Assembly (NCBI RefSeq): GCF_028613635.1
Contig: NZ_JAQRMY010000005.1
Coordinates: 1 to 64,000 of the forward strand
Direction of reading: 5' to 3'
DNA: 64,000 nucleotides
Source of the DNA: Devosia sp. ZB163
GTDB lineage: Bacteria; Pseudomonadota; Alphaproteobacteria; Rhizobiales; Devosiaceae
Shown here piece by piece: positions 1 to 64,000 of the stretch (position 1 is its first letter; every line of letters starts with the position of its first letter). Under the pieces are notes generated by a model. It worked only from the letters and a program-made list of their open reading frames with translations, did not search any database and was not told the origin of the DNA. The translations under genes and the position numbers were made by a program.

Positions 1-58
1 TGCTAGGCCTCGCGCCGGCAGGCTGAAAACCAGAATTCACCCGCATGCTTTTCGCCGA

Positions 59-175
59 TCTGGTGGTAATTGCAGGGGCCCCAGAACCCGATCCCATCCC
101 GAACTCGACCGTTAAAGCCCTTTGCGCCGATGGTACTAAGTCTCAAGACTTGGGAGAGTAGGTCGCTGCCAGGTC
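59..175 (+). rRNA. rrf: 5S ribosomal RNA
   Basis: The structural RNA of the large ribosomal subunit. The 5' arm (ctggtgg, about 60-66) pairs with the 3' arm (gctgccagg, about 166-173), and the conserved blocks cccatcccgaactcg, cgatggtacta and gggagagtaggtcgctgcc are all present, as in alphaproteobacterial 5S genes. The exact ends are uncertain by a few bases. It should be the last gene of an rRNA operon whose 23S gene lies to the left of the window. No tRNA gene follows it before the terminator. Confidence 0.93.
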
Positions 176-213
176 TGCCAAAAGCATGTGGTCTCATACG
201 AAACCGAACAACA

Positions 214-246
214 AACCCCGCCCGCGCAAGCCGGCGGGGTTTTGTT
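214..246 (+). terminator. Rho-independent terminator of the rRNA operon
   Basis: A GC-rich stem, aaccccgcc paired with ggcggggtt around a cgcgcaagc loop, is followed by ttttgtttt. It lies about 40 bases after the 5S gene, which fits termination of the rRNA transcript. Confidence 0.85.
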
Positions 247-648
247 TTGCCCAGTTGGCAGCGCCGCCCGCCTGAGGCATAGCTGCCGCCGGACAAATGG
301 GGCAGGGATCGCGCGAGATGCCGACCGAAACGCAGCTGGCCGAAGCGCTCGCACTCATCCGGCGCGGCGCCAGCGCCGAGGCCGAGAGCCTGCTGCGCGC
401 CGCTCTCGAGGCCGCAGTTCCGTCGGCGGAGGCGCGAACTCCCGACAATCCGCTTCCCCAGCGCAGGGTGCCTTGGACTCGGCCATTGCCTCCAGATCGA
501 CACGACCTCGTTCGCTACCTCGGATGACGAGCGAGCCCAGCAATACTTGCGTTTCAGGTATGCGGAAGTATCCCTCCTCCTTTGCCATCAGTTCTTCAAG
601 TTCGAACATAGTGAAGCTAGTGTCGTCGCAGACGGGGGAGGTGTCGAC
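247..648. other. Gap with a possible TPR-like gene remnant
   Basis: No intact gene is visible between the rRNA terminator and the glycoside hydrolase. From about 318 to 420 on the plus strand the reading frame gives a stretch resembling the first helices of a TPR protein (TETQLAEALALIRRGASAEA). After about 420 it turns into proline/arginine-rich sequence that does not look like protein, so this may be the start of a decayed gene. Nothing else is recognisable. The last 15 bases hold the ribosome-binding site of the next gene. Confidence 0.35.
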
Positions 649-1893
649 ATGCGCATCGTGATGCTGGCCGTGTTCCTGCTGGCGGCCTGGCCGGCTGCGG
701 CTGTCCCGCTGGCGCTGCAGCGGGGTGTCGGTGTGCACGAGTGGCTGAACTGGTCGCCGCTGGCCGCGGACGGCTCCTATCGCTGGCCGCCTTACCAGAG
801 CGTGGACGAGTGGCGCAGCCGCTATCGCGATCTCGCCGATTGGCCGGCCGGGGATGAGTTCGTTCGCATCAGATCGCTCGGTTTCGATTTCGTCCGCCTG
901 ACGGTCGATCCCGGCCCGCTTCTGGCCACCGATGGCGAGAAGCGGCAGGAGGCGCTGGATGTGCTGGCGGCGAGCGTGAACCGCGTGGCGGCGAGTGGGC
1001 TCAAGGTGGTGCTCAACCTCCACATCGTACCGCAGGTGCCGGCCTATGGCGGCGACGCCATCATCGAGCAGCGGGCGGACAGCGCCTCGGTCGCCCGGTA
1101 CGTGGCGATGACTGCTGATGTTGCCCGGATGCTGGTGCCGCTCGGTACCGACAGGGTGGCGTTCGAGCCCTTCAACGAACCGCAGCACTATCCGTGCGAG
1201 GGGCGTGGCGATGGGCAGTGGCAGGAGATCATGACCAGCGCGATGTCCGCCATCCGCGCGGTGAGCGCCGAGCTGACCGTTGTCGCCACCGGCGCCTGCG
1301 GAGGGGACGTCAGCGGGCTGGTCGATCTCGATCCGGATTTCGACGATTCCAACCTCTACTTCAGCTTCCACATGTACGAGCCGCACGTCTTCACCCATCA
1401 GCGCCCGGAGGATGAGGGTGGCTTTGCGTCGAGCCTGCCCTGGCCGGCGTCCTCGGGCTCTGCCGGCGCGACGAGCGAGATGCTCCGGGCCCACATGGCG
1501 GCCGCCGGGGTCGACGAGGCTGAACAGGAGCGGACCGTGCTGAGGCTCGGCCCGGTGATTTCCGAGTATTTCACCGAAGGCTGGGGGGAGAGCCAGGTGG
1601 CCGCGCGGATCGGTGAAGCGCTGGACTGGGCTGCCCGGCACGATATCCCGGCCAGCCGGCTGTTCATGGGCGAGTTCGGCGTGATCGAGATGTCCGATGA
1701 CGGCCGCATGGGCGCCTTCGCTCCCGACCGCCTGCGGTATCTCGAAGCGGTCCGCCTCGCGGCGGAGCGGCATGGGATCCCATGGTCGGTCTGGGAGTAC
1801 GCCAATCCGTGGGGGATGAGCGTGATCCTGCCGACCGGGCCGGCGGTCCCCGATACACAGATGCTGCGGGCGCTGGGGCTGCAGCCCGACTGA
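649..1893 (+). CDS. Secreted GH5-type glycoside hydrolase (cellulase-like)
   Basis: Predicted exported beta-glycanase of 414 residues. The first 18 or so residues form a signal peptide (MRIVMLAVFLLAAWPAAA). The mature part has a GH5/clan-A pattern: a WLNW stretch near the start, the acid/base motif FEPFNEP in the middle, and the nucleophile motif MGEFG towards the C-terminus. The ATG at 649 is preferred over the upstream ATG at 547 because a strong ribosome-binding site (gggggagg) ends 7 bases before it and the signal peptide begins there. It could trim or release the EPS made by the neighbouring genes. The substrate cannot be read from the sequence. It converges with the next gene with no spacer, the two stop codons being adjacent. 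Confidence 0.82.
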   Translation: MRIVMLAVFLLAAWPAAAVPLALQRGVGVHEWLNWSPLAADGSYRWPPYQSVDEWRSRYRDLADWPAGDEFVRIRSLGFDFVRLTVDPGPLLATDGEKRQEALDVLAASVNRVAASGLKVVLNLHIVPQVPAYGGDAIIEQRADSASVARYVAMTADVARMLVPLGTDRVAFEPFNEPQHYPCEGRGDGQWQEIMTSAMSAIRAVSAELTVVATGACGGDVSGLVDLDPDFDDSNLYFSFHMYEPHVFTHQRPEDEGGFASSLPWPASSGSAGATSEMLRAHMAAAGVDEAEQERTVLRLGPVISEYFTEGWGESQVAARIGEALDWAARHDIPASRLFMGEFGVIEMSDDGRMGAFAPDRLRYLEAVRLAAERHGIPWSVWEYANPWGMSVILPTGPAVPDTQMLRALGLQPD

Positions 1894-3312
1894 TCAGTAC
1901 TTGCTCAGGTCCAGACGCTGGTCGATGAAGGCGCGCTTGCCGCCGCGACCGCCGGCGAGGGTTTCCGCGTGCTCGACGGAGAAGGTCACGCGCTGGCGCA
2001 CACGCTCGTGCAGATCCGCGGCCAGCCTCAGGGCGTCCTGCTCCGTGCCGCCCTCGGCAGCGATGTAGCGTATCGTCACCTTGCCCGGCTCCTCCTGAAC
2101 GAACTGGAACTCCTCGACGCCGGTGAAGAAGCGTGGTTTCTCCGGGGTCAGGTCGGTCGAGACGATGCGGCCGCCGTCGGAGGCGACGAGATAGTTGGGC
2201 TTCCGGCGTGGAACGATGTTCGACACGCGCAGGCGTTGGCCGTTGGCTTGGGTCGGCAGCTCCACCAGAGCGGCCCTGTCATGCGTGTCGTAGCGGATGA
2301 ATGGCATGCCGGTGGAGAGGAACCCGGTACCGATCAGCCGACCCTCGCGGCCTGGCTCCGTGATCGGTTGGTCGTCCTCATCCACCAACTCGGCCAGCCC
2401 GTAGAGCGGCTCAAAGCTGTAGAGTCCGGGTTCCGTCATGCTCTCGTTGGCGAACAGCACCTTCTCGCTGAGGCCGTAGAAATTGGCGATCGGCGTCGGG
2501 CCGAATGCCGCTTCGATGGTGTCGCGCTGGTGTTGCAGCAGCGGCTCCGAAATTGGCAGGATGCCCTTGAGCGGCCGCTTGAACTGCCGCTTCAGCGCGA
2601 CCATGTGGCGCCCCATCAGTTCGATCGCGGACGGGTAGCCGTAGAGGTAGCGGACACCGTACCGATCGATCAGGTCGGCGTAGCGGGCAACGTCGGCCCG
2701 GTGCATCGGGAACACCGAGAGGCGCAGTTCGCGCAGCGCGGGTTCCCACTCCGAGCTGATGCGGCCGCGGCGATCGAGGCCCACACCGCGCAGCACGATC
2801 TTGCTGTCGCGCTCGGTGAATCCGGCGCGGCTCCAGCTGTCGTGGACATAGGCCATCTCGCGCGGGCTGCGGTCGCGGTCGAGATAGAAGCCGAAGGGCC
2901 GCTCGGCATTGGAGCCGCTGGTGTCGGCACGGTCGACGCTCGAGCGCGGTACGGTCAGTACGGCGTCGCCCGCCGCCTCGAGATCGGTCTTCTTGAGGAT
3001 AGGCAGGCGAAGCAGGTCCTTAGGCAGCGCGCTGTCGTAGTCGAAGCCTACGCCCAGGTGCCGGTCGAGGAAATCACGGTAGAACGGACTGTTGTCATGC
3101 GCCTTGCGCAACAGGTCGCGCAGCGCCTTGAGGTGCCCCGCATTTGCGTAGGCGGGGTCGTTGGCGCTGGAGGCGATACGCTCGCGCCACATACGGTAGG
3201 TACCGCCGAACTTCATGCCCGTCGGCACCAGCGAGACCAGCGGCGCCAGAGACTGGCGCACGAACCGGGGAGCCCGCGCATAGGCGCCGCGCGCCACGTC
3301 CATCATGCCCAT
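1894..3312 (-). CDS. CapK/PaaK-like adenylate-forming enzyme of an EPS locus
   Basis: A 472-residue member of the phenylacetate-CoA ligase/CapK branch of the ANL superfamily. A SGSNAERPFGFY stretch resembles the phosphate-binding loop, YGYPSAIELMGRH lies in the middle, and FYGLSEKVLFA matches the adenylate-binding YG-E motif. A C-terminal subdomain ends with RAFIDQRLDLSKY. In EPS loci such proteins are thought to activate or transfer an acyl or amino substituent, but the substrate is unknown. The ATG at 3312 has gaggtgg just upstream on the minus strand, better than the ATG at 3360. It overlaps the end region of the FemAB-like gene, so the two are probably co-transcribed. Confidence 0.75.
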   Translation of the reverse strand: MGMMDVARGAYARAPRFVRQSLAPLVSLVPTGMKFGGTYRMWRERIASSANDPAYANAGHLKALRDLLRKAHDNSPFYRDFLDRHLGVGFDYDSALPKDLLRLPILKKTDLEAAGDAVLTVPRSSVDRADTSGSNAERPFGFYLDRDRSPREMAYVHDSWSRAGFTERDSKIVLRGVGLDRRGRISSEWEPALRELRLSVFPMHRADVARYADLIDRYGVRYLYGYPSAIELMGRHMVALKRQFKRPLKGILPISEPLLQHQRDTIEAAFGPTPIANFYGLSEKVLFANESMTEPGLYSFEPLYGLAELVDEDDQPITEPGREGRLIGTGFLSTGMPFIRYDTHDRAALVELPTQANGQRLRVSNIVPRRKPNYLVASDGGRIVSTDLTPEKPRFFTGVEEFQFVQEEPGKVTIRYIAAEGGTEQDALRLAADLHERVRQRVTFSVEHAETLAGGRGGKRAFIDQRLDLSKY

Positions 3313-3322
3313 TGCAACCACC

Positions 3323-4327
3323 TCAAATGCTGATCCACTCGCCGGCGAGCTCATACTCAACCGGCCTCATCGTTCTCTTGAACTGGGTGTACCCGTCGCC
3401 GATCCGGAGTCCGCCGAGGTCGAAACTCGTGACGCCACGGCGCTTCATCTCGCGCACGGCGCTCCACATCAGGAGGTTGCCGGCGTTGATGCTGCGCCCT
3501 TCCGGTCCGAACCAGCCGACATGGTACTCGGCGGTGCGGCCGAAGCGCAGCACCGACATGGCGGCGACCGCGGCGCCCCCGTGCAGAAGCTGGAACACCA
3601 GCATGTTGCCTGGCTCGGCTTCCCGCAGGGCGTTCAGCAAGTCGGGACCGGCCGCCCTGAACTGCTTGTCGCGCATGTTCTCGACGTGGCGAGCAATCAT
3701 CCATTGATAGGTCGCCGCATCGTCCGCGATACGGAGTTCGGCACCAGCCCTTTCGGCTTTGCGGAGCCGATTGCGAAAGGTCGAGGCGAAGCCCATCCAG
3801 ATCTGGTGTTCGTCCGGCCGAAGGTCGATCCGGCCCGAGCGCCAGGAGTCGGCCTCACGACGGATGTAGCCCGCCTCGCGCAGCAGTGCGACACTACGTT
3901 CGGTCTTTTCGAGAGCCGGAGCGATCAGCAGGGGTGTGGTCCAAAGCCGCCCGACAGTCCGGCGCAGGGCGCGATAGACACCGAGCACCAGCTCATCGCT
4001 TGGTGCGGCATCCAGCAGCACCGGCCCACGGTTGACCCGATGGAGCAGCTTGATGCCGAGCCGGCGGAACTCGAGCACCACAGCGAAGGCAACCGGCCGC
4101 TGGCCGGCATAGAACACCAGCCGCCGCGAGGGCCAGCCGGTCGCTGCCTTGCCGGCGGCATAGCTCAGATCCTGCGGCATGTGGCCCACTGGCGCCGCGT
4201 CCATCAGGGCGCGCCATTCGGCGTCACTGGTACTGACGCGTGCGACAATGCTGCCTGAGAACTGCTGCCCGTCCGTGGCCAGCAAGCGCTGAGAATTCGG
4301 AGCAACGTCAATTGCCAAGACAGTCAT
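3323..4327 (-). CDS. FemAB/GNAT-like acyltransferase of an EPS locus
   Basis: A 334-residue protein of the FemAB-like double-GNAT family. Recognisable blocks are INRGPVLLDA in the N-terminal half, WRSGRIDLR, FRNRLRKAERAG, and the C-terminal GNAT-like segment LLHGGAAVAAMSVLRFG followed by HVGWFGPEGR. Such proteins transfer aminoacyl or acyl groups and are common in EPS clusters with CapK-like enzymes. It is the first gene of a minus-strand pair with the CapK-like gene. A paralogue lies at 14780-15802. The donor and acceptor are not known. Confidence 0.72.
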   Translation of the reverse strand: MTVLAIDVAPNSQRLLATDGQQFSGSIVARVSTSDAEWRALMDAAPVGHMPQDLSYAAGKAATGWPSRRLVFYAGQRPVAFAVVLEFRRLGIKLLHRVNRGPVLLDAAPSDELVLGVYRALRRTVGRLWTTPLLIAPALEKTERSVALLREAGYIRREADSWRSGRIDLRPDEHQIWMGFASTFRNRLRKAERAGAELRIADDAATYQWMIARHVENMRDKQFRAAGPDLLNALREAEPGNMLVFQLLHGGAAVAAMSVLRFGRTAEYHVGWFGPEGRSINAGNLLMWSAVREMKRRGVTSFDLGGLRIGDGYTQFKRTMRPVEYELAGEWISI

Positions 4328-4390
4328 CCCAGGCCGCGCACCGGGCCGGCACCATCGATAGAGGCTGGGGGGCGCTCGCTGAACCGAAAG

Positions 4391-4406
4391 GTTAGTTTAG
4401 TGTTAA
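4391..4406 (-). promoter_or_regulatory. CtrA-like site upstream of the FemAB/CapK pair
   Basis: On the minus strand the sequence reads TTAA-CACTAAA-CTAAC, one mismatch from the CtrA consensus TTAA-N7-TTAAC known in Alphaproteobacteria. It lies about 65 bases upstream of the 4327 start and overlaps the stop codon of the glycosyltransferase gene. Binding is inferred only from the match. Confidence 0.3.
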
Positions 4407-5500
4407 TGTTGAGCGGCATCGCGCCACAGGGAGCGCGTGGCTTGCGCATAGGGCGCGAGATCCAGCACCCTGCGGTGAAACTGCTGCGCCTCGGCGCCCA
4501 GCCGCGCCCGCAGAACTGGGTCGGTGACGACGCGGGTGAGGGCGTGGGTCAGGGCATCGACGTCACCGGGTGGCACCAGCAGCCCGGTGCGCTCGTTTTC
4601 CATGATGTCCTCGACGGCACCCACCGGAGTGGCGACCACGGCGAGCCCGGCCGCCATGCCCTCGATGACCGAGACGGGCAGGTTTTCCGAGAAGCTCGGC
4701 AGCACGAGGATGTCGGCCGTCGCGATAAGTTCGGCGACCCCTTCGGGGCCGACCCAGCCCGGCAGGTCGATGCGGTCGCTCAGGCCATACTCGGCGACCT
4801 TGGCGCGAGAGGCCTCCACTTCGCCGTCACCGGCGATGGTGGCGCGCCAGTCCGGCAGGCCCTGAATGCGCTTGAGCGCTTCGGTCAGCTGCGGCACGCC
4901 CTTGCGCTCGCCGAGCCGGCCGAGGAACAGGATGTGCACCCGGTCGCCGCCGCCGCGCTGGGGCAGGGTGGGGCGCGCGCTGGCGTTCGCGAGAACGACG
5001 ATGCGGTCTCGGGCCTCGGGCACCTGGAGTGCAATGAACTCGGCCCAGACGCGGCCGAGCACGATGATCCGCGCCGCATGCGCGAACATTGAATGGATGC
5101 GCTTGGCCAGCCAGGGCGAGACCTGTTCCTGCCAGTATTCGCGGTAGTCGGCGCCGTGCAGGTGGATGACATAAGGCACGCCAAGGGCTCGGCACCAACG
5201 GGCGATGATGAGCTTGCGATAGGTGCTGCCGATGCTGGCAAGGTTGATGTGGACCACATCGAGCTTGCCGGTCGTCTTGAGCGCTGCCACGCGCGCCAGG
5301 AAGGCGCCCAGATAGAGAGGTGAGAGCGCGATATGGCGGGGTCCGCGGGTGGCGGCGAACTCGACCTCGAAGCCGGGCGCCGCGTCGCGCTCCAGCTGTT
5401 CCCTCAGGGATGCCATGACGCGGTCGATGCCGCCCTGATCGGTACCGGGGGTGGCGACGAGCACGTGCATGGTTTTCTGATCGGTGAGGCGCTGCAGCAT
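4403..5500 (-). CDS. Glycosyltransferase family 4 (GT-B)
   Basis: A 365-residue retaining GT-B glycosyltransferase, presumably adding one sugar to the lipid-linked EPS unit. The N-terminal domain has the glycine loop TPGTDQGGIDRV. The C-terminal Rossmann domain has ILFLGRLGERKG, ATIAGDGEV and the donor-site motif FSENLPVSVIEGMAAG with the two glutamates typical of GT4. Start choice is uncertain: 5500 has no clear ribosome-binding site, and an internal ATG at 5470 would give the usual short lead into strand 1. Confidence 0.85.
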   Translation of the reverse strand: MLQRLTDQKTMHVLVATPGTDQGGIDRVMASLREQLERDAAPGFEVEFAATRGPRHIALSPLYLGAFLARVAALKTTGKLDVVHINLASIGSTYRKLIIARWCRALGVPYVIHLHGADYREYWQEQVSPWLAKRIHSMFAHAARIIVLGRVWAEFIALQVPEARDRIVVLANASARPTLPQRGGGDRVHILFLGRLGERKGVPQLTEALKRIQGLPDWRATIAGDGEVEASRAKVAEYGLSDRIDLPGWVGPEGVAELIATADILVLPSFSENLPVSVIEGMAAGLAVVATPVGAVEDIMENERTGLLVPPGDVDALTHALTRVVTDPVLRARLGAEAQQFHRRVLDLAPYAQATRSLWRDAAQH

Positions 5501-5643
5501 GTGCCCGTCATAAACGCGGCAACGGGGGTACGAAAGCGAACAGTGGGAAGAAGGTTTACGTTCGCCGGTTTAGATACAATTGCCGTCATTCACCTTACAC
5601 CGGCGATTAACTATCGGCGCGAGCTGAACTGGCGTAGGGCGAA

Positions 5644-7119
5644 GTGCCGATTTCGAAAGACCGGGCCCGGAAACTCGCTGTGCTGCTGCGTTCTACACTC
5701 ATCTATGCGCCGGCGATCCTGTTCACGCGCCTCTCGGCACTGCTGCTGCTCGTCATTGCCACCAGGCTGATCGACCAGACCGAGTACGGGCTGCTCGCGC
5801 TGGTGGTGACGGTCGGCGAGCTTACCGACTCCGCTGTCACCAACTGGCTGCGCATCGCGCTGCTCCGGTTGGGCGGCAAGGGCGAGATCAGCCGCGGCAG
5901 CCTCGCGCTTGCGGCGCGCGTGCTGGCGGTGACGACTCTCGTTGGCCTCGTGGTATCGGCAGTCGCGTCGGGCCTGGTCGTGCCCGAGCGTTGGGCAGAG
6001 TTCGCCGCGGCGGTCTGCGTCTACCTCATCGTCGGCGCGGTCAGCCGGTTCGCGCTTACGGTGTTGCAGATGCAACAGCGGCACGGAGCCTATTCGCTGC
6101 TCGAGTTCGTGCGCGCCGCATTGCAGCTCGTGCTGCCGGTTGTCGCCGTCATGCTGGCGCCGCACAGCTTCCTCGTCGTCTCGCTCGCGTCATCGGCGGC
6201 CACGCTGCTTGCCGGTCTCGTCGGGCTGCGCCTCGCGCTTCCACGCACGGTGGCCGGCCCGGCGCGCTTCACGCATGGTGAGCTCTTTGCCCTGGGTATT
6301 CCGCTGATCGCGCTGGCGATCGTCAGCTTCGGGCTCAACAGCGTCGAGCGCGTGCTGCTCAAGCTCTACTACGATGCGGGCGCGGTCGCGGTGTTCGCCG
6401 CGGCCTACGCGCTGGCGCGGCAGCCGATCGACACCATCGCCAATGCCATCAACATGGGCGGCTTTCCCGAAATGGTGAGCCGCTTCGATCGCGAGGGGCC
6501 GGCCGCCGCCGCGGCGTTCCTCTCGCACCAGATGAGCCTACTCGCCCGGCTGAGCTTCCCGGTCGCAGCGCTGCTCGTCGCGCTCAGCACCGATATTGCC
6601 GACCTGCTGCTCCCGCACGACTATCTGGGGCCGGTCGGCCAGCTCTTCCCGCTGATTGCCGTCGCCGTGATGGCGTCGAATTTCTCGACTTTCGTGTTCC
6701 AGAACGTGATCCATGCCCACAAGCGGCCATGGCTGCTGCTCATCGTCGGTGCTCCGGGCTCGATCGTCACGGTGGTCCTGTCGTTCCTCGTCATTCCGCA
6801 TCTGGCGGAGGTCGGAGCCGCGGTGGCGCTGGCGGGCGGCATGCTGGCCAGCCTCGCTTCGGCGATCGTCGTCTCGCGCATGCTGACGCCCATTCCCGTC
6901 GACTGGCGCGGCCTCGCCACCTCGGTCGGCATCGCTGTCGCCACGGGCGTCTCTGCCTACATCGCGAGCACGCTGCTCGGCGGGGCCTGGTCGCTGTTCA
7001 AGCTGGCGGCCGGCGGCACGACGGGCGGCCTTGTCTTCCTCGGGCTTACTGCCCTGAACTATCCCGACGAGACGCGCGCCTTCGCCGGCAAGGTGCGGGC
7101 GCGCATCGGCTTTGCCTGA
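5644..7119 (+). CDS. Wzx-type polysaccharide flippase
   Basis: A 491-residue polytopic membrane protein of the MOP/PST superfamily, predicted to flip the undecaprenyl-linked repeat unit across the inner membrane. About 12-14 hydrophobic segments run through it, beginning with LIYAPAILFTRLSALLLLVIA. The N-terminal TRLIDQTEYGLLAL resembles the start of Wzx/RfbX proteins. The start is a GTG preceded at close range by tagggcgaa. It is divergent from the GT4 gene at 4403-5500, so the gap 5501-5643 should hold promoters for both. Confidence 0.85.
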   Translation: MPISKDRARKLAVLLRSTLIYAPAILFTRLSALLLLVIATRLIDQTEYGLLALVVTVGELTDSAVTNWLRIALLRLGGKGEISRGSLALAARVLAVTTLVGLVVSAVASGLVVPERWAEFAAAVCVYLIVGAVSRFALTVLQMQQRHGAYSLLEFVRAALQLVLPVVAVMLAPHSFLVVSLASSAATLLAGLVGLRLALPRTVAGPARFTHGELFALGIPLIALAIVSFGLNSVERVLLKLYYDAGAVAVFAAAYALARQPIDTIANAINMGGFPEMVSRFDREGPAAAAAFLSHQMSLLARLSFPVAALLVALSTDIADLLLPHDYLGPVGQLFPLIAVAVMASNFSTFVFQNVIHAHKRPWLLLIVGAPGSIVTVVLSFLVIPHLAEVGAAVALAGGMLASLASAIVVSRMLTPIPVDWRGLATSVGIAVATGVSAYIASTLLGGAWSLFKLAAGGTTGGLVFLGLTALNYPDETRAFAGKVRARIGFA

Positions 7120-7137
7120 TGCCGCCAACTCCGTCGA

Positions 7138-7186
7138 TTAAGGATAGCCGGACATCCATCGGGCACCCCTACCTTCGCCGTGCTAG
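7138..7186 (+). promoter_or_regulatory. Putative EPS promoter, TTAAGGATA and TGCTAG elements
   Basis: TTAAGGATA at 7138-7146 and TGCTAGG from 7181 lie 43 bases apart, start to start. The same pair with the same spacing precedes the polymerase gene at 15975. The second element may be a -10 region and the first an activator site. This is inferred from recurrence only. Confidence 0.35.
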
Positions 7187-7297
7187 GCGCCGGGGCACCC
7201 CAAACGAGAGGCCATCGTCAATGCTCCCGCGCAGTCTTGCCATCACCACGCCGGCCGGAAGTTGGACGCCCAGCAGACGGGCGCGCGGGTAACCCAT

Positions 7298-8374
7298 ATG
7301 GCTCGAGTTCTCCTCAACCTCCTGGGCGCAGGATCGGAACAGCTCTCCGGCATCGCCATGTACACCACGCGTACCTACGCGGCGCTGCTGGAGCGTCGGC
7401 GGCACGAGTACGTGCTGCTCACCAGCTGGAAGCAGGCGTGGCTGGAGCGCCATTTGCCGCTGGACGGCGTGAAGATCGTTCGCGGCAAGGCAACGCCCAG
7501 CGAGAAGCTGCAATTCTGGCTGGAGACGGTGCAGGTCGGCATGACCGCTCGCCAGCACGATATCGATACCGTCTTCACGCCCTGGCCGCTCGCGCCGATC
7601 GCCGGTGGCCGCAAGCGCATCCTCGTGCTTCACGATCTCTACCGCCGCACTCATCCCGAGTTGCACAGCTGGCACTACCAGCTCGGCTGGAACCTCTACT
7701 TTCCGATGTCGGTTGCCGCCTCGTCGCAGGTGGTCTGCGTCTCCGGCGCGACCGCCGCCGAGTTCCGCAGGCACTATCCCGGCGCGGCGACGAAGGCGGT
7801 GACGGTGCATGAAGCATCGACCATCCGCGCCGTACCCGCCGCGCAGCGGCCGATGCCGGGCCGCTACGGCCTGTGTGTCTCGAGCAACATGCCCACCAAG
7901 AACCTGCCGCGCCTCATCGAGGCAGCCGAGCTGCTGCGTCGCCGCGGGCAGGAGGCGCCGATCGTCTGGATCGGCAAGGACAACGGCGACATGGTGCGCG
8001 ACAGCCTCGCGCGCTTCCCCGAACTCAAGAGCTTCATCCTTCCCGGGCGGGTCGACGACGAGCAGCTAGCGACCTGGTATGCGCACGCCGACTTCTACGT
8101 CGCGCCATCGCTCACAGAGGGCTTCTGCCTGCCGGTGGTGGAGGCACAGAAGTTCGGTGTTCCGGTCGTCTGCTCCGATATCGACGTCCTGAGGGAAGTC
8201 GCCGGGCAGGGGGCCCGCTTCTTTGATCCACTGAACCCCGAGGCCATTGCCGACGCTATCGCCGGCGTCGCGATCGATCGTGTCGCACATACGGGGCTCG
8301 CCGATCTGGCGCGCGCCAACGCTGCCCGGTTCAGCTGGAACAAAGCCGCGGCCGAACTCGAGCAGTTGTTCTAG
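7298..8374 (+). CDS. Glycosyltransferase family 4 (GT-B)
   Basis: A 358-residue GT4-type glycosyltransferase. The N-terminal glycine-rich loop LLNLLGAGSEQLSGIAMYT follows the first strand. The C-terminal domain carries VSSNMPTKNLPRLIEA, IWIGKDNGDM and the donor motif SLTEGFCLPVVEAQKFGVP with the expected glutamates. ATG at 7298 is chosen because the family fold starts directly after it. The frame is open upstream to a TTG at 7262. It probably adds one residue of the EPS repeat. The next gene converges from the right. Confidence 0.83.
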   Translation: MARVLLNLLGAGSEQLSGIAMYTTRTYAALLERRRHEYVLLTSWKQAWLERHLPLDGVKIVRGKATPSEKLQFWLETVQVGMTARQHDIDTVFTPWPLAPIAGGRKRILVLHDLYRRTHPELHSWHYQLGWNLYFPMSVAASSQVVCVSGATAAEFRRHYPGAATKAVTVHEASTIRAVPAAQRPMPGRYGLCVSSNMPTKNLPRLIEAAELLRRRGQEAPIVWIGKDNGDMVRDSLARFPELKSFILPGRVDDEQLATWYAHADFYVAPSLTEGFCLPVVEAQKFGVPVVCSDIDVLREVAGQGARFFDPLNPEAIADAIAGVAIDRVAHTGLADLARANAARFSWNKAAAELEQLF

Positions 8375-8387
8375 GATCCTGGGAGGG

Positions 8388-8409
8388 GAGGCGTCCGGCA
8401 GGGCGCCTC
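8388..8409. terminator. Weak hairpin between convergent genes
   Basis: GAGGCG (8388-8393) can pair with CGCCTC (8404-8409) in the short gap between two convergent EPS genes. There is no T tract, so termination activity is doubtful. Confidence 0.3.
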
Positions 8410-8421
8410 GGCGTTTCGGCC

Positions 8422-10038
8422 TCAGGCGGCCGAGAGGGATTGCTCGTGACGTCCGCGCTTGAGATCCCGCCAGATCCCGAGGATCACCGCGATCAGCATG
8501 CCGACTGCGAAGCCGCCGACAGCGCCTGCGAACAACAGGACGAGGGTCTTGGGCGGCGACGAGCGGTCGCTCGGCGGCACGGCCGGCGAGATGACCCGGA
8601 CGTTGGTGGCGTCGATCTGCTCGCGCTCGGCGACCTGCTTGGCGCGGCTCAGGAAAGCTTCGTAGATCGTGGTCTTGCTGGCTGCGTCGCGCTCCAGTTC
8701 GCGCAGCGCCACCAGCGCCTCGTTGTCGGAGAAGACGCTGGCCTTCAGCGCATCCGCCTTCGCGGTCAGGGCCCGGAGCGCGGAGCTGGCCTCATCCAGC
8801 GTGACCCTGGCGGCAGTGACGACGCGGCTGATCTCGGCATCGAGTTCCGACTGCGCCACAGCCAGTTCCACATTGAGCCTGGTAACGGTGGGGTGGCGTG
8901 GGCCATAGACCATCGACTGGCTGTCGAGCTGCGCCCGCAGCTCCGAAATCCGGGCGCGAACTCCGGCGAGCGCCGCCGAGGCCTGTGTATCGGCTGTGGA
9001 GGCATTGCCGCCTGCCGCTACCAGTTCGTCATAGGCCGACTGCGCCGCGATCACCCGTGCCTGCGCTTCCACGACCTGGGCGTTGTACTGGGTCAGCGTC
9101 TGGTTGCTCACCAGCTCGCCCGCACTGGCCGACAGGTTGTTGGCCCGCTTGTAGGCCTCCACCTTTTCTTCCGCGGTCCGCACTGCGCCCTTCAGCTCGT
9201 CGAGCCGCTGGTTCAGGGAGTCCGCGGTGCGCGCAGCGCCCGACGACTCCGCAGTCGCCAGCTCGGCCTGGAAGGCGTCGACCATGGCGTTGGCTATCGC
9301 GACCGCCTTCTGAGGCGTCTGGGCGGAGACGCGCAGCGTCGCGACGAAGCTCTTCTCATCGGCCTCGGTGCTGACTTTCCGGGTCAGCGCCGCGAGCGCC
9401 GCGAGGCGCGGATTGGGCTCGGCCTTGTCGCCACCCAGCGGCAGCAGCGAGGAGAGCGAGAACCCGGGCGTCGGGTCGTAGAATTCCTTGTCAGCGGTCA
9501 GGTTCAGTTCGTCGACGACGCGCAGCAGCACGTTGCCCGAGGTGAGCACGCGCAGCTTGCTACCGGCATTGAGAAGCGCCGAGTCCGCCTGTCCGGGTTG
9601 CTGGAAAAGATCGTCGGACACGACCTGCAGGTTGACCGGGTCGATCATGATGTCGGTCGAGACGGTGAACCTGGGGGTGCCGAACACACCGAAGAGCCCG
9701 CCGGCGACGGCGCCGACCAGCGCGAGTCCCGTGGCCAGCTTCCTGCCACGACCCAGCCAGGTAAAAAGCCTGCCCAGATCGAGCTCCAGGAAGTCGCCGA
9801 TCTTGTTGAGCGTCACGGTTTCCACTGGAACAGGGGCCGGCTCACCGTAGTTCGGCGAGAGGGGCGGCGCGACGGCGGGCCGAGGCGCTTCGGCCCGGGC
9901 CCTGGTCGGCCCGGCCGAACGATTCAGCCTCGCCATGATGGCCTCGTGTTCGGTGTCGTCGTCGCCGCCCAGTCGCGCGAACGCACGCGCGCCGGACTGG
10001 AACGTGTCGGAGATTGGCCTGTCAGTGATCTCGGACAT
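8422..10038 (-). CDS. Kinase-less polysaccharide co-polymerase (Wzz/GumC-like)
   Basis: A 538-residue inner-membrane chain-length regulator. A cytoplasmic N-terminal tail is followed by a Wzz domain starting at DFLELDLGRLFTWLGRGRK and a first membrane segment. A long periplasmic region is rich in heptads (ELKGAVRTAEEKVEAYKRAN and after), typical of coiled coils. A second membrane segment (TLVLLFAGAVGGFAVGMLIA) carries the PPSDRSSPPK stretch before it. No Walker motifs follow, so it has no BY-kinase domain. That contrasts with the paralogue at 30214-32367. The only kinase in the window is that paralogue. Confidence 0.85.
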   Translation of the reverse strand: MSEITDRPISDTFQSGARAFARLGGDDDTEHEAIMARLNRSAGPTRARAEAPRPAVAPPLSPNYGEPAPVPVETVTLNKIGDFLELDLGRLFTWLGRGRKLATGLALVGAVAGGLFGVFGTPRFTVSTDIMIDPVNLQVVSDDLFQQPGQADSALLNAGSKLRVLTSGNVLLRVVDELNLTADKEFYDPTPGFSLSSLLPLGGDKAEPNPRLAALAALTRKVSTEADEKSFVATLRVSAQTPQKAVAIANAMVDAFQAELATAESSGAARTADSLNQRLDELKGAVRTAEEKVEAYKRANNLSASAGELVSNQTLTQYNAQVVEAQARVIAAQSAYDELVAAGGNASTADTQASAALAGVRARISELRAQLDSQSMVYGPRHPTVTRLNVELAVAQSELDAEISRVVTAARVTLDEASSALRALTAKADALKASVFSDNEALVALRELERDAASKTTIYEAFLSRAKQVAEREQIDATNVRVISPAVPPSDRSSPPKTLVLLFAGAVGGFAVGMLIAVILGIWRDLKRGRHEQSLSAA

Positions 10039-10240
10039 CGCGGCAGCGTCCCGGTTCAGGTGATCCTTCGTGGGAGCCTTATATACCGGCCTCTGCCCGC
10101 GGCCTGCCGAATGGGGTTTCTTGGTTAAGTCCTGTGCTAAATAGATGCAAGTTTATGCATTAGTATTAACACTTGGTTCAAGGTGTGCCGGGGCGTCTGC
10201 TTAGTTACAGCTGAATCAACAGGTTGAAGAGAGTCTGCTG
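10039..10240. promoter_or_regulatory. Divergent promoter region with AT-rich core
   Basis: Separates the chain-length protein (minus) from the sugar-nucleotide dehydrogenase (plus). Bases 10130-10180 are markedly AT-rich for this window. TTAA-CACTTGG-TTCAA at 10166-10181 is a poor CtrA-like match. gaagagag just before 10241 serves as the ribosome-binding site of the next gene. Confidence 0.5.
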
Positions 10241-11563
10241 ATGACAGCCTGGCTGGCTTCAGCACCTGCGCTGCCTAACGATTCTACGGTGCGTCCCATG
10301 AAAATCGCTGTCTTCGGGCTTGGTTATGTCGGCAGTACCACGGCTGGCTGCCTGGCAAGTCAAGGTCACCACATCGTCGGTATCGACGTCAGCGAGAGCA
10401 AGGTGCTGGACTTCCAGGCCGGTATCCCGCCGGTGCTCGAGCCAGGCCTCGACGAACTGCTGGCCGCGGCACGGGACAAGGGCCTGCTGCAGGGCTCGAC
10501 CGTGGTCGATGGTCTGCTGGATGACGCCGATGTCGCGCTGGTCTGCGTCGGCACGCCGAGCGCCATCGACGGCTCGCACAACCTCAGCCACATCGCGGAA
10601 GTGACGCGCCAGATCGCCGTCGGGGTGCGGCGCAACCGGTCGAACCGGCTGACGGTCGCCTATCGCTCGACCATTCGGCCCGGCACCATCGACGGGCTGA
10701 TCGCCCCGATCTTCCGCTCGATCCTGGGCGAGAATTTCGGCGACCTCATCGAGCTCGTCTACAATCCGGAGTTCCTGCGGGAATCGTCGGCCATCGCGGA
10801 TTTCTTCAATCCGCCCAAGATCGTCATCGGCACGGTCGATGGCCTGCCGTCCCCGGCCATGGACCGGATGCACGAAGGCATCCAGGCTCAGACCTTCCAT
10901 GTTGGTTACCGCGAGTCCGAGCTCACCAAGTTCGTCGACAACTCGTGGCATGCGGTCAAGATCGCCTTCGCCAACGAGATCGGCCGCATCTGCCAGCAGC
11001 TCGATATCAGCGCCGCCAAGGTGCACGAGATCTTCGTGTCGGACACCAAGCTGAACATCTCGGCCTACTATACCCGGCCCGGCGGGGCGTTCGGCGGCTC
11101 CTGCCTGCCCAAGGATGTCCGGGCGCTGCAGCACATCTCGAGCGATGTCGGCGCGAACACCCATCTGCTCGATGCGGTGCTGCGCACCAACGAAGCGCAC
11201 AAGCACTACCAGTTCGACAACATCGTCCGGAACCTGGCGCCGGGCGCCAAGGTGCTGCTGCTCGGGCTGGCCTTCAAAGCCAACACCGACGATCTGCGCG
11301 AAAGCCCCAATGTCGACATGGCGCGGCGGCTGATCACCGCCGGCTTCGATGTGTCGATCTATGACTCGGGGCTCGATGCGACGAAGCTGATCGGCCAAAA
11401 CCTTGGCTACGCTTACTCGCAGCTGCCCAAGATCGGTGAGTTGCTGATCGACAAGGACGAGGCGGAAGCCGGCGAGTTCGACCTCGTGGTCGCTGCCAAT
11501 GGCCTGCAGCGCGGCCTGACCCTGCGCTCTAGCAATGTCGTCGATGTGAGCACCATCCCATGA
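10241..11563 (+). CDS. GDP-mannose 6-dehydrogenase (AlgD-like)
   Basis: Oxidises GDP-mannose to GDP-mannuronate with NAD, supplying a uronic acid precursor for EPS. 440 residues. The N-terminal Rossmann motif is VFGLGYVGSTTAGCLA, and the active-site segment GGAFGGSCLPKDVRAL contains the catalytic cysteine. NPEFLRESSAI and LLGLAFKANTDDLRESPNV are closer to AlgD than to UDP-glucose dehydrogenases. Other nucleotide-sugar dehydrogenases cannot be excluded. ATG 10241 has an upstream gaagagag. An internal ATG at 10298 would start directly at the Rossmann strand. It overlaps the next gene by ATGA. Confidence 0.85.
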   Translation: MTAWLASAPALPNDSTVRPMKIAVFGLGYVGSTTAGCLASQGHHIVGIDVSESKVLDFQAGIPPVLEPGLDELLAAARDKGLLQGSTVVDGLLDDADVALVCVGTPSAIDGSHNLSHIAEVTRQIAVGVRRNRSNRLTVAYRSTIRPGTIDGLIAPIFRSILGENFGDLIELVYNPEFLRESSAIADFFNPPKIVIGTVDGLPSPAMDRMHEGIQAQTFHVGYRESELTKFVDNSWHAVKIAFANEIGRICQQLDISAAKVHEIFVSDTKLNISAYYTRPGGAFGGSCLPKDVRALQHISSDVGANTHLLDAVLRTNEAHKHYQFDNIVRNLAPGAKVLLLGLAFKANTDDLRESPNVDMARRLITAGFDVSIYDSGLDATKLIGQNLGYAYSQLPKIGELLIDKDEAEAGEFDLVVAANGLQRGLTLRSSNVVDVSTIP

Positions 11564-12831
11564 GCCTGATTGCCGAGGGGCCGTTCGCCCCGGTCCTGGA
11601 CGTTGCGCGGCCCGGAAGCAATGCGCTGGGCGATGCGCCGCTCGCCGGCAAGAAGGTGCTGATCATCGTCGAGAACCTGCCGGTGCCGTTCGATCGTCGC
11701 GTCTGGCTGGAGGCGACGACGCTCAGCAAGGCCGGTGCGCTGGTCAGCGTCATCTGCCCGATCGCAAAGGGCTACACCAAGCGCTACGAGCTGATCGACG
11801 GCATCCACGTCTACCGTCACCCGCTGCCGGCCGAAGGCAACGGGCCCATTGGCTATCTCAAGGAATACGGCGCCGCCCTGTTCTGGGAGACGCTGCTGGC
11901 GTTCAAGGTGCTGCGCAAGCATGGGTTCGACGCTATCCACGCCTGCAATCCGCCCGACCTGATCTTCCTCGTCGCCATGCTGTTCAAGCCGTTCGGCAAG
12001 CGCTTCGTGTTCGACCACCACGACATCAACCCGGAGCTCTACGAGGCCAAGTTCGGCCGGCGCGACCTGTTCTGGCGGCTGATGCTGCTGCTCGAACGGC
12101 TGACCTTCGCGCTGGCCGACGTCTCGATCGCCACCAATCACAGCTATCGCGACATCGCCATCGAACGCGGCAGGAAGCAGCCCGGCGACGTGTTCGTGGT
12201 GCGCAGCGGCCCCGATCTGAACAAGATCAAGCCGGTTGCTCCCAATCCGCGGTGGAAGCGTGGGCGGGAGCACCTGGTCGGCTATGTCGGGGTGATGGGC
12301 GCGCAGGAAGGCGTCGACCTCCTGCTCGAGGCCGTGCAGGACATCGTCGTCCGGCAGGGCCGCACCGACATCCAGTTCTGCATTGCGGGCAGCGGGCCGG
12401 AGCTCGAACAGCTCCGCGCGCAGGTTCGGGAACTGGACCTGCAGGACTTCGTCGACATGCCCGGTCGCATCAGCGACGCGGACCTGTTCGAAATGCTGTC
12501 GACGGCCGACGTCTGCGTCAATCCGGACCGCGTCAACGCCATGAACGACAAGTCCACGATGAACAAGATCCTCGAGTACATGGCGTTCGGCAAGCCGATC
12601 GTGCAGTTCGAGGTCACCGAGGGACGCTATTCTGCCGGCGAGGCATCGCTCTACGCCGCGCCCAACGATCCGGCCGACATGGCGGCCAAGATCACCGAAC
12701 TGCTCGCCGATCCGGCGCGGCGCGCCCGCATGGGCGAACTGGGCCGGGAGCGGGTCGAGGATCGGTTCAGCTGGAACCACCAGGTGCGTCCGCTGGTCGC
12801 CGCCTATCACCGGGCGCTGTCCGGGAAATAA
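11560..12831 (+). CDS. Glycosyltransferase family 4 (GT-B)
   Basis: A 423-residue GT4-type glycosyltransferase, translationally coupled to the dehydrogenase by a 4-base ATGA overlap. Characteristic blocks are ENLPVPFDRRVWLEATTLSK near the N-terminus, FVFDHHDINPELYEAKFGR, the second-domain start LVGYVGVMGAQEGVDLLLEA, and FCIAGSGPELEQL. A donor region near NPDRVNAMNDKSTMNKILEY with GKPIVQFEVTEGRYSAGEA follows. The coupling suggests it uses or follows the uronic acid donor made by the upstream enzyme; that is inference. Confidence 0.85.
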   Translation: MSLIAEGPFAPVLDVARPGSNALGDAPLAGKKVLIIVENLPVPFDRRVWLEATTLSKAGALVSVICPIAKGYTKRYELIDGIHVYRHPLPAEGNGPIGYLKEYGAALFWETLLAFKVLRKHGFDAIHACNPPDLIFLVAMLFKPFGKRFVFDHHDINPELYEAKFGRRDLFWRLMLLLERLTFALADVSIATNHSYRDIAIERGRKQPGDVFVVRSGPDLNKIKPVAPNPRWKRGREHLVGYVGVMGAQEGVDLLLEAVQDIVVRQGRTDIQFCIAGSGPELEQLRAQVRELDLQDFVDMPGRISDADLFEMLSTADVCVNPDRVNAMNDKSTMNKILEYMAFGKPIVQFEVTEGRYSAGEASLYAAPNDPADMAAKITELLADPARRARMGELGRERVEDRFSWNHQVRPLVAAYHRALSGK

Positions 12832-12833
12832 CC

Positions 12834-14753
12834 ATGTCGCTCGGCTGGTACGTCAATCGGCTGCGCGCCATGAGCGCGGGCGAACTCGCCCATCGCGTCG
12901 GCGAGAAGGTCAGGAAGAACTGGGCCCGCGGCCGGCTAGAGGGCTGGGCGCGCTATCCTGGGGCGGATATTCGGCCGCTGCCGGGTTTGCGCGAGCGAGC
13001 GCTCAAGGCGTCGGCCGACATCCGGGACGAGGTCGGGCAGGCAGCGGAACTGGTGCTGTCCGGCCGGTTGGCGGCCCTGGGTGTGGCGTGGCCGCAGCGG
13101 GCAGCCATCGAACTCTTTCCCGCTGAGCTCTGGCGGCTCGATCCGGTCACCAACGGGCTTTGGCCGGGTGCCGACCAGTACTGCTTCGATATCGCCTATC
13201 GTCATGAGCGCCAGCTCGGCGACATCAAGTACGTGTGGGAACTGAACCGGCTGCAGTTCCTGCAACCCCTCGCGGCCCATGCACTGCTCACGTCCGACGC
13301 AGCCAGTCTCGCCGCTATCGAGACGGCTGTCGCCAGCTGGCATGCCGCCAATCCGCCGTTTCGCGGTCTCGGCTGGAACTCCGGCATCGAGCTGGCGCTA
13401 CGGGCGATCTCGCTGCTGATCGTGGTATCGCTAGTCGGTGATCGGTTGTCCTCTGACTGCCGCAGTCAGATCGGCTCGATCCTGCATGCGACTGCGGTCT
13501 GGCTCACCCGCTATCCATCACGCTTCTCGTCGGCCAACAACCACCTGATCGCCGAGCTGGCCGGTGAGTTCCTCATCGGCCTTGCCATGCCGGACCTGCT
13601 GTTCGCCGCCGGCATGGCGGCGAGAGCCCGCAGCGGGCTCACGGAAGAAGCGGGACGCCAGATCCTCGCCGACGGTGTCCCCGCCGAGCAGTCGCCGACC
13701 TATGGCGCATTCTCCGCCGAGTTCCTGCTGCTCTGCTCGGTCGTGGCGCGCGATGCCGGCCAACCGTTCCCGGACTCAACGAGCGAACGCCTGGATGCCT
13801 TCGCCGAGTTCATCGCCTGGATGTCGCTTGCCGATGGAACCGTGCCCGCGGTTGGTGACGACGACGAGGGGCGCGTCGTGACACTGGGGTCGTTCGAGGC
13901 CGCCTATCCCGGCTCGGTCGCCAACGCCATCGGCGCCCACACCGGACGGGGGGCATGCGGCCTTGCCGGGGATGATTTCCGCAGCCTTCTCCTCGGAAGT
14001 GCCATCCAACAATCGCCGGCACGGCTGGGACAGCGCGTGTTCGCCGCGGGCGGCTATTCCGTCGTCAACGAGGAGATCGGCGGTCGTGCCGTCAACCTGC
14101 TCTTCGATCACGCGCCGCTTGGCTATCTTTCCATCGCCGCTCACGGCCATGCCGATGCGCTCGCCATTACGCTTGCCGTCGACGGCAAGCCCGTGCTGGT
14201 CGATCCCGGCACCTACCTGTATCATTCGGGTGGAGTGTGGCGAGACTGGTTCCGTGGCACCGCCGCGCACAACACGCTGTCGGTTTCCGGCGCCGACCAG
14301 AGCATCATCTCCGGCGCCTTCAACTGGTCGCACAAGGCTTCGAGCCGCCTCGAACAGCATGAGCCAGGCGAGCGCTGGCGCCTCGTCGGCAGCCACGACG
14401 GCTACCGCAAGCGCTTCGGTGTCATCCACCAGCGCAGCCTCGTTCGCACCGATGACGGCTTCACTATCACTGACCGGCTGCTCGGTTCAGACCGGGGTCT
14501 GCCAGCCCAGCTGACCTTCCAGCTGGCTCCGGATCTTCGCGCCCATGTCGAAGGGCAGACCGCGCTGGTCCAATGCGACGGCGCTGCCATTGTCTCACTG
14601 GCATTCGATGAGGGTGAACTGAGCGTCCAGCGTGGCGGCGAGCTCGGGGGCGGGTGGGTATCGCCGCAGTTCGGTCTCAAGGTCGAGGCGGATCGTATCA
14701 CCTGGAACGGCGCGGTAGGCGAGGTCGGCCGGCAGGTCGCCATTCGGCTCTAG
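12834..14753 (+). CDS. Heparinase II/III-like polysaccharide lyase
   Basis: A 639-residue protein of the heparinase II/III (alginate-lyase-like) family. An N-terminal alpha-helical toroid contains GLGWNSGIELALRAISLLIV and SSANNHLIAELAGEFLIGL with the conserved asparagine-histidine. A C-terminal beta-sandwich has ADALAITLAVDGKPVLVDPG and YHSGGVWRDWFRGTAAHNT. The family cleaves uronic-acid-containing glycans by beta-elimination, matching the uronate precursor gene two genes upstream. No N-terminal signal peptide is visible (MSLGWYVNRLRAMSAGEL), so location is unclear. It starts 2 bases after the GT4 stop, in one operon. Confidence 0.85.
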   Translation: MSLGWYVNRLRAMSAGELAHRVGEKVRKNWARGRLEGWARYPGADIRPLPGLRERALKASADIRDEVGQAAELVLSGRLAALGVAWPQRAAIELFPAELWRLDPVTNGLWPGADQYCFDIAYRHERQLGDIKYVWELNRLQFLQPLAAHALLTSDAASLAAIETAVASWHAANPPFRGLGWNSGIELALRAISLLIVVSLVGDRLSSDCRSQIGSILHATAVWLTRYPSRFSSANNHLIAELAGEFLIGLAMPDLLFAAGMAARARSGLTEEAGRQILADGVPAEQSPTYGAFSAEFLLLCSVVARDAGQPFPDSTSERLDAFAEFIAWMSLADGTVPAVGDDDEGRVVTLGSFEAAYPGSVANAIGAHTGRGACGLAGDDFRSLLLGSAIQQSPARLGQRVFAAGGYSVVNEEIGGRAVNLLFDHAPLGYLSIAAHGHADALAITLAVDGKPVLVDPGTYLYHSGGVWRDWFRGTAAHNTLSVSGADQSIISGAFNWSHKASSRLEQHEPGERWRLVGSHDGYRKRFGVIHQRSLVRTDDGFTITDRLLGSDRGLPAQLTFQLAPDLRAHVEGQTALVQCDGAAIVSLAFDEGELSVQRGGELGGGWVSPQFGLKVEADRITWNGAVGEVGRQVAIRL

Positions 14754-14779
14754 CGGGGCTCCACGTCGGCTCGGGCCAG

Positions 14780-15802
14780 CTAGAAGGCGACGTACTCGCC
14801 GAGGAGGAAATACTTCTCACCGTTCATGCCGCTCTTGAAGCTCGAAAAGCCCTTGTCGCTGTTGATGCCGCCGACGTCGTACTGAAGGCACCCCCGGCGC
14901 TGCATTTCCTGGATCGCGCCCCAGGTGATGGCGTTGCCGGCCTTCACCTTGCGGCCCTCGTCGCCGAACCAGGCGACGATGGAGTCGGCGATGCTGCCGA
15001 ACTTCAGCATGACGAGCCCCGCCACTGGCCGGCCTTCATGCATCGCCTGCAACAGGACATAGTTTGAGCCCGAGCTGCGCCGCAGGCTGCGCAGGAATGC
15101 GGCGTCATGCCCGTGGAAGCCCTTCACCGCCATGTTCTGCAGGTGCCGCTCGATCATCCACTCGTGGTCGGCCTCGGTGTCAACGACCCGGACGCTCACG
15201 CCGGCCTTGTCGGCGGCGCGGATCGCCTTGCGCCAGTTGTGCTCGAAGCTCTGGAACACGGCCTCGATGGGTTGCGTGAGATCGAGGCGCGCGGACCCCC
15301 AGCCGTTTCCCTTGCGTGGCCTGAACCCCGCGTCGGCCATGATCACGCGGTTCTCGGGCTTATCTTCCAGGGCCGGCGCCAGCAGCAAGATGCCGAACGG
15401 CAGCCTGCCCCAGCGATTGCGCACGGCACGATACACGGCCGTTACCAGGTGCGCCGGCGGATCGGGCATAAGGAACATCGGGCCGCGGTTTATGCGGGTC
15501 ACGACACGCAGCCCTAAGACCCGCTTCTCGAGCGCCTGGACGATGGCAACCGGCCGACCCTGCGATGACAGGAGCTGTCGGCTGACGCGCCAACCCTTGC
15601 TGGCCTTCGCCTCGCCGTAGCCAAAGACCTGGACGCTGTGAGCGCGGTCCGCCTGCTCGAGCAGCCGTTCCCAGCGCGCAGCGTCATCAACCCTGTCGAA
15701 GGTCAGCAAACTGGTGTTGGCGGCCCCTGTGGAACCAACCCGGGAGGGGATGGCCTGAGCAAGATTCGGGATCGGATTGGGGAGTGTGTCGGACATGGGC
15801 AT
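14780..15802 (-). CDS. FemAB/GNAT-like acyltransferase of an EPS locus (paralogue 2)
   Basis: A 340-residue paralogue of the protein at 3323-4327. Shared features include TRINRGPMFLMPDPP, SARLDLTQPIE, NWRKAIRAADKAGVSV and AGLVMLKFGSIADSIVAWFG followed by DEGRKVKAGNAITWGAIQ. Family knowledge points to transfer of an aminoacyl or acyl group during envelope polymer assembly. It converges with the lyase gene. The upstream gap 15803-15974 is shared with the divergent polymerase gene. Confidence 0.72.
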   Translation of the reverse strand: MPMSDTLPNPIPNLAQAIPSRVGSTGAANTSLLTFDRVDDAARWERLLEQADRAHSVQVFGYGEAKASKGWRVSRQLLSSQGRPVAIVQALEKRVLGLRVVTRINRGPMFLMPDPPAHLVTAVYRAVRNRWGRLPFGILLLAPALEDKPENRVIMADAGFRPRKGNGWGSARLDLTQPIEAVFQSFEHNWRKAIRAADKAGVSVRVVDTEADHEWMIERHLQNMAVKGFHGHDAAFLRSLRRSSGSNYVLLQAMHEGRPVAGLVMLKFGSIADSIVAWFGDEGRKVKAGNAITWGAIQEMQRRGCLQYDVGGINSDKGFSSFKSGMNGEKYFLLGEYVAF

Positions 15803-15871
15803 TAACCACTGTGCAGTGCAAAAACCCTAGTCCCGCCAAGCGGATTCGGCCAACCACAACTGCCTGAATGA

Positions 15872-15936
15872 TTAACGGGTTGGCCGGTTAAGGATACCTC
15901 GACGTCGTTGGCGTCGCCCCCATTCCGGCATGCTAA
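15872..15936 (+). promoter_or_regulatory. Putative operator and promoter of the EPS polymerase gene
   Basis: TTAACGGGTTGGCCGGTTAA (15872-15891) is an imperfect 20-base palindrome in the divergent gap. Its right end merges with TTAAGGATA (15888-15896). TGCTAAG begins at 15931, exactly 43 bases after the start of TTAAGGATA, as at 7138/7181. A regulator binding the palindrome is inferred, none is identified. Confidence 0.4.
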
Positions 15937-15974
15937 GCCGCACATGAAAGCAGACGCGCGATTGAGGGCGAGCC

Positions 15975-17258
15975 TTGAGCTATTCGGCCACCGGACCTGG
16001 CGCCGTCGGCGATACCACCCGGCAGGCAAATGCGGTCTCGTTCGCGTTCTTCCTCGTCATCCTCACTGCACTCGTGATCCGCATCTGCGTGACGCCGGCC
16101 ATCCTCGACGAGGTCTATGACTACGTCCGCGAAGGCGGCGCCTTCTACGAAAAGATCCATGTCGGCACGTACCTGCTGCTGCTGTTGCTGCCGGTAGCGC
16201 TGTTCAGCCGCCCGGTCTTCCTGCGGGGGGACGAGATTGTGAAGTTTCGCGATCTCGTGCGGTTCTGTGGCCTGTTGACCCTGCTGGTCGTCTTTCTCAT
16301 TGCCACCGGCCGGGCGGGCTCAATCGGCAATCTCGTCGATACTTACCTCGTCGCCGGGGCGGTGGGTCTCATCCTCCTGGCGCAAAATCCGTCCTACCGG
16401 CGCCTTCTCGGCGATGCGATGATCGTCATCGGCCTGCTGAGTGCCGCGATGGCGCTGTTCGAGGTGGCGACGCGCATTCGCATCTTTGCCTATTCGGAAG
16501 GCGAGGCTGCATTTCGTCCGATCGGCCTCGCGGGCCATCCGCTAAATCTCGGCCTGATCTGTGCGACCACGATAGGCTTCGTCCCGATGACCAACTGGAG
16601 GCCCTGGGTCAAGATCGCTGCAATGATGCTGCTGTTCGTCGCCACCGCGGCGGCGGGCGCTCGTCTCGCGCTGATGGTTGCCACCCTCGAGGTGCTGGTG
16701 CTGGTCCTGCTGGTCCCGTGGACCTCGCTCAGCCGTCCTGCGGAGCGCAAGGCGAAGCTGGCGGTGCTGACCCTCATGCTGGTCGGGGGCGTTGCGCTGT
16801 TCGCAGTGCTTGCCTCAGGCGGACTTCTGTCGCGCTTCGCCAATGGCGTCGTCGATGACAACTTCCTTGCGAGGACGGACGTGTACAAGGTGTTCGACTA
16901 CGTGACGTGGCAGGACGTGATGTTCGGCACCGAAGCCGCCGAGATCATCCGGATCGTCAACGACAAGCTGAACCTGCCCTTCATAGAGTCCGCACCGATC
17001 GACCTGACCTTTCAGTTGGGCCTGATCCTCGCCGTCCCCTTCGCAGTGCTGGTGTTCTGGCTGATCTGGCGGCTGCTCCGCCACCAGCCGCGCGCCGCCT
17101 GGATCGGAACCACCGTCTTCCTGCTCGTCGCGCTCTCCAACAATACGATGAGCCAGAAGACGACCTTGGTCACCATCCTGGTCGTGCTGCTCGTCGCCTA
17201 TGCCGGAGCCGTGCCGAGCGGCGCGCTCCGGGAGGCAGGAGCCGCCCGACGGCGCTGA
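15975..17258 (+). CDS. Wzy/O-antigen-ligase-like EPS polymerase
   Basis: A 427-residue polytopic inner-membrane protein with about 10-12 hydrophobic segments, starting with VSFAFFLVILTALVIRICV. A larger loop (FANGVVDDNFLARTDVYKVF) precedes the last membrane helices. This layout and the setting between flippase, chain-length and initiating-transferase genes fit an EPS repeat-unit polymerase. The start is probably TTG at 15975, preceded by gagggcgag. It ends close to the convergent response regulator gene. Confidence 0.72.
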   Translation: MSYSATGPGAVGDTTRQANAVSFAFFLVILTALVIRICVTPAILDEVYDYVREGGAFYEKIHVGTYLLLLLLPVALFSRPVFLRGDEIVKFRDLVRFCGLLTLLVVFLIATGRAGSIGNLVDTYLVAGAVGLILLAQNPSYRRLLGDAMIVIGLLSAAMALFEVATRIRIFAYSEGEAAFRPIGLAGHPLNLGLICATTIGFVPMTNWRPWVKIAAMMLLFVATAAAGARLALMVATLEVLVLVLLVPWTSLSRPAERKAKLAVLTLMLVGGVALFAVLASGGLLSRFANGVVDDNFLARTDVYKVFDYVTWQDVMFGTEAAEIIRIVNDKLNLPFIESAPIDLTFQLGLILAVPFAVLVFWLIWRLLRHQPRAAWIGTTVFLLVALSNNTMSQKTTLVTILVVLLVAYAGAVPSGALREAGAARRR

Positions 17259-17293
17259 TCGCCGCAGTGAGGGGTATCGGGGGGGAAGCTGAT

Positions 17294-17803
17294 CTAGCGC
17301 TGGGTTCGGCCTTCGCCGAAGAGCGGGATGACGTTTCCCACTCGTCCAGCCGGCACCGGCCCGAGCTCACGGCTGCGAACCCTGGTCACGGACTGCTGCT
17401 GGACCGCAGCGACGCGTTCGACCTCGACGAGCCCGTCGATGCACTCGAGCAGCTGTTGCGGCGTCACCGGCTTTTCAAGCACCGCATCGATCCCCGCTAC
17501 TAGAAGCGGTTTGTGGAAAGCGGCGGCGGTGCGGGTCAGGGCAACGATCTCGAACGCACGGGTGGCGAGCTTGTGGTTGCCTCGCAGGCCTCGGGCGAGG
17601 TCGATCGCCGGGGCCTCGGGCACGTCGCTGTCGAGCACCACCACGTCGACCGGCGCGATGCGGAGGAAGGTCGTCAGTGTCTCTGCTCCCGCAAAGCTCA
17701 CGACGCGATAGCCGCCGTCCTGCTCCAGCGAACGGCCGAGAATGGCCGAAAACGCCGGGTTCCTCGTCATGATCGCTACCGTTCTGCCAAGGGAGGTCGT
17801 CAC
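17294..17803 (-). CDS. Single-domain response regulator (receiver only)
   Basis: A 169-residue receiver-domain protein without an output domain. VDVVVLDSDVP contains the predicted phospho-acceptor aspartate, FEIVALTRTAA matches the conserved Thr strand, and VLEKPVTPQQLL contains the conserved lysine. A tail of about 45 residues after the fold has no recognised motif. Start is a GTG at 17803; an ATG at 17770 is an alternative. It lies between the polymerase and the initiating transferase, so it may tune EPS output by protein contact. No cognate histidine kinase is nearby. Confidence 0.78.
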   Translation of the reverse strand: MTTSLGRTVAIMTRNPAFSAILGRSLEQDGGYRVVSFAGAETLTTFLRIAPVDVVVLDSDVPEAPAIDLARGLRGNHKLATRAFEIVALTRTAAAFHKPLLVAGIDAVLEKPVTPQQLLECIDGLVEVERVAAVQQQSVTRVRSRELGPVPAGRVGNVIPLFGEGRTQR

Positions 17804-17828
17804 TTATCGGGTCTCGTCGCGCCGTGGG

Positions 17829-17844
17829 TTAATGGTTCCCTAAC
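17829..17844 (+). promoter_or_regulatory. CtrA-like site upstream of the response regulator
   Basis: TTAA-TGGTTCC-CTAAC has one mismatch to TTAA-N7-TTAAC. It is 26 bases upstream of the minus-strand GTG start at 17803. Match only; binding not shown. Confidence 0.3.
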
Positions 17845-17909
17845 ATGGTCGTCGGCGGGGTCGAGGCGGAACTGCCGGTATCCTTAACTCGCGGGTCGCG
17901 GGCCGCGCG

Positions 17910-17959
17910 TTAACCGCACATTTACCCAGTGCTTGGGCCGACTCTCGCCGCCGTGCTAG
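17910..17959 (+). promoter_or_regulatory. Putative promoter of the initiating transferase gene
   Basis: TTAACCGCA starts at 17910 and TGCTAG at 17954, 44 bases apart. This nearly repeats the two-part element seen at 7138 and 15888. The left part also reads TTAA-CCGCACA-TTTAC, a one-mismatch CtrA-like site. The gene it would serve starts about 65 bases downstream. Confidence 0.35.
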
Positions 17960-18023
17960 TTGCCGAGGCATCGCGGCTGATCGGGAAATATCCTGAAACG
18001 CCAGCAACTTGGGGCTACCTGCC

Positions 18024-19478
18024 GTGTCGCATACCGAGCTTGGATACCAGGGTATTGAGCGGCGCAGGGCGCGGCGCGTGGTGGCCAACCAGGCCGTGTT
18101 GTGCACGGGCTTCGCGCTCGGCGAGGGCGCACTGGCGGCGCTGGCAATGCTGGTGCCGGCGCTGTTCTACCACGGCATGATCCTGAACGTGCCGCTCGGG
18201 GAAATCCCCTTCGCGCTCTACGGCATTTACTCCTCTGTTCTCGGCGTGCTTTACGGCGCGTTTTCTGCGGTATCGGCGAACCAGTTCCTCGACCGCGCCC
18301 AGCATCCGCACACATCGCTGGCCCAGAGCGTGCTGGGCTGGACCGCGGCATTTGCCATAGCGCTGTTCGGTGCGTTCTTCCTGGGTGTGGCGGACGAGCT
18401 GTCGCGCGTTTCGCTGATCGTCGCCTACGTGCTCGGCGTGCCGGTGCTGCTGCTGACGCGCACCGTGGCCTACGCCGCGATCACCTCGCGCATACGCGCC
18501 GGTCGCCTGCAGTTCCAGAAGGTCGCCGTGGTGGGCAGCCGCGCCGACACCGTGCGGTTCCTCCTCAACGGGAATCTCTGGAAGACCGGCTATCGGCTCG
18601 CCGGCACGCTCTATCTCGAGGAAGCCGTCGACGCCGATGGCAACTTCAGGGAAGGCGCCATCGTCGAGTTCGCCAGGCACTGGGTGGCGGGGGGCGCTGA
18701 GTTCATCGTGTTCGTCGGCGAGATCGGCGACATTGACGGGCTGGAAAAGCTCACCAACGAGTTGAAGCGCTTCGCCATCAACGTCGTCTGCGTGCCGGCC
18801 ACCGACAATGTCAGCTTCAAGTTCCTCGATGTGGTTCCGCTCGGCCCCAACAACGCCCTGCGCTCGCTGCGCAAACCCATGAGCGATGGTGCCGTCCTCG
18901 CCAAGCGCATCTTCGACGTGGCGGGCGCCGGCCTGGGGCTGTTGCTCCTCAGTCCGCTGTTCGCCGCGGTGGCCCTGCTGATCAAGCTCGATAGCGACGG
19001 GCCGGTGTTCTACCGGCAGGAGCGCCGTGGCTTCAACGGCCGCACCTTCCATATCTGGAAGTTCCGCTCGATGACCGTCACCGAGTCCGGCCGCAAGATG
19101 ACGCAGGCCCGCGTCGGCGACAAGCGCATCACCAGGATCGGCGCCTTCATCCGCCGCACCTCGATCGACGAGCTGCCGCAACTGATCAACGTGCTGAGCG
19201 GCGAGATGAGCCTCGTCGGTCCGCGCCCGCATGCGCTGATGCACGACGACGAACTGGGTGAGCAACTCGCCAGCTACGCTCATCGCCAGCGCATCAAGCC
19301 GGGTATCTCGGGCTGGGCGCAGGTCAACGGCTATCGCGGCGAGACCTCGACCTTCGAGCAGATCGAGGGCCGTACGCGGCACGATCTCTACTACATCGAC
19401 AACTGGTCGATCTTTCTCGACTGCTGGATCATCGTCTTGACCGTTTTCTCGTCCAAGACGCGGCGCAATGCCGTCTGA
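18024..19478 (+). CDS. Undecaprenyl-phosphate sugar phosphotransferase (WcaJ-like)
   Basis: Initiates EPS repeat assembly by moving a hexose-1-phosphate onto undecaprenyl phosphate. About 484 residues. The N-terminal half has four hydrophobic segments and a CoA-binding-like domain (VAVVGSRADTVRFLL). The C-terminal bacterial sugar transferase domain has KRIFDVAGAGLGLLLLSPLF, FYRQERRGFNGRTFHIWKFR, RTSIDELPQLINVLSGEMS, SLVGPRPHAL and KPGISGWAQVNGYRGET, all family hallmarks. GTG 18024 is chosen for the ggggc 11 bases upstream; TTG 18009 in frame is possible. It overlaps the VanZ-like gene by 11 bases. Confidence 0.88.
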   Translation: MSHTELGYQGIERRRARRVVANQAVLCTGFALGEGALAALAMLVPALFYHGMILNVPLGEIPFALYGIYSSVLGVLYGAFSAVSANQFLDRAQHPHTSLAQSVLGWTAAFAIALFGAFFLGVADELSRVSLIVAYVLGVPVLLLTRTVAYAAITSRIRAGRLQFQKVAVVGSRADTVRFLLNGNLWKTGYRLAGTLYLEEAVDADGNFREGAIVEFARHWVAGGAEFIVFVGEIGDIDGLEKLTNELKRFAINVVCVPATDNVSFKFLDVVPLGPNNALRSLRKPMSDGAVLAKRIFDVAGAGLGLLLLSPLFAAVALLIKLDSDGPVFYRQERRGFNGRTFHIWKFRSMTVTESGRKMTQARVGDKRITRIGAFIRRTSIDELPQLINVLSGEMSLVGPRPHALMHDDELGEQLASYAHRQRIKPGISGWAQVNGYRGETSTFEQIEGRTRHDLYYIDNWSIFLDCWIIVLTVFSSKTRRNAV

Positions 19479-19851
19479 TCCGAGGTCCCGCCTGCTGATG
19501 CGGCTGGTGGCCATGCTTGCCTGGCTGCTGCTTGCCGCCATTGCTCTCGTCACCCTGGCGCCGATCGGCTTGCGGCCGACCACCGGGTACTCGCCCAGTA
19601 TCGAACGCTTCATCGCCTTCGGCGCCGTGGGGTTCCTTTTCGCAGTGGCATACCCGCGCCGCCTGTGGTCGATCGTGCTGCTGCTAGTGGGAGCTGCAAT
19701 TTCGCTGGAAGCGCTGCAGCTCGTCTCGGTCTCCCGCCATGGCCGGCTGGTCGATCTTGGGGTCAAGGTGCTCGGCGGCGGCCTCGGTGTCGCCGGTGGG
19801 GTTGTCGTTCGCCGCGTGTGGCAGCTGCTGTCGCCGGCGCCGCGCGGCTAG
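19468..19851 (+). CDS. VanZ-like small membrane protein
   Basis: A 127-residue protein with about four membrane segments. It has the VanZ-like pattern of a proline-rich loop after helix 1 (VTLAPIGLRPTTG), SIERFIAFGAVGFLFAVAYP and LEALQLVSVSRHGRLVDLGV in which the last block resembles the conserved E-x-Q...R-x-x-D of VanZ. Such proteins often sit at the end of EPS operons; their function is unclear. It is translationally coupled to the initiating transferase. Confidence 0.75.
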   Translation: MPSDPRSRLLMRLVAMLAWLLLAAIALVTLAPIGLRPTTGYSPSIERFIAFGAVGFLFAVAYPRRLWSIVLLLVGAAISLEALQLVSVSRHGRLVDLGVKVLGGGLGVAGGVVVRRVWQLLSPAPRG

Positions 19852-20136
19852 TCGCCGCCGGGGCTGTCCTTCCGCCACGTGTCGTCCTTGCGGCTGCGCG
19901 GGCGCTGTCCGTTGGGGCGGCCGTCCTGCTCGCACAGGAAATCGGCGGTGCAGAAAGCACGGCCGCATGCCCAGGTCGTTCTCAGCTGGCACCTCAGCCT
20001 GACGTGGTGCGAGGAGTGCCGTCAGCCGGCGACCGGGCCTAAGATGATCTCACTGCAGTCTTTTTACTCGGCAAAGTCGACTGGTCTGTGATTACAGTAG
20101 TTTGCGGTGTCGGTGTCGGTGGCGTGGGAGGGGGAC

Positions 20137-23100
20137 ATGATTTCGAATGTTGGCAGGACCATGGTCCTGGCCGCGGTGCTGGCTTCGGCCGGGCTTGCTG
20201 CTCCCATGACCGCCGCGGCCGCCGAGCGCTGCGTCGCCAGCGCGATCCCTCCGGCGCCCAGCAGTATTCGACCGCTCAACGCCCTGCGCGAGATCGTCGA
20301 CGATGTCCAGCGGGTCGCTGAGCACTGCCAGGCGATCGCCGAGCTCGACCGGTTGGCCGATACCGGCAATCCGAGGGCTGTCCTGATACTCGGCGACATC
20401 TTCTCGGAGGATCAGATCATCGACGCGGATGGCCCGCGTGCGGCGGCGTATTATGAAGAGGCGCTGGCGCTGGGCGAGCGCAGCGCCCTGATGGAACTTG
20501 GCGACCTCTATCGCGATGGCAGGGGACTCCAGGCAGACCCTGGGCGAGCGATCTCGTTCTATGAACGGGTCCTCGAGGCGGGCGACGAAGAGGGCGCCAT
20601 ACGACTCGCCGACATCTACCTCATGGGTAAGGGAGAGGTCGCGGCGGATCCCCAACGGGCCGTAGCGTATCTCGAGCAGGCAGCTGTTGCCGGCAAGGGG
20701 GCGGCCATGACCCGTCTGGGCGATGTCTATCGCGACGGCGTCGTCGGTGAAGCAGATGTTCCACGCGCGATCGACAACTACACGGCCGCATTCGCGGCTG
20801 GTGACAAGCGGGCCGCGCTGCGGCTGGGAGACATCTACATTCGCGGGAGTGGAACCGTTGCCGCGAACGTGGCGCTGGCGCTGGACCATTACGAGCAAGC
20901 GGTGGATGCTGGTCAGGTCGCAGGGCTGATAACGCTCGGAGACATTTACAGGGAAGGCGAGCATGTCGCCGCCGATCCGGTCAAGGCGATCGGATACTAC
21001 GAGGCCGCCATGGAGGCGGGTGACAGCTCCGCGCTCGTGCGGCTCGGTGACACCTATGCGCTGGTGCCCAACGCGGCCAAGGCGCTCGACTACTACGAGC
21101 GAGCTGTCGAGGCGGGCAGGCAGGAGGGCCTCACCCGTCTGGGCGATCTGTTCCGTGACGGCAGCCTGGTGCCCGCTGACCTCGCCAAAGCCCAATCCTA
21201 CTATGAGCAGCTCCTGGCAATGGGCCGGTCGACCGGTGCATTGAGGCTGGGCGACCTGTTCAGGGACGGAGACAAAGTGGTCGCCGACCTCGAACTGGCC
21301 AAGTCCTACTACACCCAGGCGGTGCGGTTGGGCGACCTCGATGGTGCGATACGCCTCGGCGACCTCGCGGTCCGTGCGGGAGAGGGGGCCGCCGCCATTG
21401 GGCAATACGAGGCAGCTGCCAGCGGCGGCAAGCGCTCGGCGCTGATCCGGCTGGGCGATCTCTATCGTGACGGCGTGCTGGCCACGCAGGACCAAGCCAA
21501 GGCCGAGGACTATTATCGGCAGGCGCTCGAGCTAGGTGACAGCGCGGCGGCCCTTCGGCTCAGCGACCTCGCAGCCATCCTCGGACGCCCCGAGGAGGCC
21601 ATTGCCCACCTCACGACGGCGCTCCAGCGCGGTGAGCTCGACGCCAACATCCGGCTGGGGGATATCTATGCCCGCGGCCGGATCGTTCCGCGGAACATCG
21701 CCAAGGCACTGTCGCACTATGAGGCCGCCCTGACGACCGGCGACGGAAGTGCTGCCGTGCGTCTCGGCGACCTGTACCGGGACGGCAAGCTAGTCGGACA
21801 GGATACGGCCAAGGCGATCGCCTACTACAATCAGGCAGGCGAGTTGCGCACCGGAGACGGCTGGACGCGCCTGGGTGACATCTACCGTGATGGCAAGCTG
21901 GTTCGACTCGATCCGTCCCGCGCCGTCGCCGAGTACGAGCGCGCGGCCGCCCTCGGAGACAAGAACGCGGCGGTGCGGCTCGGCATGCTCTTTCTCGAAG
22001 GCAATATCGTTGGAGCCGATCCGGGGCGGGCGGCGGCATACTTCGAGCCGGTCCTCGACCGGGTGCCCCAGCCGGTGCTCATGCGGCTGGGCGACATCTA
22101 CCGTGATGGGGTGCTGGTCGAGGCGAGCGCGCCGCGGGCGATTTTCCTTTACGAGCGGGCACTCGAGGCCGGCGTGGCCGATGCTGCGGTGCGCATCGCC
22201 GACATCTACTTCGACGGCACCTTGTTGCCACAGGACCTGCTGAAGGCCGAGGCCTACTACCTGCAGGCGCCGGGTGGCATACCAACCGACGCCTACCTGC
22301 CCCTGGGCGACGCCTATGCGGCAGGCACGGGCACTGCAGCCGATGCGGCCAAGGCGCGGGGCTACTACGAGGCGGCGCTGGCGGCGCAGCCCGGCCCCGC
22401 AGCCTTGCGGCTCGGCGACCTGCTGACGAAGGGTGGCGCCAACCTCGGGGCAGATCTGCAAGCCGCCGCCGGCTATTTCGAGCAGGCCGTCGCGGCAGGC
22501 GAACCTGGCGCCGCCGTCAGGCTCGCGGATTTCCGCCGAGATGGGTTGGGCGGACCCGTTGATGGGGAAGCGGCGGTCGGTCTCTACGAGCGGGCACTTG
22601 CCGCCGGCGATGGCGTTGCGGCGACGCGGCTCGGCGACGTCTACTTCGATGGGGCAATCGTCCCGCGGGATGTCGCGAAGGCCGCGGACTACTACGAGCA
22701 ATCGCCGGAAGGCGTCCCACCGCGTGCCTTGATCGAGGTCGCCGACCTGCGGCTAACCCAGGATCCGTCCCGCGCCATCGCCTACTACGAAGCTGGCCGC
22801 GAGGCGGGCGAGGCCATTGCGGCGGCTCGGCTGGGCGACATCTTCCTTAGGGGGCAATTCGCGGAGGTCGACCTCGCGCGTGCCTATGACGAGTTTATCG
22901 TGGCGGGAGCTGCTGCGAATGCGGCCTCGTTGGTCGAACTGGCCGACCTCTATCGGGAATTGAAAGAAAGCACCGGCACGGTTGGCCGAGCTGTGGCCCT
23001 CTACGAAAGGGCCCTCGCTGCCGGCGAACCTCGAGCAGCCGGACGCCTTGGCGATCTCTATTTCGACGGGGTGTCGGTCCCGCAGGATGTCACGGCGGCG

Positions 23101-25068
23101 GCGGGCTACTATTCCCAGTCCTCGGACGGGGTGCCCTCCCGGGCGCTGGTCGCCATAGCCGATGCCATCTTGGCGGGTGAGGTCGAGGGAGCAACCGCCG
23201 ATGCCAAAGCGCTGCTGGAACGCGGCGTGGCCGAAGGCCAGGTTGAAGCGGCAGTTCGGCTGGGTGACCTTGCTTTTGCGGCGGGCGATGCTGCTGCAGC
23301 GGCCGATGCATATGACAAGGCGCCGACGTTAGTTTCGCCGGAGCGACTGGTCGAACTGGCCCAGATGCTGCTGGCGGGGTCCAGCGCCGGCGACCGTGCC
23401 GCCGCTTATCTGGTGGCGGCTTTCGACCGCGGGGTAGTGCAGGCGGCGGGCTTGCTTGCCGACCTCTATTTCGAAGGCGAGGCGGTCGCCAGGGATGAGC
23501 TCAAGGCGGCGTCCTACTACCTTAAATCGCCGGACGGCGTGCCCAGCGAGGCGAAGGTGGCTGTCGCCGACATGCTGAGTGCCGGAAAACTCGGCGCCCC
23601 CGACGCTCCCCGGGCCATTGGCCTCTACGAAGAGGCGGCTGCGGCTGGCGACAAGCAGGCATACGCCCGACTGGGCGATCTCTACTTTGACGGCGTGCTC
23701 GTGCCGGTCGATCTGGTCAAGGCAGAGACCATGTATCTGGAGGCTGGCGGGGTGCCGCTGAAGGCAAAGGTCGCGCTGGGTGACCTGTACCGCGACGGAA
23801 CCGGCGTTGCCGCGGACGTGGCCAGGGCAATCGAGTACTACGAGGCTGCGGACGTAGCAGGCGACACGGCAGCGACCCTGCGGCTTGGCGACCTCTACTT
23901 CGAGGGCGAGCTGCAGCCGCAAGACCTGGCGAAAGCCGGGGCGTACTATGACCGCGTAACCGATCAGCTCGGCGCGTCGACGCTGATGGAGCTCGGCGAC
24001 AGCTTCCAGCAGGGCCCGGCGGCCGATGCGGACCGGGTCCTTCGCTACTACGAGCAGGCCCTTGCGGGAGGCGAAGAGGATGCCGCCCGCAGGCTCGGAG
24101 ATCTCTTCTTCGATGGGAAGCTGGTGCCAAGGAATCTGGCCACGGCAGCCGACTACTATGATCAAAGCGGGGAGCAACTCGCACCTGCCATCCATGTCGC
24201 CCTCGGCGAGGCCTTCAGTCCGGGTGGCGAGGCACCGACCGATGGGGCACGCGCGGTTGCCCATCTCGAGGCAGCGGTGGCGGCCGGTGAGCGGTCCGTT
24301 CTTGCCAAGCTCGGCGCACTCTATCTCGGTGCGGCAGGAGTGCCGCCCGATCTCGTCAAGGCCGAGCAGGTCCTGCTCGGTGCCGCCCAGGACGGCAATG
24401 GCGAACCGCTCCTGGCGCTCGCCGCCAGCTACCTCGATGGTGACGTGGCAGAGGGCAGTCCGGAAGCCGGTGTCGCGCTCCTGCGCCGGGCGACCGACGG
24501 GGCTGTTCCGGGCGCTGCCATGCTGCTGGCGGAAGCGATGATCGCGGGACGCGGCGTACCGGCCGATCCGGCCGCTGCCGTTCCGGTGCTGGAAGCGGCA
24601 GCGGCGCGAGGCGACACAGAGGCGGCCCGACGCCTGATCGCGCTCCTCATCGATGGAGCCGAAGGCGTGCGCCCCGAACCGGCCAGGGCACGAGAAATTC
24701 TTGCTGCCATCGAGCCTGACCTCGACCCACAGGACAGCCTGTTCGAGCGCGTACTACTCGATGCGGCGAGCCGGAACTCGGCATCGGCTCGGGCCGAGAC
24801 GGCCGAACGTTTCGGCCGGCTGGACCAGCCCCGCCGCACCGCACTTCTGCCGCGCCTCAGGGTGCTCAACGAGAACACCTACGTTTTCGTGCTGCAGGGG
24901 CTCCTGCGCCAGCAGGGTCTGTTCGACCGCGAACCTGACGGGATGCTGGATGGGCCAACCATCCGCGCGATACGCACGCTCTGCGCCACGGTCGGCAAGG
25001 AAAGCACCTGCGCTGCCGGGCCCATGGCACCCGCGGCAGTCGAGGTGATCGCAGGCACGCTGCAGTAG
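20137..25068 (+). CDS. Giant exported Sel1-repeat protein with C-terminal peptidoglycan-binding-like end
   Basis: A 1643-residue protein. The first 30 or so residues form a signal peptide (MISNVGRTMVLAAVLASAG, cleavage near the alanine run before ERC). The rest is about forty Sel1-type repeats of roughly 36 residues, consensus A-x-R-L-G-D-L-Y-R-D-G then D-x-x-K-A-x-x-Y-Y-E-x-A-x-x-x-G-D. Some repeats instead end in YYxQSPDGVPxxA, giving a longer period in the second half. The last 65 residues (VFVLQGLLRQQGLFDREPDG, LDGPTIRAIRTLC) resemble a PG_binding_1 domain. A strong gggaggggg precedes the ATG. Known Sel1/TPR proteins act as periplasmic scaffolds, such as AlgK in alginate export; a similar role for this EPS is inferred. 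Confidence 0.85.
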   Translation: MISNVGRTMVLAAVLASAGLAAPMTAAAAERCVASAIPPAPSSIRPLNALREIVDDVQRVAEHCQAIAELDRLADTGNPRAVLILGDIFSEDQIIDADGPRAAAYYEEALALGERSALMELGDLYRDGRGLQADPGRAISFYERVLEAGDEEGAIRLADIYLMGKGEVAADPQRAVAYLEQAAVAGKGAAMTRLGDVYRDGVVGEADVPRAIDNYTAAFAAGDKRAALRLGDIYIRGSGTVAANVALALDHYEQAVDAGQVAGLITLGDIYREGEHVAADPVKAIGYYEAAMEAGDSSALVRLGDTYALVPNAAKALDYYERAVEAGRQEGLTRLGDLFRDGSLVPADLAKAQSYYEQLLAMGRSTGALRLGDLFRDGDKVVADLELAKSYYTQAVRLGDLDGAIRLGDLAVRAGEGAAAIGQYEAAASGGKRSALIRLGDLYRDGVLATQDQAKAEDYYRQALELGDSAAALRLSDLAAILGRPEEAIAHLTTALQRGELDANIRLGDIYARGRIVPRNIAKALSHYEAALTTGDGSAAVRLGDLYRDGKLVGQDTAKAIAYYNQAGELRTGDGWTRLGDIYRDGKLVRLDPSRAVAEYERAAALGDKNAAVRLGMLFLEGNIVGADPGRAAAYFEPVLDRVPQPVLMRLGDIYRDGVLVEASAPRAIFLYERALEAGVADAAVRIADIYFDGTLLPQDLLKAEAYYLQAPGGIPTDAYLPLGDAYAAGTGTAADAAKARGYYEAALAAQPGPAALRLGDLLTKGGANLGADLQAAAGYFEQAVAAGEPGAAVRLADFRRDGLGGPVDGEAAVGLYERALAAGDGVAATRLGDVYFDGAIVPRDVAKAADYYEQSPEGVPPRALIEVADLRLTQDPSRAIAYYEAGREAGEAIAAARLGDIFLRGQFAEVDLARAYDEFIVAGAAANAASLVELADLYRELKESTGTVGRAVALYERALAAGEPRAAGRLGDLYFDGVSVPQDVTAAAGYYSQSSDGVPSRALVAIADAILAGEVEGATADAKALLERGVAEGQVEAAVRLGDLAFAAGDAAAAADAYDKAPTLVSPERLVELAQMLLAGSSAGDRAAAYLVAAFDRGVVQAAGLLADLYFEGEAVARDELKAASYYLKSPDGVPSEAKVAVADMLSAGKLGAPDAPRAIGLYEEAAAAGDKQAYARLGDLYFDGVLVPVDLVKAETMYLEAGGVPLKAKVALGDLYRDGTGVAADVARAIEYYEAADVAGDTAATLRLGDLYFEGELQPQDLAKAGAYYDRVTDQLGASTLMELGDSFQQGPAADADRVLRYYEQALAGGEEDAARRLGDLFFDGKLVPRNLATAADYYDQSGEQLAPAIHVALGEAFSPGGEAPTDGARAVAHLEAAVAAGERSVLAKLGALYLGAAGVPPDLVKAEQVLLGAAQDGNGEPLLALAASYLDGDVAEGSPEAGVALLRRATDGAVPGAAMLLAEAMIAGRGVPADPAAAVPVLEAAAARGDTEAARRLIALLIDGAEGVRPEPARAREILAAIEPDLDPQDSLFERVLLDAASRNSASARAETAERFGRLDQPRRTALLPRLRVLNENTYVFVLQGLLRQQGLFDREPDGMLDGPTIRAIRTLCATVGKESTCAAGPMAPAAVEVIAGTLQ

Positions 25069-25190
25069 GGAGAGAGGCCGCTGGGACGGCCATCGACTCG
25101 GTAACTATTTGTGATAATTAAATATTTTGGCTTCCTGGGGGATCGTCAACATGCGCATTAGCAATCAGACAATTTCGAGCTGAGCGCGGC
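25069..25190 (+). promoter_or_regulatory. AT-rich promoter gap before the GT26-flippase gene
   Basis: Bases 25101-25132 (taactatttgtgataattaa and on) are the most AT-rich short stretch of this region and separate the Sel1 gene from the second polysaccharide set. A promoter is likely; no exact -35/-10 pair can be assigned. Confidence 0.4.
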
Positions 25191-27257
25191 ATGGCCACGG
25201 ACGCTGATGTCGAGGCGAGCGACTTGAGTGGCGAGCGGGCGACGGCCGCTTCACAGCCGACCGTCATGGTTGGCGGCTTTCGGACGGCCGTACTGAATCG
25301 GCACCAGCTGGCCGAGAGGATGCTCGCCGATTGCCTCGAGGCTCGTGCTCAGCGCCAGGTATGGCGTCCAAAACTGATCTTTTCTTCGAACGGGCAAGGC
25401 ATCGCCCTCGCCGCTTCAGACAGCGCGTTCGCAGCGGCCATGGATGAGGCCGATATCATTCACGCCGACGGCATGCCCGTCGTGTTTGCCTCGAGGCTGA
25501 CATCCACGCCTTTGCCGGAACGGATCGCAACGACGGACTTTTTCCACAATGCGGCGCAAGTAGCGGCAGAGCATGGCCTCAGGTTCTTCCTCCTTGGGGG
25601 AGCCGAGGAGGAAAATGCCGCGGCGGCCGAGGCCATTCGCCGCCAGTACCCCACTCTGCAACTGGTCGGACGCCACCACGGCTACTTCGGTCCGGAGCAG
25701 GACGAGGCAGTGTGCAGGATGGTGCGGGATAGTGGAGCCGATGTCCTGTGGATAGCCCTGGGCAAGCCCATGCAGGAACATTGGAGCGTTCGCAACCGCG
25801 ACCGGCTGCGCGGAGTGGGGTGGATAAAGACCTGTGGGGGCTTGTTCTCGTTCTTGATCGGAAGCGCCAGACGGGCTCCTCAGCCGATCCAGGACCTCGG
25901 ACTCGAGTGGCTCCATCGCCTACTGCGCGACCCGAGGCGCCTGTTCTGGCGGTACCTGACCACCAACCCCGTTGCCCTGTATCAGCTGTTGTTTCGCACG
26001 GAGCGATCTGGCCGGGTTGGCCGGTTGATCGACAGACTGTCGATGGGCGCCGGCGCTCCGGCGCTCTTCGCGTTGGCGAACTTCGTTGCGCTGTTGGTTC
26101 TGCAGCAGTCGGCGAGTGCTGAGGATTTCGGCCTACTTTCATTCGCACAGGTGGTCGTTGCAACTGGAATAGGGCTCTCTAGTGCGATGTTTTCTGGTCC
26201 TGCCTTGGTTTCCTTGTCACAAGGCAAGGAGCCCGCTGACAGCGTCATCGGCAGCTTCTTCAGAGCCAACCTGATCTACTGCGTCTTCGCTGCGGTTGGC
26301 CTCTTCGGCATGGCGGCTTTGGCGGGGGCCACCAGCATCGACGCGATACTGCTGTCGATGATGGGCGCAACGATGTGGGTCCGGATGTTTGTTCGCGCCC
26401 TGCAACTGGCGCTCCATCAGCGCCAGGCCGCAGCACGTTCCGATCTTGCCTATGCAGGCACTGTACTGATGGGGTTACCGGTCGTCGTGCTTACGACCGG
26501 CGCATCGGTTGCCAGCTTCGCAATCCTCCAGGCCGTCGGCACGGTGGTTTCTATCTTGCCAATGACGCCGCTTTTCATCCGGACTGTTCGTGCCGCCGCT
26601 GTGACACCGGCATCGATCTTTCGACAGTCGTTCCAGCGCCACGGCCGGTGGGCCATAGTGGCCGCGCTGGCCAACAAAGTGACAGCTCAGGGGCACTCGT
26701 TCGTGCTTACCCTCGCGCTGGGTCCGGCGGCCTACGCTCCCGTAGCACTGGCGACACTGCTGTTCCGTCCGATGGGGGTCGTCGTGACAGGACTGATCCA
26801 GTTCGAACGTCCGAACATGGCTCGCAGCGTTGCCGCGGGAGAGGCCAAGCAGTTGGCAAGCGATGTAGGGTTCGTCTGCAGGACGGTAGCTGCTACATGG
26901 TTCAGCAATGTGCTTTTGGTGGGGTGCGCCGTTGCACTGGCCCCCGGCCTGCTGACCAAGGACGGTTACGAAACCGGATCATTCATTCCAGCACTCATGC
27001 TGGTGGGATTGACGGTCCTCATACGTGCCTTACGTGATCCGCAGGAGACAGCATTGGAAACGGCCGGTCACTACAGGGATCTCGCCAACCTCGCTATCTT
27101 ATGCGGTCCGGTCTCCGTCGTGGTCATGCTCGCGGCATGGGCAATGTGGCCAACGGCGCCGTGGGGTATCCTGTTCGGGGGGCTCGTTGGCGAAGCTACC
27201 TACGCCATGCTCGTTGCGCGGAGGTATGGACGCCTTCAGGCAGGCCTGAGATCGTAA
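25191..27257 (+). CDS. GT26 (WecG/TagA) glycosyltransferase fused to a Wzx-like flippase
   Basis: A 688-residue two-part protein. Residues of about 25-265 form a WecG/TagA/CpsF domain: IIHADGMPVVFASRL, FFLLGGAEEENAAAAEAI, and VLWIALGKPMQEHWSVRNRD, then WIKTCGGLFSFLIGSARRAP. Residues of about 280-688 form a polytopic domain with about 12 membrane segments (APALFALANFVALLVLQQSA onward) like MOP-superfamily flippases. The frame is open throughout, so this is a real fusion unless a sequencing error joined two genes. It would couple a late sugar addition to export of the lipid-linked unit. Both functions normally reside in separate proteins. No ribosome-binding site is clear. Confidence 0.82.
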   Translation: MATDADVEASDLSGERATAASQPTVMVGGFRTAVLNRHQLAERMLADCLEARAQRQVWRPKLIFSSNGQGIALAASDSAFAAAMDEADIIHADGMPVVFASRLTSTPLPERIATTDFFHNAAQVAAEHGLRFFLLGGAEEENAAAAEAIRRQYPTLQLVGRHHGYFGPEQDEAVCRMVRDSGADVLWIALGKPMQEHWSVRNRDRLRGVGWIKTCGGLFSFLIGSARRAPQPIQDLGLEWLHRLLRDPRRLFWRYLTTNPVALYQLLFRTERSGRVGRLIDRLSMGAGAPALFALANFVALLVLQQSASAEDFGLLSFAQVVVATGIGLSSAMFSGPALVSLSQGKEPADSVIGSFFRANLIYCVFAAVGLFGMAALAGATSIDAILLSMMGATMWVRMFVRALQLALHQRQAAARSDLAYAGTVLMGLPVVVLTTGASVASFAILQAVGTVVSILPMTPLFIRTVRAAAVTPASIFRQSFQRHGRWAIVAALANKVTAQGHSFVLTLALGPAAYAPVALATLLFRPMGVVVTGLIQFERPNMARSVAAGEAKQLASDVGFVCRTVAATWFSNVLLVGCAVALAPGLLTKDGYETGSFIPALMLVGLTVLIRALRDPQETALETAGHYRDLANLAILCGPVSVVVMLAAWAMWPTAPWGILFGGLVGEATYAMLVARRYGRLQAGLRS

Positions 27258-27300
27258 GTCCCATCCAGTTCACCGCGCTAGGCACTCTCCAGGTGGCGAC

Positions 27301-28611
27301 TTAACTCCGGGCAACTCCGTTGAGCAGGCCGACAAAGACGCCCCCGAAGAAGGCCGCCGATGCGTAGGCGTCAATGTCCTGTACCAGGAAGAAGGCAAGG
27401 AAGGCCAAGCTGTAGGACGCGCCGTAGAGCGTCGGACGCTTGAACCGGTGCGCTCCGAGCGCGAAGGACAAAAAAATGCGCATGACCGACCGTATGATCG
27501 GCGCAAGGTACAGCAACACTCCAAATGTCATGCCGAGCAGGCCGCCCCTAACCAGGAACGATATTGGTGACGAGTGCGAGCCGATCGGTATGTTTCTTTC
27601 ATTCGTGCGCGGCTTTACTCCGATCCCGTAGATCGGCGACTGCTCCAGTACTAATTCCACGGAGTCCTCATACATGGAAATCCGGGTCGATGACGACCCC
27701 GGTCTTGCGTCGGCCAATAGTTCAAAGCTACTCGCGAGGTTGAACGAGATGAGGCCGACAACGGCAAGGATGCACAGGAGGCCGGCCATCTTCAGTCGCG
27801 ACGTGAAGGCCGCGAGAAGCCATGCTGCGATAACCGCAAGCATTGAAGCGCGTGAAAGGGTCATCGAGACAGCGGCGACATTGAGTGGCACAAGTCCGGA
27901 GGAACGTCGGAAATCCGGCTGTACCCGAATTCCAGAGAGTAGGAGATAGATTCCCGCCATCATTGCCAACAGGAACGCTGCCGTGGTGGCGAAAGGCGCA
28001 AACAGCGACGAGCGCGGAAGCTTGATCCCAAGCAGATAGTCCGACTCCACTAGTACCGCCTGCTGATACTCACTCAGGATGCCGGGAAGCTTCGGTAGAA
28101 GGCCGAGCAGGGTCGGCATCGACACGTCGCTGCCGCCCGAGACAAACCATATGCAGTAGAGTGCGGCCGAGACGATGAGGAACGCGAGCATGTTGCGCCT
28201 CAGTGCGCGCATCAAGAAGAGAGTTGTCGCGTCATCGTTGAGGCTACCAGAGTTGAGGAAGTACCGGGCCGACTTAGCGCAGAAATAGAATGTCGCAATC
28301 AGTGCTAGGTTGTTGGCCGCTCCGAGAACGCGGTCCAGCGATCCGGTAGCGATCGCTGGCGCCAAGGCCAACGACAGAAGCAACGTGGCCATCAGCGCGA
28401 AGAACAGGAGATCGAATGCACCAATATGGTGGAAGGCCCGCCTGTTCCTCCAGGCCAGCACGACGGCAAGTGTCGGGTACCATATGAACTCCAGTCCGGT
28501 TATCCAGACAAAGGGGAAGAGCGCTACTGCAATGAAGAAGGGACGAAGGGCGAGAGGGGCCCTCCATTGGCCAAGGGAGGGGGGCGGCGCCTCAATCGAA
28601 ACGCTACTCAT
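27301..28611 (-). CDS. Second O-antigen-ligase/Wzy-like polymerase
   Basis: A 436-residue inner-membrane protein with about ten hydrophobic segments. The long loop (FELLADARPGSSSTRISMYE, then SPIYGIGVKPRTNERNIPIG) matches the periplasmic loop of the Wzy_C/O-antigen ligase family, with a GIGVKPR near the conserved G-x-G and a later GSHSSPISFLVRGGLLG containing the typical H-S-x-x. ATG 28611 is preferred to the ATG at 28632 because agga lies upstream. It converges with the fusion gene. Its base composition is less GC-rich than its neighbours. Confidence 0.8.
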   Translation of the reverse strand: MSSVSIEAPPPSLGQWRAPLALRPFFIAVALFPFVWITGLEFIWYPTLAVVLAWRNRRAFHHIGAFDLLFFALMATLLLSLALAPAIATGSLDRVLGAANNLALIATFYFCAKSARYFLNSGSLNDDATTLFLMRALRRNMLAFLIVSAALYCIWFVSGGSDVSMPTLLGLLPKLPGILSEYQQAVLVESDYLLGIKLPRSSLFAPFATTAAFLLAMMAGIYLLLSGIRVQPDFRRSSGLVPLNVAAVSMTLSRASMLAVIAAWLLAAFTSRLKMAGLLCILAVVGLISFNLASSFELLADARPGSSSTRISMYEDSVELVLEQSPIYGIGVKPRTNERNIPIGSHSSPISFLVRGGLLGMTFGVLLYLAPIIRSVMRIFLSFALGAHRFKRPTLYGASYSLAFLAFFLVQDIDAYASAAFFGGVFVGLLNGVARS

Positions 28612-28922
28612 CGTATTGTGCGTCCTGACCATTTTCAGCGCCTCGAATGCTGGACCATCGAGGGGGCGCTTTGATAGGGGGCCTGATCGAGTAGGGCGCT
28701 AGGAATGCGTGACAAATCCGGGGACACTCACACATGTACACGATGCACAAATATCGCATGTCGACGAACCCCTTATTCCACGACTCCGACGGTGGGGCCG
28801 AAGCGGTTTCTCAGGCGGGCCGATGCCCTTCCAACTCCAATGGTGACAGCAAACATAGCCGGCAAGATCTCCGGAGGCTTCGAGGGCACGCTCTGGCCGC
28901 CGGCAGGAGAGTTTTAGAACGG
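28612..28922. other. Gap without a recognisable gene
   Basis: About 310 bases between two minus-strand genes. No frame on either strand looks like protein and no terminator with a T tract is visible. It should hold the promoter of the polymerase gene. The sequence may be the edge of an acquired block, because the next gene differs in composition. Confidence 0.4.
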
Positions 28923-30176
28923 TCAGCGCTCTAGACGAAGCAGACCGAGAACGCGGTGGAAGATCTGTTCGCAGCCATCGTCTCGGCTTTCCCCCCAGAA
29001 TCTTCTTCTGATCATTGCCAGGCGTTCCGCATCTAGTCTTGAAAAGGCGCTTCCCGATTCTATCGCCGTACACAGTTCGTCGAAAGTAGAGGCTCGCCTG
29101 CCGACGACATTTTCCTCGTATGGGAATATCAACTCTCTATCTTTTGAAAGATACTCGTCCCTATCAAAATCATAAAGCACCACTCCACTATCTCGCCTTG
29201 CCACATAGTCATACAATGATGAGCTGTAGTCGGTAATTATTCCGTCTATTTCGTCCTTATAGTAGTAAAAATCTGCATTCTTCGGCCAGAGGCGAACGTT
29301 GGCAAGCGTTGATACGTCAAAATTCTCCGATGAATTCGAATGAAAGCTTACGAACAAAGTTGAACCGACCCTCTCTAGGGCGGCGTCAAGGCGACGAAGA
29401 TCGGGAAGGGCTTGGCCGATGAATGGTCTGTCGCTATCTCGCCAAGTTGGCATGTACACGAGCACCCTTCTACCTTGGTCTATGATCTGGTCGATTGAGG
29501 CGGAACGACCGGTTCGTCCCGCCTCATCACGAAGCAGGCGGTCAACGCTGCCCTGCTGTCTAGGGTGCCCAGTCTCGATAATTCGGTCTGCCGGTAGCTG
29601 AAATCCCGACACGTATCGCCGTGTCATATCCTCAGACGTAGAAAGAAACAGATCAGGCAGTATGAAGCGGTGCAGATAAGCCAACCTCATCAGAGGGTTG
29701 TTTGCATTCTTGAGGATTGTCGACCGGACGCCCTTCTTTGAGTCGTACCCAATACGCTTCAGAGATACGCCGTGCCACAGATTGATGAGCTTGGCCCCGC
29801 CGGTGGCCCAGGTATTGATATCGCTGGAATAGCTTGTGACGAAGGCCGCGCCGCCTCGGATCGCCATCCACATCCCGCGCAGGGAGTAGCGAAACTCTGC
29901 ATCGTAGCCGAACCCTCGGAGCCACGCCGCTGCCTGCCGACTTCTGGCAATCCAGACACAGCTGATCTCTGGGTGGTTCTGTCGCATCCAGAGGAATAGA
30001 TACTTGGCATTTCCTTCAAAGTCCGACAGCGACGACCCGAACACCCAGAGCCTGGGGTTGCGTGGCAGCAAGGCGATCGCCGGGCGGACGAGTGCGTTAA
30101 GCAATAGCTCGATTGATACGCGCGGGATCTTCTTGAGTATCACAAGTGCTAGTTGTGCGGTCGGATTCCGATGCAC
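28923..30176 (-). CDS. CDP-glycerol glycerophosphotransferase-family protein (TagB/TagF-like)
   Basis: A 417-residue protein of the Glyphos_transf family, which moves glycerol- or ribitol-phosphate from a CDP donor to a growing chain. Visible blocks: LWVFGSSLSDFEGNAKYLFL, FVTSYSSDINTWATGGAKLI, the signature NLWHGVSLKRIGYDSKKGV with the catalytic histidine, then ETGHPRQ, VLVYMPTWRDS and DGIITDYSSSLYDYVARRDS. Start is GTG with ggagaa upstream. The gene, especially 29040-29350, is clearly more AT-rich than the rest of the window, suggesting recent transfer. It may add phosphate-linked decorations to a capsule; no glycerol cytidylyltransferase is nearby. Confidence 0.85.
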   Translation of the reverse strand: MHRNPTAQLALVILKKIPRVSIELLLNALVRPAIALLPRNPRLWVFGSSLSDFEGNAKYLFLWMRQNHPEISCVWIARSRQAAAWLRGFGYDAEFRYSLRGMWMAIRGGAAFVTSYSSDINTWATGGAKLINLWHGVSLKRIGYDSKKGVRSTILKNANNPLMRLAYLHRFILPDLFLSTSEDMTRRYVSGFQLPADRIIETGHPRQQGSVDRLLRDEAGRTGRSASIDQIIDQGRRVLVYMPTWRDSDRPFIGQALPDLRRLDAALERVGSTLFVSFHSNSSENFDVSTLANVRLWPKNADFYYYKDEIDGIITDYSSSLYDYVARRDSGVVLYDFDRDEYLSKDRELIFPYEENVVGRRASTFDELCTAIESGSAFSRLDAERLAMIRRRFWGESRDDGCEQIFHRVLGLLRLER

Positions 30177-30213
30177 GTAGTATTCTCCATGGTTTCACGG
30201 GGTACCCCCAATT

Positions 30214-32367
30214 TCACCGCGCCTCGCCGTAGTAATAGCTCGCGTACTTGCCCTTGTAGGCGGCGCTGGCGCGGTCCTGCTGGTTGAGGACGGCGAAGAT
30301 TTCGCCGTGGGGTGACTTTGCGTCGTTGAGACTTTGCAGGGCCATGCGGGCCTCGCTTTGGGTTGTGGTGCCCGAGCGGAGGACGAAGACGATGAAGTCG
30401 ACGAGCTGGGCGAGGTAGAGGCCATCGACGACCGGGCCTACCGGTGGCGTGTCGAGGATGACGACATCGTAGTCCGTCCTCGCGAGATCCAGCAGGCGCG
30501 CAAACGCCGGCCCGGCGATCAGCTGATCGGTTGGCACGTCGCTCGGCTGCGCGCCGATGATGGCGTCGAGCTCTGTCGCAGGGTCGCTGACCGTGAATTC
30601 GTCGAGGTCGATTTCAGATTGCTCGCCATCGAGATAGTCGGCCAGGGCGGTTGATGGCTCGAGACCGAGCATGCGGTGCAGGGTGGGCTTGCGCAGGTCG
30701 CAGTCGATGATCACGACCCGCTTGCGGGCAAGGGCATAGGCGCGCGCCAGAGACAGGGCCACCGTGCTCTTGCCTTCGTTCGCTGTGGACGATGTCACCA
30801 TGATGACCTGCCCGTCGGACGATCGCGAAGCACCGGCCTTGATGGCGCGTCGGTGGGTGGCCTGGTCGAGGCGTACCTTGATCCTGCGCACCCCCTCCGG
30901 AAATGACGACAGCGGTGACGCGACCATCAGGTTGGCCAGCGCGCCATCGCCCTTGTCGCGGCCGGCTGCTCTCTGGCGTGCCAGAGCGGCGGCGACCGGG
31001 ATGCGCAGCACAGCGGCGGCCTGCTCCTCGGTGAGGATGCCGCCCACCATGTGTTCGCGCATGAAAGCGATGCCCACGCCCAGCCCCAGGCCTCCGAGGG
31101 CCGCCAAGGCCAACGTCAGGCCGGTGTTGGGGAAAGAAGGCCGGGACGGGGGCAGGGCCGGTGACACGACGCGGCTATCGGCGACCTGAAGTGCAGCCTG
31201 CGCGTCCGCGTCGTTGATGCGGCTGAGCAGCGTCTGGTACTGCGCCCGTGCAATCTCGGAGCCCTGCTGCAGCTCGTAAATATGCGCAAGCATGTCGGAT
31301 GGCAGGGCGCTGCCCAGCACGGCCGCGCGCAACTGCTGGCGCACTTCGCTCTGCTCGGACTCGGCGGCAGACACGCTCCTCCGCAACGTCGTAAGCCCAC
31401 CCGCCGCTGCGTCGACCATGCGCTGCTCGATCTGGGCGAGTTCGGCCCTGAGGTTCACCGTTTGGTCGGCCGACGCGTCGGCGATGCGGATCGTCAGCTC
31501 GCGCTGCTGGCGGTCGAGCTCGCTGAGCGCTTCCGATTGCAGGGTTTGCGCCAGTGCCGTCCAGTTGCGCTGGTTGAGGCTCGCCTGCGCCAGTTCGGCC
31601 CGTTTGGCGTTCGCGGCCTGCGTTGCGCTCAGCGTCGCGAGATGGTCGCGCATGCTGGCGATGTCGGTACGGCCGGTCTCCGTGACGATCTGGGAGAGGC
31701 TATCGTTGATGAACTTGTCGAATGCGCCTTCGCTGCTGGCGACTGCATCGCGGGCGCCCACCAGCCGAGCCTGCAGCACGTCGCGCGACATCAGGGTGCT
31801 GCTCACCTTGGCGCTGACCTGCTCGCGGATATAGGCATCGGCCCAGGCGTTGGCGATCTCGGCCGCACGGGCGGGATCCTCGGCCCGCACGGTCGCACTG
31901 ATCAGGTTGGTTCGCCCCAGACGCTCGACACTGACCGCCGATTTGACGGAGCTGAGCACCCGCGCCAGCGCCAGCTCGTCTGAAGGGACTTTGGGCTGGG
32001 CGACCTGCAGGAACGCCAGGATGCGGTCGACAAGTCCGAGCTTGACCCCGAACTCCTCGTCGCGCACCAGCTTCATGTCGTCGATGACCTTGAGCAGCAC
32101 GGCCGACGACTTGAGGATCTCCATCTCGCTGTCGACCCTGGCGCTGTCGATCTCGGCGCCAATCTCGCTGCTTCCCGGCTGCAGCAGGTTCTTGTGGGTC
32201 GTATCGACAAGCAGCAGCGCCGAGGTCGAGTATTTCGGCGTCAGGGAGAACACGACCAGTCCGGCTACGCCGACGGCAACCAGGGTGACGACGAAGATCA
32301 GCCGCATCTGCCGGCGCAATAGTCCGACAATGTCGCGCAAGTCGAGTTCGCTGTCTTCGGCCGTCAT
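30214..32367 (-). CDS. Wzc/ExoP-like polysaccharide co-polymerase with BY-kinase domain
   Basis: A 717-residue bacterial tyrosine kinase controlling EPS chain length and export. The N-terminal Wzz domain begins DLRDIVGLLRRQMRLIFVVT with membrane helix 1. A coiled-coil periplasmic region and the PALPPSRPSFPNT segment precede helix 2 (near residue 420). The cytoplasmic kinase has Walker A TSSTANEGKSTVALSLA, Walker A' VVIIDCDLRKPTLH and Walker B DVVILDTPPVGPVVDG. The C-terminus YKGKYASYYYGEAR is the expected autophosphorylated tyrosine cluster. It is 37 bases from the glycerophosphotransferase start and may form an operon with it. Confidence 0.92.
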   Translation of the reverse strand: MTAEDSELDLRDIVGLLRRQMRLIFVVTLVAVGVAGLVVFSLTPKYSTSALLLVDTTHKNLLQPGSSEIGAEIDSARVDSEMEILKSSAVLLKVIDDMKLVRDEEFGVKLGLVDRILAFLQVAQPKVPSDELALARVLSSVKSAVSVERLGRTNLISATVRAEDPARAAEIANAWADAYIREQVSAKVSSTLMSRDVLQARLVGARDAVASSEGAFDKFINDSLSQIVTETGRTDIASMRDHLATLSATQAANAKRAELAQASLNQRNWTALAQTLQSEALSELDRQQRELTIRIADASADQTVNLRAELAQIEQRMVDAAAGGLTTLRRSVSAAESEQSEVRQQLRAAVLGSALPSDMLAHIYELQQGSEIARAQYQTLLSRINDADAQAALQVADSRVVSPALPPSRPSFPNTGLTLALAALGGLGLGVGIAFMREHMVGGILTEEQAAAVLRIPVAAALARQRAAGRDKGDGALANLMVASPLSSFPEGVRRIKVRLDQATHRRAIKAGASRSSDGQVIMVTSSTANEGKSTVALSLARAYALARKRVVIIDCDLRKPTLHRMLGLEPSTALADYLDGEQSEIDLDEFTVSDPATELDAIIGAQPSDVPTDQLIAGPAFARLLDLARTDYDVVILDTPPVGPVVDGLYLAQLVDFIVFVLRSGTTTQSEARMALQSLNDAKSPHGEIFAVLNQQDRASAAYKGKYASYYYGEAR

Positions 32368-32532
32368 CGCGTCGAGCCCCTGCTGTCGACCCTGTCAGAG
32401 ATTGAGCAATGACCAATCCAGGCCGACCCAGCAACTGTCATTCCGCGAAAAGCCTTAAGATCGCAACCCATTGCCCACTCACCGAGACACGGCGGGGCAA
32501 GCGGTACCGCGTGCCGTGGACGACCCGACCGT

Positions 32533-32859
32533 TCACTTCACGCTCGAAAAGCTCGTGGGTGTCAGGAACTGGCTCGAGGCATTGGCGAGCAGCGGTCCGT
32601 TGGCCTCGGACGCTTTGCGCGCTGCCTGCCAGTCCGGATCGGCCAGGAACGCGGCCCAGCGCGTCTCGCGCTCGGCCATCGAGTTCCAGCGCAGCATGTA
32701 GGTGAGGTCGTTGTTCGAGCCGCCGATCGCCGTGGTCCAGAACCCGGCCTGCTCGATGCCGTGCCGTTCCCACAGCGCCAGCGTGTGGTCCTCGAACCGG
32801 CGCTGCAGGTCGGCCATCTTGCCTGGCAGGCAGGTGTAGATACGCAATTCGTAGATCAA
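32533..32859 (-). CDS. NIPSNAP-family protein
   Basis: A 108-residue protein with the NIPSNAP dimeric alpha/beta-barrel pattern: MIYELRIYTCLPGKM at the start, then GIEQAGFWTTAIGGSNNDLT and MLRWNSMAERETRWAAFLAD. In catabolic operons such proteins often accompany sugar or amino-acid degradation genes, but their reaction is usually unknown. It is divergent from the amino-acid-type ABC importer and shares the control region holding the first GCTATTATAATAGC-like site. Confidence 0.85.
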   Translation of the reverse strand: MIYELRIYTCLPGKMADLQRRFEDHTLALWERHGIEQAGFWTTAIGGSNNDLTYMLRWNSMAERETRWAAFLADPDWQAARKASEANGPLLANASSQFLTPTSFSSVK

Positions 32860-33176
32860 TTCTCACTCCCCCGGCGCAGGCTTCGCGCCCCTGGTTGAAG
32901 TTTGCCCGATGCAGCCTCGATTCAGCAACGACAGTACCGGCATCGATCACCCTGCGCCGCGTTTTTGCACAGCCCCAAGCAGGATAGACGCCTGATAAAG
33001 ATTATAATAGCATACCATTATAAGAAGCGGACCAAGTCCGCACGGAGGATGCTTCGCTGAGGGGCGAGGCGGAGGGCTCGATATCGATCGTCGGGACACG
33101 TGACTGCGCCGTCGGCGGCTCTGCGCCACCGGACGACGGGGACGACTTGGCGCAAGTGGGCATTGGGAGGGAACAC
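32860..33176. promoter_or_regulatory. Divergent control region of the NIPSNAP and ABC importer genes
   Basis: A gap of 317 bases with no gene. It holds the operator at 32998-33011 and a second partial copy ATTATAAG at 33017-33024, so two half-sites on one DNA face are possible. The rest is GC-rich with nothing recognised. gggagg at 33166-33171 is the ribosome-binding site of the binding protein gene. Confidence 0.6.
32998..33011 (+). promoter_or_regulatory. Putative GntR-regulator operator, site 1
   Basis: AAGATTATAATAGC, 11 of 14 matches to the palindrome GCTATTATAATAGC found at four other promoters of the island. It contains TATAAT readable on both strands, so bound protein would block the -10 region. 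A partial second copy follows at 33017-33024. Confidence 0.6.
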
Positions 33177-33977
33177 ATGCCGAATAGATTGAAGCTGGTC
33201 TTGTCCGGGCTTGCAGTGGCGCTGGTCGCCATGCTGCCGGCCGCCGCCTCGGCGCAGACCGTCGACGAGATCATTGCGCGCGGCAAGCTGATCATCGCCG
33301 TAGATACCACCACGCCGCCCTATGGCTTCCTCGATGCCGACCTGAAGCCGACCGGTTTCGACATCGAGGTCGCGACGAAGATGGGCGAGGCCCTGAGCGT
33401 GCCGGTCGAGTTCGTCACCGTGACCTCGCCAGGCCGCATTCCGGCGCTTCTGACCAAGCAGGTCGATGCCGTTGTGTCGATCTTCTCGATCACCCCGGCG
33501 CGCGCCATCCAGATCGACTACTCGATCCCCTATGCCGGCCAGTCTGCCGTGCTGATCGCGCCCAAGAGCACCACGATCGCGAGCCATGCCGACCTCGTCG
33601 GCAAGAAGGTCGGCCTCACCCGCGGCACCGCCGAGGACGGCATCCTGACCGCCGCGGCCGAAGCCAACCCGGGCATCGAGATCCTGCGCTTCGACGACTA
33701 TGCCTCGCTGCTGCAGGCGATGGTCTCGGGCCAGATCGACGCCATGGGCGGCGGCGACTACGGCGAGATCTACCTCAAGAAGGCGCAGAACGGCGACGAC
33801 TTCGAGCAGAAGTACAAGCTCAAGACCTTCTACTTCGGCATCGGCGTCGCCAAGGGCAACGACAACCTGCGCCAGTGGATCAACACCTGGCTGTTCACGC
33901 TCAAGTCCGACGGCGTGCTCGAGGACCTGTCGATGAAGTATCGCAACCAGCCGTTGCCGACCCTGCCGGTCTTCTGA
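33177..33977 (+). CDS. ABC transporter substrate-binding protein, amino-acid type
   Basis: A 266-residue periplasmic binding protein of family 3 (SBP_bac_3). The signal peptide runs to about residue 24 (LAVALVAMLPAAASAQ). The mature start TVDEIIARGKLIIAVDTTTP and PYGFLDADLKPTGFDIEVA are typical. The domain 2 blocks VGKKVGLTRGTAEDGIL and RQWINTWLFTLKSDGVLEDL follow. ATG 33177 is used for gggagg upstream and the signal peptide. It forms an operon with two permease genes. The ligand may be an amino acid or an organic acid; control by the island's GntR operator hints at a compound of that pathway. Confidence 0.9.
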   Translation: MPNRLKLVLSGLAVALVAMLPAAASAQTVDEIIARGKLIIAVDTTTPPYGFLDADLKPTGFDIEVATKMGEALSVPVEFVTVTSPGRIPALLTKQVDAVVSIFSITPARAIQIDYSIPYAGQSAVLIAPKSTTIASHADLVGKKVGLTRGTAEDGILTAAAEANPGIEILRFDDYASLLQAMVSGQIDAMGGGDYGEIYLKKAQNGDDFEQKYKLKTFYFGIGVAKGNDNLRQWINTWLFTLKSDGVLEDLSMKYRNQPLPTLPVF

Positions 33978-34003
33978 TCGCGCGAACGATCCTGCCTTCG
34001 CGG

Positions 34004-34027
34004 GCGGGGCCATCATCGGCCCCGCCA
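34004..34027 (+). promoter_or_regulatory. Intercistronic stem-loop after the binding-protein gene
   Basis: GGCGGGGCC and GGCCCCGCC form a perfect 9-base-pair stem with loop ATCATC. There is no T tract. Such hairpins between binding-protein and permease genes commonly protect the upstream mRNA and raise binding-protein yield. Confidence 0.6.
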
Positions 34028-34053
34028 CCTTCACTGTTTTCGACAGGACGCGC

Positions 34054-34719
34054 ATGCAAACGGCCCTGCAGTTCGGACCGGTCCTCATTCATCTCGACCA
34101 ACTGCTCTATGGTGTCGGGCAGACGATCCAGCTCGCGGTGCTGTCGATCCTGTTCGGCACTATCATCGGCGTGCTCGGTGCGATCGGCCGCAGCTTCGGC
34201 CCGCGCTGGGTGTCGTGGCCGATCGCCGCCTATGTCGAGCTGATCCGCAACACGCCGCTGCTGATCCAGCTCTACTTCGTCTTCTTCTCGCTGCCGATGT
34301 TCGGGCTGAAGCTCTCGAGCGGCAGCGCCGCCATCCTCGCGCTCTCGATCCATCTCGGCGCCTATGCCACCGAGATTCTTCGCGCCGGTGTCGAGTCGGT
34401 GCCGGTGGGCCAGATCGAGGCGGCGAAGTCCCTTGGTCTCACCAGCTACCGCATCATCCGCCATGTCGTGCTGGTGCCGGCGGTGCGGGCCGTCTACCCG
34501 GCGCTGTCGGCGCAGTTCATCCTGCAGTTGATGGGGACCTCGATCGTCGGCGCCATCGCCGCGGAGGAGCTCACTGCCATTGCCAACAACCTGGTGATGG
34601 AGACGTTCCGCAGCTTCGAGGTCTATATCGTCATCGCGGTGATCTACTTCGTGCTGGTCCAATCCGCGAGCCTGATCCTCGCGGGCCTCGGGCGCCTCTT
34701 GTTCCGTTGGAGGACGTGA
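34054..34719 (+). CDS. ABC transporter permease, amino-acid type (HisMQ family), subunit 1
   Basis: A 221-residue inner-membrane permease with about five hydrophobic helices. The N-terminal QLLYGVGQTIQLAVLSILFG and LIRNTPLLIQLYFVFFSLPM are HisMQ features. The coupling loop AGVESVPVGQIEAAKSLGLT (EAA motif) contacts the ATPase. It pairs with the next gene to form the channel. No ATPase gene follows, so the subunit must come from elsewhere. Confidence 0.9.
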   Translation: MQTALQFGPVLIHLDQLLYGVGQTIQLAVLSILFGTIIGVLGAIGRSFGPRWVSWPIAAYVELIRNTPLLIQLYFVFFSLPMFGLKLSSGSAAILALSIHLGAYATEILRAGVESVPVGQIEAAKSLGLTSYRIIRHVVLVPAVRAVYPALSAQFILQLMGTSIVGAIAAEELTAIANNLVMETFRSFEVYIVIAVIYFVLVQSASLILAGLGRLLFRWRT

Positions 34720-34720
34720 G

Positions 34721-35410
34721 ATGAGCCTCCGCGACTTCGGCCCCAACGAGCTGATGTTCCTGATCATGGCGACGCGCTGGACGATCCTGCTCGCGCTCAT
34801 CGCCTTCGCCGGCGGCGGGGTGATCGGGCTGATCGTCGCTGCTTTGCGCGTCGCGCCGCTGTTGCCGCTGCGGGGGCTGGCCGCCGGCTACATCCAGTTC
34901 TTCATGGGCACGCCGATCCTGATCCAGCTGTTCATGGCCTACTACGGCTCATCGCTGCTCGGCTTCCGTCCCGACCCCTGGGTGGCGGCGGCAGTGACCT
35001 TCTCGCTCAATGGCGGTGCCTTCTTCGGCGAGATCTTCCGTGGCTCGATCGATGCGGTGCCGAAGGGGCAGTGGGAGGCTTCGACCGCGCTCGGCTTCCG
35101 GTTCCTGCCGACGCTGCGACTGGTGATCCTGCCGCAGGCCGTGCGGCTGATGCTGCCGCCGACGGTCGGCTTCATGGTGCAGATCGTGAAGACCACGTCC
35201 GTCGCGTCGCTGATCGGCCTTACCGAGCTGGCGCGGGCTGCGACGCAAGTGAACACCGTCACCTTCCAGCCGGTGCTGGTGTTCGGCACGGTATCGCTGA
35301 TCTACTTCATGCTCTGCTGGCCGCTGTCGCTCTATGCCGGCTACCTCGAGCGCCGGGTCGGCGGGGGGCTGCAGGTGAGGACGAAGAAGCCGCTCTTGAT
35401 GGCGAGCTGA
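34721..35410 (+). CDS. ABC transporter permease, amino-acid type (HisMQ family), subunit 2
   Basis: A 229-residue partner permease starting 1 base after the previous stop. TRWTILLALIAFAGGGVIGL and FMGTPILIQLFMAYYGSSLL cover the first helices, and the EAA loop reads IDAVPKGQWEASTALGFRFL. The C-terminus after SLYAGYLERRVGG is cytoplasmic. It ends the operon at the strong hairpin 35427-35459. Confidence 0.9.
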   Translation: MSLRDFGPNELMFLIMATRWTILLALIAFAGGGVIGLIVAALRVAPLLPLRGLAAGYIQFFMGTPILIQLFMAYYGSSLLGFRPDPWVAAAVTFSLNGGAFFGEIFRGSIDAVPKGQWEASTALGFRFLPTLRLVILPQAVRLMLPPTVGFMVQIVKTTSVASLIGLTELARAATQVNTVTFQPVLVFGTVSLIYFMLCWPLSLYAGYLERRVGGGLQVRTKKPLLMAS

Positions 35411-35426
35411 GGACACCGGCGGTACA

Positions 35427-35459
35427 GTGATCCTCCCCCGTTCTACGGGGGAGGATCAC
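35427..35459. terminator. Bidirectional hairpin terminator
   Basis: GTGATCCTCCCCCGT pairs perfectly with ACGGGGGAGGATCAC over 15 base pairs with a three-base loop, between two convergent operons. There is no T tract on either side, so it may act as an mRNA 3' protector as well. Confidence 0.7.
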
Positions 35460-35481
35460 GGAGAGTCGGGTGGGTGACCCC

Positions 35482-36360
35482 TCACCCCACGAACGCCGGC
35501 AGCGCCAACCCCTTCGCCCCCACATCGATGGCGAACAGCCCGCCCGGGTTGCTCTGGCCCTTGAAGTGCTCAGCCGGTCGCTTCAGCACGGCGGTGGTGA
35601 CGTAGAGGATGTCGAGGTTCTCGCCGCCGAACTCGCAGCAGGTCGGGAGGTCCGTCGGCAGGACGATCGACTGCATCAGCTTGCCCTCGGGGTCGTACCG
35701 GTTGACCTTGCTGGTGACCGGGACGGTGACCCAGTAGCAGCCATCCGCATCCACCGTCGCGCCGTCGGCGATGCCGCCGCTGCCGTCGAGGTCGATGAAG
35801 GTGCGCTGGTTCTCGATGTCGCCGGTGACCGGGTCGAAATCGTAGGCGCGGACGATCGTGGTGTGGCTGTCGGAGAAGTACATGGTCTTGCTGTCGGGAC
35901 TCCAGGCGAGTCCGTTGCAGCAGCCGACGCCCTCGATCATCCGGTGCACCGAGAGGTCCTTGTCCATCCTGTAGAGCGAGCCGATGAACTCCACCTGCCT
36001 GCCCGGCGCCTCGAACATCGAGCCCGACCAGAAGCGGCCCTGCCTATCGGGCTTGCCGTCGTTGAAGCGGGTCAGCGGCAGGTGCGCTTCGGGATCGACG
36101 ATCGCCTCGAACGCCCCGGTCCCAGGATCGAAGAAGTAGAACCCCGAGACCATGGTGACGACCAGCCCGCCCCTTTCGCGCAGCCCGATGCAGCCGAGGT
36201 ACTCCGGCGACTCCCAGGTGTCGTCTTTGCCGGTCCTGGGGTCGTAGCGGTGGATCAGCCGGCTCCAGATGTCGATCCACCACAGGACGCCCGCCTTGGG
36301 GTCCCAGATGGTGCCCTCGCCGAGTTCGGCCTTCGCGTCGACGACGCAAGTGATGTCCAT
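35482..36360 (-). CDS. SMP-30/gluconolactonase-family lactonase
   Basis: A 292-residue six-bladed beta-propeller of the SMP-30/regucalcin family, which hydrolyses sugar lactones to aldonic acids using a divalent metal. The metal ligand glutamate is in VDAKAELGEGTIWDPKAG. TRFNDGKPDRQGRFWSGSM gives the conserved asparagine, GVGCCNGLAWSPDSKTMYFS the second asparagine, and GGIADGATVDADGCYW the aspartate. Last gene of the sugar ABC operon, 3 bases after the permease stop. This suggests the imported sugar is oxidised to a lactone. Confidence 0.9.
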   Translation of the reverse strand: MDITCVVDAKAELGEGTIWDPKAGVLWWIDIWSRLIHRYDPRTGKDDTWESPEYLGCIGLRERGGLVVTMVSGFYFFDPGTGAFEAIVDPEAHLPLTRFNDGKPDRQGRFWSGSMFEAPGRQVEFIGSLYRMDKDLSVHRMIEGVGCCNGLAWSPDSKTMYFSDSHTTIVRAYDFDPVTGDIENQRTFIDLDGSGGIADGATVDADGCYWVTVPVTSKVNRYDPEGKLMQSIVLPTDLPTCCEFGGENLDILYVTTAVLKRPAEHFKGQSNPGGLFAIDVGAKGLALPAFVG

Positions 36361-36363
36361 GCT

Positions 36364-37206
36364 CTACCCCTTGACTGCCCCGGCACTGAGCCCGGTGACG
36401 ATGTACCGCTGGATCAGCAGGTAGAAGATCACCGGGAAGATGGAAAAGAAGGTCGCCGCTGCCAGCACCCGGTCGATCGGTGTGTCCAGCATCACCTTGA
36501 GCGATGCCAGACCCACCGCCACCGGCCGGCTGTCAGGAGACGTGACCAGTGTGACCGCGAAAAGGTACTCGTTCCACGCGTAGAAGAAGGCAACCACGCT
36601 GACGGCAACCAGCCCGGGCGCGGACAGCGGAAGCAGCGTCCGGATCAGCGCCCCGAGCGGCGAGCAGCCGTCGATCAGCGCGGCCTCGTAGATTTCCTCC
36701 GCGATGGAATCGAAGGAGTTCTTCAGCACCCAGATGCAGATCGGCAGGATGAACGCCGCGTCCACCAGCGACAGGGCGGGCAGGCTGTCCGACAGGCCGA
36801 GGTTGCGATACATCGCGTAGACCGGAATGACGACGAGGGCCTCCGGCAGCATCTGCGTCATCAGCAGCAGCAACCCGAAGGCAGGCTTGCCGCGCCATTT
36901 CAGGAAGGTCATGGCGAACGAGCCCAGCACTGCCAGCGCCAGCACGATCAGCGTGGTCATCCCCGCCAGCAGCAGCGAGTTCACCAGCCACCGCGCCACC
37001 GGGTAGCTGTCGAACAGCGTCGTGAACGGCAGCAAGCTGATCTCCTTGGGGAACAGCGGCGGCGGAAACTGCATGCCGTGCGCCAGCGGCTGGATCGAGT
37101 TCACGATCATCCAGTAGACCGGGAACAGCACCACGGCGCAGAAGCCGATGATGAGGACGTAGAACACTACGCCCGCGCCGAACCGGCGAAGCTTGTAGGC
37201 CGTCAT
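36364..37206 (-). CDS. Sugar ABC transporter permease, MalG type
   Basis: A 280-residue inner-membrane permease. The first helix is GAGVVFYVLIIGFCAVVLFP followed by VYWMIVNSIQP. The EAA loop reads EEIYEAALIDGCSPLGALIR, typical of CUT1 permeases, and RYIVTGLSAGAVKG is the characteristic C-terminus. ATG 37206 has gaggaggag just upstream and sits 2 bases from the MalF-type stop. The longer open frame upstream is only the antisense/alternate frame of that gene. Confidence 0.92.
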   Translation of the reverse strand: MTAYKLRRFGAGVVFYVLIIGFCAVVLFPVYWMIVNSIQPLAHGMQFPPPLFPKEISLLPFTTLFDSYPVARWLVNSLLLAGMTTLIVLALAVLGSFAMTFLKWRGKPAFGLLLLMTQMLPEALVVIPVYAMYRNLGLSDSLPALSLVDAAFILPICIWVLKNSFDSIAEEIYEAALIDGCSPLGALIRTLLPLSAPGLVAVSVVAFFYAWNEYLFAVTLVTSPDSRPVAVGLASLKVMLDTPIDRVLAAATFFSIFPVIFYLLIQRYIVTGLSAGAVKG

Positions 37207-37208
37207 GC

Positions 37209-38150
37209 TCAGCTCCTCCTCGCGCGGTCCTGCCGCTGTTGGGCGTAGACAAACAGCAGGGTGAGGCCGAGCACGATCACGAACCCCGCGACGCCCAGGG
37301 TCGCGCCATAGGCCAGGTCGAAAAACCGGAATGCCGTCTGGTAGATGCGCAGCACCAGTGTTTCGGTGATGCCGCCATAGGGGCCGCCGCCCGTCGTCAG
37401 CCAGATCAGCGTGAACTGCTTGAACGAGAAGATCGACATCAGCACCGCCATGAGCAGCAGTGTCGGAGTGATCTCGGGGATGGTGATGTGCCGCAGCATC
37501 TGAAGCCGGTTGGCGCCGTCGACTTCCGCCGCCTCGTAGACTTCCCGCGGAATGGCCTGCAGCGCCGCAAGGATGACGAGGAAGGTGAAGGGGAACGCCT
37601 TCCAGATCGACAGGATGATGACCAGCGGCATCGCCAGCTTGGGGTCGGACAGCCAGTTCAGGTTCTGCTCGATGCCGGGGAACAGGCGCGCGAAGACGTT
37701 CATCACCCCGAACGTCGGGTTGCACATCCAGATGAAGACCAGCACGGCCGAAATCTCGGGAAAGGCCCAGGGCACCGCGATGGCGCTCCGCGCCACGTTG
37801 CGGCCGCGGAACTTGCGGTTCAGCAACAGCGCCGAGAGCAGCCCGAGCGACACGGCTCCCACGACCACGAAGGCCATGTAGGTCAGGGTGACCTGGAGGG
37901 CGAACCAGAAGTCCTCATCCTCCATCAGGCGTTCGTAGTTGCGCAGCCCCACCCAGGTGACGTTGTCGACACCCACGACGTTGTTCGAAAAGCTCGTCAG
38001 GAACTGCTGGGCGATCGGAAACAGGATGAACACGCCCAGATAGGCGACGATCAGGAAAACCAGGGTATAGGCGAGCGAGTTCTGCCGCCTCCGCCACGGC
38101 CGCCGCGTGAAGGTCACGCGGTCTTGCTCTGCCACTTCTGACTGCAACAT
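37209..38150 (-). CDS. Sugar ABC transporter permease, MalF type
   Basis: A 313-residue CUT1 permease. NSLAYTLVFLIVAYLGVFIL begins helix 1. The EAA loop is PREVYEAAEVDGANRLQMLR, and FKQFTLIWLTTGGGPYGGIT is the conserved late-membrane segment. It works with the MalG-type protein and the binding protein of this operon. No ATPase gene is in the operon. Confidence 0.92.
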   Translation of the reverse strand: MLQSEVAEQDRVTFTRRPWRRRQNSLAYTLVFLIVAYLGVFILFPIAQQFLTSFSNNVVGVDNVTWVGLRNYERLMEDEDFWFALQVTLTYMAFVVVGAVSLGLLSALLLNRKFRGRNVARSAIAVPWAFPEISAVLVFIWMCNPTFGVMNVFARLFPGIEQNLNWLSDPKLAMPLVIILSIWKAFPFTFLVILAALQAIPREVYEAAEVDGANRLQMLRHITIPEITPTLLLMAVLMSIFSFKQFTLIWLTTGGGPYGGITETLVLRIYQTAFRFFDLAYGATLGVAGFVIVLGLTLLFVYAQQRQDRARRS

Positions 38151-38213
38151 TCGCTAGACATTCCTGTACGCCGAAAGATGGGCGACGACCGCTGCAGGCT
38201 CCCCTGCCGCGCC

Positions 38214-38248
38214 GTTCGCCCCAGGATCAGGCATGATCGGGGGCGAAC
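38214..38248 (-). promoter_or_regulatory. Intercistronic stem-loop after the sugar-binding-protein gene
   Basis: GTTCGCCCC (38214-38222) pairs with GGGGCGAAC (38240-38248), with inner GATCA/TGATC pairing. It lies between the binding-protein gene and the permease genes on the minus strand and probably limits downstream expression or protects the binding-protein mRNA. Confidence 0.6.
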
Positions 38249-38282
38249 CATTGGAACGCCCCCGACAAGCTCAGTTGATCCG

Positions 38283-39605
38283 CTACAGGGTGAAGCCGTC
38301 GAACAACCGTTCGGACGCCCTCTCCAGGTTCTGCTGGGCGTCGGCCATGGCGTCCTCGACCGGCCGGTCTGCGACCAGCACTTCCGAGAACTTGTCCATG
38401 ACGATGTTGCCGAACTCCTGGTTGAAGAAGATGTAGTCGCCCATGATTTCGAGCGGCGTGATCGCTTCACCCTTGAGGTAGCCATCGGCCCAGAACTGCT
38501 GGTCGAGATATTCCTTGCGGATCGCCTCGGGGTAGGGCGGCACCACGTCGAGGCACCGCTCCATCAGTTCCTGGTAGTTCTCAGGCTTGTAGAGCCACTC
38601 GACGAAGCTCTTGGCAGCTGCCTTCTCGTCGTCCGAGGCGTGGGCGTTCACGCAGATCGGATGGATGCGGGTGATTGCCTTGGCGCTCGGCCCGGGCGGC
38701 ACGACGCTGCGCAGCGACTTGTAGATATCCGGCCCGGTGGTGGACCAGATGTTGACCGCGGCGGACACGATCAGCTGCTGCGCGATGCGGCCATTGGCAT
38801 ACATCTGGTTGGCAGTCGCTATGTCGGTGCCCTTCGGCATCCCGTTGTCGTACATCTTCTTGAACAGCTTCAGGCCTTCGATCACCGGCTCGCTGTTGAC
38901 CAGCGGGGTGCGTCCCTCGGCCCACTTGCCGTCGAACATCACCGCCCACTGCTGCAGGATGAACCAGAAATCGCCCGGCTCACTCATCAGGTGGGGCGAG
39001 TAGATGCCGAACTGGTCCGGCGCCTTGGTCAGCGCGGTGGTGGTCTGCACCCATTCCTCGACCGAGCTCGGGGCCCCGACGCCGGCCTTGTCGAACAGCT
39101 CCGAGTTGTAGAGCAGGCCGAACTTCACGGTGACGATGTCCAGCCCGTGCACCTTGCCGTCGACCCGCAGGTGGTCATGGGCGGCGCTCAGCTTGTCGCC
39201 GATCCCGAGCTTGTCGACGATGTCCTGCAGCGGTTCGAGGTGTCCGCCGCGCAGCAGCCGCACCACCAGGTCGGGGGTGGTGTGGAACAGCGCGCCATTG
39301 ACCTTTCCGGACTGGGACTGGATCAGCATGTTGTTGTTGAATTCGTTGAACGGCGCGCCGGCTTCCTCGACGAAGACGTCGCTCTGCTCGGCGTGGAATT
39401 TCGCCAGCATCGCCCGCCAGGCGTCGCCACGTCCCGGTTCGTTCCACATCCACGAGACCAGCGGAATCCTGATCTTGGCATTCTGGGCGATCGCCGGCGT
39501 CGCCAGCGCCGCGGCGAACCCCGCCGCTGCGGTCCGCTTCAGGAAGTCACGTCGCCCCATGCTCATCGAGCGTGGGAGCAATAGGCCGTTGCCTGGTCTA
39601 TTCAT
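38283..39605 (-). CDS. Tat-exported sugar-binding protein of a CUT1 ABC transporter
   Basis: A 440-residue solute-binding protein of family 1. The N-terminus has a twin-arginine signal, MGRRDFLKRTAAAGFAAAL, with cleavage near ATPAIAQ. The mature part starts KIRIPLVSWMWNEPGRGDAW; WAEGRTPLVNSEPVIEGLKL and AKSFVEWLYKPENYQELMER are typical of CUT1 binding proteins. ATG 39605 is chosen for aggaggaac just upstream, which leaves 15 residues before the twin arginines. It is the first gene of the sugar ABC-lactonase operon. Its upstream region carries both a LacI-type and a GntR-type site. Confidence 0.92.
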   Translation of the reverse strand: MNRPGNGLLLPRSMSMGRRDFLKRTAAAGFAAALATPAIAQNAKIRIPLVSWMWNEPGRGDAWRAMLAKFHAEQSDVFVEEAGAPFNEFNNNMLIQSQSGKVNGALFHTTPDLVVRLLRGGHLEPLQDIVDKLGIGDKLSAAHDHLRVDGKVHGLDIVTVKFGLLYNSELFDKAGVGAPSSVEEWVQTTTALTKAPDQFGIYSPHLMSEPGDFWFILQQWAVMFDGKWAEGRTPLVNSEPVIEGLKLFKKMYDNGMPKGTDIATANQMYANGRIAQQLIVSAAVNIWSTTGPDIYKSLRSVVPPGPSAKAITRIHPICVNAHASDDEKAAAKSFVEWLYKPENYQELMERCLDVVPPYPEAIRKEYLDQQFWADGYLKGEAITPLEIMGDYIFFNQEFGNIVMDKFSEVLVADRPVEDAMADAQQNLERASERLFDGFTL

Positions 39606-39673
39606 GCTGGTTCCTCCTCATGGAATCCGGCGCGACGGTCATTCGCCGTCTTGCGCGCGAGTCCCTGCCATGT

Positions 39674-39687
39674 TGATACCGGTACCA
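39674..39687 (-). promoter_or_regulatory. Putative LacI-regulator operator, site 1
   Basis: Reads TGATACCGGTACCA on the plus strand, so TGGTACCGGTATCA on the minus strand, exactly the 14-mer at 47383-47396. A CG-centred palindrome of this kind is typical of LacI-family targets. It lies 69 bases upstream of the sugar-binding-protein start. Confidence 0.65.
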
Positions 39688-39825
39688 GTTGCCCCTAGGC
39701 TTGGCGGCAGCGTTGGCGGCCGACAATAGAAGCGATATGTCCTGGCTTCCCCTCGTGACGCGGCAGCTCCTCAACTGCCGCGCTCCGGTCGAACGACCGT
39801 AACCAAGTCGTCCTACAGCTATGAT

Positions 39826-39839
39826 GCTATTATAATTCT
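39826..39839 (-). promoter_or_regulatory. Putative GntR-regulator operator, site 2
   Basis: GCTATTATAATTCT, 11 of 14 matches to GCTATTATAATAGC, with another GCTATGAT half directly beside it at 39818-39825. Between the sugar ABC operon and the end of the GntR gene, about 220 bases upstream of the binding-protein start. Confidence 0.55.
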
Positions 39840-39890
39840 ACAAAGCTGTCCATGCCGATGCTGGCCGGGACGCAGGACTTTCGACGGGGA

Positions 39891-40679
39891 TCAGACGAGG
39901 TCGTTCGGCGCGTCGTAAGTGATCGAGAACATGTCGGCCGGATGCCGGGCGATCGAGAACTCGATATTGCGCTGGTCGGAGGACTGATAGAGCATCTCGA
40001 CAGCGAGGATTGCCGATCCTTTGGCCACGCCCAGGTCGGATGCAACCTCGTCGTCCGCGATTTCTGCGCGCACCGTGCAATGCGCCACGGCCATGCGGAT
40101 GTTGAGCCGGCGCTGCACCGCGCGGAAGATCAGCACGTCGTTGAAGTCTTCCTTCTTCAGTTGCGCGCCGAGGTCGGGCGGGAAGTAGGTGGTGATCTGC
40201 GCCTTCTTCTGCTTGCCCACCACCAGCATGCTGCGGAGGCAATAGCCCTGCTCGTCCTTGTTGAGGCCGAAGTGGCGCTGCAGCAGCGGCGAGACTTCCT
40301 TCTTGTAGGACTTGATCTTCAGCGACGCGTCCTTGGTGAAGGCCGCCATGTCGGCAAAATTCTTGAACGTCCAGCTCAGCGTCACCGGCGGCGCCGCCGA
40401 GGTGACCACGGCAGGCTTTGCCGACCGCTTCTTGATCAGCCCGTCCGCCTCCAGATCGCGCAGTGCCTGGCGCACGGTGATGAGGCTCACCCCGAACCGT
40501 TCGGCGATCATCGCTTCCTTGGGCAACTCGCCGCCGACCGGAAATGCACCCGAAGTGATCGGCTCGCGGAGAATATCCGCGAGCTGCCGATAGAGCGGGC
40601 CCTGGGCCCGCGCCAGCGTGCGCTTCGGCAGCAAATCAATCGTCGAGTTCAGGTCGTCCATGTATTCAGCCAGCCCCAT
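39891..40679 (-). CDS. GntR-family transcription regulator with UTRA ligand domain (HutC subfamily)
   Basis: About 262 residues. The N-terminal winged helix runs PLYRQLADILREPITSGAFP, ELPKEAMIAERFGVSLITVR, QALRDLEADGLIKK, the usual GntR recognition region. The rest is a UTRA ligand-binding fold ending with AVEMLYQSSDQRNIEFSIAR and HPADMFSITYD. ATG 40679 is used since an operator-like palindrome lies 8 bases upstream and would overlap any longer version; an ATG at 40661 is possible. It probably senses a pathway intermediate and represses the operons carrying the five related palindromes, including its own. Confidence 0.88.
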   Translation of the reverse strand: MGLAEYMDDLNSTIDLLPKRTLARAQGPLYRQLADILREPITSGAFPVGGELPKEAMIAERFGVSLITVRQALRDLEADGLIKKRSAKPAVVTSAAPPVTLSWTFKNFADMAAFTKDASLKIKSYKKEVSPLLQRHFGLNKDEQGYCLRSMLVVGKQKKAQITTYFPPDLGAQLKKEDFNDVLIFRAVQRRLNIRMAVAHCTVRAEIADDEVASDLGVAKGSAILAVEMLYQSSDQRNIEFSIARHPADMFSITYDAPNDLV

Positions 40680-40686
40680 AGGTGTG

Positions 40687-40700
40687 GCTATGATAATAGC
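40687..40700 (-). promoter_or_regulatory. Putative GntR-regulator operator, site 3 (autoregulation)
   Basis: GCTATGATAATAGC has both 5-base arms GCTAT/ATAGC of the palindrome and differs at one central base from GCTATTATAATAGC. It sits immediately upstream of the GntR gene itself, the usual place for autorepression. Confidence 0.65.
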
Positions 40701-40789
40701 ACGATCTACAGCTCGGGAACGGCCCCGTTCAGCTCGTCCCCGCCTAAGTGGGTGGTAACCCACCGTGTCACTCGGCCATCCAATGAGGG

Positions 40790-40900
40790 ACGATGCAATC
40801 GCCTCCCTCCCCCTTGAGGGGAGGGATTGAGGGAGGGGGTGGTGCGATGATCACCGATGGACCCCCACCCCCCGGCCCCTCCCCTCAAGGGGGAGGGGAG
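40790..40900. repeat. GC-rich palindromic intergenic repeat, family A copy 1
   Basis: A 111-base element nearly identical to 50095-50204. Outer arms TCCCTCCCCCTTGAGGGGAG and CTCCCCTCAAGGGGGAGGGG are inverted, around a core gatcaccgatggaccccca. It fills the gap between the GntR and E2-like genes, which converge on neither side, so it is probably a dispersed element or an mRNA 3' structure. Confidence 0.8.
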
Positions 40901-40935
40901 CGCAAACCTATGCCCATCACCGACATTGTGAGCAC

Positions 40936-41622
40936 TCACGCCAGCAACCGCAGCGGCAGCTCCAGGTACGCCTTGAACCGCGTCAGGAACTCGGTCGCTG
41001 CATCCTCGCTGACCTCTGCCGCGTCGAACGACAGCAGGCATTCGCCTGTCGCCGGTCCAGCGGCCAGCACCAGCCGCATGCTGCGTCCCGGCTTCAGCGG
41101 CATCATCACCGGGCGGATGTCGGTGGCCGCGAGCAGCTTCAGCGACAGTGTCGCGGGCTCGGCCGACTGGTCGCCGCCGGCTTCGATCGCTGCCAGCCGC
41201 CGCGCCCGGAGCGGGCCGAGCGAGCCCTTGCGGATATCGGCGAATACCAGTTGCCCGGCCTTCTGCTCCAGCGCCACCGGCGCCCCGGCGAGGCTGCCGG
41301 TCTCGGGCACATCGTCGAGCGCACACCCGGCGGCGCGCAGCACTACGTCCTCGAGCGTGAACGGCGTATCGGCATCGGCGAAGCCGGCCAGCAGCTGCAG
41401 CAGCGTCGCCAGCTGGATGGTGGTGCCAAGCGCCGACGCCTGCGGTCCGCTCACCGCAGCCGGGGCAGGGGGGCGGGCCACATGTGCCGGGATATCCGCC
41501 GCGACGATGCGGCCGTTCGGGCCGGTGCCCTTCAGCACCTCCAGCGACAGGCCACGCTCGCGCGCCAGCCGGCGGGCATAGGGCGAAATGGCGCGGCGGG
41601 TCTGGAGTGCGGTGGCGGTCAT
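40936..41622 (-). CDS. E2-like protein with E3-binding domain and degenerate acyltransferase domain
   Basis: A 228-residue protein. Residues of about 10-45 are a peripheral subunit-binding domain (ISPYARRLARERGLSLEVLK, then GTGPNGRIVAADI). The rest aligns loosely with the 2-oxoacid dehydrogenase acyltransferase core, but is about 80 residues short. Its terminal motif is DAAEVSED (residues 200-207) in place of the catalytic DHRxxDG. There is no lipoyl domain; one is fused to the E1 gene instead. It may only hold E3 or organise the complex. It overlaps the dehydrogenase stop by ATGA. Confidence 0.75.
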   Translation of the reverse strand: MTATALQTRRAISPYARRLARERGLSLEVLKGTGPNGRIVAADIPAHVARPPAPAAVSGPQASALGTTIQLATLLQLLAGFADADTPFTLEDVVLRAAGCALDDVPETGSLAGAPVALEQKAGQLVFADIRKGSLGPLRARRLAAIEAGGDQSAEPATLSLKLLAATDIRPVMMPLKPGRSMRLVLAAGPATGECLLSFDAAEVSEDAATEFLTRFKAYLELPLRLLA

Positions 41623-42635
41623 CAGCGCTTCAGGTATTCGCGGTTGACGCAGTTGGTCAGCCGGCCCTCGGCGAGGTAGGCATGCACCACCTCGATCGAT
41701 TTGAGCCGCAGGTCGACCATCGAGGCGGGGCTGTAGAACGCCGCGTGCGGGGTGACGATCAGCCGGTTCTTGATCCAGTCCTCGCCGGCACGCCACGCCT
41801 TGATCAGCGGATGCTCGAGATCGCCCGGCTCGTTCGGCAGCACGTCGAGCCCGGCACCGACCACGGTGCCCTTCTGCATCGCGGCTTCCAGCGCCGACAC
41901 ATCGATGATCGGACCGCGCGCCGTGTTGACGACGATCAGCCCCGGCTTTGCCGCGGCAAATGCCTCGGCCCCGAGCAATCCGCGCGTCTCGTTGCTGAGC
42001 GGCGCATGCACCGACACCACGTCGGCTCGAGACATCAGCTCGTTGAGCGAGTGCACGCGTTCATAGCCGGTGGAGAGATCGACACCGGAGAGCAGGTGCG
42101 GGTCGTAAAACACCACCTTCATGTCGAAGGCGGCGGCGCGCCGTGCCGCGGCGAGTCCGATGCGGCCGAGACCGACAATGCCGAACGTGGCGTTCTTGTG
42201 CCGCCGGATCAGCGGCGCCTGGTTGAAATGCCAGTTCTCGGCGCCGCCCGCGACGAGCGTGTTCGGATAGGTGTAGCTCCCCCGCGTCAGCGCCAGCATC
42301 AGCGCGATCGCATGGTCGGCAACTTCCGTCGTGCCGTAGTCGGGCACGTTGCAGGCCGGGATGTTGCGCGCGCCCCAGCCGACGGTGTCGATATTGTCGA
42401 AGCCCACGCCGGAACGCACCGCGATCCGCGCATTGGGGAACGCAGTGGGCGGCAACGGCACGTTGTGGGCGGGGGAATAGTTGATCACCGCATCGACAGT
42501 CTTTGCGGTCTCCGCATCCAGCGTCGCCGCCGTGTCGTTGGTGGAGCGGGCGAGGATCAGCTCGATATCCGGATAGTGCTTGCGCTCCAGTTCGGCCTCG
42601 TCCGCCGCCTGCCAGTTGACGCAGTAGATCTTCAT
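41622..42635 (-). CDS. D-2-hydroxyacid dehydrogenase (NAD-dependent)
   Basis: A 337-residue protein of the D-isomer-specific 2-hydroxyacid dehydrogenase family, closest in look to the CtBP-like branch. IAVRSGVGFDNIDTVGW is the substrate-side motif. The NAD-binding loop is GIVGLGRIGLAAARRAA. NTARGPIIDVSAL carries the catalytic arginine region, LDVLPNEPGDLEHPL the glutamate, and VTPHAAFYSPASM the histidine. ATG 42635 has gggaggaac directly upstream. It would interconvert a 2-hydroxy acid with a 2-oxo acid, probably the substrate of the neighbouring E1 protein. Confidence 0.88.
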   Translation of the reverse strand: MKIYCVNWQAADEAELERKHYPDIELILARSTNDTAATLDAETAKTVDAVINYSPAHNVPLPPTAFPNARIAVRSGVGFDNIDTVGWGARNIPACNVPDYGTTEVADHAIALMLALTRGSYTYPNTLVAGGAENWHFNQAPLIRRHKNATFGIVGLGRIGLAAARRAAAFDMKVVFYDPHLLSGVDLSTGYERVHSLNELMSRADVVSVHAPLSNETRGLLGAEAFAAAKPGLIVVNTARGPIIDVSALEAAMQKGTVVGAGLDVLPNEPGDLEHPLIKAWRAGEDWIKNRLIVTPHAAFYSPASMVDLRLKSIEVVHAYLAEGRLTNCVNREYLKR

Positions 42636-42667
42636 CGTTCCTCCCGCTGCCTGCCGGCAGTCTCGAT

Positions 42668-45064
42668 TTACTTCCGGATGCCGCCGATGCGGCCGCCCAT
42701 TGGCACTACGGCGCCGACCGGCTGGTCGATGGCGCTGAGAATGCCCGAGGCCGGCGCCTCGATCTCCACAACCGCCTTGTCGGTTTCGATCTCGGCGACC
42801 ACGTCGCCTTCCTTCACCGCATCGCCGACGGCCCTCAGCCACTTGACCAGCGTGCCCTCGGAGACGGTGAGGTCGCCGAACGGCATGTTGATCGGCTCGT
42901 CGTCGGTGTTTGCGGCCGGAGCTGGAGCGGCGACGGGGGCTGGCTGGGCGACCGGTGCGGGCGCGGCTGTCGCCGTCGCGGCCTCGATGCCGGTGGTGTG
43001 CCAGTGATCGGGCACCGGCGCCTTGCCGGCGATGACGCTGCGCACCCCATCCATGATGTGCGCCACATCGACCAGCATGGCACGTTCCAGCACCGGCGCG
43101 AACGGGTGCGAAGTCGGCGCGGTGTGCAGCCGCCCGGCCGGGCCGTCGAGTTCGTCATAGGCCAGTTCGTTGATGGTCTGGGCAATCTCGCCGCCCATGC
43201 CGCACATCGCCCAGGCCTCGTCCACCACCAGCAGCCTGTGCGTCTTCTTCACGCTCTCGACGATGGTGTTCACATCGAGCGGCATGATGGTGCGGAGGTC
43301 GACGACCTCGACATCGGTACCCTGCGCGGCGAGCAGGTCCGCCGCCTCCAGCGCCCGCGCCACCATCTGCCCGGCCGCAACGATGGTGATGTCCTTGCCG
43401 GCGCGCGCGATGCGGGCGGAGCCGAACGGCACATAGTGGTCCTCGCCCACCGGCACCGGGCCCTTCGACGCAAACAGCGCCTTGGGCTCCAGCATGATTA
43501 CCGGGTCGCCGCCGCGCAGTGCGGTTTTCATCAGCCCCTTGGCATCGGCCGGGTTGGACGGCACGCAAACGATCAGCCCCGGCATATGGGCGAACAGTGG
43601 ATGGTACATGCCCGAGTGATGCGGGCCGGAACTGCGGAGCGCGCCGGCACCGGCGCGCACCACCATCGGCGCGCTCATCTCGCCATTGCTCATGTAGCGG
43701 AGCTTGGCCGCCTGGAGGAAAATCTGCCCGGTGGTCTCGAAGGCGAAGTCGGCGAACATCAGGTCCGATACGGTGCGCGTGCCCGTCGCCGAGGCGCCAA
43801 CCGCCGCGGCGGTGAAGCCCTGCTCGGAGATAGGGGTGTCGACCAGCCGCTCGGCGCCGAACTCGTGCCAGAGGTTCTTGGTGTGGGCAAAGCTGCCGCC
43901 GCGCTCGCCGGTCCCTTCGCCGAAATAGAGGATCGCGGAGTTGGCGCGCATCTCCTCGGCGATGCCGTCGCGCACCGCCTCGAGCCAGCCCTGGACCTTG
44001 GTCTCGCCGGCAGGGCGAGCCCGCAACGCCTCGGGCGGATTGATCGGGCTGGCATAGACGTGGCGGCGCACCGTCGACGGATCGGGCTCGGGCGAGTTGC
44101 GGGCGAACTCCAGCGCCTCCTGCACGATCCTGTCGATGTGGGATTCGATGTCGGCCAGGTCGTCGGCGTCGGCGATGCCGTAGTCCTCAACGAGGCGCTT
44201 CCTGAACATGTCGATCGGATCGCGCTTGATCCAGGCGTCGACTTCTTCCTGCGTGCGGTAGGTGCCGATCACCGGGTCACCTTCGTGGTGCCCCACGGTG
44301 CGGTAGGTCTTGGCCTCGATCAGCGTCGGCCCCTTGCCTGAGCGGGCGCGCTCGGTGGCTTCCTTCATCGCCAGCCAGACGGCAAACACATCGTTCCCGT
44401 CCACCGCGACGCCCGGCATGCCGTAGCTATCGGCCTTGGTGGCGATCTCGGGGTTGAGCGTGATGGATTTGAGCGGCGTCGCCGTGGCGTAGAGGTTGTT
44501 CTCGCACACGAAGATCGCCGGAGCGTGGTTCACCGCGGCGAAGTTCAGCCCCTCGTGAAAGGCGCCATGGTTGGCCGCGCCGTCACCGAAAAACGCCACG
44601 CCGATATCGTCGCGGCCCTGCGCCCGGGCGCTCATGCCGATGCCGACGGCATGGCCGATACCGGCGCCGACAATGCCGTTGGTGCCGAACAGCCCGACCG
44701 AGCGATCATAGAGATGCATGGTGCCGCCGCGGCCGCCGCAGATGCCGTCGGCCTTGCCGAACAGCTCCGCCATCACGCGTTTCGGGTCCGCGCCCTTGGC
44801 CAGCGCGTGGCCGTGCCCACGATGCGTGGAAGTGACCCAGTCGGAGCGGCGGAGGTGCGCGCAGACGCCCACGCCGGTCGCTTCCTGGCCGATGTAGAGG
44901 TGGAGGAAGCCCGGCGTTTCGCCCTTGCGGCAGGCAACCTGGGCGACGCTCTCGAACTTGCGCAGCAGCACCATCTGCTCAAACAGGCCGATCAGCACCT
45001 GCTTGTCGGGCAGGTTGCCCGCGCCAGTCTGCTGCGCACCCTTGCGCATCGCCGAAATTGTCAC
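42668..45064 (-). CDS. 2-oxoacid dehydrogenase: fused E1alpha, E1beta and lipoyl domain
   Basis: A 798-residue thiamine-diphosphate enzyme. Residues of about 20-330 are E1alpha: GFLHLYIGQEATGVGV, HRGHGHALAKGADPKRV, the TPP motif GDGAANHGAFHEGLNFA, and HHEGDP. Residues of about 355-660 are E1beta: YFGEGTGERGGSFAHTKNLW, PISEQGFTAAAVG, and VVDLRTIMPLDVNTIVES. A proline/alanine linker (APAPVAQPAPVAAPAPAA) leads to a lipoyl domain with EIETDKAVVEIEAP, the lipoylated lysine being about residue 763. GTG start with gggagg upstream. The lipoyl domain normally sits on E2; here it is on E1, while the adjacent E2-like protein lacks it. The 2-oxo acid substrate is unknown. Confidence 0.92.
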   Translation of the reverse strand: MTISAMRKGAQQTGAGNLPDKQVLIGLFEQMVLLRKFESVAQVACRKGETPGFLHLYIGQEATGVGVCAHLRRSDWVTSTHRGHGHALAKGADPKRVMAELFGKADGICGGRGGTMHLYDRSVGLFGTNGIVGAGIGHAVGIGMSARAQGRDDIGVAFFGDGAANHGAFHEGLNFAAVNHAPAIFVCENNLYATATPLKSITLNPEIATKADSYGMPGVAVDGNDVFAVWLAMKEATERARSGKGPTLIEAKTYRTVGHHEGDPVIGTYRTQEEVDAWIKRDPIDMFRKRLVEDYGIADADDLADIESHIDRIVQEALEFARNSPEPDPSTVRRHVYASPINPPEALRARPAGETKVQGWLEAVRDGIAEEMRANSAILYFGEGTGERGGSFAHTKNLWHEFGAERLVDTPISEQGFTAAAVGASATGTRTVSDLMFADFAFETTGQIFLQAAKLRYMSNGEMSAPMVVRAGAGALRSSGPHHSGMYHPLFAHMPGLIVCVPSNPADAKGLMKTALRGGDPVIMLEPKALFASKGPVPVGEDHYVPFGSARIARAGKDITIVAAGQMVARALEAADLLAAQGTDVEVVDLRTIMPLDVNTIVESVKKTHRLLVVDEAWAMCGMGGEIAQTINELAYDELDGPAGRLHTAPTSHPFAPVLERAMLVDVAHIMDGVRSVIAGKAPVPDHWHTTGIEAATATAAPAPVAQPAPVAAPAPAANTDDEPINMPFGDLTVSEGTLVKWLRAVGDAVKEGDVVAEIETDKAVVEIEAPASGILSAIDQPVGAVVPMGGRIGGIRK

Positions 45065-45125
45065 AGCAAGCCTCCCTGCGCCGTCCCGATTCCGGGTCCA
45101 GTTTGCGCGCCATCCACGGAAAGAA

Positions 45126-45139
45126 TAGATTATAATAGC
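45126..45139 (+). promoter_or_regulatory. Putative GntR-regulator operator, site 4
   Basis: TAGATTATAATAGC, 11 of 14 matches to GCTATTATAATAGC, again with TATAAT on both strands. It is in the divergent gap between the E1 operon (minus, start 45064) and the aldolase gene (plus, start 45217) and could control both. Confidence 0.65.
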
Positions 45140-45142
45140 ATA

Positions 45143-45220
45143 ATGTCTAGGCGGAAAGTTCCTGTCGCCGAAGCCCGCCGCAGCGGCTACGAAAGTGCCG
45201 ACAGGGAGGATTTTCCATGA
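45143..45220 (+). CDS. Possible 25-codon leader peptide overlapping the aldolase start
   Basis: An open frame starting ATG at 45143 with peptide MSRRKVPVAEARRSGYESAD and a stop that forms ATGA with the aldolase start. It begins 4 bases after the operator, so it could lie inside the transcript leader or be untranslated chance. It could couple translation. No ribosome-binding site precedes it. Confidence 0.25.
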   Translation: MSRRKVPVAEARRSGYESADREDFP

Positions 45221-45975
45221 GTTTGCCGCCGCTTCGCACGCGCCTCAAGAACGGTGCGCCATTGCTGGCGCCGTTCTCGATCATCCCGTCGATCGAAGTG
45301 GTCGAGTTGATCGCGCTCGCCGACTATGACGGCGTGATCCTCGACCTCGAGCATGGCGCGCATGGCAGCGAGGCGCTCGGCCCGCTGATCCTCGCGGCGA
45401 TGGCGCGCGGCATCTACCCGCTGGTCCGGGTGCGCAGCAGCGAGCCCACCGAGATCGGCGCCGCGCTCGATGCCGGTGCCGCCGGAGTGATCGTGCCGCA
45501 GATCGGCTCCGTCGCCGAAGCCGAGCGTGCCGTGCGGGCGGCTCGCTTCGCTCCCGAGGGCAATCGCGGCGCCAACTCCTTCGTCCGCGGTGCCGACTAT
45601 TCAGGCCGCGCCGAATGGTTCGCCGAGGCCAACCGCGATGTCGCCGTGCTGCTGATGGTCGAAGGCGCCGGCGGGGTCGCGGCGCTGCCGGAAATCCTGA
45701 AGCTCCGGACCCTCGACGGCATCTTCCTCGGTCCGCTCGACCTATCGCACGCGCTCGGCGTGCCGGGCGAGATGAGCCATCCCAGGGTGGTCGAGACCAT
45801 CGAGGGCGTGATCGATGCCTGCAAGACGGCCGGGGTCACCACCGGCATTTTCGCCGGCACCAGCGAGGCAGCGCGCCGCTGGATCGGGCGTGGCGTGACG
45901 CTGGTCGGCGCAGGCGTTGATACCGCCCTCATCCTCAAGGGACTGAAGGCGGCAATGGCCGAGATCCGCGGCTAG
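45217..45975 (+). CDS. HpcH/HpaI-family class II aldolase
   Basis: A 252-residue metal-dependent pyruvate-type aldolase, splitting 2-oxo-3-deoxy or 4-hydroxy-2-oxo acids into pyruvate and an aldehyde. VILDLEHGAHG has the base histidine; YPLVRVRSS the substrate arginine; LLMVEGAGGVAALPEI the metal glutamate; GIFLGPLDLSHALG the metal aspartate and phosphate-like loop. ATG 45217 has gggaggat upstream. It probably acts after one of the two dehydratases of the island. Confidence 0.9.
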   Translation: MSLPPLRTRLKNGAPLLAPFSIIPSIEVVELIALADYDGVILDLEHGAHGSEALGPLILAAMARGIYPLVRVRSSEPTEIGAALDAGAAGVIVPQIGSVAEAERAVRAARFAPEGNRGANSFVRGADYSGRAEWFAEANRDVAVLLMVEGAGGVAALPEILKLRTLDGIFLGPLDLSHALGVPGEMSHPRVVETIEGVIDACKTAGVTTGIFAGTSEAARRWIGRGVTLVGAGVDTALILKGLKAAMAEIRG

Positions 45976-45980
45976 GCCCG

Positions 45981-46110
45981 CACCTCTCCCTTGGGGGAGA
46001 GGTCGACGCGAAGCGTCGGGTGAGTGGGCCTTTCACCCACACCGGCGCCCACAAGGCCCCCTCACCCGGCTCGCCTGCGGCGATCCGACCTCTCCCCCAA
46101 GGGAGAGGTG
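45981..46110. repeat. GC-rich palindromic intergenic repeat, family B
   Basis: Outer arms of 25 bases are perfect inverted repeats: CACCTCTCCCTTGGGGGAGA continuing to ggtcg, and cgacc continuing to TCTCCCCCAAGGGAGAGGTG. The core includes a gcgaagcgtc and a ggtgagtgggcctttcaccc stem. It lies between convergent genes and could serve as a bidirectional terminator. Confidence 0.75.
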
Positions 46111-46119
46111 ACGCGGTGC

Positions 46120-47340
46120 CTACATGCCCGTCCGCCGCACCGTTGCATCCGGCCGCGTGAACAGCTCGTCGCGCAGCTTCATGCCGAGCCCGGCGCCGTC
46201 GAGCGGCGCGACGCGGCCGTTGGTGACCGGCGGCAGGTCGGCGACGATCTCGGTGTACCAGCCGGTGAAATAGGCCCGCACCGCCTCCTGGTAGATGGCG
46301 TTGGGCAGCGTCGCCGACAGTGCGCAACTGGCGGCGTAGACGATCGGGCCGGTGCAGTCGTGCAGGGTCACGGGCAGCTCGCTCGCCTCCGCCATGTTGG
46401 CGATCTTCCGCGCTTCCGATAGCCCGCCGCACCAGGCGAGGTCGATCATGATCACCGAGGCGGCGCGCTTGTCGATCAGCTGCTTGAACACCTGCCGCGA
46501 GGCCAGCCGCTCGCTGGCCGCGATTGGCGTCGAGGTGTGGCGGGCGAGTTCGGCCATCGCGTCGAGCTCGTTGTAGCGGATCGGCTCCTCCAGCCAGGCC
46601 ACGTCGTAGGGCTTCAGCGCCTCGGCGATGCGGAGCGCCGGGGGCAGGGTCCAGAGCCCGTGCAGTTCGACCATGATCTCCATGTCGCGGCCGACCGCCT
46701 CGCGGATCCGCTTGAACGGCTCCAGCGCCTTGTCGAGGTCGGCGAGCGAGATGCGGGTGCCGTTCGAGGCCTCGGCGGCGATATCGAACGGCCAGATCTT
46801 CATTGCGCCAATGCCTTCCGAGAGCAGGCTCTTCGCCAGCTTCCCGGCATCGAACCGCCAGGCCAGCAGGTCCTCGTAGGGACCGTCGTTCGAGTCCCCG
46901 GCCTTGAGCGACCAGTCCTCGGTGCGCTCGAACAGCGAGTTCTTCTTGCTGGCGCGGACGTGCTTGTAGCCGGCGCATGTGTTGTAGATCGGGACCGACT
47001 GGTGCGTGCGGCCGCCGAGCAGCCGCCACAGCGGCTCGCCCAGAGCCTGCCCGTAAATGTCCCAAAGCGCTATGTTTACTGCGGAATTCCCGCGCACTTC
47101 GGCGCCGGAATCGCGGGCGCCGACATAGACGCTGCCCAGCGTCCGGTCGTGCAGTTCGATGTCGCGGGGGTCCTTGCCGATCAGGTAGGGCGCGACGTTG
47201 TCGTGGATGTAGCTGGCGACCGGGCCGGGGGCCCAGAAGGTTTCGCCGGTGCCGATGATCCCCGCGTCGGTGTGTAGCCTCAACCAGAAGATGAAGGGAA
47301 ATTCCGCCAGTTGTAGTGTCTCTACAGCGGTGATTTTCAT
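46120..47340 (-). CDS. Enolase-superfamily dehydratase (mandelate racemase/muconate lactonizing family), 1
   Basis: A 406-residue barrel enzyme, probably an acid-sugar dehydratase making a 2-oxo-3-deoxy acid. Metal ligands are expected in IMVELHGLWTLP, DVAWLEEPIRYNE and PIAASERLASRQ. Lysine in IGAMKIWPFD and histidine in VTLHDCTGPIVYAASC are the likely acid/base residues. ATG 47340 is used because ggggg and atgg precede it and the family usually starts MKI. It is divergent from the SDR gene, with the LacI-type operator in the gap. Confidence 0.87.
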   Translation of the reverse strand: MKITAVETLQLAEFPFIFWLRLHTDAGIIGTGETFWAPGPVASYIHDNVAPYLIGKDPRDIELHDRTLGSVYVGARDSGAEVRGNSAVNIALWDIYGQALGEPLWRLLGGRTHQSVPIYNTCAGYKHVRASKKNSLFERTEDWSLKAGDSNDGPYEDLLAWRFDAGKLAKSLLSEGIGAMKIWPFDIAAEASNGTRISLADLDKALEPFKRIREAVGRDMEIMVELHGLWTLPPALRIAEALKPYDVAWLEEPIRYNELDAMAELARHTSTPIAASERLASRQVFKQLIDKRAASVIMIDLAWCGGLSEARKIANMAEASELPVTLHDCTGPIVYAASCALSATLPNAIYQEAVRAYFTGWYTEIVADLPPVTNGRVAPLDGAGLGMKLRDELFTRPDATVRRTGM

Positions 47341-47382
47341 GGAATTCCATCCCCCATTCGCATGCCCGTTGACAGTCATTTA

Positions 47383-47396
47383 TGGTACCGGTATCA
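47383..47396 (+). promoter_or_regulatory. Putative LacI-regulator operator, site 2
   Basis: TGGTACCGGTATCA, identical to the reverse complement of 39674-39687. Just upstream, TTGACA at 47369-47374 could be the -35 element for the plus-strand SDR operon, so a bound repressor would cover its -10 region. Confidence 0.7.
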
Positions 47397-47430
47397 GTCG
47401 CGTCAAGATGTCCGGGGGGAGGACGCCATC

Positions 47431-48228
47431 TTGGCTGCGAATGCGAACGAGGCGATCCTGAAGCGCGCGCTGGTGACCGGTGCAGCAGGTGGGCTGGGGC
47501 GCGAGGTTGCCATCCAGCTGGCGCGCCGCGGCTGCGCTGTGGGGATCGCCGATATCAACGCCGCCGGCACCGCTGAGACCGCGCGACTGGTCGAAAAAGC
47601 TGGCGGGCAGGCGCTCGAGATCGTCGGCGATTTCACTATGGAGGGTGCGCCTGAGGCGGCGGTCGATCAGGTCGTTGCGCGCTGGGGCAGCATCGACATC
47701 CTCGTCAACAATGCCGGCTATGGAGTGATCGAGCCGTTCCTCGAGTCGAGCTACAAATCCTGGACCCGCACGCTGGCACTCAACGTCACGGCGTTGGCGA
47801 TGGCCAGCAAGGCGGCGGGCCGGGTGATGCGCGAGCAGCGCTCCGGCCGCATCGTCAACATCACCTCGCCGGGCTCGCGCATGGCGCTGCCGGACTACAC
47901 CGCCTACACCGCCAGCAAGGCCGGGGTGGACTCGATCACCCGGGCCCTGGCGGTGGCGCTGGCGCCCTATGGCGTGCTGGTGAACTCGCTGGCGCCGGGC
48001 ATGATGGACACCGAGATGCAGCGCTCGACCGAGGTCGAACTGGCCCGCGTCAACGGCCGCAGCAACGACCTGCAGGCGTTTCTCGACGAGCGTACCCGTC
48101 GGGTGCCGCTGGGCCGCCGCGCCGAGATCGCCGAAGTGGCGGAGTCGGTGGTGTGGCTCTGCCTCGATGCGCCCGCGTACATGACCGCCGAGCGGCTCAA
48201 CATGTCCGGCGGCCTCGACAAGGATTGA
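47431..48228 (+). CDS. SDR-family oxidoreductase with intact catalytic residues
   Basis: About 265 residues, a classical short-chain dehydrogenase. The cofactor motif is ALVTGAAGGLGREVAIQ, then DILVNNAGYG, a serine in IVNITSPGSR and the active-site Y-x3-K in YTAYTASKAGVDSITRA. SLAPGMMDTEM follows. The TTG at 47431 is preferred: ggggggagg lies 8 bases upstream and the family N-terminus follows. It heads an operon with the split transketolase and could oxidise a polyol or sugar. Confidence 0.85.
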   Translation: MAANANEAILKRALVTGAAGGLGREVAIQLARRGCAVGIADINAAGTAETARLVEKAGGQALEIVGDFTMEGAPEAAVDQVVARWGSIDILVNNAGYGVIEPFLESSYKSWTRTLALNVTALAMASKAAGRVMREQRSGRIVNITSPGSRMALPDYTAYTASKAGVDSITRALAVALAPYGVLVNSLAPGMMDTEMQRSTEVELARVNGRSNDLQAFLDERTRRVPLGRRAEIAEVAESVVWLCLDAPAYMTAERLNMSGGLDKD

Positions 48229-48232
48229 CCCG

Positions 48233-49081
48233 ATGACCCGCAACTCGCCTCCAGCGGAGGCCGATATCGCTGCGCTCAAGGCGCGCGCCACTGTGCTGCG
48301 CCGCCATATGCTGACGATGGCCCGCGGGCAGGGCGCCGGCTATATCGGACAGGGGCTCGGCATAGCCGACGCTCTGACGGCGCTCTACTTCCACGAGCTG
48401 CGCTACGACCCCGACAATCTCGGCTGGGCCGACCGCGACCGTTTCCTCTTGTCGACCGGGCACTACTCGATCGCTCTGTGGGCCGCGCTGGCGGAGGCCG
48501 GGATCATCCCGGTTGCGGAACTGGTCACCTATGGCGCCGACAACAGCCGGCTCGAGATGTCGACGCTCGACACGACGCCCGGCGTCGAGCTGATCGGCGG
48601 CTCGCTCGGCCACGGGCTGGGGCAGGGGGTGGGGCAGGCGCTCGGCCTTCGCCTCGATCGTTCCGACGCCCGCGTCTTCGTCGAACTCTCCGATGGCGAA
48701 ATGCAGGAGGGCTCGACCTGGGAGGCCGCGATGTCCGCCAGCCACTTCCGGCTCGATGGCCTCGTGGCGCTGGTCGACTGCAACGGCATCCAGGCCGACG
48801 GTCCGGTCGTGCTCGACATGGAGCCCGTTGCCGACAAGTGGCGGAGCTTCGGCTGGGAGACGTTCGAGATCGACGGCAACGACATGGACGCTGTGGTCGC
48901 AACGCTCGCCACTGCGCGCCAGCGCAACGGCAAGCCCAAGGCGATCGTGCTGCGCACGCTGCCCGGCAAGGGCGTCCGCCGGATCGAGGAGAGCGAGAAA
49001 TCGCACTTCTTCCGCGTCGATGTCGGCCAGTGGGACTCGATCATCGACGAGTTCGAACAGAGCGTGGGAGCCAGGTCATGA
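48233..49081 (+). CDS. Split transketolase, N-terminal (TPP-binding) subunit
   Basis: A 282-residue half transketolase. GYIGQGLGIADALTALYF, DRFLLSTGHYSIALWAAL, GSLGHGLGQGVGQALGLR and the TPP/Mg motif ELSDGEMQEGSTWEA through VDCNGIQADG are characteristic. It needs the next gene's product for a full active site. The two genes overlap by ATGA, so equal amounts are likely. It would transfer a two-carbon ketol group in sugar breakdown. Confidence 0.92.
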   Translation: MTRNSPPAEADIAALKARATVLRRHMLTMARGQGAGYIGQGLGIADALTALYFHELRYDPDNLGWADRDRFLLSTGHYSIALWAALAEAGIIPVAELVTYGADNSRLEMSTLDTTPGVELIGGSLGHGLGQGVGQALGLRLDRSDARVFVELSDGEMQEGSTWEAAMSASHFRLDGLVALVDCNGIQADGPVVLDMEPVADKWRSFGWETFEIDGNDMDAVVATLATARQRNGKPKAIVLRTLPGKGVRRIEESEKSHFFRVDVGQWDSIIDEFEQSVGARS

Positions 49082-50064
49082 GCCGGGCGATGGAAGCCGG
49101 TCGCACGCTGGCGATGGGCGAGAACGAGGCCGCCGGCGGTGGCCGCAAGTCGGTCGATGCGCCGTTCGGCAAGGCGCTCGCCCGCATCGGGCAGCAGCGG
49201 CAGAACATTGTCGGGCTCACCGCCGATCTCGGCAAATACACCGACATCCACCCGTTCCGCGACGCGCATCCCGATCGCTTCTTCAATGTCGGCATGGCCG
49301 AGCAGAACCTCGTCGCCGCGGCGGCGGGGCTTGCCCGCACCGGCAAGCAACCCTTCGCCACCACCTATGGCGTGTTCGCCAGCCGCCGCGCATTCGACTT
49401 CGTCGCCATCGCGCTGGCGCACTCCAATCTCCATGTGAAGATCATTGCCGGCCTGCCGGGGCTCACTACCGGCTATGGCGGCACGCACCAGGCCATCGAG
49501 GACCTGGCGCTGATGCGGATGATCCCCGGGCTCACCATCATCGACCCGATGGACGCCACCGAGATCGACGCCGCCACCGTCGCGATGTCCGACCATCAAG
49601 GACCCGTCTACATGCGGCTGCTGCGTGGCGCCGTGCCGGTGGTGCTCGAGCCGGGCTACAAGTTCGAGATCGGCAAGGCGCTGAAACTGCGCGACGGCAA
49701 GGATGTCGGCATCATCTCGACCGGCTTCATGAGCGAGCGGGCGATCGACGCGGCGGCGGTGCTGGAAAAGCGCGGCATCTCGGTGGGCGTGCTGCACGTG
49801 CCGACGATCAAGCCGTTCGATGCGGAGGCGGTGGCGGAGTTCGCCGCGTCGGTCGGGCAGGTGGTGACGGCGGAGAACCACGTGGCGGTCGGGGGGCTGG
49901 CGAGCCTCGTGGTGGAGACGTTGTTCGATGCGGGAATATCGACGAAGGTTACGCGCATCGGCCTGCCCGATCGTTACATCGAATGCGGCGCCGTCCCGAC
50001 GCTGCAGCAAAAGTATGGGCTGACGGTCGAGGCGGTCGTCGCCACCATAGGGGCACTGAAGTAG
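49078..50064 (+). CDS. Split transketolase, C-terminal (pyrimidine-binding) subunit
   Basis: A 328-residue partner. APFGKALARIGQQRQNIVGL, TADLGKYTDIHPFRDAHPDR, RFFNVGMAEQNLVAAAAGLA with the catalytic glutamate, and TYGVFASRRAFDFVAIALAH form the pyrimidine domain. The C-terminal domain has VGIISTGFMSERAIDAAAVL and VVTAENHVAVGGLASLVVE. The first 20 residues are variable. DXP-synthase-like function is unlikely because of the split form and context. Confidence 0.92.
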   Translation: MSRAMEAGRTLAMGENEAAGGGRKSVDAPFGKALARIGQQRQNIVGLTADLGKYTDIHPFRDAHPDRFFNVGMAEQNLVAAAAGLARTGKQPFATTYGVFASRRAFDFVAIALAHSNLHVKIIAGLPGLTTGYGGTHQAIEDLALMRMIPGLTIIDPMDATEIDAATVAMSDHQGPVYMRLLRGAVPVVLEPGYKFEIGKALKLRDGKDVGIISTGFMSERAIDAAAVLEKRGISVGVLHVPTIKPFDAEAVAEFAASVGQVVTAENHVAVGGLASLVVETLFDAGISTKVTRIGLPDRYIECGAVPTLQQKYGLTVEAVVATIGALK

Positions 50065-50094
50065 CCCCACCCGCGATGTCATTCCCAGTGGGGA

Positions 50095-50204
50095 GACGAT
50101 GCTATCGCCTCCCTCCCCCTTGAGGGGAGGGATTGAGGGAGGGGGCGGTCCGGTGATCACCGATGGACCCCCACCCCCGCCCCTCCCCTCAAGGGGGAGG
50201 GGAG
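50095..50204. repeat. GC-rich palindromic intergenic repeat, family A copy 2
   Basis: Nearly identical to 40790-40900, with the same inverted arms TCCCTCCCCCTTGAGGGGAG / CTCCCCTCAAGGGGGAGGGG and the same gatcaccgatggaccccca core. It separates the transketolase gene from the dehydratase gene in the same direction. Confidence 0.8.
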
Positions 50205-50263
50205 CAGAGAGCTTTCGCTGGGATGACATCGAGTGGGTGGAGAACGTTGGGGGAGGACAGCCC

Positions 50264-51448
50264 ATGAAAATCACCGAGATCGAGACCTTCACCGTCGGGG
50301 CCGGCTGGAAGAACTGGCTGTTCGTGAGGGTGCACACCGATGCCGGCATCTACGGCATCGGCGAGGGGACGCTGAATGGCTTCATCGCCACCACCGAGGC
50401 GGGGGTGCACGAGCTGAAGCACCTCGCCATCGGGCAGGACCCGCGCCGGATCAGTTCGCTGTCGAAGCGCATGCTCGACAGCGTGTCGCTCGATGGCGGC
50501 CATATCCACCGCACGGTGATTGCCGCCGTCGAGGTCGCCTGCTGGGACATCCTCGGCAAGAGCCTGGGCGTGCCGATCCACCAGCTGCTGGGCGGCCAGG
50601 TGCGCGACAGCGTGCTGGGCTACGCCAATGGCTGGTACCGCACCGAGCGCACGCCGGAGAACTTTCTCGAAGCTGCCAAGGCGGTGCTCGCCAAGGGCTT
50701 CAAGGCCTTCAAGCTCGACCCGTTCGGCACCGCGCAGGGCTTCATCGCGCGCGACGAACTGGAGCTCAGCTACGACATCTGCCGCATGCTGCGCGACAAG
50801 CTGCCGGCCGACACCCGCATCCTCATCGACGTGCATGCGCGCTTCACCGAGATCGCCGCGCTGAAGGCGGCCGAGCGCTTTGCCGATCTCGATATCTACT
50901 GGTGGGAGGAGCCAACTTCGCGCGACCGGCAGGAGACCGTGCACGAAGTGGCGCACCGCTCGCCGATCCCGGTGGCGACCGGCGAGATGTACGACACCGT
51001 CGGGCAGTTCTATGCGCTCGCGGCTGGCGGCGGGGTGAACATCTTCCAGCCCGAGCCGATGTCACTGGGCGGCATCGGCCCCTCGATGCAGGTCGCGAAC
51101 CTGGCGCTGGCGCATGGCAGCTACATCGCCCCACACCAGAGCGGTGGTCCGGTGGCGACGGCGGTGTGCCTGCAGCTGGCGGCGGCGGTGCCGAACTTCC
51201 TGATCCAGGAGCATTTCGACGCCTTCAACGATGCGTGGACGTTCGACCTCGTCACCTGGCGGCCGACGGTTGATCCGAAGAAAGGCCATCTGTCGCTGCC
51301 CGATGCGCCGGGGCTCGGCATCGACCTCAACATCGATGCGATCAAAGAGCACCCGTACGATCCGAACGCCTATCTCAACGTTCATACCGAGGGGTGGGAG
51401 CAGCGGTTGGGGACGGACGCGCAGAACAAGGCGAAGACGAAGGGGTAG
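50264..51448 (+). CDS. Enolase-superfamily dehydratase (galactonate-dehydratase-like), 2
   Basis: A 394-residue acid-sugar dehydratase. MKITEIETFTVGAGWKNWLF is the capping-domain start. Metal ligands are in ILIDVHARFTEI, IYWWEEPTSRD and VATGEMYDTVGQ; the acid/base histidine is in YIAPHQSGGPVATAV and a late glutamate in FLIQEHFDAF. This set resembles DgoD-type enzymes. ATG 50264 has gggggaggac upstream. Together with the aldolase and lactonase it fits a non-phosphorylative sugar-acid route. Confidence 0.9.
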   Translation: MKITEIETFTVGAGWKNWLFVRVHTDAGIYGIGEGTLNGFIATTEAGVHELKHLAIGQDPRRISSLSKRMLDSVSLDGGHIHRTVIAAVEVACWDILGKSLGVPIHQLLGGQVRDSVLGYANGWYRTERTPENFLEAAKAVLAKGFKAFKLDPFGTAQGFIARDELELSYDICRMLRDKLPADTRILIDVHARFTEIAALKAAERFADLDIYWWEEPTSRDRQETVHEVAHRSPIPVATGEMYDTVGQFYALAAGGGVNIFQPEPMSLGGIGPSMQVANLALAHGSYIAPHQSGGPVATAVCLQLAAAVPNFLIQEHFDAFNDAWTFDLVTWRPTVDPKKGHLSLPDAPGLGIDLNIDAIKEHPYDPNAYLNVHTEGWEQRLGTDAQNKAKTKG

Positions 51449-51463
51449 AGCGTTTCGAACCTA

Positions 51464-51573
51464 CTGCCCCTCACCCCGACCCTCTCCCCAGCGGGGAGAG
51501 GGGGCGATGTGGCACTGCCCGTGCAAAGTGCGTCCCCTCTCCCCGCTGGGGAGAGGGTCAGGGTGAGGGGCAG
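51464..51573. repeat. GC-rich palindromic intergenic repeat, family C
   Basis: CTGCCCCTCACCCCGACCCT continuing through ctccccagcggggag is mirrored by ctccccgctggggag through AGGGTCAGGGTGAGGGGCAG. It forms one long hairpin between the convergent dehydratase and LacI genes, with a short central region around gtggcactgcccgtgc. Confidence 0.75.
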
Positions 51574-51581
51574 TCCCGCAC

Positions 51582-52616
51582 CTAGGCACTCTCGCGATCC
51601 ACGATCTCGAACCCCAGGCTGGTGATGGTCGCCAGCTTCTGCTTGCCGCCGAGGCGGTCGAGAAGCTGACGCACCGCGCGGCGGCCCATCTCGTAGCGGT
51701 TGACCTTTACCGTGGTCAGCGGCGGGTAGAGCTGTGCCGCGAGGTCGACGTCGCCGTAGCCGGCGATCGCGATCCGGCCGGGGATGGCCCAGCCGCGGCG
51801 GTGGCACTCCTGCACGGCGCCGATTGCGAGCGTGTCGGATGAAAAGAAGATCGCGTCGATATCCTTGTGGCGCTCGGTCAGCGTCGCCAGTGCCTCTGCA
51901 CCGCCGGCGGCGGTGATGGGTACTTCCACTTCCATCGAGGCGTGGTTCCTGATCCCGAGTTCGGTGAGCGCCGCGTGGTAGCCGGTGCGCCGCTGCTGCA
52001 ACCGGTCGTTGCCGTGGATCGGCGTCGACACGAACCCGATGCGCTTGTAGCCCTTGGCGGCGAGATGCATCGTCATGGCGTAGGCGGTCTCGAAGTTCGA
52101 GACGCCCACCACCATGTCGATGGGCTGCCGGCCCTTGATCTCGGAGATCTCGACCACCGGCGCGCCGCTCGAGACCAGCAGTTGCCGCGCCACCTCGCTC
52201 TGCACGAAGCTCTGGAGGATCATCCCCGCCGGGCGCCAGCCGAGCAGGGTGCGGATCGAGGCTTCTTCGGCTTCGGTGGTGAACTCGCCCTGCACCAGCA
52301 GCATCGAATAGCCGCCCTGGTGACACTCGTCCGACATGCCCTGCACTTGCTCGGCAATGCCCGAGTTGATCAGCGGCGGCACCACGGTGCCGATCATCCG
52401 GCCGTTGCCCTTCATGCTCGAGGCCAACCGGTTGGGCACGAACCCCGCCGCTTCGATGGCTTCGAGCACCTTGGCGCGGGTCGCCGGGGCGACCATGTCG
52501 GGGTTGGAGAGCACGCGCGAAACGGTCATCGGCGCGACGCCGACGCGCTTGGCGATCTCGCGCACTCCCAACCGCTCCAACGGCTTCTTCTCGCCGCCGT
52601 CTTCCGACCTGGCCAT
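51582..52616 (-). CDS. LacI-family transcription regulator
   Basis: A 344-residue repressor-type regulator. The helix-turn-helix is VREIAKRVGVAPMTVSRVLS with hinge helix FVPNRLASSMKGNG. The effector domain has GWRPAGMILQSFVQSE, CHRRGWAIPGRIAIAGYGDV and LTTVKVNRYEMGRRAVRQLL. Its likely targets are the two identical TGGTACCGGTATCA sites. It resembles GntR/gluconate-type LacI proteins. No such site is found at its own promoter. Confidence 0.9.
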   Translation of the reverse strand: MARSEDGGEKKPLERLGVREIAKRVGVAPMTVSRVLSNPDMVAPATRAKVLEAIEAAGFVPNRLASSMKGNGRMIGTVVPPLINSGIAEQVQGMSDECHQGGYSMLLVQGEFTTEAEEASIRTLLGWRPAGMILQSFVQSEVARQLLVSSGAPVVEISEIKGRQPIDMVVGVSNFETAYAMTMHLAAKGYKRIGFVSTPIHGNDRLQQRRTGYHAALTELGIRNHASMEVEVPITAAGGAEALATLTERHKDIDAIFFSSDTLAIGAVQECHRRGWAIPGRIAIAGYGDVDLAAQLYPPLTTVKVNRYEMGRRAVRQLLDRLGGKQKLATITSLGFEIVDRESA

Positions 52617-52713
52617 GCGCTACTCCCGAAAACCGGGCCGAACCATAGTCGCCGCGGGCGCTTCGCGCCAGCATCGGGGGCTCAGGCGACGGCAGGTGCG
52701 TAGCGGCTCCGGC

Positions 52714-53607
52714 CTAGATCCGGAACGGCTCGAAGCGAAGCGTCCCTTCCGTGCTCTCGCCCGGCGCCAGCACGATCACGCCATCCTCCGCATCCCCGAA
52801 CCCTTCCGGCCGGTTGAATGCTCCCGAGGCATTGGTCTGCGGTTCGACGCAGAATACGTTGAGCGCCGGATCGGCGTAGAACATGACGTGCCTGTAGGGC
52901 GCGTCGCCCTTCATGGTGATGCCCGCACCGCGGCTGGGGAAGCTCACCGTGGCGCTGCCGTCCCAGCCGCCGTAGTCGCTGCAGCGCCAGTATCTGGGCA
53001 GCGGCTGCGTGGTGTCGAACGATACGTCCGGCGGCAGGGTGATGCGCTGGCCGATCATCCCTTCGGGCTCGTTGAGGTGGAAGGTTCGGGCCCGGAACTG
53101 CACGGTGGTATCCGCATCCCGGTCGAACCAGGGATGATGGCCGAAGCCGAAGGGCATGGTGCGTTCGCCGGTGTTGGTCACCCGCGTCACCAGTTCGAGC
53201 CCGGCATCGGTGAGCGTGAAGCGCTGCTCGGCGCGATAGGAGTAGGAGGAGGGATCGGCCACCTCCAGTGACAGCACCGCGCTTGCCTTGCCGGCCTGTT
53301 CGGCAGTCCACGGCCGGTGCCAGGCGGTGCCGTGCACGTGGTAGATCTCGGGCGGGTTGTTCGCCGCGAACTCGTAGCGCTGCCCCTCGAACTCGAAGGC
53401 ATTGCCGCCGATCCGGTTGGCGAAGGGGATCATCGGGAACGACGCGACGCCCAGCACATTGCCGGCTTTGCGGCTGGCATCCGAGAGCGGCCGCATCACG
53501 TCGATGCCGTCGATCTGGAAGCGCGCGATACTGCCGCCGATCGCCGGCGCCAGATCCACCGCGAGGCGGCCGGCACGCAGTTCGAGATGTTCAGAAACTG
53601 CGGCCAT
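52714..53607 (-). CDS. Aldose 1-epimerase (galactose mutarotase family)
   Basis: A 297-residue beta-sandwich epimerase speeding interconversion of sugar anomers. FPMIPFANRIGGNAFEFEG carries the conserved arginine, HVHGTAWHRPWTAEQA the first histidine, FGFGHHPWFDRDADTTVQFR the second histidine, and NVFCVEPQTNASGAFN the glutamate. ATG 53607 overlaps the end of the SDR-like gene. Supports a free sugar as the starting substrate. Confidence 0.88.
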   Translation of the reverse strand: MAAVSEHLELRAGRLAVDLAPAIGGSIARFQIDGIDVMRPLSDASRKAGNVLGVASFPMIPFANRIGGNAFEFEGQRYEFAANNPPEIYHVHGTAWHRPWTAEQAGKASAVLSLEVADPSSYSYRAEQRFTLTDAGLELVTRVTNTGERTMPFGFGHHPWFDRDADTTVQFRARTFHLNEPEGMIGQRITLPPDVSFDTTQPLPRYWRCSDYGGWDGSATVSFPSRGAGITMKGDAPYRHVMFYADPALNVFCVEPQTNASGAFNRPEGFGDAEDGVIVLAPGESTEGTLRFEPFRI

Positions 53608-54163
53608 AGCCGGCACTCCATCCGCCGTCGACCGACAGCATTTGCCCAGTGGTGTAGGTGTTGAGCGGGTCGCAGAAGAACAGCACCGTGTCCGTGACTT
53701 CGGCCACGGCACCCGGCCGCTTCACCGAGGCATGCCCGAGCATCGCCGCATCGCCCGCGACCAGTGGCTCGCCGACGGCGCCGACGCCAATCGCGTTCAC
53801 CAGCACCTTCGGCCCCAACTGCATGGCCATGGTGCGAACGGTTGCCAGCACGCCGGCCATCGCCACCGAGTATTCCGGATGGCGCCGCATCGGCATTCCC
53901 GCCGCGGCCGAGACGAGGAACAGGATGCGTCCGTTGCCGCGTGCGAACATGGCCTCACCGGTCGCACGTGCAGCCTGCATTTGCGGCGTCGGATCGTATC
54001 CGCCGACCGGCAGCAGCGGCATAGACACGATCAGGATATCGGGCAGCGATGCGGCGGCGTCGACCGTCGCGCCGTTGGCTTGCAGCGCCTCGAGTGCGGC
54101 CGTCGCGACCGGGTTCTGCTCCCCGCGCAACTCGACGAGTGTGTTCTGGAGTTCGATCCGCAT
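53591..54163 (-). CDS. Degenerate SDR-like protein (probably not a dehydrogenase)
   Basis: A 190-residue protein recognisable as SDR-like only in its second half: LVNAIGVGAVGEPLVAGDAA, AEVTDTVLFFCDPLNTYTTG and MLSVDGGWSAGYG. The nucleotide loop TGxxxGxG is missing; the N-terminal region reads TLVELRGEQNPVATAALEA. The active-site block is PEYSVAMAGVL, with Tyr98 kept but the lysine replaced by Met102. So cofactor binding and catalysis are doubtful. It starts 8 bases after the next SDR gene, in the same operon. Confidence 0.75.
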   Translation of the reverse strand: MRIELQNTLVELRGEQNPVATAALEALQANGATVDAAASLPDILIVSMPLLPVGGYDPTPQMQAARATGEAMFARGNGRILFLVSAAAGMPMRRHPEYSVAMAGVLATVRTMAMQLGPKVLVNAIGVGAVGEPLVAGDAAMLGHASVKRPGAVAEVTDTVLFFCDPLNTYTTGQMLSVDGGWSAGYGRSF

Positions 54164-54171
54164 GGCACGCC

Positions 54172-54951
54172 TCACATCATGTAGCCGGCGGTCCAGCCGC
54201 CATCGACGGCCAGAACCTGGCCGTTGATGTAGCCGGCGCCGGAGGAACTGAGGAACAGCACAGCCTCGGCGATTTCCTCGGGCGTGCCGGGGCGTCCCAG
54301 CGGCAGGTGCTGCATGAACTCGGCGGTGCGTCCGGCGAACTTGCCGTCGGCGCCGTAGAACAGCGAGCGCGTGCCCTCGGTCATGATCGAGCCCGGCGCG
54401 ATGGCGTTGGTGAGGATGCCCTGCGGGCCCAGTTCCAGTGCCATCGAGCGGGTCATGTGGATGATGCCGGCCTTGGCCGCGACGAACGGGCTCTGGAGCC
54501 GCATCGCCGCGAGCCCCACGACCGAGGCGATGTTGATGATCCGCCCGCCTTCGCCCTGCTTCACCATGGGCTGGAGCGCGGCGTGGCTCATCAGGTAGAG
54601 CCCGTCGAGATCTATGCGGGTGATGCGCTCCCACTCCTCGAGCGGGAAGGCGTCGATGTTCACCCGGTGGACGAAGCTGTTGACCCCGGCATTGTTGACG
54701 AGGATGTCGATCCGGCCGTAGCGGGCGATGGTCTCGGCGACGCCGGCCTCGGCGGAGTCGCGGCTGGAGATGTCGATCACTGCCGCCATGGCGCCGGGGA
54801 GGGTGGCCGCGTAGGCCTCGGCGCCCTCGCGGTTGATGTCCGCGATCACGACGCTGGCGCCATTGTCGCTCAGCCGCCGGGCGATGGCGCGGCCGATCGC
54901 TCCTGCGGCGCCGGTGACCAGGGCCACCCGCCCGTTCAAATCAACCTGCAT
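54172..54951 (-). CDS. SDR-family protein lacking the catalytic tyrosine
   Basis: A 259-residue short-chain dehydrogenase fold. The cofactor loop RVALVTGAAGAIGRAIARRL, IDILVNNAGVNSF and the serine in RIINIASVVGL are normal. The active-site block is SPFVAAKAGIIHMTR, so the usual tyrosine is Phe156 while Lys160 remains. SSGAGYINGQVLAVDGGW ends the fold. First gene of the minus-strand operon with the degenerate SDR and the epimerase; site 5 of the GntR operators precedes it. Confidence 0.82.
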   Translation of the reverse strand: MQVDLNGRVALVTGAAGAIGRAIARRLSDNGASVVIADINREGAEAYAATLPGAMAAVIDISSRDSAEAGVAETIARYGRIDILVNNAGVNSFVHRVNIDAFPLEEWERITRIDLDGLYLMSHAALQPMVKQGEGGRIINIASVVGLAAMRLQSPFVAAKAGIIHMTRSMALELGPQGILTNAIAPGSIMTEGTRSLFYGADGKFAGRTAEFMQHLPLGRPGTPEEIAEAVLFLSSSGAGYINGQVLAVDGGWTAGYMM

Positions 54952-54971
54952 GTCGGTGACCCTCCTGACAT

Positions 54972-54985
54972 GCTATTATAATAGG
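54972..54985 (-). promoter_or_regulatory. Putative GntR-regulator operator, site 5
   Basis: GCTATTATAATAGG, 13 of 14 matches to the palindrome, the best copy of the five. It lies 21 bases upstream of the SDR start, so the transcript leader would be very short. Confidence 0.68.
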
Positions 54986-55046
54986 TTGGAGGTGGTGGCA
55001 ATCGACGTTGGTGGAGCGGCCTCAGCGCCGGAACCGGCGCCTCAGG

Positions 55047-55421
55047 TCAGTGACCTGTCGTCTCGCCGCGTTCCGCCTCGACGGCGTCGGCGGCGACGTC
55101 GTGCCCTTCTGCCCGATCGCGATAGAGCGCCGCGCGGGCGAGGAGCATCAGCGTGATCGGGGTAGTGATGGTCACGAAGATGAGGATCAGCAGTTCGTGG
55201 AGGACCGGGCGGGCCTCGCTCACCGAAAAGTAGATCATCGAAGCGACGAGGATGAAGGCCGCGCCGAAGCTGGTTCCCAGCGTCGGGGCGTGGATGCGCT
55301 GGTAGAAGGTGGGAAAGCGGGTCAGCCCGATGGTGCCGGCGAGCGTGATCAGCGCGCCGGCCAGAAGGCAGAGCGCTACGAGTATGGCCGCCCACTCGGG
55401 CAAGGCATGGAGCGCGTTCAT
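55047..55421 (-). CDS. phaG: Mrp/Pha cation/proton antiporter subunit G
   Basis: A 124-residue small membrane subunit of the multi-component Na+/H+ (or K+/H+) antiporter. ALITLAGTIGLTRFPTFYQR and IHAPTLGTSFGAAFILVAS are the conserved MnhG core, followed by about 30 hydrophilic residues. It overlaps the F subunit gene by ATGA and ends the operon. Confidence 0.93.
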   Translation of the reverse strand: MNALHALPEWAAILVALCLLAGALITLAGTIGLTRFPTFYQRIHAPTLGTSFGAAFILVASMIYFSVSEARPVLHELLILIFVTITTPITLMLLARAALYRDRAEGHDVAADAVEAERGETTGH

Positions 55422-55699
55422 TCGATCACCTCGCCGCGCATGAGGAATTTGGCGAGCGCGGCAGTCGCGACGAAGCTGAGCAGTCCGATCACCAGCGCCG
55501 CCTCGAAGTAGATGGTCTGCGAGGTGCTGATGCCGAAGGTCACGAGCATCAGCATGGCGTTCAGGTAAAGGCTGTCGAGTGCCAGCACCCGGTCCTGCGC
55601 GCGCGGCCCCTTGATGAGACGCCAGCACGACAGGCACATGGCGATGCCGAGCACCAGCTGCGACGTCGAAATGGCCAGGGAGAGGATCGTCGAGGTCAT
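55418..55699 (-). CDS. phaF: Mrp/Pha antiporter subunit F
   Basis: A 93-residue membrane subunit with three hydrophobic segments. CLSCWRLIKGPRAQDRVLAL followed by DSLYLNAMLML is the MnhF signature, with the conserved RAxDRVLAxD. It overlaps E and G by ATGA, so the small subunits are translationally coupled. Confidence 0.93.
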   Translation of the reverse strand: MTSTILSLAISTSQLVLGIAMCLSCWRLIKGPRAQDRVLALDSLYLNAMLMLVTFGISTSQTIYFEAALVIGLLSFVATAALAKFLMRGEVIE

Positions 55700-56178
55700 C
55701 GGAATATCTCCAGGAGCAACGCCTCATAGGTGCGCTTGATCGTCTCGGCCCAGGCAATCCCGTCACCCGTGTCGAGGACGTGGACAAGCACGGTATTGTT
55801 GGTCGAGCTGTGGCTCACCCAGGCGCTGCCGGGCGTTGCCGTGATGATGCAGGCGAGGATTGCTAGGGCGTTCGGGTCGCGCAGCTCGAGCGGGATCGTG
55901 ACGAACACCGACTGGGGCTCGCGACGACCCAGGACCAGCAGGAGCACCGCGAGGTTTGACCGGCAGATGTCCCACAGCACCAGCGCGACGAGCTTGAGCA
56001 CCAGATCGAACCGGCGGATCCTGACACGCGGCAGGCCCAGCGCCGAGGCGGCGCCGCAGCCGAGGCTCGCGACGATCGCACCGAGCAGCAACTGCCCGGG
56101 GTCGATGCTGCGGGCCAGCAGCAGCCACATGGCCAAGAGGCTGAGCCAGAGGAGGGGATAGGGGAACAGCCTGGTCAT
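55696..56178 (-). CDS. phaE: Mrp/Pha antiporter subunit E
   Basis: A 160-residue MnhE subunit. It has an N-terminal membrane region (YPLLWLSLLAMWLLLARSI), WDICRSNLAVLLLVLG, and the cytosolic part with ATPGSAWVSHSSTNNTVLVH and AETIKRTYEALLLEIFR, typical of the family. Confidence 0.92.
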   Translation of the reverse strand: MTRLFPYPLLWLSLLAMWLLLARSIDPGQLLLGAIVASLGCGAASALGLPRVRIRRFDLVLKLVALVLWDICRSNLAVLLLVLGRREPQSVFVTIPLELRDPNALAILACIITATPGSAWVSHSSTNNTVLVHVLDTGDGIAWAETIKRTYEALLLEIFR

Positions 56179-56214
56179 CGGGACGCCTTTTTGCCTCGGT
56201 TGGTCCGCATGGCG

Positions 56215-57771
56215 TCAGCCTGCGGAAAGGGCGTAGAGCCCTTCCGCCATGTTTTCCATGTAGGCCATGGCCGGCGCCGCCAGCACCAGAAGCGCGACGC
56301 ACAGGCCGAGGAACAGCGCGATCGGACCTATCTCCACCACGCGCACCAGGGGGACTTCTCCTGCCGACGGAACCCAGAAGCGGTTGATGCCGGTGCGTAG
56401 CAGCCCGAGCATCGTCGCGAAGCCGGAGACGATGAGCAGGGCGACGAGGACCCAGGTCGAGGCGCCCACGCCCGCCCCGGTATCGCTCCCGATGACAGCG
56501 GCCATCATCATGAACTTGGCCAGGAAACCCGACAGCGGCGGCATGCCGGCCAGCAGCATGGCGCACAGGGCAAAGCTGATGCCCAGGGTGGCCATAGTGG
56601 CCGGTATGGTGATGCCCACCTCCTGCTCGCGCTCCACCTCCTGCTCGTCGCCGAACGCTTCGAGCGTGACGGCCAGGATATCCGCCTCGGGCGCGCGACC
56701 CCGCTCCAGCAGTTCGCTGAGCAGGAACAGGCAGGCGATCGTGAGCGTCGAGATCACGAGGTAGTAGACCGCGCTGGCGGTGACCGCCGGGTCGCCATAG
56801 CTCAGCATGGCCAGCAGGGTCCCCGAGGACACCAGAACGCCGAACCCCACCATGCGCGGCAGATCCTGCGACGAGAGGAAGCCGACGGTGCCGAAGACGA
56901 TCGTGGCCATGCCGCCATAGAGGAGCCATTCGTGGCCGAAACCCTCCGCCCCATAGGCGCCGAGCAGGACCGACAGCCGCAACAGGACATACACCCCGAC
57001 CTTGCTCATGATGGCAAAGAGCGCTGCCGCGGGTGGGCTGGCCGCTGCGTAGGCGGTCGGAAGCCAGAACCCGATCGGCCACATCGCCGCCTTGCCGAGG
57101 AAGGCGATGCCGAGCAGCGCCAATCCGGCTTCGAGGAGGCTCCGCGACTCGGCCGGCACCGTCGGCAGCCGGGCGGCGATATCGGCCATGTTGAGCGTTC
57201 CGGTGACGGCGTAGACGAGGCTGACACCGAGCAGGAACAGCGAAGACGCGGCAAGGTTGAAGGCGATGTAATGCAGGCCCGCGCGCACGCGGGCATTGCC
57301 AGAGCCATGCAGCAGCAGGCCGTAGGAGGCCGCGAGCATCACCTCGAAGAAGACGAACAGGTTGAACAGGTCGCCGGTCAGGAAGGCGCCGTTCAGGCCC
57401 ATCAGCAACAGCTGGAAGAGCGTATTGAAGTGCGATCCGCCCCGATGCCACCGGGCGGCTGCGTAGCTGATGCAGCCGAGCGCGAGGAACGAGACGAGGG
57501 CGACCATCACCGCCGACAGGCGATCACCCACGAGCGTGATCGCAACAGGAACCGGCCAGTTTCCGAGCCGGTAGACCTCGGTCAGGGACCCGTCGCCGGT
57601 GCCGAACTTCCAGAGCAGCAGCAGGCTCACGACCAGAAGCAGCAGGGTGGCGGAGATGTTGATCGCGAGCTTTGTGGCGGCGTGCCGTTCGTTGATCAGC
57701 GTCAGGATGACGCCGGCCAGCATCGGGACCACGATAGGCAGGATGACGAGGTGATCGACGATTGCTGTCAT
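56215..57771 (-). CDS. phaD: Mrp/Pha antiporter subunit D (NuoN/MnhD-like)
   Basis: A 518-residue, about 14-helix subunit related to complex I NuoN/NuoL. LLLHGSGNARVRAGLHYIAF, GLALLGIAFLGKAAMWPIGF with the conserved lysine, WLPTAYAAASPPAAALFAIM and KVGVYVLLRLS match proton channel regions. ATG 57771 follows subunit C at once; the frame is open upstream only as an extension into that gene. Confidence 0.92.
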   Translation of the reverse strand: MTAIVDHLVILPIVVPMLAGVILTLINERHAATKLAINISATLLLLVVSLLLLWKFGTGDGSLTEVYRLGNWPVPVAITLVGDRLSAVMVALVSFLALGCISYAAARWHRGGSHFNTLFQLLLMGLNGAFLTGDLFNLFVFFEVMLAASYGLLLHGSGNARVRAGLHYIAFNLAASSLFLLGVSLVYAVTGTLNMADIAARLPTVPAESRSLLEAGLALLGIAFLGKAAMWPIGFWLPTAYAAASPPAAALFAIMSKVGVYVLLRLSVLLGAYGAEGFGHEWLLYGGMATIVFGTVGFLSSQDLPRMVGFGVLVSSGTLLAMLSYGDPAVTASAVYYLVISTLTIACLFLLSELLERGRAPEADILAVTLEAFGDEQEVEREQEVGITIPATMATLGISFALCAMLLAGMPPLSGFLAKFMMMAAVIGSDTGAGVGASTWVLVALLIVSGFATMLGLLRTGINRFWVPSAGEVPLVRVVEIGPIALFLGLCVALLVLAAPAMAYMENMAEGLYALSAG

Positions 57772-57772
57772 C

Positions 57773-58105
57773 TCAGCGCTCCCGCCCGTCGACATGGTCG
57801 GTGCCGGTCAGCCCGCGTGAGGCCAGGAGGACCACGAGGAACAGCGCCGTCATGGCAAAGCCGATCACGATGGCGGTGAGCACAAGCGCCTGGGGTACCG
57901 GGTCGGCATAGGTGGCGATGTCCCGGCCCGTCTCGAGGATGGGGGCGGCATCCGACTTCAGCCGGCCGGTGCTGAAGATGAAGAGATTGACGGCATAGGA
58001 GATGAGCGAAAGGCCGATGATGACCTGGAAGCTCCGCGGCCGCAGGAGCAGCCAGATCCCCGATCCGGCAAGGACGCCGATGCTGAGCGAGATGACGAGT
58101 TCCAT
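57773..58105 (-). CDS. phaC: Mrp/Pha antiporter subunit C (NuoK-like)
   Basis: A 110-residue three-helix subunit like NuoK. SIGVLAGSGIWLLLRPRSFQ, IGLSLISYAVNLFIF and DPVPQALVLTAIVIGFAMTA are the MnhC pattern, including the conserved glutamine/threonine-rich loop. Start overlaps the AB stop by one base (TGATG). Confidence 0.93.
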   Translation of the reverse strand: MELVISLSIGVLAGSGIWLLLRPRSFQVIIGLSLISYAVNLFIFSTGRLKSDAAPILETGRDIATYADPVPQALVLTAIVIGFAMTALFLVVLLASRGLTGTDHVDGRER

Positions 58106-61032
58106 CAGGCCTTCTCCCTTTCAATCATGGGAGCCGTCTTGCCCGGGGGTTGCGCGTCCCGTTTGGCGGAGCGCAGGGACTGGTGCGCGATGGCGATCAG
58201 CATCAGCACGGTTGCGCCGACCACGAGGATGAACACGCCGATGTCGAAGAGCAGGGCGCTCGCAACGGGAACCCGGCCGAGTACCGGCACGTCGACATAC
58301 TGGAAACTGGTGGTGAGGAACGGGTACCCGAACAGCCAGGAGGCAGCGCCGGTCACAAGCGCAAGCAGCAGGCCGGTGCCGATCCAGTAGACGGGCAGGA
58401 TGCGCAGCCGCTCCTCGGTCCAGCGGGTGCCGCCGGCGAGGTATTGCAGGATGAAGCCGATCGCGAGCGTGATGCCGGCGATGAAGCCGCCCCCGGGGAG
58501 GTCATGGCCGCGCAGGAGGAGGAACGCCGCGAAGGTGACGATCACCGGGAAGAGCCAGCGCATCAGGACGGAGGGAACGTAGAGGAACTCGGACAGGATG
58601 GTTCCCTCCTTGTGGTCGTCGCGCTGGCTTTCGAAGGCGCTCTGCACGCGCTGCTGCTCGGGACGGGGGATGCTGTCGGCAGCAGGGCGGAAGCGGCGCA
58701 GCAGGGCATAGGTGGCCAGCGCCACGATGCCGAGCACGGTGATTTCGCCGAAGGTGTCGAAGGCCCTGAAGTCGACGAGGATCACGTTGACGACATTGCG
58801 TCCGCCACCCTCCGTATAGGCGTTCTCGAGCAGGAAGCGGGCGATCCCGTCGGGGGCATCGCGGGTCATGACGGCGTAGGACAGCAGGGCGATGCCGCCG
58901 CCGGCAATCGTCGCGAGGGCGAGGTCACGCAGACGGTGCAGGCTGAAGCGGCGGAACGGATCGATCTCACTGGTTTCGAGGCGCTGGGGCAGCCAGCGCA
59001 GGCCGAGGAGAATGAGGATGGTCGTCACCACCTCGACGAGGAGCTGGGTGAGTGCCAGGTCCGGGGCGGAATACCAAACGAAGGTGATCGAGGTGGCGAG
59101 CCCGGCGCCCCCCAGCAGCATCAGGGCAACCAGCCGGTGGTACTTGGCCTGAACCGCGGCGCCGACGGCACAGGTCATGCCGACGACCCATACCAGCGCC
59201 AGCCCGGGATCGAACGTGGTTGGGGGCAGGGGGAGCAGGCCGATGCCGCCGAGCGTGGGGATTGCCGCGGCGAGCGTTGCGACCGCGACGAGGAGGACGA
59301 GCTGCGGCTGCAGCCGTCGCGTGCCGAGCAGGCGCTCGGCGGCCTTGGCCCACCGCACCGAGAGCAGGATCAGCAGACGCTCGAAGATGCGGGGGCCGAC
59401 GATATGGCCGATGAATGGCGGGGCCTCGATCCCACGGGCGAGGTATTTCTGCAGCAGCAGGAACAGGATCACGCCTCCCGCCAAGGCGACAAGGCTCATG
59501 GCCAGGGCCCAGTTGAAGCCGTGCCAGACCGAGAGGCTGTAGTAAGGCATGTCGGGCCCGAGGACCGACTTCACCGCGGTCGCGAGGAACGGGCCGATCG
59601 TCAGCCCGGGGATGATCCCGACGAGCAGACAGATGAGCACCAGGATCTCGATCGGCCGGCGCATGAGGGCAGGAGGCTCATGCGGCACGCGGTCCAGCTC
59701 GGTGGGCGGAGGACCGAAGAACACGCCGTGGACGAAGCGCAGCGAGTAGGTCACGGCAAACAGGCTGGCGACGATCGCCACGGCAGGCAGCGAGACATCG
59801 ACGAACGGAATGGGATTGCGCAGCGCGGTCTCGCCAAAGAACATCTCCTTGGAGAGGAAGCCGTTCAGCAGCGGTACGCCGGCCATGGCGGCGCTGGCAA
59901 CGATGGCGAGCGTCGCGGTGGCGGGCATGTATCTGTACAGGCCGCTCAGCTTGCGGATGTCGCGCGTGCCCGCCTCATGGTCGATGATGCCGGCCGCCAT
60001 GAACAGCGATGCCTTGAAGGTGGCGTGGTTGACGATGTGGAAAACGGCCGCGACGAGGGCCAACTGCGAGTTCATGCCCAGCAGCGTCGTGATCAGGCCG
60101 AGGTGGCTGACGGTGGAATAGGCAAGCAGGCCCTTCATGTCCTGCTGGAAGATCGCCGAGTAGGCGCCGAGCAGCAGGGTGGCGAGGCCGACATAGGTGA
60201 CGATCCAGAACCAGGTGGAGGTCCCGGCCAGCACGGGCCAGAACACGGTCAGCAGGAACACGCCGGCCTTCACCATCGTGGCCGAGTGCAGATAGGCCGA
60301 AACGGGCGTCGGCGCGGCCATGGCGCGCGGCAGCCAGAACTGGAAGGGGAACTGCGCGCTCTTGGTGAAGGCGGCGAGCAGGATCAGCAGCAGGGTCGGG
60401 GTGTAGAGCGGATCGCTCCGCACCTTGTCTCCCGCTGCCAGCACCACGTCGAGATCGTAGCTGCCCACGATGTGCCCCAGCAGCAGCATGCCGCCGAAGA
60501 GGGCGAAGCCGCCCGCGCCGGTGATGACAAGCGCCATGCGGGCGCCGTCGCGCGCCGCGGAGGTATGGTGCCAATAGCCGATCAGCAGGAACGAGAAGAC
60601 GCTGGTCAGTTCCCAGAAGGCGACGATCTGTATCAGGTTGCCGGACAGCACAATGCCCAGCATGGCGCCCTTGAACGCAAGGAGGAACGCCAGGAACCTC
60701 GGCATCGAGTCCTTGGGCGACATGTAATAGTGCGCATACAGCACGATCAGGCCGCCAATTCCGGCGATCATGGTGGCGAAGAGCCAGGACAGGCCGTCCA
60801 TGCGAGCGACGAGGTTCAGTCCGAACTGCGGCAGCCAGGTCAGTTCGTTCCGCAGAACCGTGCCGTCGGCGACGCTGCCGTAGAGCCACAGGCAGCTCGC
60901 GGTCAACGCCACGGCGACAGCGCCCGCCAACAGACTTGCAGAAGACCGGGCGCGGGCGGGCAATAGCCAGATGGCGAGCGCCCCTATGAAGGGCAGCAGA
61001 ATGATGAATGGAAGCAGCGCAACACCTGACAT
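58105..61032 (-). CDS. phaAB: Mrp/Pha antiporter fused subunits A and B
   Basis: A 975-residue protein. The first 760 or so residues are MnhA/NuoL-like: LSWLFATMIAGIGGLIVLYA, HYYMSPKDSMPRFLAFLLAF, LPRAMAAPTPVSAYLHSATM and VFHIVNHATFKASLFMAAGI. The C-terminal 180 residues are MnhB: VTFAAFLLLRGHDLPGGGFI and DVPVLGRVPVASALLFDIGV. This fusion is usual in rhizobial Pha systems. ATG 61032 fits the membrane start (MSGVALLPFIILLPF). The antiporter supports salt and alkali tolerance. Confidence 0.93.
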   Translation of the reverse strand: MSGVALLPFIILLPFIGALAIWLLPARARSSASLLAGAVAVALTASCLWLYGSVADGTVLRNELTWLPQFGLNLVARMDGLSWLFATMIAGIGGLIVLYAHYYMSPKDSMPRFLAFLLAFKGAMLGIVLSGNLIQIVAFWELTSVFSFLLIGYWHHTSAARDGARMALVITGAGGFALFGGMLLLGHIVGSYDLDVVLAAGDKVRSDPLYTPTLLLILLAAFTKSAQFPFQFWLPRAMAAPTPVSAYLHSATMVKAGVFLLTVFWPVLAGTSTWFWIVTYVGLATLLLGAYSAIFQQDMKGLLAYSTVSHLGLITTLLGMNSQLALVAAVFHIVNHATFKASLFMAAGIIDHEAGTRDIRKLSGLYRYMPATATLAIVASAAMAGVPLLNGFLSKEMFFGETALRNPIPFVDVSLPAVAIVASLFAVTYSLRFVHGVFFGPPPTELDRVPHEPPALMRRPIEILVLICLLVGIIPGLTIGPFLATAVKSVLGPDMPYYSLSVWHGFNWALAMSLVALAGGVILFLLLQKYLARGIEAPPFIGHIVGPRIFERLLILLSVRWAKAAERLLGTRRLQPQLVLLVAVATLAAAIPTLGGIGLLPLPPTTFDPGLALVWVVGMTCAVGAAVQAKYHRLVALMLLGGAGLATSITFVWYSAPDLALTQLLVEVVTTILILLGLRWLPQRLETSEIDPFRRFSLHRLRDLALATIAGGGIALLSYAVMTRDAPDGIARFLLENAYTEGGGRNVVNVILVDFRAFDTFGEITVLGIVALATYALLRRFRPAADSIPRPEQQRVQSAFESQRDDHKEGTILSEFLYVPSVLMRWLFPVIVTFAAFLLLRGHDLPGGGFIAGITLAIGFILQYLAGGTRWTEERLRILPVYWIGTGLLLALVTGAASWLFGYPFLTTSFQYVDVPVLGRVPVASALLFDIGVFILVVGATVLMLIAIAHQSLRSAKRDAQPPGKTAPMIEREKA

Positions 61033-61475
61033 AGTCCCACATACTGTTGAAGTCTGGCCGACGGGCAACCAAACAATAGTTGCAGAACCCTGCAGGATTG
61101 CAGTCACCTCGGGGAGCTTGAGGGGCAGCCGCTGCCCCGGAGGGCGCGCGGGGAACGCCATGAGCTCCCCTTCGCGGTCAGGGATGGTGAAGCGACGTGG
61201 CCGCTACCAACCCACCCCTGTCTTCATGCTCCTAACAGCCAGACCTTGGGTCTATCAGCGCACCCTGGGGTACACCGATAGCTCTCGGGTGCATGAAGGC
61301 CGTCAAGGCTCCTGGCCCGGCTCTTGCTGACGCAGGTAACCGAACCAGGCACCTAGCCTGCGGTGGGACAATCGAGCGCAAGATTCGACATGGGGGACAT
61401 AGAGAAGGACGAGCTTTTCGATGTCAACTCATGGGTCTGCGACCCATACGCGCGCAGGGACCGGCAGCGGCGGGG
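61033..61475. other. Gap with promoter of the antiporter operon and repeat D copy 1
   Basis: About 440 bases. It should hold the promoter for the minus-strand pha operon. An AT-richer tract at 61060-61085 is close to that start. The 40-base element at 61311-61350 lies here. No frame looks like a gene. Confidence 0.5.
61311..61350. repeat. 40-base hairpin element, family D copy 1
   Basis: cctggcccggctcttgct at the left and cgaaccaggc at the right; 36 of 40 bases match 63241-63280 in the same orientation. CCTGG pairs with CCAGG and CGG with CCG inside it. Function unknown. Confidence 0.6.
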
Positions 61476-61961
61476 TCAGCCCAGCATCATGCGGCAGGCC
61501 GCGATGTCGTTGAGGAAGCGCGAGAGGTCGGGTTCGAACACCATCGAGGCCGCCACATCCAGGCGAAACCAGGCCCGTTCCCGCTGGTTCATCTCGTCCC
61601 AGGTCGCGTGCTCCTCGACGACGCGGAGCGCGTAGATCGTGGCCCTGGCCGGCCGCGAGCGGTTCTCGCCGAGCACCCGCACATAGCGATAGGTGCCGAT
61701 CGGGGACGGCGAGATCACTCCTTCGACGCCGGCTTCTTCTCGCGCTTCGATGAGGGCCGCCGTTGCATCGGTCACCCCGGCCATGGGCCAGCCCTTGGGC
61801 AGCATCCATTTCTTGTTGGTGCGCGAGGTCACCAGAAGGATCTGCAACTCGCCGCCATCGTCGAGGCGCCACGGCAGCGCCGCGACCTGCCGGTGGTCTT
61901 GCCGGTTGTCCTGCCTGTGGTGGCCAGGCGAGGCCTTGGTGCCCTTGTCGATGGTGCTCAT
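61476..61961 (-). CDS. Nudix hydrolase
   Basis: A 161-residue protein with a Nudix fold. ILLVTSRTNKKWMLPKGWPM leads into AALIEAREEAGVEGV, matching the RE-x2-EE-x-G part of the Nudix box, and GTYRYVRVLGENRSRPARAT follows. The first glutamate of the box is not obvious. The sequence resembles DIPP-type (diphosphoinositol polyphosphate/diadenosine) enzymes. It starts 12 bases after the Rnk gene and is probably in its operon. Confidence 0.8.
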   Translation of the reverse strand: MSTIDKGTKASPGHHRQDNRQDHRQVAALPWRLDDGGELQILLVTSRTNKKWMLPKGWPMAGVTDATAALIEAREEAGVEGVISPSPIGTYRYVRVLGENRSRPARATIYALRVVEEHATWDEMNQRERAWFRLDVAASMVFEPDLSRFLNDIAACRMMLG

Positions 61962-61973
61962 TCCCGATCGGCC

Positions 61974-62417
61974 TCAGGCCGCACTCGGCGGCATAGGGTC
62001 GTCGGCGTCCACAGGCTGCATCACGCGCAGCGCCGTCAGCATCTGCCGGCGTCCATCCGGCGCGAGCCAGGTGATGGACTGCCCACGGCGCAGCCCGATC
62101 AGCGCGACGCCGATCGGCGTCATGACCGAGACGAGGCCGCTCTCGCTGTCCGCTTCGGCCGGGAATACCAGCGTGACTTCCCGTTGTTCGCCTTCGCCAG
62201 AGCGATAGCGCACGGTCGAGCCCATGCGGACGACATCGGCGGGCAGCTGCTCGGGCGCAACGACGCTGGCTCGCCCCAGTTCGTAAAGCAGGGCGTCAGC
62301 GACCGGGGCCGCGGTGTCGAGCGCGGCGTGGGCCAGACGGCTGAGATGGCCGTGGTCATCGGCGGTCAGCACGATATCCGGTGTGAGCGGGAAGCTCTGA
62401 ATGCTGGTGATGTTCAT
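61974..62417 (-). CDS. rnk: Rnk-like nucleoside-diphosphate-kinase regulator (GreA/GreB C-domain)
   Basis: A 147-residue protein of the Rnk family. A short N-terminal helical hairpin (SRLAHAALDTAAPVADALLY) precedes the FKBP-like GreA/B domain: VVRMGSTVRYRSGEGEQREV, TLVFPAEAD and VMTPIGVALIGLRRGQSITW. Rnk proteins bind RNA polymerase like Gre factors and alter nucleoside diphosphate kinase levels. gagagga lies upstream. A paralogue starts at 63675. Confidence 0.85.
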   Translation of the reverse strand: MNITSIQSFPLTPDIVLTADDHGHLSRLAHAALDTAAPVADALLYELGRASVVAPEQLPADVVRMGSTVRYRSGEGEQREVTLVFPAEADSESGLVSVMTPIGVALIGLRRGQSITWLAPDGRRQMLTALRVMQPVDADDPMPPSAA

Positions 62418-62916
62418 GACGAGGTTTCCTCTCCGCAGGATATGCGGATGGTTCTTCTAGGTGTGTTGGGGAGCGCGACAGGTGCGGCTTGCCCCTAAGC
62501 CCGGGCGCGCCGCACCGGACCTAGGGTCGTTTGCCTTCCGCCGATAGGGTCCGGCGGACAACCAAGCACGAAGTATCTCGGAAAGTCGTCATGGTACAAA
62601 GGTAGCCCCCGGGACCGGGTTGTCAATACCGGCGCCGTGCTTGATCGTTCATCCCTAGGTCCTATGCAGGTCTCATGAGCAAGCGAAAAGTCAAAATGCC
62701 GGTGCTTGCCTGCAAGGCTCGCCCACAAGCAGGCTTCAAGCCCTGAGCCGATCCTGGCGAGTCCGGACGGGCTGAGCCATCTCTGCGCTCCTGTCAGTTG
62801 CAGCCCTGAACGTCGGCCACGGGCCTGCGAGTGGCCTTCCTCGAGTGTGGAAAGTTCGTCTCCGGGAGCGCGTGGGGCACGCCGCTCCCGGAGGTCGCGC
62901 GGGAAACCCGCGGCGA
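62418..62916. other. Gap with CCTAGG palindromes, promoter of the Rnk gene
   Basis: About 500 bases. GGACCTAGGG (62517-62526) and its inverse CCCTAGGTCC (62653-62662) flank the likely promoter zone. No convincing small gene is seen. A related CCTAAGGACC-like string is at about 63394. Confidence 0.4.
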
Positions 62917-63123
62917 TCAGGGCAGCGTGGCGGGCAGTGCCGCAACCAGGCGCGCCCTGTCATCGAGAGACTTGAGACGGATCGTCATCGCCTCGGTCTC
63001 GATCGGAACCTGCGGGGGCATGCTGTACTCGAGGTTCGGCAGGTTGGTGCTCATCCACTCCTTGAAGCGCTTGAGCTTGTTGCCACCGGTGATGGAGAAG
63101 GTGAAACCGTACTTGAACGTCAT
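62917..63123 (-). CDS. Small conserved-looking protein of unknown function
   Basis: A 68-residue frame, MTFKYGFTFSITGGNKLKRF at the start, ending RLVAALPATLP. It has a soluble mixed alpha/beta look, a basic KLKRFKEWM segment and a RLKSLDDRARLVAA helix. gaggaac sits 8 bases upstream of the ATG, and codon use matches its neighbours. No family is recognised. It may be a stress-related partner of the Rnk genes that surround it. Confidence 0.55.
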   Translation of the reverse strand: MTFKYGFTFSITGGNKLKRFKEWMSTNLPNLEYSMPPQVPIETEAMTIRLKSLDDRARLVAALPATLP

Positions 63124-63674
63124 GGCCAATGTTCCTCAGTCGCGCCCGCGCGGCCCCGTCTGAGGAGCAGCGGCAGCGGTGCGCCAACGGATCGGACTCG
63201 CTCCGATCCAACCAAATGTCTGGAAGGTGAACTTGATTAACCTGGCCCGGCTCTTGCTCGCGCAGTTAGCCGAACCAGGCTAGAGGCCTATGAGGAGGCT
63301 CAGCCGCTTGGGGCCGCTATGCAAAGGATACTTCGCCATGCCCATAATGATGGCGGCTTAACCGGGAAAGTCAACCGGCGGGCGGCTGCGACCTAAGGAC
63401 CATAGCCATGTAAGCTTGACTTGCCTTCCAAAATACCTACCTTCGAAACCATGAGAATGATTGTCGCCATCGATGTCATTTCGGTACGCGCCGGGGGTCG
63501 TCTCCTCGAAAGCGTTTCGCCCTAGGCCCGCGTAACTTGCGCCCACCGGGCTTAGGCAAATGAAGCTGCAAAGGTAGCCCTGCTTCCGTCAGCAGCCAAA
63601 GCGCATCCACCCATTCGTCTGGTTTCGTTGACCAGGGCCCGTCGGCCCCGGTCCGTTCTTGCGCGGGTATAGCG
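63124..63674. other. Gap with repeat D copy 2, upstream of the second Rnk gene
   Basis: About 550 bases with the 40-base element at 63241-63280 and a small inverted pair CGCCAT/ATGGCG at about 63335-63357. A 24-codon open frame from 63451 (MRMIVAIDVISVRAGGRLLE) has no ribosome-binding site. Otherwise nothing is recognised. Confidence 0.4.
63241..63280. repeat. 40-base hairpin element, family D copy 2
   Basis: cctggcccggctcttgct at the left and agccgaaccaggc at the right. Relative to copy 1 the stem is longer (CGGCT with AGCCG), because one of the four changed bases restores pairing. This hints that the structure itself matters. Confidence 0.6.
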
Positions 63675-64000
63675 ATGCTTTCTCATTCCCGGCCGCCCCG
63701 GATTCTCGTTGGTCGAGCCGAACACAACGCCCTTGTGGTCCTCGCCATGACCGGTTCCGGTCATACCGCCGAGGCCGCCGACGATCTGAACTACGAGCTC
63801 GACCGGGCCAAGGTCGTCGGCGACGAACTGGTCCCCGCGGACACCGTCCGCATGGGGTCGACCGTGACCTTCCGGCAGGACGGAGGGGAGCGGCGCACCG
63901 TCACGCTGGTCTATCCGGAACATGCCGATCCGGATTCCGGCAAGCTCTCCGTACTGACCCCCATCGGTACGGCGCTGCTGGGGCTGCGCGCAGGCCAGTC
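63675..64000 (+). CDS. Second Rnk-like regulator, cut by the window end
   Basis: A 108-codon partial frame from ATG 63675. ILVGRAEHNALVVLAMTG starts it; VRMGSTVTFRQDGGERRTVT, LVYPEHADPDSGKLSVLTPI and GTALLGLRAGQS match the same GreA/B-like domain as the gene at 61974-62417. About 25 C-terminal residues should lie beyond the window. It runs opposite to the first copy, so the two are not a simple tandem duplication. Confidence 0.8.
   Translation, partial: MLSHSRPPRILVGRAEHNALVVLAMTGSGHTAEAADDLNYELDRAKVVGDELVPADTVRMGSTVTFRQDGGERRTVTLVYPEHADPDSGKLSVLTPIGTALLGLRAGQ

Follow-up and report, generated by a model that had tools for sequence, protein, structure and literature searches.

Which protein reads the five similar AT-rich sites in a catabolic island of the soil bacterium Devosia sp. 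ZB163, and what would it do there? We examined these sites in a 64,000-nucleotide stretch of the genome, here called the window, and found that they are very likely operators of the island's own GntR/UTRA protein, a predicted repressor (Table 1).

Five intergenic sites and their shared motif

A sequence-only reading of this DNA had reported palindromic 14-mers at 32998, 39826, 40687, 45126 and 54972, confined to intergenic control regions, and had proposed that they define a GntR regulon. Its coordinates are right, no further copy occurs in the window at ≤3 mismatches, and gene calls, with frames set by Pfam matches and homologue alignment, place all five sites between genes as it had said. 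By chance, 0.33 copies of the 14-mer would be expected in the window; the maximum among shuffled sequences was 3, and 0 of 100 shuffles reached 5. Two of the 14-mers lie one base from GCTATTATAATAGC and the other three lie three bases from it. TATAAT, said to be present on both strands of the palindrome, is found so in four of the five sites but not in the site at 40687, which reads ATGATAATAG. The sites are thus real, but describing them as symmetric masks the fact that their halves are unequal, one being nearly invariant and the other weak. The sharper motif is an asymmetric 13-mer, ATTATAATAGCAT, made of a near-perfect half of ATGCTATTATAATAGCAT and a weak half, which is exact at 33001 (+), 39824 (−), 45129 (+) and 54970 (−) and has two mismatches at 40690 (+), the copy before the GntR gene. 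Sites with one strong half are unusual for a symmetric dimer.

Within the genome, the motif is nearly exclusive to these sites. Under a dinucleotide model, about 0.002 exact copies of ATTATAATAGCAT are expected in the 4.59 Mb Devosia genome, and a scan of the whole genome, looking for the unrelated copies that would speak against a regulon, found no exact or one-mismatch copy outside the five. At ≤2 mismatches there were 8 matches, comprising the five sites, an opposite-strand overlap at 54972 and two elsewhere, while the reversed pattern, used as a control, gave 2. The first of the two outside matches is inside an open reading frame that we take to be aminotransferase-like, having recognised it without a family search, and the second is within an open frame of 1.4 kb that may or may not be coding; given these locations, we rejected both as additional targets. 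In the open-access literature covered, the exact motif strings matched only one paper, on an unrelated macaque microRNA. TATTATAATA together with GntR gave no match there, nor did GntR/UTRA or Devosia with other terms; beyond that literature, for instance in RegPrecise or the PMC4494728 supplements, an earlier prediction of the motif is possible.

Table 1. Sites, putative operons and regulators of the island (positions in the window).
Feature	Coordinates	Strand	Description
Site A	32985..33013	+	13-mer 33001-33013, upstream of family-3 SBP ABC importer
Site B	39824..39852	-	13-mer 39836-39824, upstream of sugar ABC-lactonase operon
Site C	40687..40702	.	Just upstream of GntR gene, ~25 bp before likely start codon
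Site D	45122..45149	.	13-mer 45129-45141, between the E1 operon and the divergently oriented HpaI-type aldolase gene
Site E	54970..55001	-	13-mer 54982-54970, upstream of SDR-epimerase operon
Operon A	33177..35410	+	SBP_bac_3 and two amino-acid-type permeases
Operon B	35482..39605	-	SBP_bac_8/SBP_bac_1, two permeases, SMP-30/gluconolactonase
GntR/UTRA (HutC-type) regulator	39894..40661	-	Recognition helix SLITVR
Operon D1	40936..45064	-	Fused E1 alpha/beta, D-2-hydroxyacid dehydrogenase, E2-like protein
Gene D2	45217..45975	+	HpcH/HpaI-type aldolase
LacI-family regulator	51582..52616	-	Rival binder in island
Operon E	52714..54951	-	SDR, short SDR-like protein, aldose 1-epimerase

Co-occurrence of the motif with the GntR gene

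An orthologue of the GntR protein was found in 26 genomes (46-100% identity), and every one of them carries the exact 13-mer. In an order-wide draw, the exact 13-mer was present in 16/16 genomes with the GntR gene versus 10/381 without it (Fisher p about 6e-21, own genome excluded; the genomes are related, so p overstates their independence). Likewise, the exact 13-mer occurs in all 10 other GntR-positive Devosia genomes and in a GntR-positive genome of another family (G074), and in 0/8 Devosia genomes lacking GntR. Its position is also conserved: across the 15 other GntR-positive genomes of the order-wide draw, the distance to the GntR gene is 26-101 bp or 4.2-4.5 kb for 25 of the 33 exact copies. 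With ≤2 mismatches allowed, 22 of the 26 genomes have a site in the roughly 260 bp upstream of GntR, which fits the autoregulation proposed earlier; the other four (G381, G327, G341 and G145) have no site upstream of GntR at that threshold. Since the E1 enzyme accompanies GntR across genomes, co-occurrence alone cannot separate the regulator from a target, and the link to GntR rests also on this autoregulatory placement and on the dispensability of LacI.

The island also encodes a LacI-family regulator, whose operator the motif could in principle be, and 19 of the 25 GntR-positive genomes tested have an orthologue of it at 65-98% identity. However, the 6 genomes without a close LacI orthologue (in G428, a 36% match only) keep 2-3 exact motifs each. 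Furthermore, the genome has just two exact copies, at 39674 and 47383, of a separate CG-centred palindrome, TGATACCGGTACCA, and CG-centred palindromes are typical of LacI proteins. We therefore rejected LacI as the binder, an assignment that we consider highly improbable. Together, the co-occurrence, the persistence of sites without a close LacI and the lack of other exact or one-mismatch copies strongly support the predicted GntR regulon, and the operons to which the sites had been assigned fit as well.

Proposed operators built on the island promoters

The two ABC importer promoters share a −35-like element (consensus TRGAC) that is followed, after 17 bp, by TAGCAT, one half-site of the operator: TAGACG (32985-32990) precedes TAGCAT (33008-33013) at site A, and TGGACA (39852-39847) precedes TAGCAT (39829-39824) at site B. 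This spacing is conserved. For 22 B sites from 22 of the 26 GntR-positive genomes, the mean match to TTGACA at the fixed offset was 4.82/6, with 2.32 at the next-best offset, and for 8 A sites it was 3.88/6 at the same offset as at B, with 2.62 at the next; the comparison also included 17 E sites with ≤2 mismatches. The B set does not include G003, though that genome has a B site, and the B position holds no 13-mer at ≤2 mismatches in G007, G381 and G311. Because of the conserved 17-bp spacing, the half-site TAGCAT, and not the central TATAAT, is likely the −10 box of the two importer promoters. The sequence-only reading had suggested that the operator doubles as a −10 box through TATAAT, serving divergent promoters. 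This idea needs correcting at the importers, where TATAAT falls inside the 17-bp spacer, and on this spacing we rejected it as a universal −10 element. As for divergent promoters, in the window only the site at 45126 is flanked by divergent genes.

The remaining promoters are arranged differently. At site D, in the direction of E1, TAGACA (45149-45144) is followed after 16 bp by TATTCT (45127-45122), and these elements of the E1 promoter seem to flank the operator. At site E, TTGCCA (55001-54996) lies 15 bp ahead of TATAAT and 20 bp ahead of TAGCAT. Neither of these spacings is ideal. A −10 role for TATAAT is possible at this SDR promoter alone, with a 15-bp spacer. Site C has its strong half opposed to the direction of transcription and no clear −35 element.

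The 17-bp placement of TAGCAT at A and B would also be expected if the sites were simply strong AT-rich −10 elements of a co-expressed island, conserved for promoter function and not as operators. We regard this as very unlikely, as the 13-mer greatly exceeds a −10 box in length and invariance, its geometry to the −35-like element differs at D and E, no −35 is recognised at C, and none of the 8 GntR-negative Devosia genomes carries it. We instead hypothesize, with considerable confidence, that the GntR/UTRA protein is a local autoregulated repressor with operators built on the island promoters. A GntR dimer would bind ATGCTATTATAATAGCAT-like operators at the five promoters. At the importers, the −10 box would be TAGCAT itself, with the −35/−10 spacer filled by the AT-rich core, so that bound repressor and RNA polymerase would exclude each other. 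A sugar-acid-like intermediate may then bind the UTRA domain and release GntR, which would turn on import, lactonase, SDR, aldolase and the E1/E2-like complex together. Some GntR proteins activate, and the weak −35-like elements could need help, so GntR might instead activate here or bend DNA for another factor. We think this improbable and infer repression, since the operator overlies the −10 box or the −35/−10 spacer, a classic repressor position, and the regulator's own promoter has a site in most genomes.

A variant HutC-type regulator and its predicted enzyme targets

The regulator belongs to a well-known family but appears to recognise a DNA sequence unlike those of its relatives. We favour ATG 40661 as its start, since in the orthologue of G014 a TAG closely precedes that codon. 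The protein has an N-terminal GntR winged HTH (PF00392; E 1.8e-15, 56.8 bits versus a cut-off of 27) and a C-terminal UTRA domain (PF07702; E 2e-18, 67 bits versus 23.8); its AlphaFold model was poor (pLDDT 55), and plasmid records held no homologue at 1e-40. Position 38 in the recognition helix is Leu in 26/26 orthologues and Arg in 5/5 distant homologues, and Arg in 19/25 sequences of a further comparison (repeat L169 and junk alignment L167 left out). The ATGCTATTATAATAGCAT consensus has no GT-N4-AC core and so is no GTMTAKAC-type HutC operator. Most, not all, HutC members have an operator of that type, the consensus given in PMC4494728, where the recognition-helix Arg that contacts G is described as possibly a conserved family feature. 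This Arg is no formal subfamily criterion. Since the subfamily is defined by the type of C-terminal domain, HutC membership stands, as a variant. Leu in place of Arg and an operator without the HutC core, both unusual for a HutC-type regulator, suggest, from sequence comparison, that it reads DNA in a changed way.

One of the solved structures closest in sequence (E 2e-9) is that of YvoA/NagR from Bacillus subtilis (PDB 2wv0, 4u0v), a protein with the same two domains. Its gene lies beside its targets and it is autoregulated, as predicted here. On the other hand, YvoA has SERE, ISRMTVR and the wing GRGTFV where the Devosia regulator has KEAM, VSLITVR and AKPAVV. The sites of FarR, NagQ and SdhR (HutC-type) and of BioR and NanR (FadR-type) also depart from the GT..AC consensus, but the motifs given for them in the text of PMC4494728 are direct repeats or other palindromes, and none is TGCTATTATAATAGCA.

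Five GntR/UTRA homologues (L136-L140; 36-41% identity) from other orders of the class have an E1-lipoyl gene in their genomes, as here, and in 4/5 the GntR gene adjoins an SDR-E1 operon (in G617 a contig break intervenes). They have Ala or Gly at position 28 and a changed wing in common with the Devosia regulator, but, unlike it, they keep the recognition Arg (SRITVR), and in 4/5 a TGTCATGATATCATGACA-like palindrome replaces the 13-mer beside GntR. Among six distant homologues inspected (31-41%), G567 and G1091 had no detectable palindrome. The Arg-to-Leu change tracks the operator switch, and homologues at 36-100% identity form a natural series for a change in GntR DNA specificity. For a little-characterised Devosia island, these comparisons add a candidate regulator, an operator and a target list.

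The regulator is further tied to an odd enzyme set. In operon D1, the fused E1 alpha/beta protein has a C-terminal lipoyl domain, and the E2-like protein lacks HxxxDG in profile comparison with E2s. The short SDR-like protein of operon E is missing its N-terminal part. PDB sequence matches for the SDR, one MR/MLE protein and the aldolase gave generic names only, and the enzyme set had no match in the open-access literature. We tentatively propose, as a possibility short of an even chance, that a HutC subclade swapped the recognition-helix Arg for Leu, adopted an AT-rich operator doubling as a −10 box, and controls a lipoyl-dependent pathway with a lipoyl-fused E1 and an E2 partner without the acyltransferase motif, in which the acyl group may not reach CoA in the usual way. 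In such a subclade, Leu would come on top of the position-28 and wing changes common to the distant homologues.

The predicted operator element and its genomic copies

The sequence-only reading had proposed that five palindromic 14-mers overlapping TATAAT define a GntR regulon. We found all five at the stated positions; chance predicts 0.33, and five were not reached in any of 100 shuffles. Aligning them revealed a sharper, asymmetric 13-mer, ATTATAATAGCAT, which is exact at every site except C. Scored against the 18-bp palindrome ATGCTATTATAATAGCAT, all five sites agree at 8-9 of 9 bases in the right half and at only 4-7 of 9 in the left half. The exact 13-mer occurs four times in the genome, always in the catabolic island, compared to ~0.002 expected under a dinucleotide model. 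When two mismatches are allowed, there are eight matches in the 4.59 Mb genome compared to two for the reversed control pattern: the five island sites, an opposite-strand overlap at the 54972 site, and two elsewhere, one inside an ORF of aminotransferase-like appearance and the other inside a long, putatively coding open frame.

Predicted operator sites and other features (window coordinates unless a locus from a comparison genome is named)
Feature	Position	Strand	Description
Site A	33001	+	exact 13-mer; upstream of family-3 SBP and two amino-acid-type permeases
Site B	39824	-	exact 13-mer; upstream of sugar-type SBP, two permeases and SMP-30 lactonase
Site C	40690	+	two mismatches; upstream of GntR/UTRA gene
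Site D	45129	+	exact 13-mer; between fused E1-lipoyl / D-2-hydroxyacid dehydrogenase / E2-like operon and HpaI-type aldolase
Site E	54970	-	exact 13-mer; upstream of SDR, short SDR-like protein and aldose epimerase
GntR	39894-40661	-	GntR/UTRA (HutC-type) regulator
LacI	51582-52616	-	rival regulator
Importer operon	33177-35410
Importer operon	35482-39605
E2-like protein	40936-41622	-	E3-binding domain and shortened E2 core
Short SDR-like protein	53591-54163	-	matches C-terminal part of SDR models only
TGATACCGGTACCA	39674-39687		before sugar-type SBP gene
TGATACCGGTACCA	47383-47396		by MR/MLE-SDR divergent pair
TTGACActTATAATAGTATAAT	L062 8973-8993		heads BPD_transp_2 permease / Peripla_BP_4 / ABC ATPase importer
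ATGTTATTATAGTAACAT	L091 5214-5231 (G012)		away from island copies
GntR copy	L027 4004-4753		90% identical; metagenome bin labelled Burkholderiales

The ATG at 40661 is most likely the GntR start, since a TAG directly precedes the same ATG in the orthologue of G014. An ABC ATPase gene was recognised in neither importer operon, and both may be served by a common ATPase encoded elsewhere. Several relatives also have an SDR stretch at the position of the short SDR-like protein.

Co-occurrence of the element with candidate regulators

Relatives with known names assign our genome to the genus Devosia. Among the closest 101 genomes, GntR is found in 12, namely our own, 10 other Devosia and G074 from another family, and the 11 besides our own all carry the exact 13-mer. 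None of the eight GntR-negative Devosia has it, either exactly or with one mismatch. We also drew 397 genomes from across the order and counted a match at E 1e-40 or better as GntR-positive; the exact 13-mer occurs in 16/16 positive genomes compared to 10/381 others (two singletons, plus eight small genomes that all belong to a single family). Across both sets combined, 26/26 GntR-positive genomes carry the exact 13-mer. The 15 positive genomes of this draw other than our own contain 33 exact copies, of which 25 are at a distance of either 26-101 bp or 4.2-4.5 kb from GntR and the remaining eight lie 8-21 kb away; the sole exact copies in G381 and G311 are 20.7 kb and 11.0 kb away, respectively, and both genomes have one-mismatch copies before E1. 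A phylum-wide draw (398 genomes) yielded only two other matches at 1e-25, both within the same class.

Since E1 accompanies GntR almost everywhere, co-occurrence alone cannot tell the regulator from its targets. E1 was found in 28 of 40 genomes tested: in none of the 10 without GntR, and in all 30 with it (25 orthologues, five distant homologues) except G002 and G003, in which other members of the operon, or a fragment of E1, are found at contig ends. The argument for GntR as the binder therefore adds two further lines of evidence. A site with at most two mismatches lies upstream of GntR in 22/26 genomes (G381, G327, G341 and G145 have none there), and in many of the non-Devosia genomes among them it is shared with a divergent SDR gene. 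The alternative binder, LacI, has no close orthologue in G002, G007, G074, G295 or G438 and only a 36% match in G428, and all six genomes retain two or three exact 13-mers, which argues against it. Together, co-occurrence, autoregulatory placement and LacI exclusion lend good support to the predicted GntR regulon.

LacI likely has its own operator in the CG-centred palindrome TGATACCGGTACCA, so both regulators may control the sugar importer. No third exact copy of this palindrome exists genome-wide, although matches with one mismatch are not more frequent than those of a reversed control. In relatives, a further site, TTGACActTATAATAGTATAAT, occurs in L062, with equivalents in L064, L067, L068, L071, L075, L082 and L085; the window has no equivalent, between LacI and the epimerase, of the importer that this site heads in L062. 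Another palindrome, ATGTTATTATAGTAACAT, is common to five Devosia genomes, at places away from the island copies (as paired two-mismatch matches in G003, G011, G014 and G015), and may serve a related regulator as its operator. The GntR copy in L027 reflects either a mislabelled bin or transfer.

Promoter context of the sites

The TATAAT of the operator had also been read as a possible -10 box, a suggestion that we assessed against the general sigma-70 consensus spacings. The B sites (n=22, one from each of 22 genomes) have a TGGACA consensus at a single offset, separated by 17 bp from the TAGCAT downstream of it, with a mean match to TTGACA of 4.82/6 compared to 2.32 at the next best offset, although exceptions such as TCGACT in L098 occur. 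At the A sites (n=8), this offset is occupied by ATAGAC(G), with a mean match of 3.88 compared to 2.62 at the next best. Since this -35-like element is fixed relative to TAGCAT, TAGCAT rather than TATAAT is likely the -10 at A and B, and the earlier suggestion is corrected accordingly. At the E sites (n=17), on the other hand, either hexamer could serve: TATAAT follows a TTGCCG consensus (replaced by GTGACA in L101 and L104) after 15 bp and TAGCAT follows it after 20 bp, and the eight sites with TATAGT for TATAAT also have TATCAT for TAGCAT. Site D is straddled by TAGACA-16-TATTCT oriented toward E1, and this TAGACA is identical in the eight other Devosia copies listed and GAGACA in G074. Since operator and promoter overlap, we favour GntR acting as a repressor.

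Recognition helix and the E2-like protein

The regulator shares its domains with HutC-type GntR regulators but is a variant by operator and recognition residue. According to PMC4494728, HutC operators have the core GTMTAKAC; the paper also describes the recognition-helix Arg (position 38) contacting G as possibly a conserved family feature. Position 38 is Leu (SLITVR) in 26/26 of our orthologues, and the difference is also visible in alignment with YvoA. Five homologues from other orders (36-41%) retain Arg, and four of them have a TGTCATGATATCATGACA-like palindrome beside GntR; none was found beside the fifth. A sixth, in G1091 (~32%), also retains Arg, and neither palindrome type was seen there. 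Two further positions, the wing glycine and position 28 (where FadR has Arg), are changed too; since the five homologues share these changes, only the position-38 residue appears to track operator type, as a correlation. In our own genome, position 38 is Arg in 19 of 25 readable GntR HTHs (after removal of one repeat and one junk alignment) and Leu in two, including the window GntR.

We found no earlier description of this system in the open-access literature searched, and what stands out is a clean regulon prediction coupled to an unusual change of specificity and an odd set of enzymes. The HxxxDG motif is absent from all nine aligned E2-like rows (window and eight relatives), with SFDAAEVSED in its place in the window. 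The E2-like core nevertheless aligns with the genome's only two PF00198 E2s, both true E2s (hhalign probability 97%), and the E1 partner of the protein carries a fused lipoyl domain.
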